Shown here piece after piece: positions 1 through 64,000 of a stretch of DNA of 64,000 bases. The stretch is from NCBI GenBank assembly GCA_030062745.1, contig CP099852.1:18471949-18535948 (forward strand), given 5' to 3'. Each line of letters starts with the position of its first letter. Position 1 is the stretch's first letter. The notes beneath the pieces were generated by a model that saw nothing but the letters and a program-made list of their open reading frames with translations, was not told where the DNA came from and ran no database searches. The DNA comes from Capitulum mitella. Taxonomy: Eukaryota > Arthropoda > Thecostraca > Pollicipedomorpha > Pollicipedidae. A program made the translations under genes and the position numbers.

Positions 1-1014
1 CATGGAACACCTTTGGAACTGCCACACCCGGCAAGATATTCCGCTGCACGGAGCATTGTGCCAAGATATGGGATATGACAAACGGATAACATAGTTCCTC
101 ATGCATTTTCAACAATACCATCCTAATGTAATGATTGGCGCAAACTAAACACACATTTATGCATTTAAATCACATATATAACGTTGCATACGGTGAAATA
201 CAGAGGGTAACCAAGCATAACAATACATATGGTAACCAAACATAGCATTCTATTGGGTCTAAGCAAACGTACGATGAAAAGAAATCACACGGATCTACCT
301 TTCAAACCCCTGCGCTACCACAATATCCAGAGATTTTGACCGCTCCGGAAGGCTGTCACTCATTGCTCTAGAGTATCCAGTGGCATGTGGCTCACCCAAG
401 TTACTCCCAGCACTCGTTTTTATGAGATACAGGGTATGATGTAAAGTCCAGGATCGGAGCTTTCGCACTGCCCAAGAATAAGTGCTAATCGAGAAAGGGG
501 ACGACGTGACGTAGAGGTGTGTTTGGAAGACAACTTCACGGGACTAGGAATGGGACGGTGGCAGATTTCGTACACCTCGAATGACACGAATATTGACAGA
601 ATTGCGATTTTGCTACATCGAGCTCAGCGCGCCTCTCCGAGTAAAGTCCTGCGGATGGTGACCCCCAAAATCTTCAAGAACGGTGACCGTGGCATGGTGA
701 GTGACCAACAACAGAATTTCGGCAGGCTGGGAAGTGCCGAAAAAGTCTTGATGGCGTTTATCGTGAACAGCTGGACGTGAAATAGAACTGTACGGCAGGG
801 ATGCTTCCCCTCTTCGCTGCTTTCAGAAAGGATAACTGGCCAGAATGCGCGGAATGTGGTAGAAGGGCATCGTCACTACACCAGAAAGACTTCTGTGTGG
901 CAGGCAGGGTGGGAGATCGTTCGAGCGCGTGCCAAGAGGATGGGACGACTAGAAATCCTGAGCGCTGTAAGGCGCACCAAAGGGCTACGAACCACCTTTC
1001 ATAATCTGCCGTCT
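1..1014. other. Intron downstream of exon 19, no feature recognised
   Basis: AT-rich left part and mixed right part. The open stretches here have no family resemblance I recognise. Neither strand shows a plausible next exon of the Munc13 gene. Confidence 0.5.
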
Positions 1015-1345
1015 ATCGGGCAGCCGTGGACTCCCCCGTTTCTGGTAGGGAACGCAGACTCTCCCGTTTCTGGAGGAGACCGCTGGATTGCACTGTTTTT
1101 TTTTTTTTTTTTTGGTAGACAGCGGTGGACTGCCCTGTTTCTGCTGGACAACGATAGACTGCTCTGTTTTCGGCGGACAGCGGTGGACTGCCTTGTTTCT
1201 GCTGAAGAGCGATGAACTCCGCCTCCCTGGCGGAGAGCTGTGGGCTTCCATATTTCTGACAGAAAGTGGGGGTTCTCCTGCTCCTGGTGCAGAACGCTCA
1301 CCCCTGTTTCTGGTGGACCGCGGTGGCCTCACCTGTCTCTGCAGC
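1015..1345 (-). repeat. Degenerate ~29-bp minisatellite at the exon 19 donor
   Basis: Gene-strand units look like CAGAAACAGGGCAGTCCACC plus about 9 nt. The first unit overlaps the exon end and donor (CAGAGACAG|GTGAGG...). The second again has a GTGAG-like donor (ACAGGGGTGAGC). Spacing is 26-30 bp with one longer unit. An 18-base T run (1096-1113) interrupts the array. It keeps an open reading frame on the gene strand for over 300 nt. Confidence 0.8.
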
Positions 1346-1446
1346 TGCGATGCTCCGTTACTCGGCGCCTCGTCCTTCTGAAACTGGTCCATCATCTCCT
1401 GCACCGGACGACGCACGTGCTCCATGTTGTTCAGGTGGGCGCACAG
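1333..1446 (-). CDS. BAIAP3: Exon 19: last exon found, MUN domain LNNMEHVR
   Basis: 114 nt (38 codons), phase 0 at both ends. Acceptor ...gttctccggcag, donor GAGACAG|GTGAGG. It encodes [20 protein letters not shown] then [20 protein letters not shown]-x-x-LNN-x-EHVR is one of the best conserved MUN motifs. No further exon was found to the left, so the rest of MUN and the C-terminal C2 domain are outside the window. Confidence 0.94.
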
Positions 1447-4400
1447 CTGCCGGAGAACGGTCAGAGAACCTGTCACGTCTCGGAATGACAGTGCAGTGAC
1501 GGACGCTGGAGTCTCCGGCTGGTTTAGCGCACGTGGTGACGGCATTTCCCCAAAAACGGCGGGGCCTTGAAATTACAGTGAGAAACGAAAATTACACCGG
1601 CCACAGCGTGACCGTCTCAATGTGGGGCAATGGAGCAGGATGGACACGGCACTTAATTGCGTCACGCAAGGGCACATCTTTCATGACGTCAAGTCGGAAT
1701 GAGTTGCCGTATTTCTGTAGCTGTAACCAAGCAGGAATACTTTGACGCACAATAAACCTGCTCCCTGCGCAGAGAACATTTGGTATTATCAGTCCAGCAG
1801 ATGCACTGCAGCCCATAAGTGATGGAATGTAACATAAATGATGTTAGTCTAACTAATTAACGGAATCTTCCCAGTAAAAAAGGACAGATGTCAGAAAGAA
1901 TGCAGAATGTCACAAGGTTGCGCTGAAGTCCTGCGATAATCTTCCCTGTCTTCACATTTAGCCGAAGCGTTTCCAGAAAGTGCCGAGGATTTTGTACGGG
2001 GATGTAAGGATTGGAAAAAAAACAGAGCAACTGTTCACTGAACAAGCACGTCAAGATAAAGCAAATGTTGCAAGGAACTTTGGAAAGAGCATATTCCATA
2101 ACAAGGCATTCATCTCATGCAACCTTATGAAGCAATCGATAGCTCGAACCGAAAACTCAAGAACCATTGTTCTTTTTGTGGCTTTCCTGACCTCCGGATA
2201 CATAGCACTGCCCTGCATTGACCTTTGGACACATGGTGTTCCCATGTACCGACCCTAGAGAGATGTTGCTGCCTTCTACTGACCTGTGGAGAGATGGTCC
2301 TCCCCTGTGCTGACCTCTGGAGAGATAATGTTACAATGTACTGACCTCTGGAGGAATGGTTCTGCCCTGCACTGACCTCTGGAGAGATAGTGCTGCCCTG
2401 CACTGACCATTGGAAAGATAACGCTGCTCTGCACTGGCCTCTGGGGAGATGCTGCTGCCCTCTACTGACCTCTGAGGAGATGGTGCTGCACTGTACTGAC
2501 CTCTGGAGAAACGCTGCTGCCCTGTACTGACCTCTGGAGCGATGGTGCTGCCCTGTACTGACCTCTGGAGAGATGGTGTTGCCCTGGAGGAGCTGGGTTA
2601 TCTGGCTGGACCCCCGCTGGTCGATCAGCTCCGCGTAATATCTGGCCCCGGTCACAATGTCCTGACGGGATGGAAGTAAACGTAACGCGGCTCCAATCTC
2701 CCAACAGTGACGAACAGTTCCAAGGAGCATACTGGCTATGTTAATTAGCTAAAAAGGCTAACAATTACTTCACGCACGGGCGTAATATTTGAATGTTGCA
2801 CGAGTATTCAGCGTTCAGTTCTACGGTTTGTTCAACGGCCCGACGCTGCGAACCCCACAGGGGCTCAGAGGCTTAACGCTTCAAAATATACATCATACCA
2901 CGTGTCACAATGCCCGCTGTCGCACGGATCTGGCGTTCAGCACAGAATATGGGTTCTGTGCCATTCAGTGACTCCCAGATCTCACGCCAACAGCCACACA
3001 CTCGAACTCAGACATAACATGGCTTGCCAGGCACAGCTATCAGACGCTGGACATCGCACGCCGATCCACAACTGCAGTCGTACATGACGCCTGCCGACCT
3101 TCACTTCGGAACCACACCGCTGACCCGGGAAACGATTCACAAACGGGGAAACGCCGAGCAGACCAGCTGAACGCCGAACAGACGTCGGAACAATGAACAC
3201 GCCGTTCGAAGGACGGATCGCTGGTCGACAAGCCTCGGTATTCCACCACCATTTCGTGAGCATCGACGAGACCGACAGACCCTGTCCGCGGCCGCTACCG
3301 CCGCTCACAAAAGACCCGCGCGGCGGCCCGGCCGACCTTTTGTCGCGGCCGTGTTTCCGGCGTTTTGTTCGACCTGAATCCAGCCCGCACCAGCGACGCA
3401 CTGATAGCCGCGTGCCGACGCACGAGCAAGGCCGGAGTTTTTACTCTCGCGGCGCGGGCGGAACAGCTGACTGACGCACGCTGCGAGGCAGAGATTACAG
3501 AACGCGAGCAGCGATGGTGTTTCCCTGAGTTTGTGACCCGGAGGATGTTACCATGGCAACACAGGCCAGGCGCAAGGCACGCGCGACACTGACATTTAGA
3601 TGAATGTAATGGAGGCTGTAAAATGAAAAGACCCGTTATGTATCAAAATGGCTTTTGAAAAACGAGCGAGGAAGAGGGGTAAGGAGTCTCCAGTACCTCG
3701 CAAATTAGTCGTTATTTTCTACTACGGCAGGGGTATCGATTTGTGTTCTTTCGAGGGGGCCCTGACCCACCCAGTGTTGGTATGTGCCCCTTCAATGTTG
3801 GTCTGGATCCCTCCAATATTTTCTGACAGTTTTAAAGGGCACTGGGCACAAATAACGAAAGAAACGGCCGCAGTAGGTAAAAGACAGGCAGAAAGTATAG
3901 AATAAGGAATCATGTGATGCATCTGTCTATTTTTCTACCTTCCAGGATATACCTATATACATAGGATATACAATTTTTTTATTTCAAAAATAATAACAAA
4001 ACTCGAATATTTCTATTGATCAAAATAAAGTGGGCTAAATCCACAGAGAAACTCTCATTTGGGGGGAGATCAGGTTGTCGGGCCCACGGCTCGGCCCATC
4101 CATCATTTACAGAAATTGACGCCCCTGTACTACGGCGTATGAACACATAAAACAATGTCCGTCTTTCCAACTCATGCGAGAAAAAAGGTTTCGTGAATCG
4201 GCCAGCGTTATTTGATTACTTTCTACCTACTTAAGCGATGCGTATTATATATTTTAGCTGAAAAGTACCGGGCATGTTTGAAGTATTCATACGCACATCC
4301 GACTCTGAGGACGTAGCATTGCATGTTCCACACAGGGCCGTGCGCGCTCACCTCCAGCAGTTTTTCCCGCAGACTGTGGGCGTCCAGGTGAGAAGGCCAC

Positions 4401-7400
4401 TCCAACTGATTCCAAAACTCTCGAACCTGAAACGAATTACCTGCTTCACGTAGGTTTCAAACCGGTTTAAACACCCCCACGCTTCACGAAGCGAACTACT
4501 CGTCTGCAGTGCTAGATTTTTCTGCGGTCTTTCCCTGCATCAAGTGCTCCGTATGCCAATCTGCACGCGCCTCGATCTTCGCTCACTGTTTGGCTCGTTA
4601 CGTCAGAGCGTGACCTTGTTGCGTCAGAGATACCCCGCACCCGTCTGAGCTTTTTATCGCAAAGTCTTTGTTCATTTGTCTATTGTTTGCGTTCAGGCAT
4701 ACGCCTGTTCAGTTGCTCTCAGCTGGTAAATTTGTCCCTTGGTTCAGTGGCCTTCCTGAGGTTTCCGGTGGGTGTTCGTGCTCTGGTTTCTTCGTGCTCT
4801 GAGGTTTCCGGTGGGTGTTCCTCCAGATCTCCAATAGCTACGTGTTGCTCTATGACTGATTTCTTTCTATTTATGGAAGCACTGAGCGTTCCAACACCAG
4901 CACCTCGGAAAAGGGGGGGTTTGACCTTAAGTCATGGCAGCAGTTTTGGAGAGACAACCATAAATGCGGTATGGCGAAGTAGCTGAGGCGTCGCTGCGAT
5001 TTTACCATAATGTTACCTTCACCTTGACCTAAGCATAAGCGTGACCTCACCTTAATCTTAGCCAATGTGGACTGACCTGTGACCCGACCCGGCTCACTTG
5101 ACCTAGTCACGACCGGATCTGACCGTTGACCATGTTCACCGTAGTCTAAATGGTTTCGCCTGACCTGGTCTGGCCGTGACCTCGTTTGACTGTGACCTGG
5201 CCTGATCCCAACCGTGACCTGGTCCGACCTGATCTGACCCAAATTGGCTCGATTTTGATCTTTGCTGACTTGACCAATGACTGTGACCACACCCTGCCCT
5301 GATCTATCCTACTGTTATGTAACTTGACCACCACCATGTTCTAACCCCGCCCTGCCCTAACCTGGCAACCAACGTGACCTGACCCCACCCTACCCTGACC
5401 TGAAAACCATCGCGGCCTGACCCCGCTCTGCCCTGACCTTACAACCACCGCTGCCTGGCCCGCCCTGACCTGACCCGCCCTGTCAGCGACCTGCGGACGC
5501 CGGCTGACCTGATCGAAGCAGGAGGCGACGTCTAGCGCCGCCGAGCTGTGCCGGACGTACTCTTCCCTCTCGGAGAGCCGGTCCAGCTCCACAGCCTTGC
5601 TGACGCGCCACAGGATCTTAAACCGGGCGATGTCCAGCCACCTGGGGCACCGCGCGTCGGCCTCAGTGCTGACTACTGAGTAGTGAATACTGATATGTGT
5701 TATATGCATAAATATGTACGTGTACGTATGTGTATGCATGTATGTATGTATGTATGTATGTGTGCATGTATGCACGTATGTATGTATGCATGCGTGTATG
5801 TATGTATGCATGTATGCATGTACGTATGTATGTATGTAGATGTATATATGTATGTATGTATATAAGTATACATGCCTGTATAAATATGTACGTTACGGGG
5901 AGTGGCAGACTAGAGCCCAGCGAAGAAGCTCATCTCCCGTGGAGGAATCACAAAAGAGCGTCAGCGGCTAGTTGAAAATTCCTCCTTCGGATAGTTTTTC
6001 ATACAGCACATCAAGTGAAGTCTCATGGCAAGCAAGAACAAACAAGCCGGTTTGTTTGGGTGACCCTGGGTCAGGTTCACAGAAGCAGCGACTAACGGCC
6101 GCCGGTGTCGCTGGCAGGCGGTCAACCTAACTGGACACTGGATCAGCCTGTCGACCAATGAATCCACCTGTGAGCCTCTGGATCCGCCTGTGGACCTCTG
6201 GACCTGCCTGTTGACCACTGGATCCGCCCGTAAGCGTCTGGATCCTCACATGAATCTCCAGACCTACATGCAAACCGCCGGATCCATCGTTGGCCACTGG
6301 ACCCGCATGTCAACCACTGGACCCACTTTTCAATCACTGGATCCGCCGGCTAATCACTGTATCCCCCTGGGAGCCTCTGGACCCTCCCGTGAACCTCTCC
6401 AGCGCGGACGCCAGACGGTCACCGTTCGGCGACGTCTGGATGCAGACGGACGAGCGCCGGCCTGTCCACCGTGACGCCTCAATCCCATCATCAGCCGGAC
6501 GCGACCCCAGCGGAGAGGACTCGCGGACCCGCCGCTGCCGGATCCATTAGTCCCGAGAGCTGACGCCGCGTCGGGCTCGACGACGTCCTGCCGCGCCGCC
6601 GCCGTCTGCAAATGCCGCGTCCGGCGGGGGCGGGGGAACACCGGTTCTGGGGCCCGGGAGGGAGGTATCGTGACGGGGTCGGTCCAGGTGAGGTGCCTGT
6701 GACGGCGGAGATGTGGCAGAAAAGCCAGGCGAAAAAAAGAAACGTCAGTCTTGTACGGGAGGTATGGTATAACATGAAAAGCGTGCCGCCGTACTGTTTC
6801 GGAACGTGTAACGTTTAAGAACTGTACCGTCTGTGCACAAACGTAAAATAGCAGTGCTCAGAAGCAAGGAACAAATCATTTCCATGAATGCCCTGAGTAC
6901 TGAATTTACAAAATCACTGTCCGTCGAGCAGTTTAAACTACTTAACGCAAATTTAATGTTCTGCTTCCAAACTCCCGGTCAGAAAGCGCGTCCGTCTCAA
7001 AATAAGGCTGATCGACCAAAACATGGTTCTGGTAGTGGCCAAACAACAATCAAACCCTCATTTACCTCACTGGTTAAGATTTGCTACCGCCAGTTCCTTC
7101 AGGGGGAAAATTAAGAACAATATCTGACCGAACGCCAGGCTCTCAGACTGTACGTGTTTCGCGATACTTTCGCGTATCTGTACTTGTAACGATGCGTAAT
7201 TCAAACTGGCTGTTGCTGACTAATCGGATTTCTCCTCGGAGCTTCTGCTGAGTTGGTCTCAAATGAGGACGTTTACGAACTGACAGTGTGCAGTGCCACT
7301 GTGAAGAAAGCTCCTTAAACTGAGGCCCACCACATTGTCGATTACAGTTTCATCAGGTAAATGTGCGCGGCCATTTGGCTAGCCCGGCCAGCTTTGAAAC

Positions 7401-10400
7401 GCTGATGGGACAGGCTAATATTAGACGGCTTCATAACCTTGTATGATTAAAACCTCGAGCAGCCGAGATCAAAGCGTGCTGTTGAAAAGTTGCAAACGCG
7501 TCGCAGTAGGACAACACCACTGTTGTCAGTCCCGCTCGGTACTATTTCAATTAAAGTCCGCTCCCTCCAGAATTCAGGATAGCTGAGCGAGTGTGAAAAG
7601 TGTACAGGAACCAGTGAATCTGTTACGGTTGTGTCGATAGCGCATGCGGCCTTCAGTAAAACGCGGCGAATTGGAAACGCCGAGTAAAAACGTTCCTCAG
7701 ACGATCTTAGCCATCACCCATAACAAATCATGAAATAGCAGTGCTAGGTATTGCTGTGATTGCAGGAAGCCATAGCAACAAGATACTTCGGTGCTCAAAA
7801 ACCGCTTTCGGCAATGCATCTATTACGTTAGGTAAAAACCACGAGACATTCGGACATGTTGCTCGTGATCAAAATGGGAAAGAATCCATATTCCACATAA
7901 TGCACCAGGATCAAATGATTACAATTTTCCCACTTCGCCGTCGCATTATACCTCACAGCGCAAGCGTACCGAACCCTACAAAAACCCCGCAACCCTGCGA
8001 AGATGAAATCCTTGCAGGCGCGCCATAATCAGCGTTCTTCGGTTGGACGATAGCGACACAGACCGAACGGGGAAAAGCCAGCGCCGCCAGCGGACGACGC
8101 GGTCGCCTCACCTGGCCACGGCAGGGGAGAACCACTCCTGGAAGTGATTGATGGCCAGGGCCCGCCGGTCGGCCGACGGCAGGTGCTCGCCCAGCCTGCG
8201 GGCAAGGCAGCAGGTCGTCGGTGGTCGCAGCGCCCGAGGCAGCTTTACTGGAACAGCACGCGGGTGGATGGCAGACGGACAGCAAACAGACGTTTGCTTG
8301 GAACTCGGCGGAATGCGTCATCGTCGTTTCGCGTGTGACTCTTAGTCGGGAAGGACAACTGCGTGTCGGCACCGCTTCGCTCTGGCGGCACGCGGCCACT
8401 GCGAGATGACGCAGTGACATGTCCTGGTTAGCGAAGGGTTCGATACAAAACGGGGATAACATGCACTCCAGCGGGATCGAGTCACAAGTCAGGTAGCAAA
8501 CCAGTTACTCTCTCACCACTGGTTGGTCAGTTTTCTCGCTGGCTGGTATTCACACCGTTAAGATCGCAGCACGCCGGCCATCACCGCCTCTCGGAGTAGA
8601 AAGCTTGCACGGAAACTTGACGAACTATCTCTTATACCTTGACGTACCTGACTTTGTCTAGTTTTATCTGTATGACTATTTCGCACGCGCTGCATTTCTT
8701 GTTTATTTATTTATTTATCTTCCACGGTCCCCCCAGGAGGCGAGGCCGGGCAGCGGCGGATTATGCAGCTGACCAGTGGCCGAACCCTGTTTAAATTCCG
8801 GCCTGAGCGCGGAATTTAAACCCAAGTCGGTCGAACCCAAGGCCGTCCGGCGGCGCAGGGCCCGACGTCCAGAAGCCGCCGACATTCCTACACCGGTCTG
8901 GCAGGGTTTTATCGGCGCATCCTTCCACATGGGTTACACGCACCACTGCGCCGTGCCGCGCAGTATTTCTGATTGGCCGGGCTGGCTCCTTGACGTTGCC
9001 TTGTTCTGGTATGCCAGCCCATTGTTCTGGTATGCCTTTCCACGACCTTAATTAGTGTAATGAATTTCGAATATGCTACGGAAAAATGGGCGATATACGT
9101 GAAGATGACATACAGACTAGAACGCAAGATGGTTTCCAGTTCGAGCATGTGTTGAGCTAAGTGTGTGACGACATTTCATGGCATTTATGGAAGACACCGG
9201 CGCAGCCAAAGGGGGGCCCAGCCCCCGCCCCCCACCCATAGGCCCGCGTTTCCTTGTGAAAACCATTGCACATCTTCCCAGCAGGTGGCTTTCGTATGAT
9301 TTCAATTGACACAAAGCTCCTCCTTTAAGAAAATCCTGGCTGCGCCCCTAATGGCAGACATCAGACAAGGTAAGATGAAAATTCAATAGCTCACTTTCCA
9401 TACTAGCTTCGACCTGATTTTGATTTGTCGCCAACGGCGTCATTTGTTTCGCGGTATCTTGCTTGAGTGCTTGGCGTTATCTGATGAAAATTCATGCCAA
9501 CGTACTGCAAGGGCAGTATGTTGGCCATTCGCTGGACTGTTTTATAAACTGAGCACTCGTCTGCAGCCATGCTGCCGAACCCACCGGCCGGTACAAGATA
9601 ACGGCCCTGCCTGCTTGTAAGGGCCTTAGTCATTCCGATGGACATAACTGCTCAGCCTCCAGTCTGTCCGCACAAGCAGCCTCCTGACATCCGAGGCGCC
9701 GTCGAAAAAAAGCTTCGGGATTCCGATGGCAGAAAATGCAGCCCATGCGCGGACGCGGACACACGACCTATCACGTCCTCCTCAGCTGAGGTTTCGAGCG
9801 GGATTTATTCTACGTCCGCCCCCAGCCTGGCGTGATATATTCGTGATATATTCGTGACATATTCACGTCGGCCATTCGTGCCACCAGGCGCGGTTTAAAT
9901 GAGCTCCGGGGCCACTGTTAATATTGCGCCGTCCCATGGCTCAGCTGGATTTATGGCTGTATGCTAGACTGCTAGCTTTGCGTATTTCGCTGTCAAAATG
10001 TTGACTTTAGGGTCCGATGAGCCGCACATTTTGGATTTCGATTCCTTTTAAAGCAAACTAATTTAGAGACATGTTTCAAGCGTTCGATGACTGATATTGT
10101 TCATTAGACAACTGACTCATATATCACATATTTGATCAAGAGTCTGATAGGGCGCGTTTACTTGACGCCAAGCTTCAGTGTCTCGAATAAACAAGAGTCT
10201 TGACTGGACCATCTTTCATGGCCTCCGTCTCCATGGTGACGGAGTTATCGCGTCCGTTTGGACTCGGCGAATAACGAGATACGCCCTCCCCCCGACCGGT
10301 TCGACTGACCTAGCCTAAACGGAGTCTAGACAGGGCCTGTCAGGCCCCACAGCCCACGCGGCACGCGCTGAGCCATCTGGAACGTGTCATGTGGCCGAAA

Positions 10401-13400
10401 TCAATGTCAGTACTGCGGCCCGGCACGGGGACGCCACACTGCTGACGGCGAGGTGAGGACGACGCAGAACTGGGCGTCCACAGTGTTGAACGCCGCAAAT
10501 CGTGTACCAGGAACGAGCGAAAACCAGCTCTCAGCTGAGTTCGTTCTTGGCGTGCGCTTTGTGTTCCCTTCTCACGGCATTCATGGAAATGCTGAGATTG
10601 CCTGGAGACAGCTAGAGGCGAGAAGAAAACACTACAACAGCGCCGTTACGTGGACGAGGCTTGAAGATATCGGTAGTTGATCAGTGCACCATCGAAACAA
10701 AGACACGGTTTCGCTGCGTCGCCGGCGACAGCGGAACAGCTGGTTCGGGCACTGTTCGAGACTGAATCAAATCCCCGGCCAGCACGCCACAGACGGGCGG
10801 CGAAGTACCGAGACCCTCATCAGAGACATAACTCAATGCAAACTTTACCATGTGTTCCGGAACTTTCAGTTCGTCCGCTCGAAAAGCAATAAAACAAGCG
10901 AAATGAAACGAAATATAAAACAGAAATGCGCGAACCTCACCCTTCTCGGCGCGGAAATTGGATGGACAAAGCAGGCACGTCCCTCAGGCCGCCACTAATT
11001 GCGTCAGCCGCCAGTGGCAGGCCTGACAAACAACAGGTACCCGGGCCAGGGCGCTGCTGAGCTGTCAGCTGACGGGGCAGACTTGCGACGGACGGCAGCC
11101 AGCTCAGCGGCGTCACCCGGCCCGGTCCGGCTGCCTGTCGAACGCCAGGAGACGCGGCTGTGCGGTTGCTTGTCAACGTTTCCGACTGCGTGGGGTCAAC
11201 ACGGGTTGCAGCCACAGGTTAAACCGGCATCGCCTGGCGTGTTTTGTTACCCGCGGCCGCCTGGGAGGGTGTCCGAAAGGGTATCTCCCCCTGGTATCTC
11301 AGAATATAACTGTCCGATCTGAACTGGTCTATCACCAGTCGATGGCCTTGAGTCTTGTGATTCAGAAAATACTATACGAGCCCTGGTCAGGTGACTGGTG
11401 ACGTCGCAGGTCGCGCAAAACGCATAACACGACGTCGGAAAAACTGACACCGGTTCGTACGTCATTGGCACCACTGGTCGTAGGGTCTTCAGATGGGTAT
11501 CAAACGAAAGGTCACGACCTTCTGCTTCAGAAGCACGCCAAAATGTTAAAAAAGATGCTTGGTCAAGGTCACGCATGGTCAGGTGAAATAATGGCCATAT
11601 ATCACATGCAAAAGATCGATACTTGCAGCCGTTCTGGTTCAAGTGACAAAACGGACAGAAGTGAAACCTTCTGATGATCAGTTTCGCATTACGTGCTTTC
11701 CATCCAGTCGAGGTCATTCTACGCCAAATCAGATAACGTTGCACCAATCTTCCTGACCAGAAGCAATAGTTACTCGCTGGGATTGTTAACTGTGTCAAAT
11801 ACAGAAATGAAATGACATCTCGTGGTAATTAAATCTGCTCTGTCTGCTTTTTATCGGGTCAACGTCAAGTCGGGTCAGGACAGGTAGCCTTTTTCACTTT
11901 CTGACAGGGAACAATAATTGCTCTCTTTTGCTTCTGAACGATCTTCCACAGACAGTGTTGTATTTCCTTTCGTTTTCACATCGACCGATGACGTGACCTG
12001 ACATGATCTCGTCTTGCATAAGGTTACCCCTGCTAAGAGGCGCATATAGATTTGCTCGCCTGTCTTGAACGATGAGAAAGGTTAGCGGCTTTAAAGTCAA
12101 CTGCTTCTGTCACCTATAATGTAAATCAGTCCAACTGTCATCATTCAAGCGACCTAGCATGACCTCTAATGTTGCGTGTCACGATTGTATGTCCTTTTGG
12201 GGACCGTGTCCTATGTAAATCCAAATAAATCATGCGTTATATTCGCGAATATTACAGAATAAACGAAGCATGTTCTAGCCGCCGCCCGAAGAGGCGAAAA
12301 CATGCATGCAAGGGTTCACTTATAACTTCATATCTCCATGACCTGACCTAGCATGGAAATAGCTTTAATGTCAAAATATGCAACATCGATTGATGCACAA
12401 ATATGGAAAGTTTGGTTGAGCTGACCTTAACAGTTCAGAAGTTATTCATGAAAAACCGATGGGGATGTCCCATTTGTCATCCCCAAGGCGCTGCCGGGTC
12501 AAGGACGGCAACTGAAGTTGGTAGGGCAAAGCAAAAATCGTTCGAGTATTGATGAGAAGTAACAACTCCGCCTAGTCCTGACTTTGTGATTTTCGCTTAA
12601 CTGGTCCGCCTGTTTTGGTCGATTCGCCTCGTTTCGCATTTACATCACCACTGTTTTCGTCCGTCTGCAGTCATGCATGTTGCCCGTTGACGGCGCGCTA
12701 AACGTTCCACAGTAAGAAAAAGTCGGTCGAGTTCTCAGGGCAACGACCCTTCTTGCCCTTTCGATGCCTACACGGAAAGCTCGCGACCAGCAGCCCCGCT
12801 CCGCGACCAAACGTAATCGTTAGGGAAATCGTGCAGGACGTTCTAACATCATCATCTTATCCCACTACATTCCTCACACACACCTGACGTCATATTTCAT
12901 TTTTGGTCCGTTCCGTTCCCAGAAGGCACTGCGAATTCCCGCGCGGCAAGAGTTGGCAGGGGCAGCGTTCATTAGCCGCTCCAGAAATGGACTTTCCCTC
13001 ACTTCGGCGAGAAACACCATTCAGTAGCCGGCGAATCAGCGTAACTCGATTCGCGGCTTCCCCAATTGGGGCAACGTGGCGCAAATTTGATTACAAGTAA
13101 TGTTTCGCGAATTCCATCGATTCAGACCCCATCGCGCGGCTTGATTAGAAAGTCTGGGTAGTTCGGCGTGGACGTAACTTTACACCGAACATCGGGCAGG
13201 GATATTAAGTGTTAGTCTAGCACGTTCCCATGATCAGCAGTCTGCGCCTTTTCTTGTTTTTTATTGTAACCGCGGACATGCGGCAGTGTGTTCGACCACA
13301 AAGGGGATCTTCAAGAACTGACCGACTCACCGGACAAAGAGCCAAAGAGCAGAAACCGCAGAATCCAAGCACGCTGACGCTGGGACACACTGCGACGCGT

Positions 13401-16400
13401 GAGCACACGAAAACGGAACCCCACGCAACACCGAACACCCGCCCAAATCTCGCCGTCAACACGGAGGCCTCCTCTGCCCGCACCTGTTGATCACCCCGCA
13501 CGGCGACGCGATGAATCCGTCGTTCCAACGTGCGGCGCGCGCATTGCTGCACGGCACCGCAGATTACAACCGGCACGCGTTCCCGACCGCCGCTTTCCAC
13601 GATAACGGACAACAGTCGCAGCGCCCTGTTTACACTTTCCAGCGCGGCGCGAAACTGGCCCGTGCCGGCCGACCGGCGGCCGTCGCCACCGGGGGGCGGG
13701 GGCCGGGAGGGAGGGGAACACGTGATTTCCTCCAGCAGTGGCCGCAGCGGGCTGGGACTTTGGTCGACGTCGTAACCTCGATTAGCATGCAGAAGGACGG
13801 GTTTCCCGTTTCAAGGAAAGAGGCTCTCTTAGGCCGAGATGAGCGGGATTGTGTGAGGGTTGAATATGGTGGCGCGTGCACGCAAGGTCGGTAGAAGACG
13901 CCAGCGTCGGGTGTAATCGCAGCTGGAGATTCTCGAAAATTATTGGAGAGTCTGCATAGGATCTAATTCCGTTTCTTGCAAGTCCTTCCACAGACCTGGT
14001 ATTACAACGTTTAGAAGAACCCACTTACTCGCCGGCGCACACTGCGATAAAGCACACAAAACGCGTGAACACGCGCGTGAGACGCGCACAACAAAAGCCC
14101 GCGCAACACTACTCAGGACTTCAGTGCTGCAGTTTTCAAAATAGCCTTTGACTCCTGGCCCCTTCGAAATCCGGACGCTCTGCCGCCAGTGCACACCTGC
14201 CGACCATTGTCATATCTGCAACCGCTATTGGCAACTGACGGGACGCTCAAAATCAACCGCAGGTAGTCTAACTGATTAATCACTCGCCGGCAAAGACGGC
14301 CACCAGCCAGCATAGCCCGCACACCCTGCGACCCACCGGCCTGAGTTCCCGAGAAGACAGCACAGCGGGGTCGCTCAAAGAGCCGGAACGGGTCGCACAC
14401 CCCACCCGCCCCGGAGAGGAAGGTCGGGGAGCCCTGCCGGCGCCGTACGCCGGCCACAGTACAGCGCCGACGCGCCGTACTGTCGCGTGCGGTCACGCCT
14501 CTCCCGACGCGGTCACTCGCCTGGGAAGCCCACAGTGCGTCCGCGGCGGCGCCGGGGGACGCTTATCTTAACGTCTTAGGAAATACTCGCCCCATGTTTG
14601 TCGACTGGATGCTGGACATCGTTGGTGGCGTTTTCCGCCCGGGAAGTTGCGTCATCCCTCGAGTTCTGACACGAGACTTTTGCGAAATTTTGATTGGATG
14701 TAAGGCTCCTCTTACGAACTCTTTGTGACGACGGTATAAACAGCTTTCGAAAAGCCTCAGGAACTCCCCAAACGTTGGTGACGTTTTTCAGGCTGTTAAG
14801 TGGGGTCGTCCCTCGGGTTCTGATCCAAGGCCTCCAAAAAGTTTTGATGGGATGTAAGTGTCCTGCTGCGTAACCTTTGTGACGATGGTTTCAACAATTC
14901 TCGAGGAATTATTCTCGTCGAAGGAACTCCCCAGATACGGGAAAAGGTCAGAAAATTATTGCCATCAAAGATTTCTTCTTTGCGCTAGGAGCCTGTGCTT
15001 CTCGTGAACCGAATTTGTGCCTTGTCGCTGAAAATGCAGAAGTAAACGAAATGCCATCGAGTAAAAACTTCCAACGACTGCGAAACTACGAGTGCTTTTA
15101 GTGACCTAACGTGCGTCGGTCAAAACCAGGAGACGAAACTAGATCTCTTTACAGGCGTTCACGTTTTTGGTGGAATGGAAAGCAATATAAACGGCGAAAA
15201 TCATGTTTTTATGATCAGATGCGACACGCCCACATTGGTAGTTCCATTCTCAGACGTATCTGAACATAACAAATCAAGCGAGGTCTATGGAAAAGCGATC
15301 TCCAAAGCGTCTGAATCAAAAACCGTTAACGGTACCGTTAACGTTTTTTTTTTAGGTTAGCAAAAACCGCCCGGTAGCTCAGTTGGCAGCGTGCTCGTCT
15401 CTCCGACCTGGCGATACGGGTTCGAGTCGCCTCGGCGCTCGATATTCGGCCCGCGGGTCAGCTGGCGATTGGCCAACATATGGTAACGCCGACTGCCACA
15501 CGTTCGTGTCACACCCTCGGCGGCACTTCAAGCTTTCGCCATAAAACCAGCCGTTACCTGGAATTGTTTGATGAGGTGCAGGGGCGGGTTCTATGCAATA
15601 ATCTTTGTTTGGCACGAGCTCCGATTTCTAACATCACCATATCACGTCACTCCGGCCGAATTTATAAAAAGGCCACGTTTGGGCGGGGTTCCATAGTTTT
15701 TGGGCCGCCAGAAGATTCTGAAAAGTACTCTAACCCTTCCAACGGCATAGACAATGCGCACTCCATTCACTGAGTGCAATGATAACAAGCGTTTGATGGT
15801 ATGAACTACAACTGTCTCCGCCCTTTGGTGGTCTGAGCTCTGCCGTTTGGTGGTCTGAGCCCGGTCTGTATGTGTCGTTTGTGGTCTGAACTCGGTCTGT
15901 GTCTGCCGTATGATGGTCTGAGCTCGGTCTGTATATGCCGTTTGGTGGTCTGAGCTCGGTCTGTATCTGGCGTTTGGTGGTCTGAGTCCCGACTGTCTCT
16001 GCTGTTCAGTTTCCTTCCCGGTCCCCAGAAAGGTCTGCCCGGAAATTCTCGCAACATAAAATGTCGTGATGAAACCGTCATCTCTTAATGATAGTTACTC
16101 GATAGCGTATTGATTGTTAAGCACCGCCGGGAGAGCGGAGTCTTTTTGATACGACAAAACCCATTCCGTCTAGGCATTCATCTGCCATAGCTTCCGTCCC
16201 TGCAGCCGGGTAAATAATCCGCTCCAAATAAAATACGTATTTTCTACCCGATTCCGCCAGCAAAGGCAGTTTTAACAGACGCTGAAATAAATCTCCTGCA
16301 CTAAAATAACGCCACGCTTATTAACTCCGCAATCCGCAGGTACTTTGCAATCGACAGCAAAAACAACGACGTATGAGAACACGGGCATCACACCCACGGA

Positions 16401-19400
16401 CCCGCCACCAGCCGGCGCGTCGTCAGCTGTTGCTTCCGCCTCAGACTTCAACAGCAGATCCTGACACCGGCTCATCCAATCACCGCGTTTGATTGGCCGA
16501 CGCGCGAGGCGTGACGTCACCCTTCGACCGACAGCTGGCTCTGTGATCTCGATAACCTTGACCTTCGCCAATTATGCAGGGCGCAGACCGCGGAGCGTTG
16601 CGCGCGAGGGCGGCGCGCTTCTGTGACGCAGGTACTTACACCGCTCGCTATCGCGTGCCCCGTGGATGTAGCAGCGGCGGATTTACAATTCATCGGAGGC
16701 CGCCGGCATTGTTATTGATAAAATGCAGCCTGCCGAGGCGGCGCAACCCTTTCGCGATGTTGAGGAGAGCTCTACACGTCATCAATCGACGTGAAGTACC
16801 ACCCGATGAATTATGGAATGCGGTGCATCTATTTTGCATTCATCCCGAATGATTTATGGCGGTAAAAAAGTCGAGTGTGTTTTGCCTCGCTGAGGTGTCT
16901 GGACCAGTTCAGCCTGGATGGGCGTTGGTTAAAACGGACCCCGTCGAAGGGAAACGGTGCTTGGTTTTCCAGTTTATGCGATCCCAGGGAGCACTTCCAT
17001 TCAAACCGATATACCTGTTACGATGAAACGGCATACTAATGATTGCCTGACATGGGTGTTCCACGACATGTATAGCTGCATGTAGCATCCTTTACCTGCA
17101 ACTCCTATAACTGCGTCCTTCGGCTGCATGCACGTTTTCGGAATGCATGGGCCGAAACGCTTACACAGAAGCATTTACAAGACGCCGTTGACCTGCGAAA
17201 CTCTCATGGTTATAACTGAAGGATCCCCGTTGACTTCTAAAAATGGTGGTAAAACGGAAATCCCTTAACTTTCCGAGGGGAATATGCCAACAGCAAGCCA
17301 AGTTTATGCAAATTAATGTGACACGTGGCAGTGTTTTTCAGCCTAATCTCTTCATTACATATGCCGCGTTAATAATGCCGATATCGGGATGGGATTTCTG
17401 TTTTCTTGTTTATACTGCCACTGGCAAACATATGACATGGTCCGCTGGTGGCACACATTGGAGCGGAGCTAACGTAAAGGTAGCTCGCTGGTGCAAATTT
17501 CCTCGAACAAATCTATGTTGGGTAAATGTTTGTCTTTAGCTGGAGTGTTTGTCTAATGTTGTAGACGGAGACAAAATGGATGGATCAAAGTTCCGAAGTA
17601 GAAAGTCTATATAAGTAGCCCTCATCAAGCCCGAATTCGACTCGCACTCGGTGAGATGAGAGACAAGGAACAAATATAATTTCATGGAAAGGAAACGAGT
17701 TTTTGTACCTCCTGCATTATGCAAAATTTCCATGAATTCGGCGACGGCTGATGTAGGAGGATGCTGGTTGACGCCAATATTTCATGAATAGGAGCGAAGC
17801 CCAAACAGTGAACTAAGTGTGACCGGAAGAGCAATATCTCTAAAAAAGTAAATTGCTGCTTAATTTAATAGTGGTTCTGAGAAACTAAATCGGTGATATG
17901 ACCAGATTAGAACAGAACAATAGGTTAGCGAGAAGTGCTCTACCGTGCCGTACCTGAGCTGCAAAAAAATCTGTCACGCTTTGCATATCTGCACCTGTGA
18001 GTATTTTGCCGTCGCTTTCTCAATGCCTGCCACTGGTAGGACACCTGTGCGGGAAGACTGCCTGCGCGTGATCCGCACACGTGCGCGCGCGGTGCGCTGT
18101 GGCGTGCGCGCGTTGGGCTCACTTGTAGAGGTCCTTGGTGGCCATGTAGAGCTCAAAGGTGGCCGTGCCCATGGTGAGCGACATGGCGTCGGGTGTGGTG
18201 TTCAGCTGAATGTCCGAGCTCTGCAGCTCGCTGCAGAGTCGGCCCACCGTCTCGCTGATGTCGGCAGACACCTGGGGAGCGCGGGAGAGGCTGCTCACCG
18301 AGGCATCGGCAGAGACGTCAGCTCACTGAGACAGTGACTCGCTGAGACGGCGACTCACTGGGATAACGGCTCGCCGAGACCTCAGGTCACTGATATGACG
18401 GGTCACCGGAACAATAGGTCGCAGATGCACTTGCCACTCACTCGCCAAGGCTTTAGCTCACAGAGACATTGACTCGCCGAGAGGTCGGCCCACGGAGACA
18501 CCGACTCGCCGACATATCGGCTCACAGAGAGGTCGACTCACCGAGACAAGGCTCACCAAGACATCGGCCCACCGGGACAACGATTCATAGAACTACCGGC
18601 GAGCTCAAGACATCACATCAAGGCATCTGTCCATCGGGACGTCGGCCCGCCGGTGGATTTGGTTATGTAACAAGACAATGGTTCCGGCGAGACACCTGCT
18701 AACGTGACATCTGCCCGCCAACATTGAAAGCGCTGTTGTTGGCACGTACACATAATGCACAGCGTCCACCTGCTGCCCATTCCGCCTCGAGCGGATAAAG
18801 GGTGCAGTCTCGGCGCTGATTAATCCTGTCCCTCAACAGAGCTCTCCCGCGAACAAACAAGACGAGGTTCGAAACAACGCGCCAGGTGCCACCGAAAGAC
18901 AAACAGGCCGGCGTTGCGCCAGACGGTTGATGCCGGCCACACGACATCGGGGTTCCGCCCCGTGCTCGGAAAGGCACACCAGGGGGTTTAAAGCACTGCT
19001 CCTTCTGATGCCAGCACTGGGTCTGGTCGAGGAGAGGCCTCTGGATTTTGCAGGCGGCTTGGTCTTAAGGGCTACAGCTCACAGGCGTACCTCTTTCAAC
19101 AGGGCAAAAATGCACACGCTCATCAGCCCAAAGGCATCGACACGACCACACAAGGACAGAGTCTGTAGCCCATCCGCACGGACCGCGTGATTCTTCATTT
19201 CCCGACGGGGAGCGGTCAGGCGAAAACTTTGGAGTTGGAGAAAAACTTTGGAGAAAAAAACTCCGTCCCTTTGGAGGGACGGAGGAGCAATACACCCCTC
19301 ATGCAGATCATGCAGCGCTGTCAGCGAACAACGTCGGTTTGTGGAATATGCAGGCATCCTTTGAGGGCCGCGGTAAGAAGTTGACTTTGATAATGAAAAA

Positions 19401-22400
19401 CATCAAGCTGATCGCTGAACAGATATGTCAAGACGCACGGTGAAAACTTGAAACCGTGGGTTTACAAACCGCGATTCTTTAACCGCGGTGGTTTCCTCTG
19501 ATTTCAAAATATGTAATGAAGATACGTTTTAAGCCCTCTAAGCTGAAACTTAACGACCAAAGAAAGAGAACCAAATGATCGGAGAAAGAAAAACAATTCC
19601 ATCATCCCCCAACCGTTTCACCTTTTTGTCACGGCTCACGTTGCCATGCTATCAGTCTATGTGTCGGCACTACCTCGGCGAGTAATGGTTCATGCTTCTG
19701 CGACCCTTGCGTGACTAACACGAACTCGTCGCAGTCTTCTTTGAAGCGTGCTGTCTTTTCAGCGAACAAACCGAGCGTAGAGGACCTCTGCCTACCTCGT
19801 GCTATAAGTCTATACCTCGAGACCATGCTGTGAAAGAGTATGGAGAAATTAGGGCTGATCTATCAAGAGAGCATTGCCTCTTTTCGGTCCACCGATGGTC
19901 TGGTCGGCATTTTGTTCAGCACATCACAACATCACTAACCCTCTACTTACCGCTTAGTTAACATAAGTTGCAACATTCTCCTGGTCTTCTGACACAACTT
20001 CCGAAAGACAAAAGCTAGCGAGCAAGGGGACAAATCTGGTTCCAGCGATTCACGATTGCACGTCCCCGAACCAAATGACCACTTTCCAGCTTCCCTTGAC
20101 TGAGACAGGCAAGACATGCAAAAGGCCAATCAGGACATTCCCTCATTTGACCTCATTACCTGGCTTTCCATCGGGTAATTTCCGGCATATGTATCAACCT
20201 CTGTGGCAAGACGATGTAAACTGGTACTACGTTTTGCTGATTTCCATCATCATCAAATTCAGTTTTGCCGCGTTGTTATTCTATTTTGGAACCTTAATCA
20301 GTCTAGGTCACTAAACCAAATTCAAGAGGACATAATTGGAATTAAGGCGAAGAGTAAAGTATTGAAATCGAAGGCTGACCATGTATCTCTTGTGAATGAC
20401 AGAACTTTTAAAGCATCAAGAAGACATGAGCTTTCATGCGTGCACGGGTAAAGGAGAATTTTCAATTAGCCTTGCTGTATCACCGAAGCCAAAATCAAAC
20501 GCCATTTAATGCAACGCTGGAACCATGCAGGCTCAAGTTCGATGGTTCGCTACTAAATTCACATCCTCCTCCCGTCACAGCATGCAAGATTCCGATGCAT
20601 TCCCACTTCACCTTCAAATCCATGCAGCAATAAATGCGAAGCTAATGCGAACACACACTCGCAGTGCTTAGAGATTAGCATGCCATCACCGACCTCTAAA
20701 TCTACAAGTGATTTGGAAACGTCCTCCGACACCTAGAACATATGACAGCGCGTGACCCTCAATGACCGGGAGACGTTCACAGACGACGTTTCCAGTGAGG
20801 TCAAGACAGTGAAGGCCACATTGACCCAGTGCGAACAAACATCATCAGATTGGGGAAACAACAACCATAGACATACGGTATTAAATGCCAGTGCGGGATG
20901 TTTGAATGGGATTTTAGTTATCTGTTTAAACACAGCTTGTCTACAGAGTTATCAGTGTATGAGGCAAGGCCAGTGAACTAATAACCAAATCACACGCCAC
21001 GCCATGCGCGGGCTTTGCGCCAGCCACATTTCCAGCATGGCTGGAAATCCATGGGGTTAGGGTTTGGAGAAGTCTATACCACTCACTTTTAAGAGACTAT
21101 GACGTTAGATTAATAACAATATCTGGGAAGAAACGGTTTCAAATCCTACTCCAAACCTCCGCTCCCTGTAATTTTGGGGAATCTCCAGCCATGATTTCTA
21201 GTGCAAAGAGACCATTCGTTTTATACAGCCAGCGCGAACGACGAAGCAAAATAGTTTCCCGTTCTTCTGTGGCAGCTAATTTTTCTATCATTGACCTAAA
21301 GGCTGTTTGCTATGTGCCAATCATCTGAAACATTTTTTCTTGCCGGCAGGCGTTGGCTGCCCCCAAAAGGCCCTACGAGGGAGGACGTCAGGACCGAAAA
21401 CTACCCCAAGGCTGGAAACAGCACCAATGACTGGGAGAAGGGAACGGAACAGGCAGCGGAGCTGAACGGGCATTTTTTCCATCCAGCTCACGCCGAGCAT
21501 GATTTTAGGCTCCACGAGGATTTTCGCTTCAAATCAACATCTTATGGCTGACTTCGATGACTGATGATTGCGGGTGGATTGAATGATTAGATTCGTCACA
21601 CACGGACTGGAGAATGAGCCGCTGCGGATGTCTTGCAGTGATGAGACACTTCTGTCAGGCACACAGTACCGTAAAATAAGTCCGTCGCGACATTAAGTTT
21701 CACGTTCGCTTAATTCGCAGCTACCATGTCAAAATATAATCTGGTGGGACGCAAACGAAACGTATACATCCATCACAGACTGCTAACTGGATTGGCTTCC
21801 GGCCAGTATACAGCTGCTCGCTTCGGGTATGCAGTAGCATACAGCTGCAAATGATCTCGCCGATGCCATCTACCCGACGCCAAACAGGAGAGTGGGAAGT
21901 CCAGACATCTCCGGAGCTGACGCAAAAAGCCCCCATTGCTGCGGACAGCTTACAAAGCTGTTCTGCCGCGAGCTTACGACGGCAGACGGCTTCATAAAAT
22001 CGGCGTCTCCGCGACTCTAACAAGCGTTTCGGGGAGACAGGTGCCGTCGAAGACCGCTAAATTGCCTGCCATCTTCCTAACAATCGGTCCTGTTGCGCTC
22101 CGACCGGACGCATTGATCACGGCCGTCTGGCCGACGTTCGGCGGCCTAGTCGAAGGCCTGAAGACGGCCGCGTCGGCGTCGTCGCCGTCGAACGTAAGAG
22201 ACTGTTCGCTGCGTGTCTGCCGGCCGCCGGGCTGGTGTGGTGGGATTTGGAACCAATTGTCATGCACTGATACTCTGCGCCATATTATGAAGAATATGGA
22301 CTACTCCAAAGAGAAAATGCAGTTGAATTAAAAAAAATGTAAATTTCTAAGACGAACAATTATTGAGGAAACGGAAATAATTCCGCATGTGAATAGCTAA

Positions 22401-25400
22401 CAACCACCTTGCGACTGCACAACAAAGACATATACCCGAACAAAGACCAGGAAAAGTGTATTTTGTGTTGGAATTGTCAAAACTAGTATTTGCGCAAGGC
22501 ACTGAAAACGCGGCAGATTTCGTCCATTGGTTTGCACAAATGAAATTATTTTGGTGACAAACATTTTGCGGGATACCGAAAATCCAGCCCAGTTGTATCA
22601 GTCAGGAGACGTAAGTAAAAGATCACGAGTAATATGCAACCCCGCCTAACAGAGAACAACACAGTTCTGGTTAAGTCGAACTGAATGACTAATTGAATTC
22701 GAACGATCAGTTCATATCTAGATCGGGTTTGTATAGGCTTAGATCAGGCCATACTCGAAGACGTATATCGATGCTTTTATGCAAAAAACAAAGAACATCG
22801 ACATGGATACAGGCAAGCAGTCAGGACTTCCCTGGAGGAGGATGTCAAATTCTGTCACATGCGAGTGGCATGTGATAAAATTTATAAGAAAAAACAGCAA
22901 TTTTACGTAGTTGACGTGATATTTAACGTACAGGAAAAGCATATGATGTTTGCTTTTGGATCATTATGTTATCACTATTCCGTATCCCTGCGAAATCGCT
23001 AAATATCTAGTGCAAACCGCTGGGCTTAGGGGGAAGGTGGCAAGGTCAGCATGGCCCCTCGGCTACGTGCCTGCATGGGTAACAGGTTTCGACAATATAC
23101 GCTAACGGAACGCTGGTCTGAGACATGCATCATTATCCATACGATGAAGCGCATTTTTTATTTAGTCAGTGTTTGAAATGACTGAGAAGTGCCTGCATTC
23201 ATGCATGGGTAAACTCGCAAAGAAATCGCCGATGAACCCTCAGGTTCACTGTACACAGTGCTGTTCGGGCGCCTTCGTGGAGCGAAAAACGAACATCAAG
23301 GACGTCAGTGGGGACAGAAACGCTGATGACGGCGGGGAAGGAAACAACACACCGATCAACAGGTGATAACAGCAGGGTCATGGGACTACGAATTCGACGA
23401 CGAGAGCCGCCGGCACGTACCAGTTTCTCCAGCTGTTTGTAGATCGTGGCGAAATACGGCACGCCCACGGACCTAGAAGGCGCACCCCTCATTAGGACCG
23501 GAGGTGAGAACAAACTCCCACCCCCGCAGCGCCGGCTGGGCTTCAGAACGGCCCCTCACGTCGTCGCGCACCGGCGTTGTGGTTATTCTTCCCGTGAGCG
23601 TTTCCTCCCCCGAGCAAAGGCCGTGATGTTAGTTGCACGCTCAGCATCCAGAACGGAAAGAGCCATCTCTCTCCCCCTCTCTCTCTCTCTCTCTCCGAAA
23701 CGCGAAGCTAGACCGCGAGTTGGACCAGTTGGTTTGCCTCCGGCGACGCTGCCCAGCGGCCCGCAGCCGGCGCCCACTCACTGCATGAAGAGCTGGTTGT
23801 GGTGGTTGTAGCCGTGGAAGCAATGGCAGCTGACCTCGTTGACCAGCTTGATAAGCGCCTGCAGCACGGCCGAGTCCTCCCCGGTCGGGTCGAGCTGCAG
23901 CTGCGTCCGCAGCCGGCTGTACCTGCGACGGCGCCAGCCGAAGGTCAGAGGTCGCGCCCCGGGGGCACAAAGGTCAGCCGTGAAACGTCGGTCCGCGACG
24001 GACCACTTCGGACACGATTTCGGCGACGCGGTGGAGGGGAAAATCGCCGCTGGATGCTATTTGGACGAGTCTGGTAGGCCGTTGAGCTTTCCGTCTTGAG
24101 GACGGCCACGTTGCGATGCCAGGCATCAAATGTCTACTGAGGAGATGGAAACAATGGCAGTCACACGGATGCGGCGACAAACACCCATATTTTAGCAGCG
24201 TTTGAAGAGCTGGGTATTTCAGAGTAAATGAAATAGCATACAGTGCCTTTAACTGACACCAAATGTTTGGACATGTGCCATCCGCAAAGGCGAAATTTTT
24301 ACGAACGTATTTTGGACTCAGTTTTGGCAGGCTGCGTAGGGGTTGCTACGACTGAGAGCACCAACACTGAACAAGTTTCATGCGCTACTTAGATTTATCC
24401 AACGTTGCAACTGATTGCCCCGAAGTTTGAAAGTTTACAGCCACGAAGTCACGCTGCGGGTACTGTTGTGGAATTCGATATTACTGAAATGCGTGGAGTG
24501 GAAAATAGTTTGAGACGAACTTTGACATGTATCTGCGATCCCTAGCCACAGTTGCTTTCTCCTGAAAACGATCTCATGAACTTTGGGGAATTATGCTCAC
24601 GAGATCATTTTAGAAGTAAGCTTTTCAAACGAACGAGGCTCAAAGTTCGTCCATTAGTTAATTCACACAGAGTGGTGAACGGTGAGAAATATGGTGGCAG
24701 TGTATAGAACAAAACATACGCAGATGACAGTTGTCAAGGCTCGTTACTAAATGACGTGGGTCATTGCCATCAGGCCCATCCTCAGCATGTGCCAAACTTG
24801 CGGTTCCTGGCGACTGTGATTTCAGAACCACTATCAAACTCAATCAGGGAAACGATCGTGCGAGGGCAGCAAACAGCCGAGCACCGATCTCTCAAATTAC
24901 TGCCGCACCGATCGGTATCCGAAACAGGACACCATCAAGGTTCGATCTCCTGCACAGATGGTACGATTATCATCGCGCTGGCCTGCAGCTGCTCCATCAA
25001 AACGTAACCCTCGCTCGTTTCTCATTTGCCATTTGACTCCTGTTTCCGAGAACACTATGCCATCCTGCGCTTTGGGAATAGCTGGGCGCTGGGGCACCTA
25101 CCCGAGATAGCCCTCCTAAAAATGGAACGGAAGCCTCGTGCCGTTCGAGCGGATATTGCTCCGCAGTTGGTGAAGATCATGGCGGGTTTTCATGGGGATC
25201 AGAGAGACACAACGACAACGAATTCCGATCAAAAACCAGCAACGCAAGGCTCCTGGCAATATTTTTGTTGTCTGCATTCATTAGACTGGTATGTATGAAC
25301 GTCATGCACGGCTTGGCAGGACTATTACGGTAGGACTTCGCACCACACTGAAACAGAAAACGGCGCTAGCTGCGATGGACAGTCTGTTCACAGATATAAA

Positions 25401-28400
25401 TTTGTCATTATTTAATTCTTCCGTACAATGTTTGCCTCAACTCTCTCTCTCTCCTTCCCAGCTGTCCAAAAGAAACAAAAACCTTCTTCCTAAAGGCTGC
25501 CCATCAGTAGAGGCCGATTCCGTGCTGCTGATTAGTTCGTTAATTGGCTAGAGCTTCTTCGACCAGTTCTTGAAGTCTAGAGTTTTATGGGATGAAAGGG
25601 AGCAGTCTGAGTGGCCAGCTCGAATGGTTTGTGCCGGGAAGACGGGGGTTTTGTGAGAACGCGGACCGGGTCCGAAAACAGGACGTCGGGCTCGCCGCCG
25701 AGCAGCCACTGCTGTGGCGCTGCAGCAGAACTCACCACTCGGCGCAGCCCTTCTTCACCGTCTGGCTGATCTCGCTGCGGATCTCGCGCTGGAACGGCAG
25801 CACGCGCCGGAAGATCTCCATGCCCGACATGGCCGACAGGAACCTGTCGGCCGGGGGGCGACATGTCGGCGTTGGGGCGAACGCCCGCGGATGGCGCTTC
25901 GCGCGCGGAGGCTGTCGGAAGTCGTTGTTTTGTTCCGGCTGGCCAGGTTACCCTGGTGCCCACACGCACACAGATGTGAGCGTGATTGAATATGAGGAGA
26001 CACGACCGGGCCGCTTAGTAACAATTCCTTGAATAGCACTGCGAGCAGTGGTTTACCGTCACTTCGTCTTGCCACAGTGTCTTTTATTTCTGATAAAAAA
26101 CAATAGAATTCGCTTACGAACAGCACATATTTTCTTGACTTTTACTTATAAAAGTACAGCAGCATGCAAAAATAAAGCATCATCGTTCTCCCCTGAGCGT
26201 CGGGCAATGATGTCGGAAAAAGTATTCCGTCTGACGTCGCCACATAGTGATATTGGTCAATTGCAAGGCGATATTGGTGTAAGGTGATACTGTTGTCAAA
26301 GAGGAATCTAAGCGAAGGGGTAAATGATTCCCACTTCGCAAAAAAACATCGACCTACATATCAAGCATAATAAACAACGCATACACAAGCTGCAAGCTTC
26401 AAGGATCTGTGATGAGATAACATTAAGGGACTGGGATTCGGGCTGACCTTTGGAAAAGCCCATGTTTTCCTGGTCAGAAGGATGCTGAAAGCAAGTGTTT
26501 CCCCGATTTTGAAGGCAAGCCAAGTGAAATAAAATGTAACCTCGTTACAGGTCCATGAAAAATAACTACAATGTCATGTCGAGACGTTATATTAATCGCT
26601 TCGTATGGCACTGTGTGGTATTATAACCCAACTGGACGCACAGTTTCCAACTATTCTTTGAAGTAAAGTTGGCATTAATATCCGAAAACGACCCAGAAAC
26701 ACGGGACGAAATCGCCATCCCGCCGGGAGGACAAACATTAAATCAAACGGGTCTCAAACTGCCACAGCATCTCGTCATTTTTGGAGCGTCCCTCATGGCC
26801 CACCCACTTGATTACCGACGGCTGCTCAGGAACTGAAGATACGCTCAGAGTCGAGAACAAAACACATCGGTTCAGCTTGCCGTGGGGAACGGAAATTCCA
26901 CGGCGCCGGAAGGATATTTTGAGCTTCCGATGGACGCCCGTCTGAAATAATTTAAGCACGAATGGCCACGCCCATTTCGGAACCAGAGTCCGCGGGAATC
27001 ACTGCCTCAGCATGCGCAGCAAGCTGGCGTCGATCATTTGGGTGCGGGGGTGGCGGACGCGGGCACTGTAACCGGCTTTTTCAGTCGCAACGGCCCAGTT
27101 TTCGACACCATTCTAGGCCAGAGACGGCAAAATTGGCTTTGTCAGTGTGTCTGGACAGAAAAGTCGGAGGAAACCGAGCAGCATCACGCGAAAAAAACAA
27201 GCCTATCGCGTTGCTCATTCTTAGCTCTTCCCTGAGAATGACACTGATAATGGGGTTCTGGAGGAGGTGCTTCCACATTAGGCTTTCGTGCCACGCCCTA
27301 TGATGAAGATGATTAAACCCCGTATCTTATTTCACAACACGCGCCTGTAATCTCTCAAAGTGACTCCCAAATCCACTTTTGAATTGTCTGGATACTCGAG
27401 ACTAATGAGGCAACAACACGATCGATGAATGTCAGGGACGGCATCCTCATCATCTTCACTGAAGTGCGATAACTTTCGGCAACGGCCAACATTTCTGCTA
27501 AATGGAGGTGGAGCACAGCACGAGTGATATCGCTGCTTTTCGCTGATCGAGAAGCGTAGCGCCACTTCATGCACACAAATAAGAGGGCCTAAAAGAGATG
27601 ATAATTATCCGTTCCAAGTTGGATACCAGCAACATGAGCTCTGAAACAAAAGTTCAGATACATGTGATTTAAATCGTGCTCAAAAACTGGGTGTTTACAA
27701 AGTTTACAAAGTCCCAGATATCCTGTGAAGCTGTTTCTTCGCGATTACTTTGGGTAAAAGTTCGAACCACTTAGTGCCGTGTCTGGCATATGGGAACAAA
27801 GCAAAGTGCGGCGAAATTGAAGCAGCGAGAGCTGTCGGAATGGACGACTGTCTGTTCCTTGGAGATACGCGAAAGAAATACGGAGTGCACTATGCAGCAG
27901 AACGTGCCGGCCCCCCCGGGAGGGGGGGGATTCTGCGTTCTCAGTAAACACTTAATGTTGCATTGCCTTGAGCGAAAGGCAAGCCATACCATTACAACCG
28001 GTAGGACAATTTATAGCGGCGTAAAGTCTTAGCATAAATCTTTAGTCATAAAGTCATAAGCATAAAGTCGACGAGCGAGTCTTGCTTCGCTGCTGCTGCA
28101 TGATTATTTTTGTTCATGCATTTCGCACTACAAACTGTCGAGTTTCGCAGTATTCTGCGTCCTCAGAATTTCAGGTTTAAACAAACAACATGTCCGTGAC
28201 ATTGAACGCCGCCATTGCTGAGCGGTTGAAAAAGGCCCGAAGAAAAATAGGCCGAAGAACGAAAACAATACTCTCGGAATGGTTTTGTGGCAGAAAGAGC
28301 TAGCACACTAACGTGATGAAAATGTAAATACATAACATTTGACGAATTAGCTATCGCAATGTGAAAATTTTACGATTCGATGCTTAGTGGTTGCAAAGTT

Positions 28401-31400
28401 ACTAGCCACCAAACTCGCCATGGCTGGGCCGCTCAATATGATTTTCAGTTAGTGGAAGCAGAACCGACTTGGCCTTCAACTTCGTTCGTAACAGTTCTTT
28501 ATGCTCCTCAAGAAAAACGCCCACATGACATTTTCTATGGATACGGAAGCAACATGTTTTACCACGACTTAAACGTGCCCAAAATATATGATTTCCAGTT
28601 TCAATGCGGCGACGATTAAAATCGATAAACGATATAGAATGTGGTGACGACAAAGACGTTTAACAGACAGAAAGGGAAAACCATCCTGTTCGCTCGTATA
28701 GACCTTTCGACGGAGCCACACGAAAAAAATCGACTGCCTGCGTCCGACGTCCGCCGTAACCTTACGGTTCACACCTCGTTCCAGGCCACGGACCGTCACG
28801 TCACGCAGCAGCGTCACAGCGTCACAACTTAACGGCATACGGCTGACGAGCGAGGTGCGAATCACGTGAGTCGGGTGTCAGTTGGCCGCAGATGGAAAAT
28901 ATGGTAGCTCACTTGAGGAGGTTGTCCAGTTTCCGGTGCGCCTCCCTGTTTCCTGGCGGAAACAGCTTCTTTTGCTTTTTCAGGATGGAAAAGCTGTGCG
29001 CCAGGAAACTCTTGAACGATTCGGCTAGAGACTCTTGCTGAAAAGGAAAGAAAAATATTGCGTCTGATCACGCCGTAAACATTACACCAACGCAATCGTA
29101 GGTGTGACGCACCTTGCAGTATTCGCCCACACGACTATCCGCATCCCATTTTCTATTTACCTCTCCGAGTTCCGAAGGTCTGGGGCTGGTAAATATTAAT
29201 TACGCAAGCCCATGCAACTTGAGGTGCCGCGGCTAAACCCCGCAGTTTTGCATCCCGCGACGTTGTTTGTCAAAACTTTTCCACTAATTTCTGCCCGTCA
29301 GCTGTCTGACGTTCGCGACCTACAACGGGAGCCAGCAGGCCTCTAATTGCGGCAGCTGCGGAGAAGAGTAATGACATAGCATGCGGCGATTCACAACAAA
29401 CACGAGCAGCAGCAGGTTAGCTCGAAAGAAATGCGCCCGTTTCTTCCCTTACCGGCGCACCACCGAACTGTTGCAAGACAGCTTTTACCGGCACCATGAG
29501 TATCCACGCCTGTTCGTCAAATCTAGTCCATTGACCACATTACCACAGCTGAGATCACATCATGGACACAGCATTCGGGATCAAAGCCTGCATCTCGTTT
29601 TCACGCACGTATCCGTAGCGCGTCCGTCCTATGATGCGTAAGCAACCCAGCCATTACCTTGTGTACAAGACAACAATTTTGATTGCCTATCGTCCTGTCG
29701 CAGCCGTCTAATCTCAGGAGCAGGCGGACAGCACGACAGCATTCGGCTAGTCGCAGATCCACTTGCACGCCGGCAGTCCGCCCAGAGGCGGTACAACATT
29801 CTCGGCGAAAACCTTGCCGCAGCATGTCCGGGGACAGTCTCGCTATTTCCTTCTCGGAACCCGCGGCCGTGCTCATAGGCTGCTCATCTTCTACGACAAC
29901 AGCCGGCCGATCACTATTCCGCGCTGCCACCACACGTCGCCGTCGCCTCCGTTCGCAATTCCCGACGCCAAAGACTAGCCCCAAGCAACGGCATCTCCGG
30001 GCTGCCAGAGCGCGGCGTGTATGTAATAGTGAAGCTTTCAGGTGTCTGTCTTTCCGACGGGCCTCGGCAATAAACGCACAGAGACGGGATCCGCGGTCTC
30101 AGGAAAGCTGCCATGCCCGGCCTTATCTAATCAGCACCAGGAATATGTGGTTTGATGCCATTGGGACTGGCACCGGCGGTCAATAGCGTCGCATTGCTAT
30201 GAGATGTCACAGAATGCTGTGAACGAGGCGCAGAGTTAGAGAAAAATGGAGAGAGTAGGAGGTAGGTGAGAGAGAGGGAGAGAGAGAAATAGAGAAAGAG
30301 AGCCAGAGGAAAGAGAGAGAGGGTGAGATAGAGAGGAAAGGAGGAAGACAGGCAGATATAGGGGCGGACAGCGACAGCGAGGGAGAGGAGTGAAAGAGAG
30401 AAGAGAACGAGAGAGGGTGAGGGAGAGAGAGGGGGACAGAGGGGGAGAGAGTCCTCACCTCTTCGTAGGTGAGAGCGTCGTCCGTGAACTTGTCGTTAAG
30501 CTGCTTCAGAATCTTCAGCAGCAGGCGGTAGTCTAGGGCGCTTTCCTGGTGCTGCTCAGCATAGGCGAGCCACCGGCAGACCTGCGGCATCGAACCGCTG
30601 CCTTTGGACCGGCTCGGGACGGTCTCTTGCTTTGTCGTCGCTCTCAGATAATCGCGGCGTCGTTATATCAAGGAGCCCGCAACTATACCACGACCAGGTC
30701 AGAACGACGCGATGAGTTTTATCTATTTCACAACGCATTTAGCTTTCTTGCTCAATGAAGACCGTGCCGTCCGCGCTACCGTTTCAACAGGTAAGAAGTG
30801 ACCGTTGGCTGTGTAATTACCTACCGGCCATGTGCATCGTTTGTTACGTTCATGTTCACCGTTTTTCAGCTGTTGCACGCTGCATCTTAACGACCCAAAT
30901 GTCGACGCCTCCTGAACCCTGCGCTACTGCGTTGCAGCCAGCGCGTTTCAGACGGCTGGTAAAAGAGGCCGGCCAACGAACCGCGCGAACCAATCTCCCA
31001 ACTCTTACAAACAAGCAGCCCGAGTTGGTGTAAATCCCACCCCTGTGTTTTCCTTCCCTGTTCCGCAAGAGCAGGCTCACGTTTCCGCGGAAAATCTCGC
31101 TCACCGATCAGCATCGTTTCCGTGATTGCTGGCGCAGACCTGGTACCAATGCTGGTCACTGAAACTCGACTGGCAGTACCTCCATGATTCCGTGGTCACG
31201 CGCTGCTGCAATTCCGTGACACGGTGGGCACGGCTAGCCAGATGATATGGTGCCGTGCAAATGGCCCGTTGAACTTCTTAACGCCAAATCCGAGACTACA
31301 AGCCCGTATACCGCACCCAAAGGCTGCTATACCATCCCGTGATGCTGCGGCCACGGCATGCTCAGACTCTGACACCGTACCGACGACAGCTATATCTCCC

Positions 31401-34400
31401 TCACGCTGTTTGCAAGGCTCAGCAGAGCTCCGTCGCGTCCGACTCACCGCCTGCTGCAGCTCGGTGAGGTCGCCCTGCACCGCGTGCTGGTGCAGGATGG
31501 TGGTCGCGGCGGTCGGCAGCTCGCCACTCCACTTGTGCGACGAACCCTGGCGGCAGTTGGCACGACACGTTGCCATGGCAAGCGGCTTCCGGTGGACGTC
31601 ACGGCTAGGTCAAGGCGGCAGCGCAGTCTTCCGAGTATAGGTGTCAGAAAACATCCTTGCCGTACATCACGGGAAAGTCTGGTAACGACAAACGCCGACA
31701 AAAACGTGCTTCCTGGAAGACTGAGTGTCCCAATGTTGCTCAGCTCCACAGGCGACACGGGAGGAAACAGTTTATTGCCTCCCGACGCCGACTTCTAACA
31801 AAAGGAAGACCTGACGATGTTATGGGATGGCTTTGATCGCAGGGATGTCGCCAGAGTGGTGTAAATGCCACCGAAATGTCACGAGAGGTAGGACGCCGAT
31901 AAGATCAGAGCAGAGTGTCAGGCCATCCCGGAAATTTGTCGGAAGGTGATAAACTATTTCAGAGGGCACGTTCCGCTGGGAGGCGAGGAGAGCATCACAC
32001 CACGGTTACTGAACTCAGAGCCCATGATGGCACCGAACTACGGGGGTTTAGAGGTCGATGAAGTGAGAAGCGCAAGGTTATACCGCATTATGGCAATATA
32101 AATGCATTTAACCCTGTTCCGTGTTGGGTAGCCGGGGGGGGGGCTGATTCTGTTCCCCGTCAGTTCTTTGCTCGCCATTCCCGGGGTTTCGGAAGTTGTT
32201 TCACGAAATTTTTCGTGACTTTTCCTAAATGCGTTTGTTACATGCTGTGATAAAATTTCAAGAATTTACCTCCTACAGAGACAATTCCAGGACTCCGTTC
32301 ATGGAGGCATGTTTGGTGAACATCGCGCTTTGTGGAGTAATATTTTGCTGTTACACGCCATGTACTATTTTGATGTCTTTTATAATGTCGCGGACAGCTC
32401 AACTGATCGGAATGTCTATAATCTGCACAATTTCAAGTATCAAGAAAAATTTTGGCCTATGCCGGATCCGGGGGCATGTGAAGAGGGTATTCAAATTTTC
32501 TTATTCCTAAGTTATTGTATGAATAAAATAAAACCATCGCGTGATATAGACAAATTTAACCCGATTTACGAATGTAATTCGCGTATATATGCCGTCAGGA
32601 GCGTCCGCAGGCGTCGCCTTTAGGGCACACATCAGTGGGCCTATCAGACATCTGGATCTGTGTGATTGGTTGTGCTAGTTCCATGTATATTACGATCAGA
32701 TACCATATATTCCGGTGAAAACATAGATCAGTAGCGGCTCTTAGGCAATTTAAAAAGGGTATCTTATTTTGTCGTATTCCTAAAAAAAAACTATGACTCA
32801 ATTTATCATACAGAGTGTCATCCCGCTTCTCCTGGTAATTGGATTCGCTTATGGACATCTGTCATATGTATATGATATAGCATGTGACGCATATAGGAAT
32901 ATTTTCCGAACACAAATGAGCTCGCCAGACTCAAGATATGTTGTAGAATAAATTAAGATTTCCCAAAACGTATACCCCTTCCAATCAGTTGTTGGTAGAA
33001 TGACATGAATTAAAACGAAATCGGTCATAAAATGTGGTCAGGACGCTCGTATAAGTGAAACCCTATTTATGCCCCCATTTTCACTCCCCTTTATTCCCCT
33101 TTTCAAAGTTTACAACGTTTCTTTTTTCCAAAATGCAAATCCTGCTACAGGCTATTGAACGCCGTTTTCCGCTAGGAAATTGGGCCTATAGTTATCGAGA
33201 TCGCAGGGGGCAGAGTCTGCCCCGCCCCCAGCACGGAACTGTACGTAGCGGACAGGGACACGGAACACGGTTAACGGACGACGCAAACGCTTGCAACGCT
33301 TCGGTTCCATTTTAAAGGAAAGGTTGTGAAAGATTATGTTCAAAGTCATGTGCAATGAAAACGATTTTCTCCTACTCGGATTCTGCCCGAATATTTTATG
33401 ACAGCTGATCTGCCTTGTGTTTGGGCCTGGGATGACAAACGGTTGTACTGCGCCATGGAAATCATGTACAGCTTTCGGCCCACGAGAAGAATAATTACCT
33501 TCGAATGTAAACCGTAGTGTAGTCAAAGGGGGTCAGGGGGATGAGCTGCCCCTCCCCTTGGTAAGAACAACTGCCCTCCCCCTCCTGTGGTAAGAGGTTT
33601 CCAAAGATTGGTTGTCGTAAATGATTTTTTTAAAAGGCGAAAAAAAAATGAAAAGTAACACGTTTTTATTGTCGACGGCTCCAGGTTTGATATTTGCAGT
33701 GGTAACAGAAGTAACGAACATTTCTGTTTTAGCCTTGACCCCGCCGTACGAAAACTCTGGCTACGCTGCTGAATGTAAATAATCCGCCAATATCTGGGGA
33801 AGCTAACCATATCAGTGTAGTTTTGCTACTGTATCTTACCCGGAACATCGAGAGCTCGTGCTTGATGAACACTTCAAACATTTTCTGCTGCTGAACAACT
33901 TCAGACCAGGTGTCTTCCTCAGAAAGGCCCCTGAAAATGGCGGAAATTCTCTATCCCAGCATATCATTAACTCCTTAGACGAAATCCTTTACACAGGCCA
34001 TGAAGATAGACTCTACATACGCTCTACACGCTCAGCCTAGATTCTTCGAACTGGTGGACACATAACCGGCACGTTCAAAAGGAATACTCGAGTTCATCAA
34101 AGCAAGGATCCGTCCAAACGGCGCCGTCCACCGCGGCGTGCACGCCGGCTGCCAGCCGTGCGCGCGAGGCGGCCGGTTCGGCGTTTACCGGTCCTCGCGA
34201 GTTGAGAGCCACATCTTGAGGTGAATCCGTCCCTGCACGGCCGACTTGGACGTGCGACCCTCCAGCGTGAACCACTGGTCCAGGCCCGTGGACGGGATAT
34301 CCTGGGAAGAAGGTCTCTCGCGTGTATCGCACATTCTTGTAACGATAAAAATCAGTACATTAGTATCAAAAATATCCAGTGCAGCAACAACATTTCTCAG

Positions 34401-37020
34401 CTATCATCAACAACTTAAAGACAGTGCGACAGCATAATCATTATTCACACAGCACATTACATCATATTATAAATATATACGACATATTTGCCAAATAACA
34501 TTATACTGTATGCCGAATAATACTAAACAGAACGTTTTAGAAAGTTTCCATTAATTCGGAACTAGGACCATGTCTTCATAACTTCATGGAAGGTAGCCAA
34601 TATTCCATGTCATGGAGCGCTAGCCTAAAGCAAGGGTGCACATTAAGCATCAGGACTACAGATTTGCTAGTCTTATTTTCATTTCCTTGTATGTAAAAAC
34701 CGGGGCTTTCTGTCTTCAGGAAAACCATGTTTTTATAGAGCAATAATTAAGGCTTGTTGCAGTACTTTGCCAACATTTACATGACGCCAAATTCCAGATT
34801 TATGTGTTTCGTAGAGTGGAGCGTACGGTTGACGACGCAATGGCCTTTCGTCACCGAACAACAATGACTCATAAGTTCATGGAAAACGGCGTCATATTTC
34901 TCATATTTATGGGGTCTACCGCATTCAGGCTGATATATTATCACGAAACGGACAAACTCGAGTACCAAATGGGTACTTGACGGGTCATTGCCGACACAGG
35001 CGGAGTCGTGTGGCACCTGAGTTGATAGCGATTTTGATCAAAGGCGCCGTGATCACCGCCGTTTTAATGAATGGTAACCTTGATGTACTGCTTTCATGCG
35101 ACAGTAGTGTTCACATATGCTGAATGGACAGTTGGAGAATGCACACCTGCAGTTTGTTATCGTACACAATGGCTGCTGATAAAACCGAGTAACATCGCAC
35201 CGGTTATCCTGTTACCAGTTTGCAATGGCAATTGCTAAGGGTTAGTACGTTTTAAAAGGATATTGCTGCATTGCTAAAGTCTTGTTCACGCTCTTACATA
35301 AAACATCACGTTGTGTGCTGTGATACTGCTTCGGCGTGTAATACCACGTCCAGAAAAGGCGAGTCTCTACGATCAAAAAACCCTAGACGGAACTTCAAGT
35401 GACGCAAAATATGCTGCAGTGCCTTCCCATACATCCCATTCGACCCAACTGTCTGCTGGCTTTCGCCGTAGTCAGCGGCAGCGCAAGCATCCACACCAAG
35501 GGTGTCAATTTCTGTAAATGAGTAGTGCACCGAGTCTAACCCCACCCGCCAACGTAACCAAATGTGAGTTTCTCAACGGATTTAGCCCACTTTACTTTGA
35601 TCAACAGAAATTTATGGGTTTTTTGCTACTGTGAATCAAATAAAAAATATATATATGGAAGATAGATAGATACATCATGTTATGTTTTATTCTATTTTGT
35701 TCTGCCTGTATCTGGTCTATTGCGGCTATTCTTTTCCTTATTATTGCCCACTTCTCTTTAAAACCAGCACAAAAAATTGGGGGCCCAAACCAACATTGGA
35801 GGTGCACAAATCAACATCGGAGGGGCCAGGGCTCTCTCAAAAAAATACAGATTGACACCCCTGGTCCACGCAACCACGCAGGCGTCGCACACCGAATTTG
35901 CCGTTTGTTTTAGATCCTGCAATGCGCTGATAACAAAAAAGGGCAGTTGCAGCTGAGTCCTACCAGCGTTGTCCAGTTTTAACACGAACCCTTTCGTGTT
36001 GCGGGCAGAAAAGTCTCAAAATGGCCCAGTCCTCGCCCACTTCAAAATCGTTTCTACAACTGTGCTGTCGTGAACGAGCACAGTCAACACGGCTTCGTTT
36101 TAGCCGGAGTTCGGCGTGGTCCGGTCCAGTGTGCGGTGCCGCCCAGGCTGTCGCATACAGGCGCGGCCGACACGGCGCCGTTTTGACCGCCGTTCGGCGC
36201 GGCCCGGCCCGGTGTGCGGCGCACCTGCAGGCTGATGTTGACGCAGCCGAGGAAGTCGTCCTGGCCGCCGGAGCCAGAGCGGGCCGACTGCGCCACCTGC
36301 TTGAAGAAGCGCGCCATGCCACGCACGCCCTTCACCTCGTTCAGCTTGCTGACGGCGTCGAGCACCGAGGTCTCGTCGTCGTGGTCCCTGGAGAAAGGTC
36401 AGGTCGGGTCAGGCCGTACCAGGGCGAGGCAGGTAGGACAAGGTTATCCCAGGTTCAGAATAGGTGGGATCTGGTCAGGTCAGTCAACCAGGACAACGCA
36501 GGTCACGAGGTCTCAGGCTCAGAGCAGATCAAGGCAGGTCGGGTTCCACCAGGTCAGGTCGTTCAACGAGGACCACGCAGGTCACGAGGTCTCGGGCTCA
36601 GAGCGGGTCAAGGCAGGTCGGGTTGCACCAGGTCAGATCGCCTGACACCGCTTCATCAGCAGCTATTTCAGTTCACCTTTCCGGGTCAGAACAGACATGT
36701 CCACGAAGTCACGGCTCGCCAGCAGGCAAAGGGCAGCGACCGCTCCCGTGTCGCCTGGGAGTTTAATTGGGCACGGACGTCACGTTGGAGCGGACCAAAC
36801 TCGATTTTCGGCGTGGCGTCTCGTGAAAATTGGGTGCGGTCCGGGATTCATGCGGTGACAGGTCACGCCACAGAGCGCCGGTTCGGGAGTGATGCAGCGC
36901 CTGTCACTTGCCTTCCCCCAGGACTTAATAAAGTCAAAAATGGTCTTTACAGGCTCCTGGGCCTTCGGAATCATTATGAAATAAAGTTTGTTATGCCAGG
37001 AGAAACTTGGGTTTCAACAC

Positions 37021-37052
<32 letters not shown>

Positions 37053-37102
37053 GTGCATATATCTATGTATATATATGTATATATCTACATCTATATCTAT
37101 AT

Positions 37103-37170
<68 letters not shown>

Positions 37171-40100
37171 TTTAGGGTAGGCTGCCCTTTTTAACCCTGG
37201 CTGAACGAGAGGAGGTGGATACCACCTCCCAAACGGCATTTCCAGGACCACGACAAAATGGCGCACGACAGCGCCGTGAAATTTGGCCCAGCTGATGATA
37301 CATTCATTACACATGTTTTGAAAAAAGAGTGCCCCCAAGTGGTCTCAGATCGCCGGACTATGACGTCACTTCTCGAGGTTTACAGGGGAATTTTTGCGCC
37401 AAATGTCGGTTTTTTGCTATTTTTGGGGCCATAGGTATGCCTAAACAGCAGGAAACGGCACTATATCGGCCAAGAACAGCAGTCCGCATGGGAGCAGGTC
37501 ACATTAGATATGTCACTGACCTTTCCAAGGTCAAACGAGGTCAATGGCCTAGATAACTCTTTTGGCATCGGAATGTTCCTATGTAAATTTTTGGCACTGA
37601 ACATGATTTTACGCCTATTTAGCCCCAACTATGTCGTTTTTGCTCCGGCAAATCCAGTTGTAGTTCCCAAGCACACAAAGTCTGACCCGGCCTAAGAGGC
37701 CACTGGTTGACCTGACGGGGTCGACCCGGGTACCGTTGGATTCCTTACGCACACAGCTATTCCTCCCGAGGCGCTTACACAATTAGGGGCCGAAAGGCGA
37801 GGGGACGACTGGCGTCCCCGGCCCTGCTCGTCATCAGTGCGAATCAAAATCCCTTCCGTTCGGCGAGGGTTCATGTATAGCGATCCAAGAGTACGTAAAT
37901 CTAAAGCTTTACTTGGTGTGCCAGTGAAAGTGAAGTTATCAGTACCTTCTACGAAGCATTATAAAGTGCGGAATGATCTCTAATTGGTGAAGGATCTGGG
38001 CGGAGGGGCGACTTGTGCGTTCAGATCTGCCTAAACGCTGCCGGATCCTAAAGTGGGGACTACGAAGAGCAGACCCAACGTAAGAGGCCCCACACCAGGC
38101 ACAACAGAAACTATAAACTTATGAGGACTGGTAGCATTCAGGCATTCGTTCCTTGAATTTACGCAATGACCCTGTGGTGAAGACATCGACCAAAATAATT
38201 TGAGGGTTCAGGTAAGGGTAGGTGGTGGTGAGCACTTTGAAGACATCGATGAGCTTGCGTTTGCTGAGGAATGAATCCGAAATAGGGAAGCAGGAACGAT
38301 TCAGCAGCATTTAGGTGGGCCTGACCGCAGAAATCTCCCCCTCTCTCATCCAGATCCTTCACCAATGAGAGACTGTTTCTCACTTCGTGACTCTTTCGTT
38401 ATCATTGAAGGAGCAAGCAAAGCTTTAGATTTAGATATTCTTGGCTCGTTGTACAGCAGAGAAGAACAGCCCGCCCTAAATACTATGTTTTCGTCATTTC
38501 CACTGAAGATACACATACACATACATCTACACATACATATATATCACATCTTTATTCCTACATATATATCATATACACATCTTTACACAGGTCTCACACT
38601 GAATAAACCCAAGTTTCTTCCAAGATTTTTTTCGCAAGCATATCCCTCCAGTACGTATTGACGTAAAAATGCGGTTCATTTAACGCGTACGACCCTATCA
38701 AGTCACGTGATCGCTTTCCATGGACGAATTAAAGAGTCTCTTTAATGGCCATCTCACACGAGTAACACTCCTTGCATAGCCCATGTTGTAAAGTTGTCCA
38801 TGGGTTTCCCGGGCTTGCACAGGTACAAATTGGTAAATGTACATATACAAACCGAGTTATTACACTGTTCGAAAACGCAATAAAGGTCGGATTGAACAGT
38901 GTATGCAGTTGTCAATGCCACTCCATTAAACAGACCACTCTGCCTCGAACCTGAACAGCTTGAGATGAACGCCGGGTGTCTTCAGACATATTGATCACCG
39001 AGAATGGATGGATGGATGGATCAAATCGCCTGGCGGGGCCATTTTTACACGCTCGCCAAGTGGGATCTTAAGACGAGTCCCCCGTACTAACCTTTGAACT
39101 AAGAGAGGTAGAGCAACGCGGCAAAAACCAGCGTGTTGCTCGTCACGCAAGTGACTCAACAATATCCAATTTTTTGGTTTCAGGTCAAAAGGTGTCCTCC
39201 CAGACCACGGTAATAGCCTCAAAGCGGCCGTGTCAAAGGATATCAAAGTTTTTTTAGCCATATGGTTTCCAAATTTTTGGCAATAAATGAACTATGTAAA
39301 CACCAACGTATTGGTCGTTGTTTCAGACATCGGGAAATGTATGAGGTTTTGGGTCTAGGTCAATGGGTGACCTCTCAGGTCGCTAAAATATCATAATAGC
39401 TGAAATTTGCAATGGGAGGCATGACAGTCCCATTACGCTTTTTTCGGGTCACAGGAGACACGCAAGCAAACTTTGGTGCACCGGTTCCCCTCGGGATAGG
39501 AGGAGGTCGACTGTTTGGAGTCGCGGCCACCTTAGTTCCGAGGGTCACTGCCAGGGACGCTCAAGCCGTTGATAGGAAATCGCTCCTTCTCGAAAACCAC
39601 TCCATCTGGAGACGCCGAATTTGGTGTGCAGGTTGGCGGGCACACGTTCTAACCTGACATATTACTTTTGTGGCTGGGATAGTTTTTTAGGCCACCCAAA
39701 GGGATACAATCAAATTTCATATTTTCGAATTTTCGAATTTCCCTGGCGCAGCGTGACCTTGACCTACAAACTGGCTTCAAATTGCTTAAAACAGTGTTCG
39801 TCAAAATAATGCTGACGTGTTGGATCGTAACGTAGCATTCTTACAAGTGTAGATATCATTTATCCCGCATAGAAAACTACAATGGCGTTTGACATCAATG
39901 TTTGATATGCACGATTGACCTAGCCTGATCTCTGGCGACTCGCCCCTTCCCATATACTAAAATTAGGTCATTGACACCAGCGTTTATAAAAAGCACGCAA
40001 CACAACAATGCAGTAACCAATTTCCGACAAACGAAATGTATTCTTCGATTTGGTTAAAAACACCAGTGGCGTGGCGAATGACATGGCCTTGACGAAAAGG

Positions 40101-43100
40101 TGACAGGTCACGGCCTACTGCAAAGAATTTTGAAAATTTTACCCAATGTGTACAAATGTTTGAAATTTGGCTACAGCAAAAACAAGCGTTCCATCTTTCG
40201 CCGCTAAAAATTTATTTCGGAAGAAACCGCACGGAGTCTTGAAACGACCCCCGCCGGGCAAGGAATAACAAACTAGGACGGTAGCAATAAGAACAGAGTT
40301 CATGTCATCACCAAAATGCAGCTAACGAGCACAAAATGTCAAAAGGCATACGTTTGTAATTGCAGTTCGAAACAATTTTCTATTTTGATAGTCATCTCCA
40401 TGAGCATGCACAGGTAGCATATATCAAAGTACTGAGAAATTTAGAAACTTAATACCGAGAAACGTCCAGGTCTGTGGCTTTGCGATATCAATTTCAAGCC
40501 ATAGTATTTGGCTGAGGAGTGGCGCCCAGAGGAGCATGAAGACATTTGCGAGCTTACCATATGTCCAAGTGTAGCATGTCTGAAGATAAATCGTCGATGT
40601 CCCTGAAACACGGTTTCCTTCGTCATGACGCCGTATGCACTCATGCTGTATATTTGCATCAGCGCTGGCGAGGAAGGCTGTTTGCGAGCTCATTGCTTTC
40701 TAGACAAATGCTGGAGACACGTTACAAACAACGCCGTGGTCTCAGCACACTAAGTTAGGCTGAGAGACCTTTGTGATACTGGTTTTATGCGATCAAACGT
40801 CCCCATAGTTCATAAACACAAAACAGTGCACTGCAAGCATCCATAAATTAAACAATAGGTCCCAGAACAGTCATGAAATCATTCATTACCGGCAATTCCT
40901 GCCAATAATTGCAATTTCGTGACAATTAGATTTGCTAAAAAAAAGTTACTAGAAGTTTTTGGGACACTGATTCCAGATGTCATTCATTGATATTTTCTTG
41001 TATGCTTTCATGCATAAAACTGAATGTAAATCCCGGATTTATTACACATTAAAACACAGGTTCCTGGTCAGGTCAGCGCCAGCTGGTCTTTTCATACGTG
41101 TCACTCGCTTTCCCTGACAGAAACACGTCCTGCAGGCTGCCAGGCTACCGAAGGCTGCCGACTGGCTGCGGTTCGTGCGACTGCCGCCAGATGTCTCGCC
41201 ACGAAATTTGGCGTGCGCTTCCATTCAAATGATTAATACTTTTTAGTTATTCCTGTCTCAGCCTAACTCTCGCCAGAAGTCCATTGTCAAGATCTGCGTA
41301 TCGTCATTCGGTGATTCAATTAATGTCTATCGGGTAAAGAAAAAAAAGCTCATACGGCTTTAAAATCGACGTTACACAACCAAAACTATGTCCTGTGGTA
41401 TTAACAGATATTTACACGATCAAGATCGTTGCTGCCCCTAAACAGCACATATTAGATCAAGGCCATTAAATATCTCTACCGTCTCGCAAATACCGGAAAT
41501 TAAAACCAAGATACGCATTGCATTAGGACTTTGCTGATGCCTCGAAAACAAGCTAGACGACGTCATTTGCCATTTCGCCTCTCTTCTAAAGGCCGGTTCA
41601 CACCGTGAGCGGAGAGTGCGAGCGGATCGTAAACGCAGCGGAACGGAGAAAGATAAATCCTACCATGGGTGTAACACCGATTTGGCGTCAGCGTAAATTC
41701 CGGTTACAGCGGAGCGGAACATTCGTTATTTTTGCAATTACGACGCACGACAGCACGTATCCGTGCATCATTTTGCTTGCTGTGAGGATTGGAGATTGCA
41801 TGGGTGGTTGAGAGTGTTGTGACCGGTATCTTGAAGTATTTTTTGGAAGTATTTTTACGAGCTGAAGACACGCGTGATGAGGACATGCTTCTGTTATCAG
41901 CGCACTTGGAGGCCATACTGCAACAAACTTATGCAAACAAACACAAACTCTGGTTTATTTTGCTTTCTAGACTTCTAGACTTTCTAGACTAGACTTGATC
42001 TTCAGGAACATACAATGAAATAACACAACAAAACATTTTGTCACATTTGCCACAAAGGGCTAGTGAACTCCTGCACAAAGGCCATGCAGTACTTTGGTAT
42101 GCTCAATGTTGACAAAATTTTGGGTAGAACCAAAGATATGTTTGGCATCTTTTCAGACCTAGACAACAACACCTAATTTTTAGCATCATGCACATGACAG
42201 GGCTTAATGACAACTCAGCCTGCAAGTCATGCCACTTTCATAAAATCAGCCTGGTGCAGATAAATCCTAAATGTAAAATGCACACTCAGGACCACAAATC
42301 ATCTCAAATAAGCATGGATGCTTCAGCTCACTGTATACCAATAAGATCAATGTCTATAAGAGAACTGGACAACGCTTTAGACTGTTTGATAGTTACAGCT
42401 TGCACCTTAACCCTATTCCCGGAGGGCTAGACGGTATGGCCGATTCCCGGCAGGGGGGGCGGATTCGGCCCCCCCTGAGATCTCGAGAACTACTTATCCG
42501 ATTTCATCGCAACAAACGGCAATCGATTTGCCGTGACGTGAATTACATTTTTATAAAAAGAAATTTTCAAAATTTTGAAATTTGTGGATACAGGGGGGCA
42601 AAAATGTCAAAATGGGGGGTACTTTTTGACTTCTTATAACTCCGTTGTTTATGGACCGCTTTCGATGAAACTGGCATAAATCGAGAGATTATGAATAGGG
42701 CTTTTACCATGGGTATGCAAATTTGAAATTTTGAGAAAATTCATGGGCGTTCACAGGGTTTCAAAAATAGGGGGGTTAGTTTTCTAATAACGGAATGAAC
42801 AAAAGAGGCCAAAACAATTTTTTAGCTTCTGCTAGTCATGTTATGCGAAAGAAGTACAAATCGCATTACAATATTTGTATAATGTTAGCATAGGCGGTGC
42901 CAAGGACATAAAAAAGGGGGAACTGTCATGGTCACACGTTCTTCAGATCAACTTGTAGCCTTTGACCTTAAATGACCTCCAGTGACCTTGGGGCCACCTG
43001 GAATGATGTCGTGTGCATTCAGTATTATCTGTAAACGTTTTTAATCGGTTGAATTCACTCTATTCCAAAAAATTCATTTTTTGGCTTTTGCGATATAGGG

Positions 43101-46100
43101 TACGCGCACTGACATTTTAGGTCATAGCTCCGTGACCCGACCTGATATCAAGCTGAAACTTGGTACACAAGTAGAGGACACCTTTCTACGTCATATATAT
43201 TCCGGGTTTGGCATTTCAAAATTATTGCGAAAAAACAAATTTTGACTTTTGACCTTGACCTGACCTTGTAAAGTGACCTCAGATAAACGAAATTACATAT
43301 GCACATTGCCCAACTATTTTGCTATATATTCATATGAAGTTTAAAACTCTGTTTTTGGCAGACATTTTCCTTTTACCCTCAACATGGCTAAAAATGACCT
43401 GAGGTGCCTCCCAAAAACGTTGCCTGACTCCGCCTCTGAGCAAAATAGAATTTCGAAATTTTGTCACGGCGCGTAGAAGGAATAGCTAGGAAAAGTCAAC
43501 AAGTTTCGTGAAGCTGCGTTAAAAAGCCTGGAATTGGCAAGCAAAAAACCCGAGGGGGGGGGGCGGATTCCGCCCCCCCCCCCTGCCGGGAATAGGGTTA
43601 AACCTATTCCCGGAGGGTTAGACGGCATGGTCGATTCCCGGCAAGGGGGGGTGATTCGGGCCCCCTGAGATCTCGAGAACTACACATCCGATTTCATCGC
43701 AACAAACGGCAATCGATTTCCCATGGCGTAAACTACATTTTCATCAAAAAGAAATTTTCAAAATTTTGAAAGGTGTGGATCCAGGGGCGGGGCAAAAATG
43801 CAAAAAGCAGGGGTATTTTTGGACGTCTTATAACTCCGTTGTTTATCGACCGATTTTGATGAAACTGGCATGAATCGAGAGATTATAGATAGGGATTTTA
43901 CCACTGGTACACATATCTGAAATTTTGAGAAAATTCATGGACGTCCACAGGGTTTGAAAAAAAGGAGGATTAATTTCCCAACAACTGAATGAACAAAAAA
44001 GGCAAAAACACTTTTTTGGCCACTGCTAGTCATGTTATGCTAAAGAAGTACAAATCGCATTACAATGTTTGTATAATGTTAGCATAGTCGGTGCCAGGGA
44101 CAAGAAAAAGGGGAACTGTTATGGTCACACGTTCTTCAGATCAACTTGCGACCTTTGACCTTAAATGACAGCCAGTGATCTTGCAGTCACTTGGAATGAT
44201 CTTGTGTGCATTTAATATTATCTGTCAACGTTTTCAATCATTTGAATTCACTCTATTTCAAAAATTTCATTTTCTGACTATTGCGATATAGGGTATGCGC
44301 ATTGACATTTTAGGTCATAGCTCCGTGACTCCACGTGAGATCAAACTGCAACTTGATACTCAAGTAGAGGACACCTCTCTACGTCATACGTATCTCGGGT
44401 TTAGCATTTGAGAAAACAGCGCCGGAATTATAGCAATAAAACCAAATTTTGACTTTTGACCTTGGTCTGACCTTGTAAAGTGACCTCAAGTGAACAAAAT
44501 TACATCTGCACATTGCCCAACTATTTAGCTATACATCCGTATAAAGTTTTAAGTTCTATCTTAAAAACTCTGTTTTTGGCAGCCATTTTCCTTTTACCCT
44601 CAACAATTCCAAAAATGGCCTGAGGTGCCTCCCAAAAACGTTGCATGGCTCCACCCCTGAGCAAAATAGCATAAAATAGAATAGTTATGGAATTTTGTCG
44701 CGGTACGAAGAAAGAATAGCTAGGAAACGTGGACAAGTTTCGTGAAGCTGCGTTAAAAAGCCTGGAATTGGTAAGCAAAACCAGAGGGGGGGGGGCGGAT
44801 TCAGCCCCCCTGCCGGGAATAGGGTTAAGGGCATCAATTTGTATAAATGATTGGGAGGAGGCAAACCAAGGGCCCAAAACCTAATTTTCCGCCGAATGTG
44901 GGTCTCCAAATGGATTTAGCACACTTTGTTTTGACCAATGAAAATTTGCAAGTTCCATGTTATTCCTTATCAAATAAAAAATATGCATTCCTAAATATGA
45001 AGGCATACATACATCTAATGATAAAAAGATATATATACCACATTCTGCTTTTTTCTATATGTTCTGCTTATCTCTTATCTACTGCGGCCATTCTTTCCCT
45101 CACTGTCCTTTTCCCTTTTAAACTGACAGAAAATACGGGGACCCGAACCAACTTGGGGGAGCCAAATCGACGCTGGGGGCAGAACCCTCACAAAAGAATA
45201 CAAAATGACATCTCGTTACACCTCTTTACAAACGCACATGAAAGGTCAATGCTATAAAGAAGGCCAAGGAAGGTTTAGAATCCTGGAATCTAACCAAAGT
45301 ATCACAATCTAAACAGTGAAATAACCTGCATCGTGTTCACAGTTAACACCTTGCGTGCGTACCATTTGCTGCAAAAACGGCGCGAGGGCGAAATGCTCAC
45401 CCTCCGTTCACGTTCCGTTCAAAAAGATAAAATAGCCCACCTTTCAACGTCAACGCGTTTTCGCGAAACGGCACGGGTCTCCGTTGTGGTTTCGGTTCCC
45501 GGTACACGCCGCGGTCGTCACAAAGCAAGCGGAACGTGCCAAAAACAGAGTTTATACGCTCCGCTCCCACTCCGTCCACGCTCCGCTCCCACTCCGTCCA
45601 CGCTCCGCTCGTTCCCGTTCCCGGTGTGAACCGGCCTTAAGAGCGGAACTTCGCAAATTACACTTGACATCAAAACATTCACATCGGGGCGTCATAGGAG
45701 ATGCGTGCATTGCCAGAGTTTTCACCATTTCTCGCATTTTTCTTCTTCATTTCACAACTTAACTTCTAATTTCAATAAATATGAACGTCAAGTGGCACAA
45801 TTCTGATAAGCTCTTTCTTGCAAATGGGAAACTTTCCATTCACCCCACGTCCTGCATAAGTCCTTTCAGCAAAACAATTTTACGGACTTTCTTCGCCAAA
45901 TTCAAGTAAATGAATGGGCTTCTCAAGGAAATATTTTCCGAAGTTGTTTTCTGCACACCTCCGTGACTTCCTTGAGGGCTGGACCAATGACACATACTGC
46001 GAACAAGAAAATTGTGTCTCGCAAGTCACCATGGCAACCCTGCAAAACTCCCTAATATCGTTTTCAAATAACCTGGTTTACGTCAGTCTTCGTTTATGAG

Positions 46101-49100
46101 GCTAGTAATGTCGCGATTTTTAGCACAACAGGTTTGCAGAATTACCTCGGGCAACAACTGCAGCTCTGTGCTACATCAGAGGTTTTCGTTTTCCTTTTTT
46201 ATGCAGGTATATCACTGTGAGGAGATGCAAGCCCGCGTCACAAGCGAAACATGCGTTGCTCCTCAGCAACATCGAATCGAAACAACCTCATCATCATCAC
46301 CGCTCCGCATCCCGGCAAGATGGTTTAGAGTCGCCTTGACGCTCACTATTTCTTCTGCAGGTAACTAGGAGCCTATAGAGAGAGAAACCCTGGCAACCAC
46401 GAGATCTTGTCGTTCATATCGACACGTTAAATTTTCGCCCCCAAATCATGTCGTTAACCCGGGATTGTGCCATCGGGTGAAGGGATCAGGGTCCGAGCCA
46501 TAAGCAGTGCTTGGCGCAGACTCTGATTTCAAAACATCCCAGAAAACCATTCGGTTCAAATAAAAAACATCGACCCTCCTCCAAAAGTCCATGATGTAAC
46601 TTGCCGAAGGTCTGAGGGGTCAAAAGATGTTGATGTAAAGATCTTTGGGGAGTTTTGACTAGCTACAGTACAGGGCTGATGTATTTAGATGAATGTCGAT
46701 AAGGTTAGATATACCACGAGGGCACAGCCATGTTTTGCCAATTCAGAGCATTCTTGCATTACATGCTTTTAAAGCAACCAGTACTGTATAGTCCACACTT
46801 CAGAACTTTGACCTGACCTGTGATGCCACCAGTGACCTTTAGGTCAACAAGTGGTGCACTTAAACGAGGAGGACCTCAGAGCGAACGGCTTTTCAGTGCC
46901 GTTCGGCGGCCTGAAATCTGTCCATGGTTTTCGATGGCCGACAATGGAGGGAGACAAAGCATGCCACTCCGTAACTGGAAGATTGCGCAACACCCAGCCA
47001 GCGCCGAGACAAGAACAGGCCGGCGGCAGCGACCACTCACAGCCGGAACTTCTCCTCCCAGTGCGGGTCGAGCGTGTTGGGCTTGACCGTGGTGGCGCGG
47101 ATGAACTTGGCCGGCACGGCGTTGCTCAGGCTGTCGCGATGGCCGTCGCGCGGCCCGCCCCCCGTCGACGTCGACGACGGCGACGACGCGGCGGCCGGCC
47201 GCGACTCCGGCCGCCGCTTGAAGCTCAGGCGGAAGCTGCCGGCGGACGGGGGTGATGTGAGCTCGGGCTCCCGGCATTGCTGGGTCGTGGTGGCGGAGGA
47301 CAGGGGAAGGGTGGTGTGAGTTAACGCACCTGTCGCTACCGGATCGTGGGGGAGATGGTGTGGGCTCACGCGCCTGGCATTATCGGGCCGTGACGGTTTG
47401 GAAAAAGGTCACGACGAACGCTGGCTTTATCTTGGCGGACGTGAAAACAGGGAGACAAATGTGGAAAACAAATTTGCGACTCTTTAAACAAAAAGCCTAA
47501 AGCGTGCTGTGAAGACTATAGCCCACGCTTCCGGGTCTAATCTGCCATTATCAGGCGTCATCCCTGAAATGGGAATTGTTGGAACGGTGCCTCACCTTCT
47601 GAGAAAAAGAACCTTAAATAGGTCGGACTGATTTATTTTAGACAAAGTATACTGCGGGAAACATGCTTTTCAGCGAAAAAAGAGCGAAATCCCGGAACAG
47701 CCCTTGATTTTCACGACCGCCCATTAGTTCCAGTGGCTGGCGGTCGGTCAGTTCCATTTAACAAGTTGGAGCCAGGACAGTCAGGTCCATGAATAATTTA
47801 GCGATAGCGCGCCAGGATAGCGGAGCGGCAGACAGCCTCTCATCGAGAAACTAGAGATCGCCGGAGGGCTGGCGCTATCTCCGCATTAAACAGCTGGACA
47901 GCCGCTGATGGCGAATGAGTCGGCGACTCGGGAGCTTTCATTTATCTCCTGTCCTGGTTATCTGATTTGCGAGGGAACCACGCGTGTGCGAACTTACCGT
48001 GATATTTTTGACGAGCGATTTTGACGATATTTTCGACGAATAAACATGGGTAAGCAAAAATGTCGGTGCGCTATGTTATACAAAACACATTAGCACTCCA
48101 TAAGCTAGATCCGAGTAATCGAGTGCCATGAACAGAAACGTGAGCTTCGACCACCAGCTTTCATTCAGAAGTTCTCTACTCTTTTTGACGCCGCAAGAGG
48201 TCCCGCTGTGGCGGCGGCTGCCGCGTGCGAAGCCGCCGGTCCAGAGCAACAAAACAACAGCGACCCTCCGATGACCGGCCGAGCGTTGGGTCGGGAGCGG
48301 CCGGCATACAGAGCACGGGGTCGGCCGCGTGACCTTCTTGACCGCCCGGGGCGAGGCGGTCCACCACAAGACGCTAAGGCCGGCCAAATGCCGGCGCGTC
48401 CTCCACCAGAGCACTGCTGCCGGCGTGACCGGCCAGACCGGAGGACGTGACCGACCCTGAGGGTCTCGGGCTCTGGGGAGGCGAAGGGAGAGGTACCGGG
48501 GAGGGTCGTTAGGGCAGCAGGGGCGACGAAATGGCAGAGCGTTCTCAGAGGCTACCTAGAGGTATCTGGTGGTGAAGTTTCGCCGTGTTGACAAACGCAT
48601 GGATGATGAATACGTGCGCTGGCTACAGTGCATGTATTCATTCTGTCGATGACAACTAGGACACTCAAAATGCTGAACTGCTATAGCTGAGACAGATGTC
48701 AGTGCGGTATTAAACTTCTGCCCATAAACGGGTTTTAAACGCTCAGAAGCGAACAGCACAGTGAGTTTTGCTCATCCTTACGGTGTTTGTCACGCAGATT
48801 GCGTCAAAGGTGTTCGTTCGGTGAGCTAGGGCGCAGTGGCCACTGACTGCGCGTGAGTTAGTCGCCATGCGAGCTGCCAAAGTGGCACGTGTTTGGGAGC
48901 TGTCAGATGTGCTCGCACGGCGAGTACTGCCGACACTCTTGGAACGGGCACCAGTTATCAGCTGGCTTATCGTAAGCAAACGCGCTGACCACGCGCCGCA
49001 CACCAAAGCCAATGCGCCCCATGAGTGCACGGGCAATGGTTCCTCTTTGGCATCCAGCCTTATAATTCTATTTTAGAAAACAGATATAGCGGTAGCCATA

Positions 49101-52100
49101 GTCCGATGACATGTGCAAAATGTAACGTTATCATTATTAGCCCTTGTGGACTTCAGAATGATTCCCAAAGATTCGTTTCAGGCCAGCTTCAGAGTGTTTT
49201 GATGCATTGACCTAATGTTTCCGGCTCCCTTGGACGGCTGATGACGCGTCTTTAGAAGCAACGCCCAGTCAAAGACGCAGTGCCAGGGAACTTTGCCGCT
49301 GTGCTCAAAGTGACCTTTGCTCCATTGTTTCATGAAAAAACAGGCTGACGTCGTGACATCGATTACGTCTGTCTCGCGTAAGGACAGGCTGTGCATCCGT
49401 GGCCAGCTATACTTTGGAGCGGTATTTGTCGGTGACTTACGGTGCCTGTGCAGGTGTTCCGTCCTGTGCTGTTTAGACAGAGTGAGGGTGTGTGTCGAAT
49501 ACCTCTGCTGCGTCGCGGTGTTGGTCGGGTTTTTCGTTGTGAGAGCTGAAATAAGCTGAAATGTTCGGTAGGAGTCACCAAATAACCTGCATTGTGCGTA
49601 GTTTACCGGTTCGCTAACTTGTGATGCTTGGGCGGTGTGGGTGTGCTGACCTGCTGTGTTCGTGGAGTTGCGTGGTTTGTCGGTGCGTTTACCTGCGGTA
49701 TTTGCGCAGTTTGTCGGTGCGCTCACATGTGATGTTTGCGCGGTTTGTCGGCGGGCTCATCTGCAGCATTTGCCCAGTTTGTCAGTGCACTCACCTGTGA
49801 CGTTTGCGCAGTTTACCGGTTCACTCACATGTGATGTTTGCGCAGTTTGTCGGTTCACTCACATGTGATGTTTGCACATTTTGTCGCAGCGCCCACCTGT
49901 AATGTTTGCACAGTTCTTCGGTGCATTCAGCTGCGATATTTGCGCAGTTTGTCGGTCCACTCACCTGTGGTGTTTGCGCAGCTTCTCTGTGTGCTCGCCT
50001 GTGATGTTTGCGCAGCGTGCCAGTGTGCTCACCTGTGATATTCGCGAAGTTTACCGGTGCGTTCGCCTGTGATGATTGCACAGTTTATTGGTGTGCTCAC
50101 CTGTGATGTTTGCATACTTTGTCTGCGCACTCACATGTGGTGTTTGCGCAGTTTGCCGGTGCGCTCACTTGTGATGTTTGCGCAGTTTGTCGGTGCGTCG
50201 AACTGAGATATTTGCGCAGTCTGTCGGTGTGCTCAGCTGGGATGTTTGCGCAGTTTGTCGGTGTGCTCATTTATGGTGTTTGTGCTGTTATTGATGCGCT
50301 CTCCTGTGGTGTTAGCGCACTTTGTCTACGCGCTCATCTGCGAGGTTTGTGCAGTTTGTCGGTGCTCTCATCTGCGGTGTTCGCGCAATTTGTGGATGTA
50401 CTCGCCTGTAATGTTTGAGCAATTTACCGGTGCTCTCACCTGTGGCGTTTGCGCAGTTTCTTGGCGTGCTCACCTGTGGTGTTTCCGTAGTTCGTCAGTG
50501 CGCTTACATGTGACGTTTGCGCAGGTTGTCGGTGCGCTCATCTGTGGTGTTTGCGCAGTCTGTCGGTGTGCTCACCTGTGATGTTTGCGCAGTTTGTCGG
50601 TGTGCGTGTTCAGCTGGCGCTCCTCGCCGTCCTCCTCCGGCACGCTGGAGCGGCCGCTCCTGGGCGACCCAGGCGGAGTGCCCCTCTCCGTCGCGCCGAG
50701 GGGACCGGCGCTGCCCGGAATGATGCCCAGCATGCAGTAGGGGTCGCTGAAACCTGCGGCAAAGGTCACGCCGCGGAGGAGGTCAAGGTCACGCCCGGAA
50801 AATCAGGTGTCGACGATTTCTGGGCGCTGGCTGACGGGAGCGGTCTCGTCACGAATCTTATGACAACTCATGCACGCCTGCCGCGAGGAGTACGTGTAAG
50901 TTGCAGCCTTCAAGTGTCAAAATGACGGCAAGGTCGCCAGCTTTCGACTTGTATCGATTCGCCGGCGCTGGCGTTTTGCCAGCGGGCGGAGCTTGCGCCA
51001 AACGTGGCCTGAATCGCGCGAGCGGCCCACAGGCTGGCATGCACTTGTTCCACGGCATGCAGTCTTTCAGCATACCCCCGTGAACATTTGCGTCCGAAAG
51101 GACAAAATCTACGCGCTGGTTACGTTCAAGTTATGGTGCATTCTTGCTCGAGGGAGCTGCCATTCCACAATGGAATGCCTCCGCGATAAAGTGGTGCCCG
51201 ATCGTGTTACAGCATCGTAAACAATGTCAGGCCATATGCACTGGACGAGGCAGCAGACCTTCACGGAACTTTCACGAACGGGAACATACTGTGCCGAATG
51301 CATGCCAGAAAGGCATGCAAGACCAGTGGCACAATGGAAGCGGCAGGAGCGGCTGCAAAAGTGCTTGAAGCCTTTGTTCTTCGGGAGATGTTGTCAACAG
51401 ATTCTGTGGGACTGAATATATAAGCTGACTGTTATAAGCATTAGCATTCGTCGACCTGATAAACGTGTAAAAGAGTCATGCGATTCATATCATTAGGCGT
51501 TGGTTGCCGACGTTTGGTTGCGTTTAATTCATGTTCGTGGGATAATTCAAGGGGCTGGTGATAACAAAGCTTCTGACATCTTTTCAGAAGCCGACATGGT
51601 AAAAATTGCACTACGCTTTAACTTGATACCATACAGCACCATACCATATCATGAAATCATGCCATAAAACCTAGCAATTAAGACAAAAATATTTTTCAGT
51701 ATTACGGTAAACGAGAAAATGTTCGCTGTCACACCTTTCTCGTTTGCGCCTCTTCAGTTCTACGCATCTTTTATAAATATCTCCCTCTTTATTTTTAAAC
51801 ACCTTCCTGTCTGGATACCCTCCTTTGAATTGCGTCGGAATCCTCGTTGGTTTCCTCTCTATTTCCGTTCGCTTTGCTCCGGCTCCCAGGAGAATTCCAC
51901 GAATTCCACCCGTTTCCCAATCGCCGAAAGCCCACCTGCAATGCCCCGGCTCTTTTCGACTGCGATGCGGCACAAATCTACCCCTCCCCCGCCCATATCC
52001 CCAGGCGCAGCTGGCGCCGCCGGACGGCGAGGACAGTTTCATCCCGTGCCACGCAGCGGCAGCCGTGAGCTGAATAAAAACGCCGTCCGACCCGCCCGGC

Positions 52101-55100
52101 CCTCCCGGGATCTCGGCGGCCTGCGTCCAGGCAGGGCAGCTAATTTAGTGGCGCCTTCCATCGCGGCTCAGCCGGGCGGCGGGCGACGCCGCGGAGGATG
52201 CTCACGGTGATAGAACGACGCTTAGGGACGACGTCACCACGGGAGACGCTCAGATATTCCGATCCCTGAACAGAATGCGATTCCGGTATGCATGTTCAGG
52301 CAGCGCTTCATCGCCCGCGAACCGCGTTGGGGAACATTGTCTCGTTCGACATATTAAAATCGTTTTTACATATCATTTCAGCGCATTCCTCCAGCGTAAA
52401 TATTGTTTTTTTGCGTTGCTGTACTCACAGCGTGTTCCGATTCACTGGTGGATCCGTGGGGGGGGGGGGGGGGGACAATGGGGCCATGATCCCTTCAAGA
52501 TGACAAAAATCGGGCAAAAGTTGACACATTTCTGAGATTTTAAGAAAATCTAACCAACCTTCACCAAGCGAAGTTTCTTTTAAAACAGTCTTTGAGGTAA
52601 AAGAGCGCGAAAGCCAATGAGTTTTTGAAAGTCCGTAAACCTCCCCAAGCAGGCGAGAACCAGCGTTCTGCACCCATCTTTGTTCCGATTTGTCATCAAC
52701 AGATCCTGCTATCTGGGATGGCGGAACAGGATCTGGCACGCTTCCCCCCCATTACCCCCCCCCCCTGAGCCGCTATGATTAAATGCAAACAGCGCCGTGC
52801 CGGGAGTGTTTTCAGAGTTGGGCCGAGGCAGCGAAGGATCACGCGCTGGCAGAGAGCGGGCAGAGGGAAACGCGGCTCCTGGCGGCACTGCAGGAACCGC
52901 CGCAAACCGGCTAATACCGGTAAGGACTGCCGCAGGCGGTGAGGAATGTCAGACGTAAGCCGATCGATAGTGAAATGTTGTCTCCGAGCGTTCAAAGTCG
53001 GTCGTTGGATGCAAATGGCGCAGCTGGCCGTCAGGTTGATGCAGGTTGCATCAACCTGATGCAGGTTTTTGCAGGTTTTTAGGGCGCTGCGAATTTCAGA
53101 CCGTTGACTTTTGCAGTCTGAAGAGCTGCAGTGCGAAAACCGCCAGATGGAGCAACAGTGTCCCCAGTAACACACAGGTAAAAGCTTGAAATTAAGGTCG
53201 ATGGGCTTCGTAGAAAAGTCCACACCGCCTACTTCTATGGTTTTATCACTGACTTTTAGAATCGCAGGAAATATTATAGATGAAACGGCTTTGGTGTTAA
53301 GAGCCTGTAAGTCGACTGTAGTTCAAGAAATCGTATTTCGCTATTGACAGAAAATCGTGTGGAAGGCAAATATCAAACTTTAAGATCAACGTCAAAGCAG
53401 TGTATGTGGAATGTTCAATAGAGGTCCTCAGATGCTTTTCAGGGTTTTTCAGAAGTGTTTTCGTTATATTTATTCTAGACGCATTGAAAAAAATATTTCA
53501 GCAAAATTCCACTACTTTTGATCAACTGTCACATGGCCCCTGAGTGACGACTGCGGCCCAAGTGTTTACATCTGCAGAGCGCAAGTGTCGTGCTTGTTTG
53601 GAAAGGGAATATTATGTTAAATTTTGCTTCCTTTTTGCAGCATCAACGTAAATTATTGTTAAGAATGGCATTTGGCGTCCGGGCTCGTTTCCTTCCCCCA
53701 TCCCCGCCCATCTCGATCAGGTTCTGAACGTGTCGCGTCAGCCGCCGCCGCCGGTAGCGCATGAGACCGGTCGGCTCCTACGCGACAATCCAAAGGGCGC
53801 ACGAAGGTGGGGGCGTGCAATCGTCGCCGCTGTGCGCTTATCAGCTGGCTGCTGCGAGCAGCGCGTGCGCGCTTGAAATGCCGGCCCGATTATCTCCCGA
53901 GCGTTCTTAGACGGTGGGACTTTTTAGGAACGCCCACAGTGACCTGCGTCAATGCAGAAAGCACCTTTCACAGCGAAAGTATGCATCACTACGTTGGGAA
54001 GCACGAGAAAAAATCGAGATTTGGTTGACCCGCGCTCCAGTCGAATCAGCGCCAGGAAATAAGCTGCCTACGAAGGGGGAAATGCTGCAGTTATATCTTC
54101 AGCCTCGCCGTGCGTATAAGTTTACCAAGCGGGAGGTCGGAAAAACAGACCGTCTGCAAAGGGGTGAGGGTGTGGAGCAAAGCCAGCATTCCCACTGCAC
54201 CGGGGCGGAACGTGATAACAGAGGAAGCTTAGCCGGTACCGAGCTGTCCTCAGAGGCAAATGCAGGAGGTCCAGTTTGCAAATGGAGAAGGAGAAAACAT
54301 TTAGGAGCAGACTCAAAGATCTCTTTGAAACTGCCCATATCGGCGGCATGAAGGCCACCAAAATGCACGAGGACAAAGACTTCCTTCAGATCCAACGGGA
54401 GCCAGGCCGCCGAGGCTTCATGATGGGAGTCACTAAGTTTCTTTTTGGGAAAGAAGAACGGTCTCTTCAACGAGGACAGCAGGTCACAGAAAGAACCCGC
54501 TGTCAGATTGAAGAGCGAGCCGAGCAGGAGGTAACTGCCCAGTTGGATCCTCGTCTCTCGACGGCACACGATGGATGGACGAGGGTGACCTGCAGCCCTT
54601 CGCCATGCCTTCTCCTTCGAAGCGCCTCTGCAGGAGAGCCAGGAACATCGTCACTCCTGATCTGGTGGCAGTCTTCGGTCGGAATGAGCTCAGTGATCGT
54701 CCTGCGGTGCGGCTCTCTTCCTATCGGCGACGTCCTCGGCCCTCGGTCACGGCTCCTCTGGAGAGCCGGAGATCAACAGAAGCCCGATCAGGCAGCCGCG
54801 TAGATAACAGAGAAAAGCCATTGCAAAGGAAATCTGGCATTCTTCCTCCACGCTACCAGGACGGCAACAGTTTCCCAGCGATGAAAATGAGAAGGTGAAT
54901 CGACTCCCTGTCACTGTAACTGGTCCAGGATGTGTCACCAAGCTCCTGGACGTTCCGAAGCTCGCAAGCAGAGCTAGAGTAGCGACAGCCGACGCTGTCA
55001 GGTATTGTCTTGAAGACTGGGAGGTCTCGAATAAGGTCGTCGGAATGAGCTCCACCACCACGTCCAGCAATACTGGACAAGTGCTGGGAACTTGCACAGC

Positions 55101-58100
55101 TTCTTCAACAGAAGCTTGGGCGACAGCTCCTTCACTTCGCTTGTCACATCAAATCTTCGAACTGGTAGTAGAGGCGGTTTTCTCGTAGTGCTTCAGTCCG
55201 TATTCGGGACCGGGGATCTTCTTGTTCAAGCGCTTCAGGAGGAGATGGAGGCACATTGATCGGAGCAAGTTTAAGCCCGTGATGCGTGACGAGCTGGTGC
55301 CAGCAGTGGCCGAGACGCTTCTTCTCTTCAGGGATCGCATTGTCGCCTTCTGTCGCGATAAGCTGGCCGAAATCCAGCCACGTGATGATTATCGTGAGCT
55401 CGTGGAGGGGGAGCTGATTTGACGGGGAGTTTCCGCGGCAGTCAAGTTTCTCTAACTAGGTGCTCTCCCTCGTGCCAGATGGATGGGATCTACCGGATCA
55501 AGATCTTGCTACGCGACCACTTCTCCGTGACTCTCAGCGATCTGGGCCATTCAAGCGCTTTGTCTCTTTCATCGTTGTTGTGTACGTCGTTCTTCTGTAC
55601 GTGGCTCTGCGCTCCATCGACGTTGAAAGCTCCCATGCACGACCTGGCCTTCCTGCAGAGCTTGATCAGCTACGCATGCTGAAATCATGAAGGTGGCCTC
55701 CAAGAAGTTCGCCAATCACCCCGCTACCTTACGAAAAAAGGGCTGGGCTGTCGTTCATCGAAAAGAACGTGCTGTTCTTGTCCACGTTCTTCGACAAGAA
55801 CGTGCCGTGTGAAATGAAGAGGAAGATGGTCGTAGCATTCCAGAAACAGTGATTGGGAGTCAGCCCCAGCGAGCGCAGATGGATCTCGCGGTAAAGGAGG
55901 TTCTTCGTCAGGAAGATCATCATGGACTTCATCACGGCAAAGTCGGTGGGTACACTGAAGACCTACGGGATCAACGTGGACTTTTTTGCCGCTGATACCG
56001 CTGATTGGGAAACAGCACCTGGATTCAAGGACGCCAGGGAAGTCCTGCGCGGGATCGCAGTGGTGAACGACTTCGCCGAGCGAGGTGTGGCCCTTATCCA
56101 AGCGTACAACGAGGCACTGACTACGGATGAAAGGCAAATCAGTACTGGCTGCAAGTCGTCGAAGGGCACCGTCGCCAGTACCCAGAGGCCACAAAAGGGG
56201 GGGGGGCTGCAGTATCTTCCCACTTAAACCACACTGCTGCCGACAGAGTCAATGACCCCTGACCTGAGACGGGTCATGTGAGTGCCTTTCGATCCAGGTG
56301 TCCATGGGAATACAACGTTATATATTTTCTGCATATCGTGTTCATGGTTTAAAAAGCTGGAGCTCAAAATATATGCTCGGAGCTGTTTTAGGTTTTGGCC
56401 TCACCATGACCGAATCTCCCAGGATTCACAGGTCAATGAAGAAAGAAGTTTTTGCTGGGGATGGTTTGATCAGCCTTATTTGAATTTAATGGATTCGGAA
56501 TGCACAAAATCCTGCGGAAACTTCATCAAAATATAGTTCAGCCAATGGTTTTAAGTCCTACATTGTATAAATCAGTGATGTTCATGTGGTGTGACGTGTG
56601 AAGTGATTAAAGTACTGGATCAAGGCCGTATTTTGAACACATGATTCCCTCCTAAAGACGCATTAGTTAATGAAAAACAATTTGGAAACGTTTTCATCGT
56701 AACTCGTCCATTACATTGGGACCACCTTAATGTTCAACCATCCCAGCGTGCGGAAACGTTTCGCTCCATGTGACACGATGAAGGATAATCGACGTAAGCA
56801 AAAAATAAATTGCAAGAAACGCCACGGTCATGGTAATCTAGACCCTCTTAATTTCCATCAGTGGCCGCTTCGGTTCCGCGACGACTTCGAGAAATCATGA
56901 ATTTCTCGACGACATTTTTGAACGACAGAACTTTGATCACTTATCTGATTCACTGGAGAACATGGGCTGGCTGTCTGCGGAGGAACTGGAGGGCACTCGA
57001 GATCAGAGTCCCGCAAACGGTGCTTTGCTCACTGTGCTGTGGCAGGCCTCAACTATTTACCTCATGGTGTGATTAACCTTTCACCTGGACGCTTTCAGAC
57101 TGAAGTGTCGCTTAATGGAAGAGAACGGCTTTCACTGATTATCCCGTGACTGGTACTCGCCATTGCTTGATTTTTATTCCTACGATTCTGTTTGTGTTTC
57201 CCTTGCTGTTTCTTTTTTATCGACCGATTGCGTGAGAGCGCGTGAGACTGCGTCACCTAGTACCTCATCCGACTTTTATAATTTGCTGGCCTGGGAATGT
57301 AACAGCCACATGTTTTCTTTTAAAAGAGGAGAACTCCCGGTGCCTTGCAATACCACACAATGCAATGCAAACTGCCACCAGCCACAGCCAGACGTCCAGT
57401 GCGCATTCAGCTGCCGGAAACGCTGTCTTCTTGCACGGAGAACAGCGTGCATCGTTTAACTAAACTGTCCGTGGAAAACGGAAAGCCTGTCCACACGATA
57501 CTCCCATTAGCGGTTAGTCTTAGGCTCCGGTTACGCGGGCGTACTGCCTTGAGAGGTCGAGCACACGGCGCCGTGGATGGGCAGTAATAGCTCTTTGGTG
57601 TTTATGTTCTTGCAAAACTTAACAGTGTGTTAGTGCGCACTACACTGCCTGTAGCACCTTGCAGTACTCAGCAAATGGCATGTCTTTTGACCTTGTCCGG
57701 CACAGCACGGGGAAGCTGAACGCCAAAGGCCACCACTGTTTGGTCTCTTTTTCAGGATTTGCTAGCTGACCTGTGCCACTTTGCGAACACTTCCGCCCGC
57801 AGCACAAGAACGAGGCCTAGTGGCTTGCAGTGCGCGACACGCCCACGTGCCTGCGACGCCGTGTGACTTCGCCTCTCAATAAAACGCGACAAGCCGCAGG
57901 CGTGAGATGTCTCAGGAGCACGATTCCATTACCCAGCCAAGTGCCAGACCCCCGGGCGGTGGACGAACGTGACCCCTGACCTTTCCCAGTGCCTCAGGGC
58001 TTCATCCCTCAGGCCGGTTCCGAGATGCATTGCCTCAGGGCGGCTCCAATCGAAGCACGCGATTGGCTGCCACCTGAAGCCAGCGGCACAGGCGCACGTC

Positions 58101-60911
58101 TGTTCTCATTGGCCTTCTTACTGCGCAAAGGTCACAAGGATTTGGCTCGGCGCGATTTATTGATTTTACGACGGAAAGTTCTGTTCGATCCCACAGCTCT
58201 TTCTGTAACGCCACACGCGCGGGGTTTTAACGGAATGAAGCGCAGGGAATTATAGATGCCGTTTTCTCTTCCTTCCATGACAATTTTAACATTTCTGCAA
58301 CTTATGGACTAGTTTTAAATACCTATCGGCGCCAGTATTTTACGGTATCTAGTCTGTGCAAGACTGGTTCGATACGTGCAAGCTGGTGGAGGCTGGAGAG
58401 CGGAAATGGAAGCCAGTGACTAGACCATGATCTTGGTGTGAAACAATTAACCCCTGCCGCTGCCGCGCCCCGGTGAATGAGGAAGACATGCAAAGTCCGG
58501 TGTGTGGCATATGCTGACTTCGGGTCCCAGAAGTGGCGCCTGTGGCTCGAGACCAAAAGGGCCCATCGGTCACGAGTCGGCCGGGGCGTGGAGTTGCACG
58601 GCATGATAAATAGTCTCAGACACCATTTGGTTCGGTGTCGGGCGCTTACTCCATTTTGGGGAACACTCAGCTACGGATCGGCATTCGGCAAAACCTTGGC
58701 TTAGCATGAACTCTATTCTCGGCGTTTCCTTCTTCAGTTCTTCGGTCGCCCGGGCATCAATTTATATAAAAGTTATTTACAAAGTTCTTTGCCTTCGAAC
58801 TGATTCTCTTCATCCCTGATGAAGTTACTCCTTCCAGTTCGACGAAACGTTATAAAGAGATACGGCACGCAATTTATTTCTGCCGAACAATGATTTTACT
58901 TAAAAACAAATCGTGGTAAAAAATGTGTCAGGCGCAGATGCACAAGAACGTTCTTCATCTGCCTATGTGGTGTCAAGCTGCATCATCATGGGTCATGCTT
59001 GCACATCTCGAGGGAGATGTTCAGATTGTCTCCCGGAGCAAATAACGCATCCGAATTTATTTGACATAGTTTTTCCTGCATAAGTGGCGTTTAAGTAAAG
59101 GCGCTAAAGAACCAGCATACGACTTTAACGGTAAGAAACCGGGGAAAACGACATGCCTCATTTCCTGAGAGTCTTTCAGGTTAAGTGACGCCATCCAGCT
59201 GTTGCTTTTCCGTGGAGCATCTGGTGACAGTGGCAAATTTTCGCCGGAGAGACAGCTGGCGCAAGTGCCATCTGATGTGTCTGCGAGTTGCGTGAATCGC
59301 AATCGTCATCTCACTTGACTGACTCCGCCGTTAAATGTCGGCAGAGCAGGACACGTAGATGAGGAATCAAAATTACGCAGAAACCTCTGTTTCATGCAGG
59401 AGAGGGTCGAAGAAAACATTTACTGCCCATTCGTTGCACAAGAACCGGAATCGTCTCCGACATTTTCTCGCGGGGAAGAGGTGGAGGGGAGGAGAGAGGC
59501 AACGACTGGACGCAAATGGAGTCGCACATGTGTGGCAGTGCTAGCCTGTTTGACATCGCACACAGCTTGTTTGACTCCGTCACAGCGAGTCTGCTGTGAC
59601 GGAGAGCGAACTTCGGCAGGCTCCATGGCAGTGATGGATGTGGCCCCACTGGAATCTTGCCTCGTCCAAAGGTGTAACGTCATCGAAGACACAGCGTCGA
59701 GACGCCGACAAGGCCAAATTACATCGCAGTCAAACATCGCGAAAAATGCGTCAAGACACACGGAAAATTCACACATGTCCGGGAGCCATGCAGCACACAG
59801 GCGAAGAAATGCCACGGATGCGAGCAGACTGTTACCGGCTGTGCCGGGCAGAGGCAGGGCGGGGTCCTCGGCGAAGTAATGAGAATCGGGCACCTCGGAG
59901 AACTCATGCCAACCGGGCACTATGCCCATCATACAGTACGGATCACTAAGGCCTGAGGAACAACGGCAAAGGTTCGCGAGTCACCCACTAACGGTTCAGA
60001 AGATGCGGCATCTGAGATGCAGCAAATGCAAAGCAGGTACCGAGACTGCTCATGGCATAGCAGTTTATACATAATCCGACTATCAGGTACGGTTACAAGC
60101 CCAACTTTGTGCAACGATGCTTAGTTTGGTTGGATTTAATACCTGCCGTCTGCGTGTCAATAGTTGCAGTAACCCAAGCAACACACTAACGTAAGGCTAC
60201 ACAACACACAAGCAGTTATTCGTATGATGGTATACAAAGGAATTAGCCGGATTCAGTAAATGATGGAAAATTTGGTATCCCCACCCTTTGTTTTGGAATT
60301 AACACAAACTTTTTCGCCAGAGAAATGAAATGAGAACACGTATTAGAAATAGCCATTGATTATGGACAACAATGTATTCAGAATCACTTAGCAAAAGCAT
60401 TCTTGTCTCTTCGAACATCCACTTTTTTCGCTACAGGAAACAAAGGAAATGATAACAACAGAAGACCAGAGCATGTTCGATGAGTGCACGACTTATTTCA
60501 TGCACCGAAAAGGTTTACATAAAAAGGCATCTGAAAAACGAGGAAAAGGTACGCAAAAAGGTGAGTTTCTAGAAAAGACCGCAATGTTTTGACGAATATA
60601 ATGGACATTTCCCGTGAAAAACAAGAATCGGAACAGTATCCTTCGAAAAGACTTTCAGAAAATCTTCCCCCTCTCCGAAAAGCCAAAAGTCAGGGTTCAA
60701 CAGCACAACAACGACCATTCAGCCTACGGCTGCACACTACATCGGAAGTTTCCCTACAACATCTAGCACAGTGCAGCTTCTGACTACGACAACATTAACG
60801 GAACATTAACACGCCGAGCAGGGCCGCCCCACTGAAGGACCTACCGTCGGCGTCTTTCGCCTCCAATCCATTCGCCTCCACGACCACCAGGTTGAGAATC
60901 ACGATGGGCGG
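1333..60911 (-). CDS. BAIAP3: Unc13-4B/BAIAP3-like Munc13 gene, 19 exons in window, both ends missing
   Basis: Nineteen minus-strand exons join in a single frame (60845-60911, 50576-50753, 47041-47235, 40558-40602, 36225-36387, 34189-34301, 33840-33930, 31448-31546, 30459-30581, 28913-29037, 25736-25843, 23782-23922, 23421-23472, 18123-18271, 8112-8195, 5509-5668, 4352-4426, 2563-2661, 1333-1446). They total 2181 nt, or 727 codons, and every junction has a GT donor, an AG acceptor and compatible phase. The product has an N-terminal C2 domain (exons 1-6) with calcium-loop aspartates, then a MUN domain (exons 7-19). Recognisable landmarks are [27 protein letters not shown] and LNNMEHVR. Family knowledge: these proteins act at vesicle or endosome membranes with syntaxin/SNAREs to prime dense-core-vesicle or granule exocytosis. 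Vertebrate BAIAP3 is roughly 1,200 residues, so about 150-200 N-terminal and 300 or more C-terminal residues lie outside. UNC13D is the alternative paralogue. The long insert of exon 5 favours BAIAP3/Unc13-4B. Confidence 0.93.
2217..2584 (-). repeat. 31-bp minisatellite spanning the exon 18 donor, about 12 copies
   Basis: On the gene strand each unit is the last 22 nt of exon 18 plus the first 9 nt of the intron. The recognisable core is ccagaggtcagtacagggca. Around seven copies keep an intact AGAG|GTCAG donor. The unit is 31 bp (1 mod 3), so it is read in all three frames cyclically, giving a 31-residue repeat with no stop through most of the array. Copies farther from the exon are more diverged. 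Confidence 0.92.
2563..2661 (-). CDS. BAIAP3: Exon 18: MUN domain, [13 protein letters not shown]
   Basis: 99 nt (33 codons) if the first donor is used, phase 0 at both ends. Acceptor ...catcccgtcag, donor CCAGAG|GTCAGT. It encodes [20 protein letters not shown] then [13 protein letters not shown]. The DI-x-x-x-A-x-x-YAEL pattern is a MUN landmark. The last 22 nt and the donor are tandemly repeated in the next intron, so the true 3' end could lie in a later repeat copy. Using the first donor keeps phase with exon 19. Confidence 0.9.
2662..4351. other. Intron between exons 17 and 18
   Basis: Contains the hAT-like element at 3728-4127. The stretch 3260-3490 is GC- and CpG-rich with spurious open frames on both strands. 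Apart from these I see nothing. Confidence 0.6.
3728..4127 (-). mobile_element. hAT-like nonautonomous element, copy A (400 bp)
   Basis: The ends are CAGGGGTATCGATTTGT and ACAGAAATTGACGCCCCTG, imperfect terminal inverted repeats beginning CAGGGG. A perfect 8-bp target duplication, tactacgg, lies at 3720-3727 and 4128-4135. An 8-bp duplication and CAGGGG ends are hallmarks of the hAT superfamily. It has no coding capacity. Related copies lie at 35497-35863 and 44826-45215 in the opposite orientation. Confidence 0.9.
4352..4426 (-). CDS. BAIAP3: Exon 17: MUN domain
   Basis: 75 nt (25 codons), phase 0 at both ends. Acceptor ...cgtttcag, donor CTGGAG|GTGAGC. It encodes [20 protein letters not shown] then EKLLE. 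It follows CFDQ of exon 16, as the family's CFxQ(I/V)RxFWxxLxWP motif requires. Confidence 0.94.
5040..5508 (-). repeat. Degenerate GGTCAGG-rich array starting at the exon 16 donor
   Basis: The gene strand from the donor leftward is a run of roughly 35-40-bp degenerate units containing GGTCAGGGCAG and GGGGTCAGG, with many CAG|GTCAG donor-like steps. The array begins within a few bases of the true CAG|GTCAGC donor. Farther left it grades into shorter TGACCTG-type repeats. Confidence 0.7.
5509..5668 (-). CDS. BAIAP3: Exon 16: MUN domain
   Basis: 160 nt, acceptor ...cagtagtcag chosen over two nearby AGs because only it keeps frame. The donor is GATCAG|GTCAGC. It encodes [20 protein letters not shown], then [20 protein letters not shown] and [13 protein letters not shown]. 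The W-x-x-x-A-R-x-K-x-x-x-R-(I/V)-x-K-A-V-E-L-D pattern and the SSxAxD-x-x-x-CF motif are strong Munc13 MUN signatures. Confidence 0.95.
5704..5865. repeat. (ATGT)n microsatellite
   Basis: About 160 bp of interrupted tgta/tgca tetranucleotide repeat in the intron just upstream of the exon 16 acceptor. The methionine/cysteine/tyrosine or histidine/threonine open frames seen here are repeat artefacts. Confidence 0.95.
6130..6412. repeat. 20-bp minisatellite
   Basis: About 14 degenerate units of the type ctggatccgcctgtggacct, spaced 20-21 bp, in the intron between exons 15 and 16. It is not adjacent to an exon. Confidence 0.85.
6413..8111. other. Rest of intron between exons 15 and 16
   Basis: A GC-rich block at 6380-6700 with open frames on both strands, then unremarkable AT-rich sequence. 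I see no exon or RNA gene. Confidence 0.5.
8112..8195 (-). CDS. BAIAP3: Exon 15: MUN domain
   Basis: 84 nt, acceptor ...cttgcccgcag, donor GCCAG|GTGAGG. The first base completes Lys from exon 14, giving TKDLYK-LGEHLP. It encodes [20 protein letters not shown] then WFSPAVA. The last two bases complete Ser with exon 16. The preceding intron is about 9.9 kb. Confidence 0.93.
9195..9350. mobile_element. hAT-like MITE (156 bp)
   Basis: The ends CACCGGCGCAGCCA and (reverse complement) TAGGGGCGCAGCCA are 11/14 matched inverted repeats. The flanks atggaaga (9187-9194) and atggcaga (9351-9358) match at 7 of 8 bases. The 8-bp duplication supports hAT. The interior is C/G-tract rich and non-coding. Confidence 0.75.
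14605..14937. repeat. Diverged tandem duplication of ~165-bp unit
   Basis: Two successive segments (about 14605-14772 and 14773-14937) share, in order, a GTTGGTG-x-CGTTTT start, GTC(A/G)TCCCTCG(A/G)GTTCTGA, TTTTGAT-GGATGTAAG, TTTGTGACGA-GGT and GGAACTCCCCA. They are clearly diverged. No coding frame is shared. Confidence 0.75.
15368..15442 (+). mobile_element. tRNA-derived SINE head
   Basis: Contains an A box (TAGCTCAGTTGG) and a B box (GGTTCGAGTC) at tRNA-like spacing. The anticodon and acceptor stems do not pair well, so this is not a functional tRNA gene. The tail beyond 15442 is unrelated to tRNA and its end is not visible. Polymerase III promoter boxes plus degenerate stems suggest an old tRNA-derived SINE. 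Confidence 0.65.
15815..15998. repeat. 32-bp minisatellite
   Basis: About six units containing ggtggtctgagctcggtctg, spaced about 32 bp with some shorter units. It lies mid-intron. Confidence 0.88.
18123..18271 (-). CDS. BAIAP3: Exon 14: MUN domain
   Basis: 149 nt, entry phase 0, exit two bases. Acceptor ...gcgctccccag, donor TACAA|GTGAGC. It encodes [20 protein letters not shown], then [20 protein letters not shown] and LYMATKDLY. The segment [12 protein letters not shown] aligns with the F-x-(I/L)-Y-x-x-(L/T)-K helix of Munc13 proteins. Confidence 0.95.
18272..18720. repeat. Short-unit array abutting the exon 14 acceptor
   Basis: Degenerate units of about 16-20 bp built on ctcaccgagacatcggc begin within 30 bp of the exon 14 acceptor and run about 430 bp upstream in the intron. 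Some words (gctgatgtcggcagacac) also occur at the exon edge, but derivation from the exon is not clear. Confidence 0.7.
18721..23420. other. Rest of intron between exons 13 and 14
   Basis: About 4.7 kb. I see no exon, RNA gene or bounded repeat. A short GC-rich segment at 21900-22230 has open frames on both strands but no recognisable product. Confidence 0.5.
23421..23472 (-). CDS. BAIAP3: Exon 13: short MUN exon
   Basis: 52 nt, acceptor ...gcgccttctag, donor AAACTG|GTACGT. It encodes [17 protein letters not shown] after completing Gln from exon 12. The VPYF-x-x-(I/L)-YKxL motif is typical of the MUN domain. The intron between it and exon 12 is only 309 nt. Confidence 0.92.
23473..23781. other. 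309-bp intron with CT tract
   Basis: Intron between exons 12 and 13. It contains a 29-base CT-rich run at 23669-23697, which is a GA run on the gene strand. Confidence 0.85.
23782..23922 (-). CDS. BAIAP3: Exon 12: MUN domain, His/Asn-rich segment
   Basis: 141 nt, acceptor ...gccgtcgcag, donor ATGCA|GTGAGT. It encodes [20 protein letters not shown], then [20 protein letters not shown] and HNQLFM, with the final Gln codon completed by exon 13. Confidence 0.93.
23923..25735. other. Intron between exons 11 and 12
   Basis: About 1.8 kb of unremarkable sequence. The phases of exons 11 and 12 join directly (TG|G, Trp). Nothing else recognised. Confidence 0.7.
25736..25843 (-). CDS. BAIAP3: Exon 11: MUN domain
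   Basis: 108 nt, acceptor ...ccggccgacag, donor GAGTG|GTGAGT. It encodes [20 protein letters not shown] then [15 protein letters not shown], and the last two bases complete a Trp codon with exon 12. Spacing and phase agree with both neighbours. Confidence 0.93.
25844..28912. other. Intron between exons 10 and 11
   Basis: About 3.1 kb. It contains a short C/G tract at 27908-27929 (possibly the end of an old MITE). No bounded feature was found. Exon phases join directly (AA|G, Lys). Confidence 0.65.
28913..29037 (-). CDS. BAIAP3: Exon 10: MUN domain
   Basis: 125 nt, entry phase 0, exit two bases. Acceptor ...tccttttcag, donor CTCAA|GTGAGC. It encodes [20 protein letters not shown], then [20 protein letters not shown] and LK. 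It is rich in Lys/Arg, with an aromatic helix ([13 protein letters not shown]). Confidence 0.93.
29038..30458. other. Intron between exons 9 and 10
   Basis: Its donor-proximal 210 bp is the purine/pyrimidine tract described separately. The remainder, including GC-rich 29690-30120 with spurious open frames, shows no exon. Confidence 0.65.
30240..30453. repeat. Homopurine (GAGA-rich) tract next to the exon 9 donor
   Basis: Plus strand is about 85-90% purine, dominated by gagaga and gggaga. The gene strand therefore has about 210 nt of CT-rich polypyrimidine starting a few bases after the GTGAGG donor of exon 9. Such tracts can form triplex DNA and bind polypyrimidine-tract RNA-binding proteins. 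Here that is only a possibility. Confidence 0.85.
30459..30581 (-). CDS. BAIAP3: Exon 9: MUN domain
   Basis: 123 nt (41 codons), phase 0 at both ends. Acceptor ...cgatgccgcag, donor GAAGAG|GTGAGG. It encodes [20 protein letters not shown], then [20 protein letters not shown] and a final E. A long polypyrimidine tract starts directly after its donor. Confidence 0.93.
30582..31447. other. Intron between exons 8 and 9
   Basis: 866 bp. I see no bounded feature. Confidence 0.7.
31448..31546 (-). CDS. BAIAP3: Exon 8: MUN domain helix
   Basis: 99 nt (33 codons), phase 0 at both ends. Acceptor ...aactgccgccag, donor CAGGCG|GTGAGT. It encodes [20 protein letters not shown] then [13 protein letters not shown], which fits the W-x-L-x-x-x-A-x-x-x-L-H-Q-(H/Y)-A-V-Q pattern of the family. 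Confidence 0.92.
31547..33839. other. Intron between exons 7 and 8
   Basis: 2.3 kb with the MITE at 33512-33771 and an 11-base G run near 32135. Otherwise AT-rich, nothing recognised. Confidence 0.65.
33512..33771. mobile_element. hAT-like MITE (260 bp)
   Basis: Flanked by a perfect 8-bp duplication, aatgtaaa, at 33504-33511 and 33772-33779. The ends CCGTAGTGTAGTCAAAGG and (reverse complement) CAGCAGCGTAGCCAGAGT are imperfect inverted repeats. G/C tracts sit just inside the left end. No coding capacity. It sits 69 bp from exon 7's donor. Confidence 0.85.
33840..33930 (-). CDS. BAIAP3: Exon 7: linker and start of MUN region
   Basis: 91 nt, acceptor ...cgccattttcag, donor TTCCGG|GTAAGA. It completes the Arg codon from exon 6 and encodes [20 protein letters not shown] then [10 protein letters not shown], a predicted amphipathic helix entering the MUN domain. 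Exit phase is 0. Confidence 0.92.
34189..34301 (-). CDS. BAIAP3: Exon 6: last strands of C2A
   Basis: 113 nt, acceptor ...ccttcttcccag, donor GACCG|GTAAAC, entry phase 0, exit two bases. It encodes [20 protein letters not shown] and then [16 protein letters not shown]. The D-WF-LE-R-S--VQG pattern is the conserved end of the C2A domain in BAIAP3/Unc13-4B. Confidence 0.95.
34302..36224. other. Intron between exons 5 and 6
   Basis: 1.9 kb with the hAT-like copy B (35497-35863). The rest is AT-rich without recognised features. Confidence 0.65.
35497..35863 (+). mobile_element. hAT-like nonautonomous element, copy B (367 bp)
   Basis: Same family as copy A (shared words include TTTAGCCCACTTT and TGATCAACAGAAAT). 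The ends are CAAGGGTGTCAATTTCTGTA and TACAGATTGACACCCCTG. The 8-bp flanks atccacac and gtccacgc match at 6 of 8, consistent with an older insertion. Confidence 0.82.
36225..36387 (-). CDS. BAIAP3: Exon 5: C2A loop 3 and family-specific helical insert
   Basis: 163 nt, acceptor ...cctttctccag, donor CTGCAG|GTGCGC. The first G completes the Trp codon begun in exon 4, giving [18 protein letters not shown]. The loop 3 aspartates are followed by the long insert ([18 protein letters not shown]) and then [12 protein letters not shown]. This insert and the DDFLGC strand are diagnostic of BAIAP3/Unc13-4B among Munc13 proteins. Confidence 0.95.
36390..36642. repeat. 79-bp tandem array abutting the exon 5 acceptor
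   Basis: Two clear copies of a 79-bp unit (anchored by cgcaggtcacgaggtctc at 36497 and 36576) and a degenerate third copy next to the exon. All are rich in AGGTCAGGTC. It lies immediately upstream of exon 5 on the gene strand. Together with antisense exon 5 and the TA run it creates a 384-codon artefactual open frame on the plus strand. Confidence 0.85.
37021..37168. repeat. (TA)n microsatellite
   Basis: About 150 bp of nearly pure TA with a central interruption. It can extrude cruciforms and is a likely polymorphic site. Confidence 0.97.
37195..37869 (+). mobile_element. piggyBac-like nonautonomous element, family 2, copy 1 (675 bp)
   Basis: Flanked by TTAA at 37191-37194 and ttca (a mutated TTAA) at 37870-37873. 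The ends CCCTGGCTGAACGAGAGG and (reverse complement) CCCTCGCCGAACGGAAGG are inverted repeats beginning CCCT. TTAA targets and CCC termini are typical of piggyBac-type elements. The interior matches 62860-63475. No transposase. Confidence 0.78.
38505..38585. repeat. (ACAT)n microsatellite
   Basis: About 80 bp of interrupted acacat/atacat repeat. Confidence 0.9.
40558..40602 (-). CDS. BAIAP3: Exon 4: 45-nt exon, C2A strand leading to calcium loop 3
   Basis: 45 nt between acceptor ...gtgtttcag and donor ATATG|GTAAGC, entry with one base and exit with two. It encodes [15 protein letters not shown], which bridges EEKFRL of exon 3 to DHDDE of exon 5 exactly as expected for this family. The small size hides it from ORF-length searches. 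I located it because the phases and the missing C2 strand required it. Confidence 0.92.
42411..43597 (+). mobile_element. piggyBac-like nonautonomous element, family 1, copy 1 (1187 bp)
   Basis: Lies between TTAA at 42407-42410 and TTAA at 43598-43601. Ends CCCTATTCCCGG on both sides (inverted), plus a subterminal inverted TTCCCGGCAGGGGGG. Interior non-coding and TGACCT-rich. It is followed head-to-tail by copy 2, sharing the central TTAA. Confidence 0.85.
43602..44824 (+). mobile_element. piggyBac-like nonautonomous element, family 1, copy 2 (1223 bp)
   Basis: Starts ACCTATTCCCGG (first C mutated) after the shared TTAA and ends CCGGGAATAGGG before TTAA at 44825-44828. It aligns along its whole length with copy 1 in the same orientation with high identity by eye. 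No coding capacity. Confidence 0.85.
44826..45215 (+). mobile_element. hAT-like nonautonomous element, copy C (390 bp), split at its left end
   Basis: Interior matches copies A and B (TGGATTTAGCACACTTT, ACTGCGGCCATTCTTT). The left end TAAGGGCATCAATTT is a mutated CAGGGG end. Its target duplication was displaced: ttgcacct at 42400-42407 and ttacacct at 45216-45223 match at 7 of 8. This shows the piggyBac-like pair entered a TTAA created at the hAT end. Confidence 0.78.
45641..47040. other. Intron sequence between nested elements and exon 3
   Basis: About 1.4 kb without recognised features. AT-rich left part; short TGACCT words near 46810-46850. Confidence 0.55.
47041..47235 (-). CDS. BAIAP3: Exon 3: C2A with Ser/Ala/Gly-rich insert
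   Basis: 195 nt. I chose the acceptor ccgccggcag because it restores the phase left by exon 2 (AG+C gives Ser), yielding [14 protein letters not shown]. The donor is CGGCT|GTGAGT. After a low-complexity insert of Ala, Ser, Thr and Gly, the conserved segments [20 protein letters not shown] and EEKFRL appear. They match the C2 strands around the NP-W motif. The insert is probably a surface loop. The 3' half is certain; the exact 5' end is less so. Confidence 0.88.
47236..49589. other. Intron between exons 2 and 3, non-array part
   Basis: Includes a CpG-rich block at 48190-48450 with open frames on both strands, but no splice-bounded exon. The rest shows nothing. Confidence 0.55.
49590..50603 (-). 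repeat. 34-bp minisatellite spanning the exon 2 donor, about 30 copies
   Basis: On the plus strand the unit is recognised by tgcgcagtttgtcgg... and recurs at exactly 34-bp spacing (for example 50518, 50552, 50586). On the gene strand each unit equals the last 28 nt of exon 2 plus the first 6 nt of the intron, so each unit carries a copy of the donor. At least six further copies besides the true donor keep an intact CAG|GTGAG (near 49790, 49960, 50028, 50097, 50436 and 50470). Others have lost the GT. Copies become more diverged toward the left end. Confidence 0.92.
50576..50753 (-). CDS. BAIAP3: Exon 2: C2A middle, [10 protein letters not shown] plus Ser/Pro-rich loop
   Basis: 178 nt, entered with two bases of a Gly codon and left with two bases (AG). 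Acceptor ...tttgccgcag, donor CACAG|GTGAGC. It encodes [14 protein letters not shown], the highly conserved C2A strand 3 of Unc13-4 proteins. A Gly/Pro/Ser/Arg-rich loop ([15 protein letters not shown]) and an acidic stretch follow, ending in HTDKLRKHH. The final 28 nt plus the first 6 intron bases are the founding unit of a roughly 30-copy minisatellite in the next intron. Confidence 0.93.
50754..52442. other. Left part of intron between exons 1 and 2
   Basis: No bounded feature. 51900-52200 is GC-rich with spurious open frames on both strands. Confidence 0.55.
52443..52777. mobile_element. Possible MITE with G-tract ends (335 bp)
   Basis: Left end CACTGGTGGATCC then a 17-base G run (52458-52474). 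Right end, reverse complemented, CATAGCGGCTCAGG with an 11-base G run and a similar following block. The arrangement is an imperfect inverted repeat. I found no convincing target duplication. Confidence 0.45.
53930..56205 (+). pseudogene. Decayed transposase-like gene of an invertebrate mobile-element family
   Basis: Successive plus-strand fragments in changing frames line up in order with an uncharacterised protein I recall as repeated in many invertebrate genomes. They are [14 protein letters not shown] (~54030), [19 protein letters not shown] with GRRGFMMG (54310-54440), [19 protein letters not shown] (~54645), [10 protein letters not shown] and SSNTG (54900-55075), [14 protein letters not shown] (~55140), [20 protein letters not shown] and RDDYRELVE (55225-55415), then [19 protein letters not shown] (~56070). 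The SNTG...H-x-IFE region suggests an RNase H-fold DDE-type domain (inference). At least four frame changes and several stops (one TAG near 55186) make it non-functional. No terminal repeats or target duplication were identified. It lies antisense in a host intron. Confidence 0.7.
56206..59835. other. Intron sequence between the pseudogene and the duplicate exon
   Basis: About 3.6 kb without recognised exon, RNA gene or bounded repeat. Confidence 0.5.
59836..59952 (-). CDS. Duplicate or alternative C2A exon (second copy of the exon 2 start)
   Basis: After the acceptor ...gttcctcag the frame reads [19 protein letters not shown], then a new tail rich in acidic and proline residues. This is plainly homologous to the [13 protein letters not shown] start of exon 2, and the sequence just upstream (cctttgccg) is shared with exon 2's acceptor region. 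Entry phase is identical to exon 2. The best donor is GCCG|GTAACA at 59836/59835, giving 117 nt. Its exit phase (one base) joins exon 2 but not exon 3, so it looks like an in-frame cassette rather than a clean mutually exclusive partner. No in-frame stop occurs over these 39 codons. It could be a used alternative exon, a cassette that disrupts C2A, or an exon duplicate that lost its tail. The homology is clear; expression is unknown. Confidence 0.55.
60845..60911 (-). CDS. BAIAP3: Exon 1 in window: start of C2A, strands 1-2 and calcium loop 1
   Basis: 67 nt, entry phase 0, exit after one base. The acceptor is a pyrimidine-rich ...cttccag and the donor reads GACG|GTAGGT. It translates to [20 protein letters not shown] followed by A-D-G, the classic first strands of a C2 domain. 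They run into loop 1, where the KDAD aspartates would bind calcium. It splices in phase to exon 2 at 50753 (giving ADG-FSDPYC) and equally well to the duplicate exon at 59952 (ADG-LSDPYC). An upstream exon must exist because entry is mid-protein. I could not find it before the window's right edge. Confidence 0.9.
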
Positions 60912-62436
60912 CTGGAAGAAAAACAGCAATTTATCACGCCAATGAGCCAAAATGGTGACGTAGTACCATTTCTGTGGTAAATGGGCCCGCAGTAAAACTG
61001 ACAGCACTTAAATAATAGGGCTCGCGGCTTAAATGCCCTCTAAGGTATACGGAAAATTACTCGCAGGAGCATACATGTAGCGCCGAAAGTGTTTTACGGG
61101 GTACAGGTACTTAATGAAATTCATGATTTTCAAATTCACAGGTTCAAAAAGCTTTAAAATGTAAGGCCTTCCATTTTGGAAAACTTGTCGCAGCTGATAT
61201 GGATCCCGGCACTATACCGAAAACTCCATGACAGGTGAGTGAGGAGAAAAAGCCACACGGCGCTGGACGTCAAAGAGCCAAATTTTCATCACACAGAAGT
61301 TCCAAATGCGGAGCCCTAACCAATCATATTGGCAAACACACGCATCACACGGATTTTTTTATTTATTCATGACTATGATGCGACTGGTATCCGGCCAGAG
61401 CATCAAATTTCCATCTATTTTATCGCGAATGTTTTAAGCACGCGGTGCGCGAAGGCGGGATATCTACAGTCGAGGTATCCTGATGACACTCGAATACCAC
61501 GAGCTGGACAACATTTAGGTCAAGAATCAAGTTCATCTGTTGCTTCTTGTCCGTGTAAATTAGCTGTTCTGGATAATTTTCTTTTGACCGTGGTAATTTT
61601 GGAAGAAGCTGAAAGCGATTTCTCCCGGCAGCTGATCGCTCTTTGATCTTTAATCCCAGCCTTTGCCTTGTCTTTGTTTCGAATGTACATATGATGACGA
61701 CGTATTTTGCGTACATACGTACAAAATATTAAATATTGACCCGCCCCCGACTGGGGGGCTGTTGACAGCCCCCCCCCCCGCCCTGGGGTTTTTCTGGGAT
61801 TGCGAGAAATAAACAAACACAGAGTCACGAAACCTTGTGTACCTTTTGCTCCATCAATTTTACATCTCGTGTCAAAATTTTCACCTCAGGCCAGGTCAGG
61901 TGCCTGACCTAGGTCAGGTCAAACACACCAATTTCCAAAAAAAATTTAGCGCCCTGTAACTTTTTCGTAAAACAAGATATCTCAATAATACTTTCAGAGA
62001 TTAGTGATTGTGATAGATGCAACAAATCTGCTATCTCGGATTTTTCGGAATTTTCCGGGTCATTGACCTAAGGTCAAGCCTATTTTTAACACATGTCGTC
62101 GTTTTTTCGGAAACTGACGGAATATTTTATAACATTTTTTTAGTGTAGAATGAAGCAGACATCTAGTTACCGTCACTGGGAAAAGTATCAATGACTTCCA
62201 GCCATTGACCTGAGGTCAGGTCACGAATAACTGTAGTCAGCCAAAATGTACCACCGTCAAAATCGGCGATGGATTACTCAGAATGGGTAGAAAATGGCAG
62301 AACTAGCTTGCACCGTCGTAAGTAATACCAGGAACCTCAAAAAGTTTGAAAAAGCAGCATATTTTGCAAATAAACAGGCTCTCGCGAACAAAGCTCCGCC
62401 AATTGTGTAGATTGATAACTAATGAATTTTTCCAAA
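60912..62436. other. Upstream intron of exon 1
   Basis: No exon was recognised. 61740-62250 has C tracts and many AGGTCA/TGACCT words (including an inverted TGACCTAGGTCA), as inside the piggyBac-like elements. Confidence 0.5.
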
Positions 62437-62501
62437 ATTTAAGCATGGAAAACCATCACAAGAACCTTACTGGTTCTTGTGATGGTTTTCCATGCTTAAA
62501 T
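62437..62501. repeat. Perfect 30-bp inverted repeat with 5-bp spacer
   Basis: The arms 62437-62466 and 62472-62501 are exact reverse complements over 30 bases, separated by ttact. They would form a hairpin of 30 pairs. The flanks are AT-rich, with several AATAAA-like words to the right. Confidence 0.95.
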
Positions 62502-62859
62502 CAATAAAAAATGATAAAAAAATCAATGATCAATAAATCAATCATGATCAATAAAATTTACATGAATAGGCTTTTTTCGAGAAAATAAAGGAACGCTAAA
62601 ATTAGTTTCCGTCAATTTATTACTGCATACGGCTGCGGCGCACGTCGACAGCAGGCGCGAGAATTGCCGTGTCTCTAACTCAACGTTTCGGCGTATATAT
62701 TTAACAAATCTGAGAAATAGGATGTGTATCGGCATTTGCGGACCTTTACTTGTGCGCTGGCGCCTTTATTTATGCGTTATTAGTCACAGCTCTTGAGATT
62801 CAGGCCATTTCTCGGTGTCATGTAGTCGGCTATGAGAAAACATATATAGGGCGTAAATT

Positions 62860-63475
62860 GGCTTACATATTACTAATTTAATGTGCGGGTTAATACATCC
62901 ATCGCACATGTTTTGAAAAAAAATGGCCCGAGGTTATCTTGGGTCACCGGGCTATGACGTCATTATTGAAGGCTTGCACAGGAATTTTGGCGCCAAATGT
63001 CGGCTTTTTGCTGTTTTAGAGCTATAAGTATGCATGAACGGTAGATGATGGGCATGAAACCGGTTCACAATAGTGGCTTACAAGCGAACAGGTCACTTTA
63101 GGTGCGTCAATGGCCTTTTCGAAGTCAAACAAGGTCAATGGCCCGAGGTGACCTTTTATAACCTTAGAACTTTTCTTTACTAGTCTGTGGCACTGAATAT
63201 GAAAGCGGGACGATTTTAGGCCAATTTGAATCCAGATGTATCGCTTTAACTCCGAAAAAACGATTTATAGCTCCCAATCATCAAGTATGACCTAGCCTAC
63301 AGGGTGATTTGTTGACGTGACGGGATTGTAAGGGGTATCATTGGATTTCTTGGGCACACAGCAATCGAATGCTTTTCGATCCGTCGCGCTAGCTCAATTT
63401 GGGGACAAATGACGAGGGCTGCCTACCATCACCCCGTCATTGGTGCGAGTGAAAATCTCTCCCATCCAGCGAGGG
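62860..63475 (+). mobile_element. piggyBac-like element, family 2, copy 2 (left end unclear)
   Basis: Aligns with 37195-37869 over most of its length (CGCCAAATGTCGG, GGGCTATGACGTCA, GACGGGATTGTAAGGG and others). The right end CCAGCGAGGG is followed by an intact TTAA at 63476-63479. The first ~110 bp of copy 1 has no clear match, so the left end is truncated or diverged. Confidence 0.7.
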
Positions 63476-63479
63476 TTAA

Positions 63480-64000
63480 GCTATGAAGTTAAATATCAAA
63501 TATTGATGCATGACTGAAAAGACATAAGAAATATCTTCTTTTGTATTGATTGTATTTCGGGCTTTGGTACGCAGAGCAATCCGATGGTTGACCTACCCTT
63601 AAACGCTCCATTCCAACAGAGAGGCATACATTACGGAAATACTCAGGACAACGGGTATGTTAATAGCATCAAAAGAGCCAGATAATGGTCTCCTGCGCCT
63701 TTGCCAGATAGGCTGTGCCGCGTTTCTGGCGGTTCGGCGGAACGGGCTCGATCAGGCGGCTGCTGACCCCGGCTGCCGCCGCCGTCGGAGGCCGGAGAGG
63801 TGGAGAGGTGGAAACGTGGTGAACATCTGCTTTACCGATGGTGGGTCCGAGTTTCAACAGCAAACACGACAGCGGCTCGCTAGCCGCAGGCTGAGGAAAT
63901 GGGAATGAGAAGCACGGCAGTTTAAAACTGTTCCTGGATTTTTGTCCCTTAACTTTGCGTGATTGCTTAACATGGTAACCATTGACTCAAACTGCTATTT
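63480..64000. other. Right edge of window, no feature established
   Basis: A GC-rich block at 63690-63900 contains splice-like signals on the gene strand. I could not find a reading frame matching the Munc13 N-terminus or the entry phase of exon 1. Confidence 0.4.

Follow-up and report, generated by a model that had tools for sequence, protein, structure and literature searches.

Probable mirage-type minisatellites across 5' splice sites of an unc-13D-like gene and of unrelated genes in an arthropod genome

Mirage minisatellites have been described from the amphioxus genes Adh3, globin, PGBD5 and TnC, and the available text of these reports states that regular splicing is undisturbed (PMC3087553, PMC3902484). 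The excerpted part of one of them gives unit lengths of 10-72 bp in Adh3 and of about 150-160 bp in the globins (PMC3087553). Comparable structures are mentioned in partial texts on human segmental-duplication genes, with units of about 30 bp at exon-intron boundaries and 27 intron modifications (PMC2812944), on introns gained through tandem genomic duplication (PMC4974935; the Rogers model is cited in PMC3087553), and on the intronic minisatellites CeRep25B of C. elegans, which are linked to alternative splicing (PMC4039745). The arrays analyzed here are located at donor sites of an unc-13D-like gene and of several unrelated genes of an arthropod.

The unc-13D-like gene and its donor-spanning arrays

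The window, a stretch of 64,000 nucleotides at C14:18471949-18535948 with a GC content of 0.496 and a CpG observed/expected ratio of 1.02, belongs to an assembly of 477,042,490 bases in 16 contigs. Its minus strand carries, at 1333..60911, an unc-13 homolog D (Munc13-4)-like gene with a C2 followed by a MUN domain, represented by a partial exon model in which exon candidates were obtained by ORF and splice-site scoring and 20 donors were picked by hand. The translation of the exons, concatenated by hand, matched the Pfam C2 and MUN families (4.8e-10 and 1.3e-9, respectively) and PDB entry 9la9, unc-13 homolog D (3.3e-45), along three collinear stretches. A search with the MUN family returned no match in the window, probably because the exons were matched one at a time. 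The C2-domain exon at 50576..50753 (minus strand), called by ORF and splice scoring and by alignment to unc-13D, ends in AG|GTGAGC and leaves phase 2, with which the next exon candidate (47235-47041) is compatible. Two MUN-region exons on the same strand also align to unc-13D, namely 2563..2661, ending in GAG|GTCAGT, and 5509..5643, an ORF call with an approximate start that ends in VASCFDQ. Exons 59952-59836 and 50753-50576 are two versions of one C2-domain exon, possibly alternative or duplicated exons, and the former harbors a 27-bp tandem duplication (59866-59920) within its coding sequence.

Two donors of this gene are spanned by minisatellites. The first array detected by TRF (W1; 49668..50602, minus strand) consists of 27.5 (about 28) copies of a 34-bp unit and spans donor 50575; its unit, GCGCAAACATCACAG|GTGAGCGCACCGACAAACT, extends from some 27-30 nt within the exon into the intron, the minus-strand junction reading ...CGCAAACATCACAG|GTGAGC.... 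The second (W2; TRF, 2187..2586, minus strand) comprises 12.9 (about 13) copies of a 31-bp unit, ACCATCTCTCCAGAG|GTCAGTACAGGGCAGC, which starts some 24 nt within the exon and spans donor 2562, with the minus-strand junction ...ACCATCTCTCCAGAG|GTCAGT.... The 30 nt around the junction are repeated one unit downstream with 27/30 (W1) and 29/30 (W2) identities, against a null in which random window positions reach at least 24/30 in 1.9% of 3000 draws. The ungapped overlap with the exon is 30 and 24 nt, respectively. Wherever a unit includes protein-coding exon sequence, the duplication that nucleated the array must have extended across the junction.

A third minisatellite, with a 38-bp unit (5344..5482, minus strand; TRF rows 5344-5475 and 5454-5482), lies 30-33 nt downstream of donor 5508; its best junction match of 16/30 is ordinary in the null, so that spanning of this donor is not supported and the array is classed as adjacent. 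The other 17 of the 20 modelled donors gave junction matches of only 13-16/30 and revealed no further spanning array. The original observation of at least three and possibly four arrays including the exon end thus holds for two donors (50575 and 2562) of this partial model, while the array near donor 5508 does not demonstrably span it and no fourth case was found among the 20 modelled donors. When tandem repeats of period 10 or more were grouped into 18 clusters (TRF rows merged by hand; row 5842-5887 left out as part of a microsatellite), the first unit of two clusters spanned a modelled donor with at least 5 exon nt, and that of the remainder, including those at 1118, 6136, 15816, 18312, 36473 and 45556, spanned none. 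Two or more spanning clusters occurred in 0.9% of 20,000 circular shifts (mean 0.14; P = 0.009), a post hoc value for a window picked for looking odd, so that the weight falls on the genome-wide tests. The array at 18312-18580, with a 16/32-bp unit and rich in GGTGAGTC-like words, precedes the acceptor of exon 18271-18123 and has no visible exon ahead of it.

Donor arrays in other genes and the anatomy of their units

The sequence preceding the first copy was read for each of 12 listed arrays of the word CAGGTGAG on contig C1. By our own reading, nine directly follow a coding exon (L022, L023, L030, L082, L083, L087, L088, L090 and L091) and two more plausibly do so (L084 and L086); no exon was visible before L089, nor before L085, a thirteenth C1 array from the single-word list. 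Eight of the nine exon translations were compared with Pfam and four matched, to F-box-like (4.6e-17), CAP-Gly (3.1e-16), dynein AAA_8 (7e-13) and ALMS (5.2e-8) families; the other five exons, namely the four without a match and L023, which was left out of the comparison, were called by reading alone. For the CAP-Gly, dynein and ALMS exons, the matched domain extends up to the final residue ahead of the donor and ends mid-profile, as expected where an exon truly ends. Among the 12 listed C1 arrays, the longest (L035/L091, C1:4794690-4796793) is a donor-spanning array of a 45-bp unit that extends over about 2.1 kb with 46 listed triple matches.

A second sample, of MUN, kinase and myosin exons, was chosen by homology without regard to arrays and comprised 68 loci, of which 55 had a candidate donor and 57 a candidate acceptor; some of the 55 candidate donors, in long single-exon kinase matches, are dubious. 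A clear donor array was found at one of the 55, the myosin-head exon L115 (E 1.1e-22), with a 45-mer unit and the junction GGATACCCGTCCAG|GTGGGC, versus none at the 57 candidate acceptors. An 18-mer of 2.1 copies at another myosin donor (L102) was marginal and was excluded as a case. At locus L009, which holds a MUN exon on C5, a 45-mer array (1230-1484) stops 19 nt before the candidate acceptor, adjoining the 3' boundary without crossing it. Donor arrays are thus present in several unrelated genes, which supports the proposal of a genome-level habit.

Unit length ranges from 23 to 49 bp across the 14 arrays examined, and 13-35 nt of upstream sequence lie inside the unit at nine of them (W1, W2, L023, L030, L082, L084, L086, L091 and L115). 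The ungapped upstream share amounts to 28-31 nt at the F-box exon (L030), 32 nt at L091, 22-35 nt at L082, 30 nt at L084, 17 nt at L023, 16 nt at L086, 13-18 nt at the myosin exon (L115) and 10 nt at the CAP-Gly exon (L088); at L022, L083, L087 and L090 the ungapped match covers just 2-8 upstream nt, a count that does not support an exon origin. A unit lying across the exon-intron boundary and including exon sequence, which defines a mirage, was found at 50575, 2562, L030, L091 and L115.

Eleven of the 14 units are not multiples of three, the units of L115, L091 and L082 being 45 bp long. In W1 a TGA codon follows immediately when the frame is read beyond the first donor, but in W2 the frame remains open for 435 nt and the argument from stop codons accordingly fails; at L115 (371-570) read-through continues for 118 nt without a stop, which means that the next donors, if used, would add in-frame residues. 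Use of later donors would thus be expected to break the protein mostly, but not always. In W1 the downstream GT copies are conserved at 0.79 compared with 0.83 for the rest of the unit (28 copies), which we read as the behaviour of inert passengers, and the donor positions are somewhat better conserved than the rest in W2 (0.91 vs 0.83, 11 later copies) and L115 (0.96 vs 0.83, 3 copies). A test of donor-position conservation over all 14 arrays (Wilcoxon P 0.004) was discarded, as 11 of them had been found via intact donor words. The unc-13D alignment crosses the 2562 junction with a one-residue gap, a matter of consistency only, since the query was pre-spliced at the first donor.

Word counts and the origin of the arrays

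Across the whole genome, three occurrences of CAGGTGAG separated by gaps of 10-40 gave 1090 matches (604 + 486), compared with 89 (67 + 22) for the reversed pattern. Because one array yields many matches, distinct arrays were counted by position: 12 on C1 among the matches listed, which reach up to C1:43.7 Mb, and 22 for the reversed word in the whole genome, none of them on C1. As a single word, CAGGTGAG occurs 22,952 times, words within arrays included, and its reverse 9,377 times. The array rate per word is consequently about 0.57% (the 12 listed C1 arrays in 43.7 Mb, scaled to the genome) versus 0.23%, a 2.4-fold difference. No clear excess was seen for CAGGTAAG, with 22 matches (8 arrays by our own count) for 10,260 words versus 9 matches for 13,117 reversed words.

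We consider it likely, with a probability of about 0.7, that these arrays are mirage-type minisatellites, presumably tolerated owing to splicing from the first donor, and that their nucleation is possibly subject to a modest bias. A short segment across the exon end and its donor would have been duplicated in tandem, and the array would then have grown and diverged within the intron, every unit being a copy of the coding end plus donor. If the upstream-most donor is the one used, the protein would remain unchanged and the other copies would be inert intron sequence. Such arrays may have originated independently in a number of genes of this arthropod, where minisatellites are common and donor-spanning duplications would be tolerated; donors of the CAG|GTGAG type may in addition be subject to a mutational bias of modest size.

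Whether donors themselves favour duplication separates two further readings. The first, a narrower form of the reading just preferred, involves no donor bias at all: minisatellites would arise everywhere in a repeat-prone genome, more densely near genes, those spanning donors would merely be tolerated, and the word excess would reflect gene-rich, GC-rich surroundings. It falls slightly short of even odds in our judgement, and accords with the presence of 18 clusters (period 10 or more) within the 64-kb window, with a corrected excess of only about 2.4-fold overall, with the result for CAGGTAAG and with the single array at 55 candidate donors of the homology sample. Against it stand the C1 counts, with 12 arrays seen versus 5.1 expected at the control rate for all CAGGTGAG words (Poisson P 0.007), and with 9-11 donor-linked arrays versus 3.0 predicted from the control rate per word if the excess of 13,575 CAGGTGAG words represents donors (Poisson P 0.004 to 0.0003), as well as the acceptor word TTTGCAGG, a single word which showed no excess (1 match vs 18 reversed, counts uncorrected for word abundance). 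The second reading, a true donor-specific hotspot at which GTGAG donors or co-transcriptional splicing would provoke local tandem duplication, is possible, though we would rather wager against it. It draws support from likely CAGGTGAG donors, where the excess is 3- to 3.6-fold, from the difference between a donor and an acceptor word and from the presence of two arrays within one gene, whereas the effect depends on the word and the control density is unmatched for genic context: control words are genome-wide averages, so that denser arrays near genes would mimic a donor bias. The statistics favour a modest bias of donors towards provoking duplication, with the enrichment concerning one 8-mer, CAGGTGAG, and controls unmatched in this respect. 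A mechanism that repeatedly nucleates arrays at donors, as originally proposed, is supported only moderately, by the excess for CAGGTGAG and its likely donors, with no clear excess for CAGGTAAG. A bolder version, according to which GTGAG-type donors in this arthropod lineage are mutational hotspots that nucleate tandem duplications, perhaps in connection with transcription or splicing, and have repeatedly turned 5' intron ends across the genome into minisatellites, seems unlikely to us.

Two explanations of another kind fare worse than simple tolerance of donor-spanning duplications. The arrays might be relics of intron gain through tandem duplication of an AGGT-containing exon segment (the Rogers model; amphioxus globins), as suggested by exon-derived units starting at the donor and by the description of this model in the available part of PMC3087553; the next exon candidate after W2 (1446-1333), however, lies about 740 nt past the array and is unlike the unit by eye, and we regard such an origin as improbable. 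Still more improbable is a function of the arrays, for instance as banks of U1-binding donors or as alternative sources of exon ends. Many copies do retain a good donor score, a property for which the C1 arrays were selected, and the three 45-bp units together with the open read-through at L115 and W2 would suit such a role, but the GT copies of W1 show no extra conservation, its read-through stops at once and most units are not multiples of three.

Lineage and relation to known systems

The arrays had been suggested, if correctly recognized, to point to amphioxus as the lineage, and this did not survive: at least 150 matches to the cuticle-domain family PF00379 indicate an arthropod. This family is typical of arthropods and, to our knowledge, is restricted to them and absent from amphioxus. 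The 16 contigs and the arthropod gene content both agree with a barnacle, a number of 16 chromosomes not being diagnostic, as it is also recorded for bees and thrips. In the accessible text of the respective genome reports, the genome of Capitulum mitella comprises 463 Mb in 16 chromosomes (PMC8416341), another assembly of the same species measures 512 Mb (PMC11331182), and the Pollicipes genome 770 Mb (PMC8917513). A search for barnacle cement protein 20k gave weak matches (best E 0.046), three of six within 25 kb on C1, and four contig ends of 400 nt, inspected over their first and last 130 nt, showed no telomere repeats. Since mirage-type arrays occur in an arthropod, they are unusable for identifying a lineage.

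In one open-access library, no description of donor-spanning arrays in an arthropod was found among the titles and opening lines of abstracts listed, and no paper on barnacle intron minisatellites was found. The arrays provide naturally occurring sets of competing 5' splice sites in tandem, in which first-donor choice could be tested, as well as material for modelling how introns grow and are gained.

Among the described systems, judged from the available parts of the reports, the C. elegans CeRep25B repeats are likewise intronic minisatellites near splicing decisions, but are not described there as donor-spanning or exon-containing (PMC4039745). In tandem-duplication intron gain the duplicated segment also carries AG/GT; there the duplication creates an intron, whereas in the present arrays it seems to have extended the 5' end of an intron already in place (PMC4974935). 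The human segmental-duplication minisatellites resemble the present arrays in their repeat units of about 30 bp and their location at exon-intron boundaries, but concern recent paralogues with variable repeats that alter transcripts, whereas here the arrays lie in unrelated genes (PMC2812944). The closest likeness is to the amphioxus mirages, and the comparison originally drawn with them was right as to structural class, as far as the excerpts of those reports go: in both, the unit lies across an exon-intron boundary, diverged copies carry splice signals and units are short, here 23-49 bp in 14 arrays (PMC3087553, PMC3902484). The present arrays differ in belonging to another phylum, being arthropod and known from genomic sequence alone, and in that the cases found were all donor-side and distributed over several unrelated genes, whereas the amphioxus reports, in their available parts, treat single genes and include 3' boundaries. 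In the literature covered, mirages have so far been an oddity of a few cephalochordate genes; their presence in several arthropod genes, together with a genome-wide signal, suggests that this structure arises independently and in numbers.
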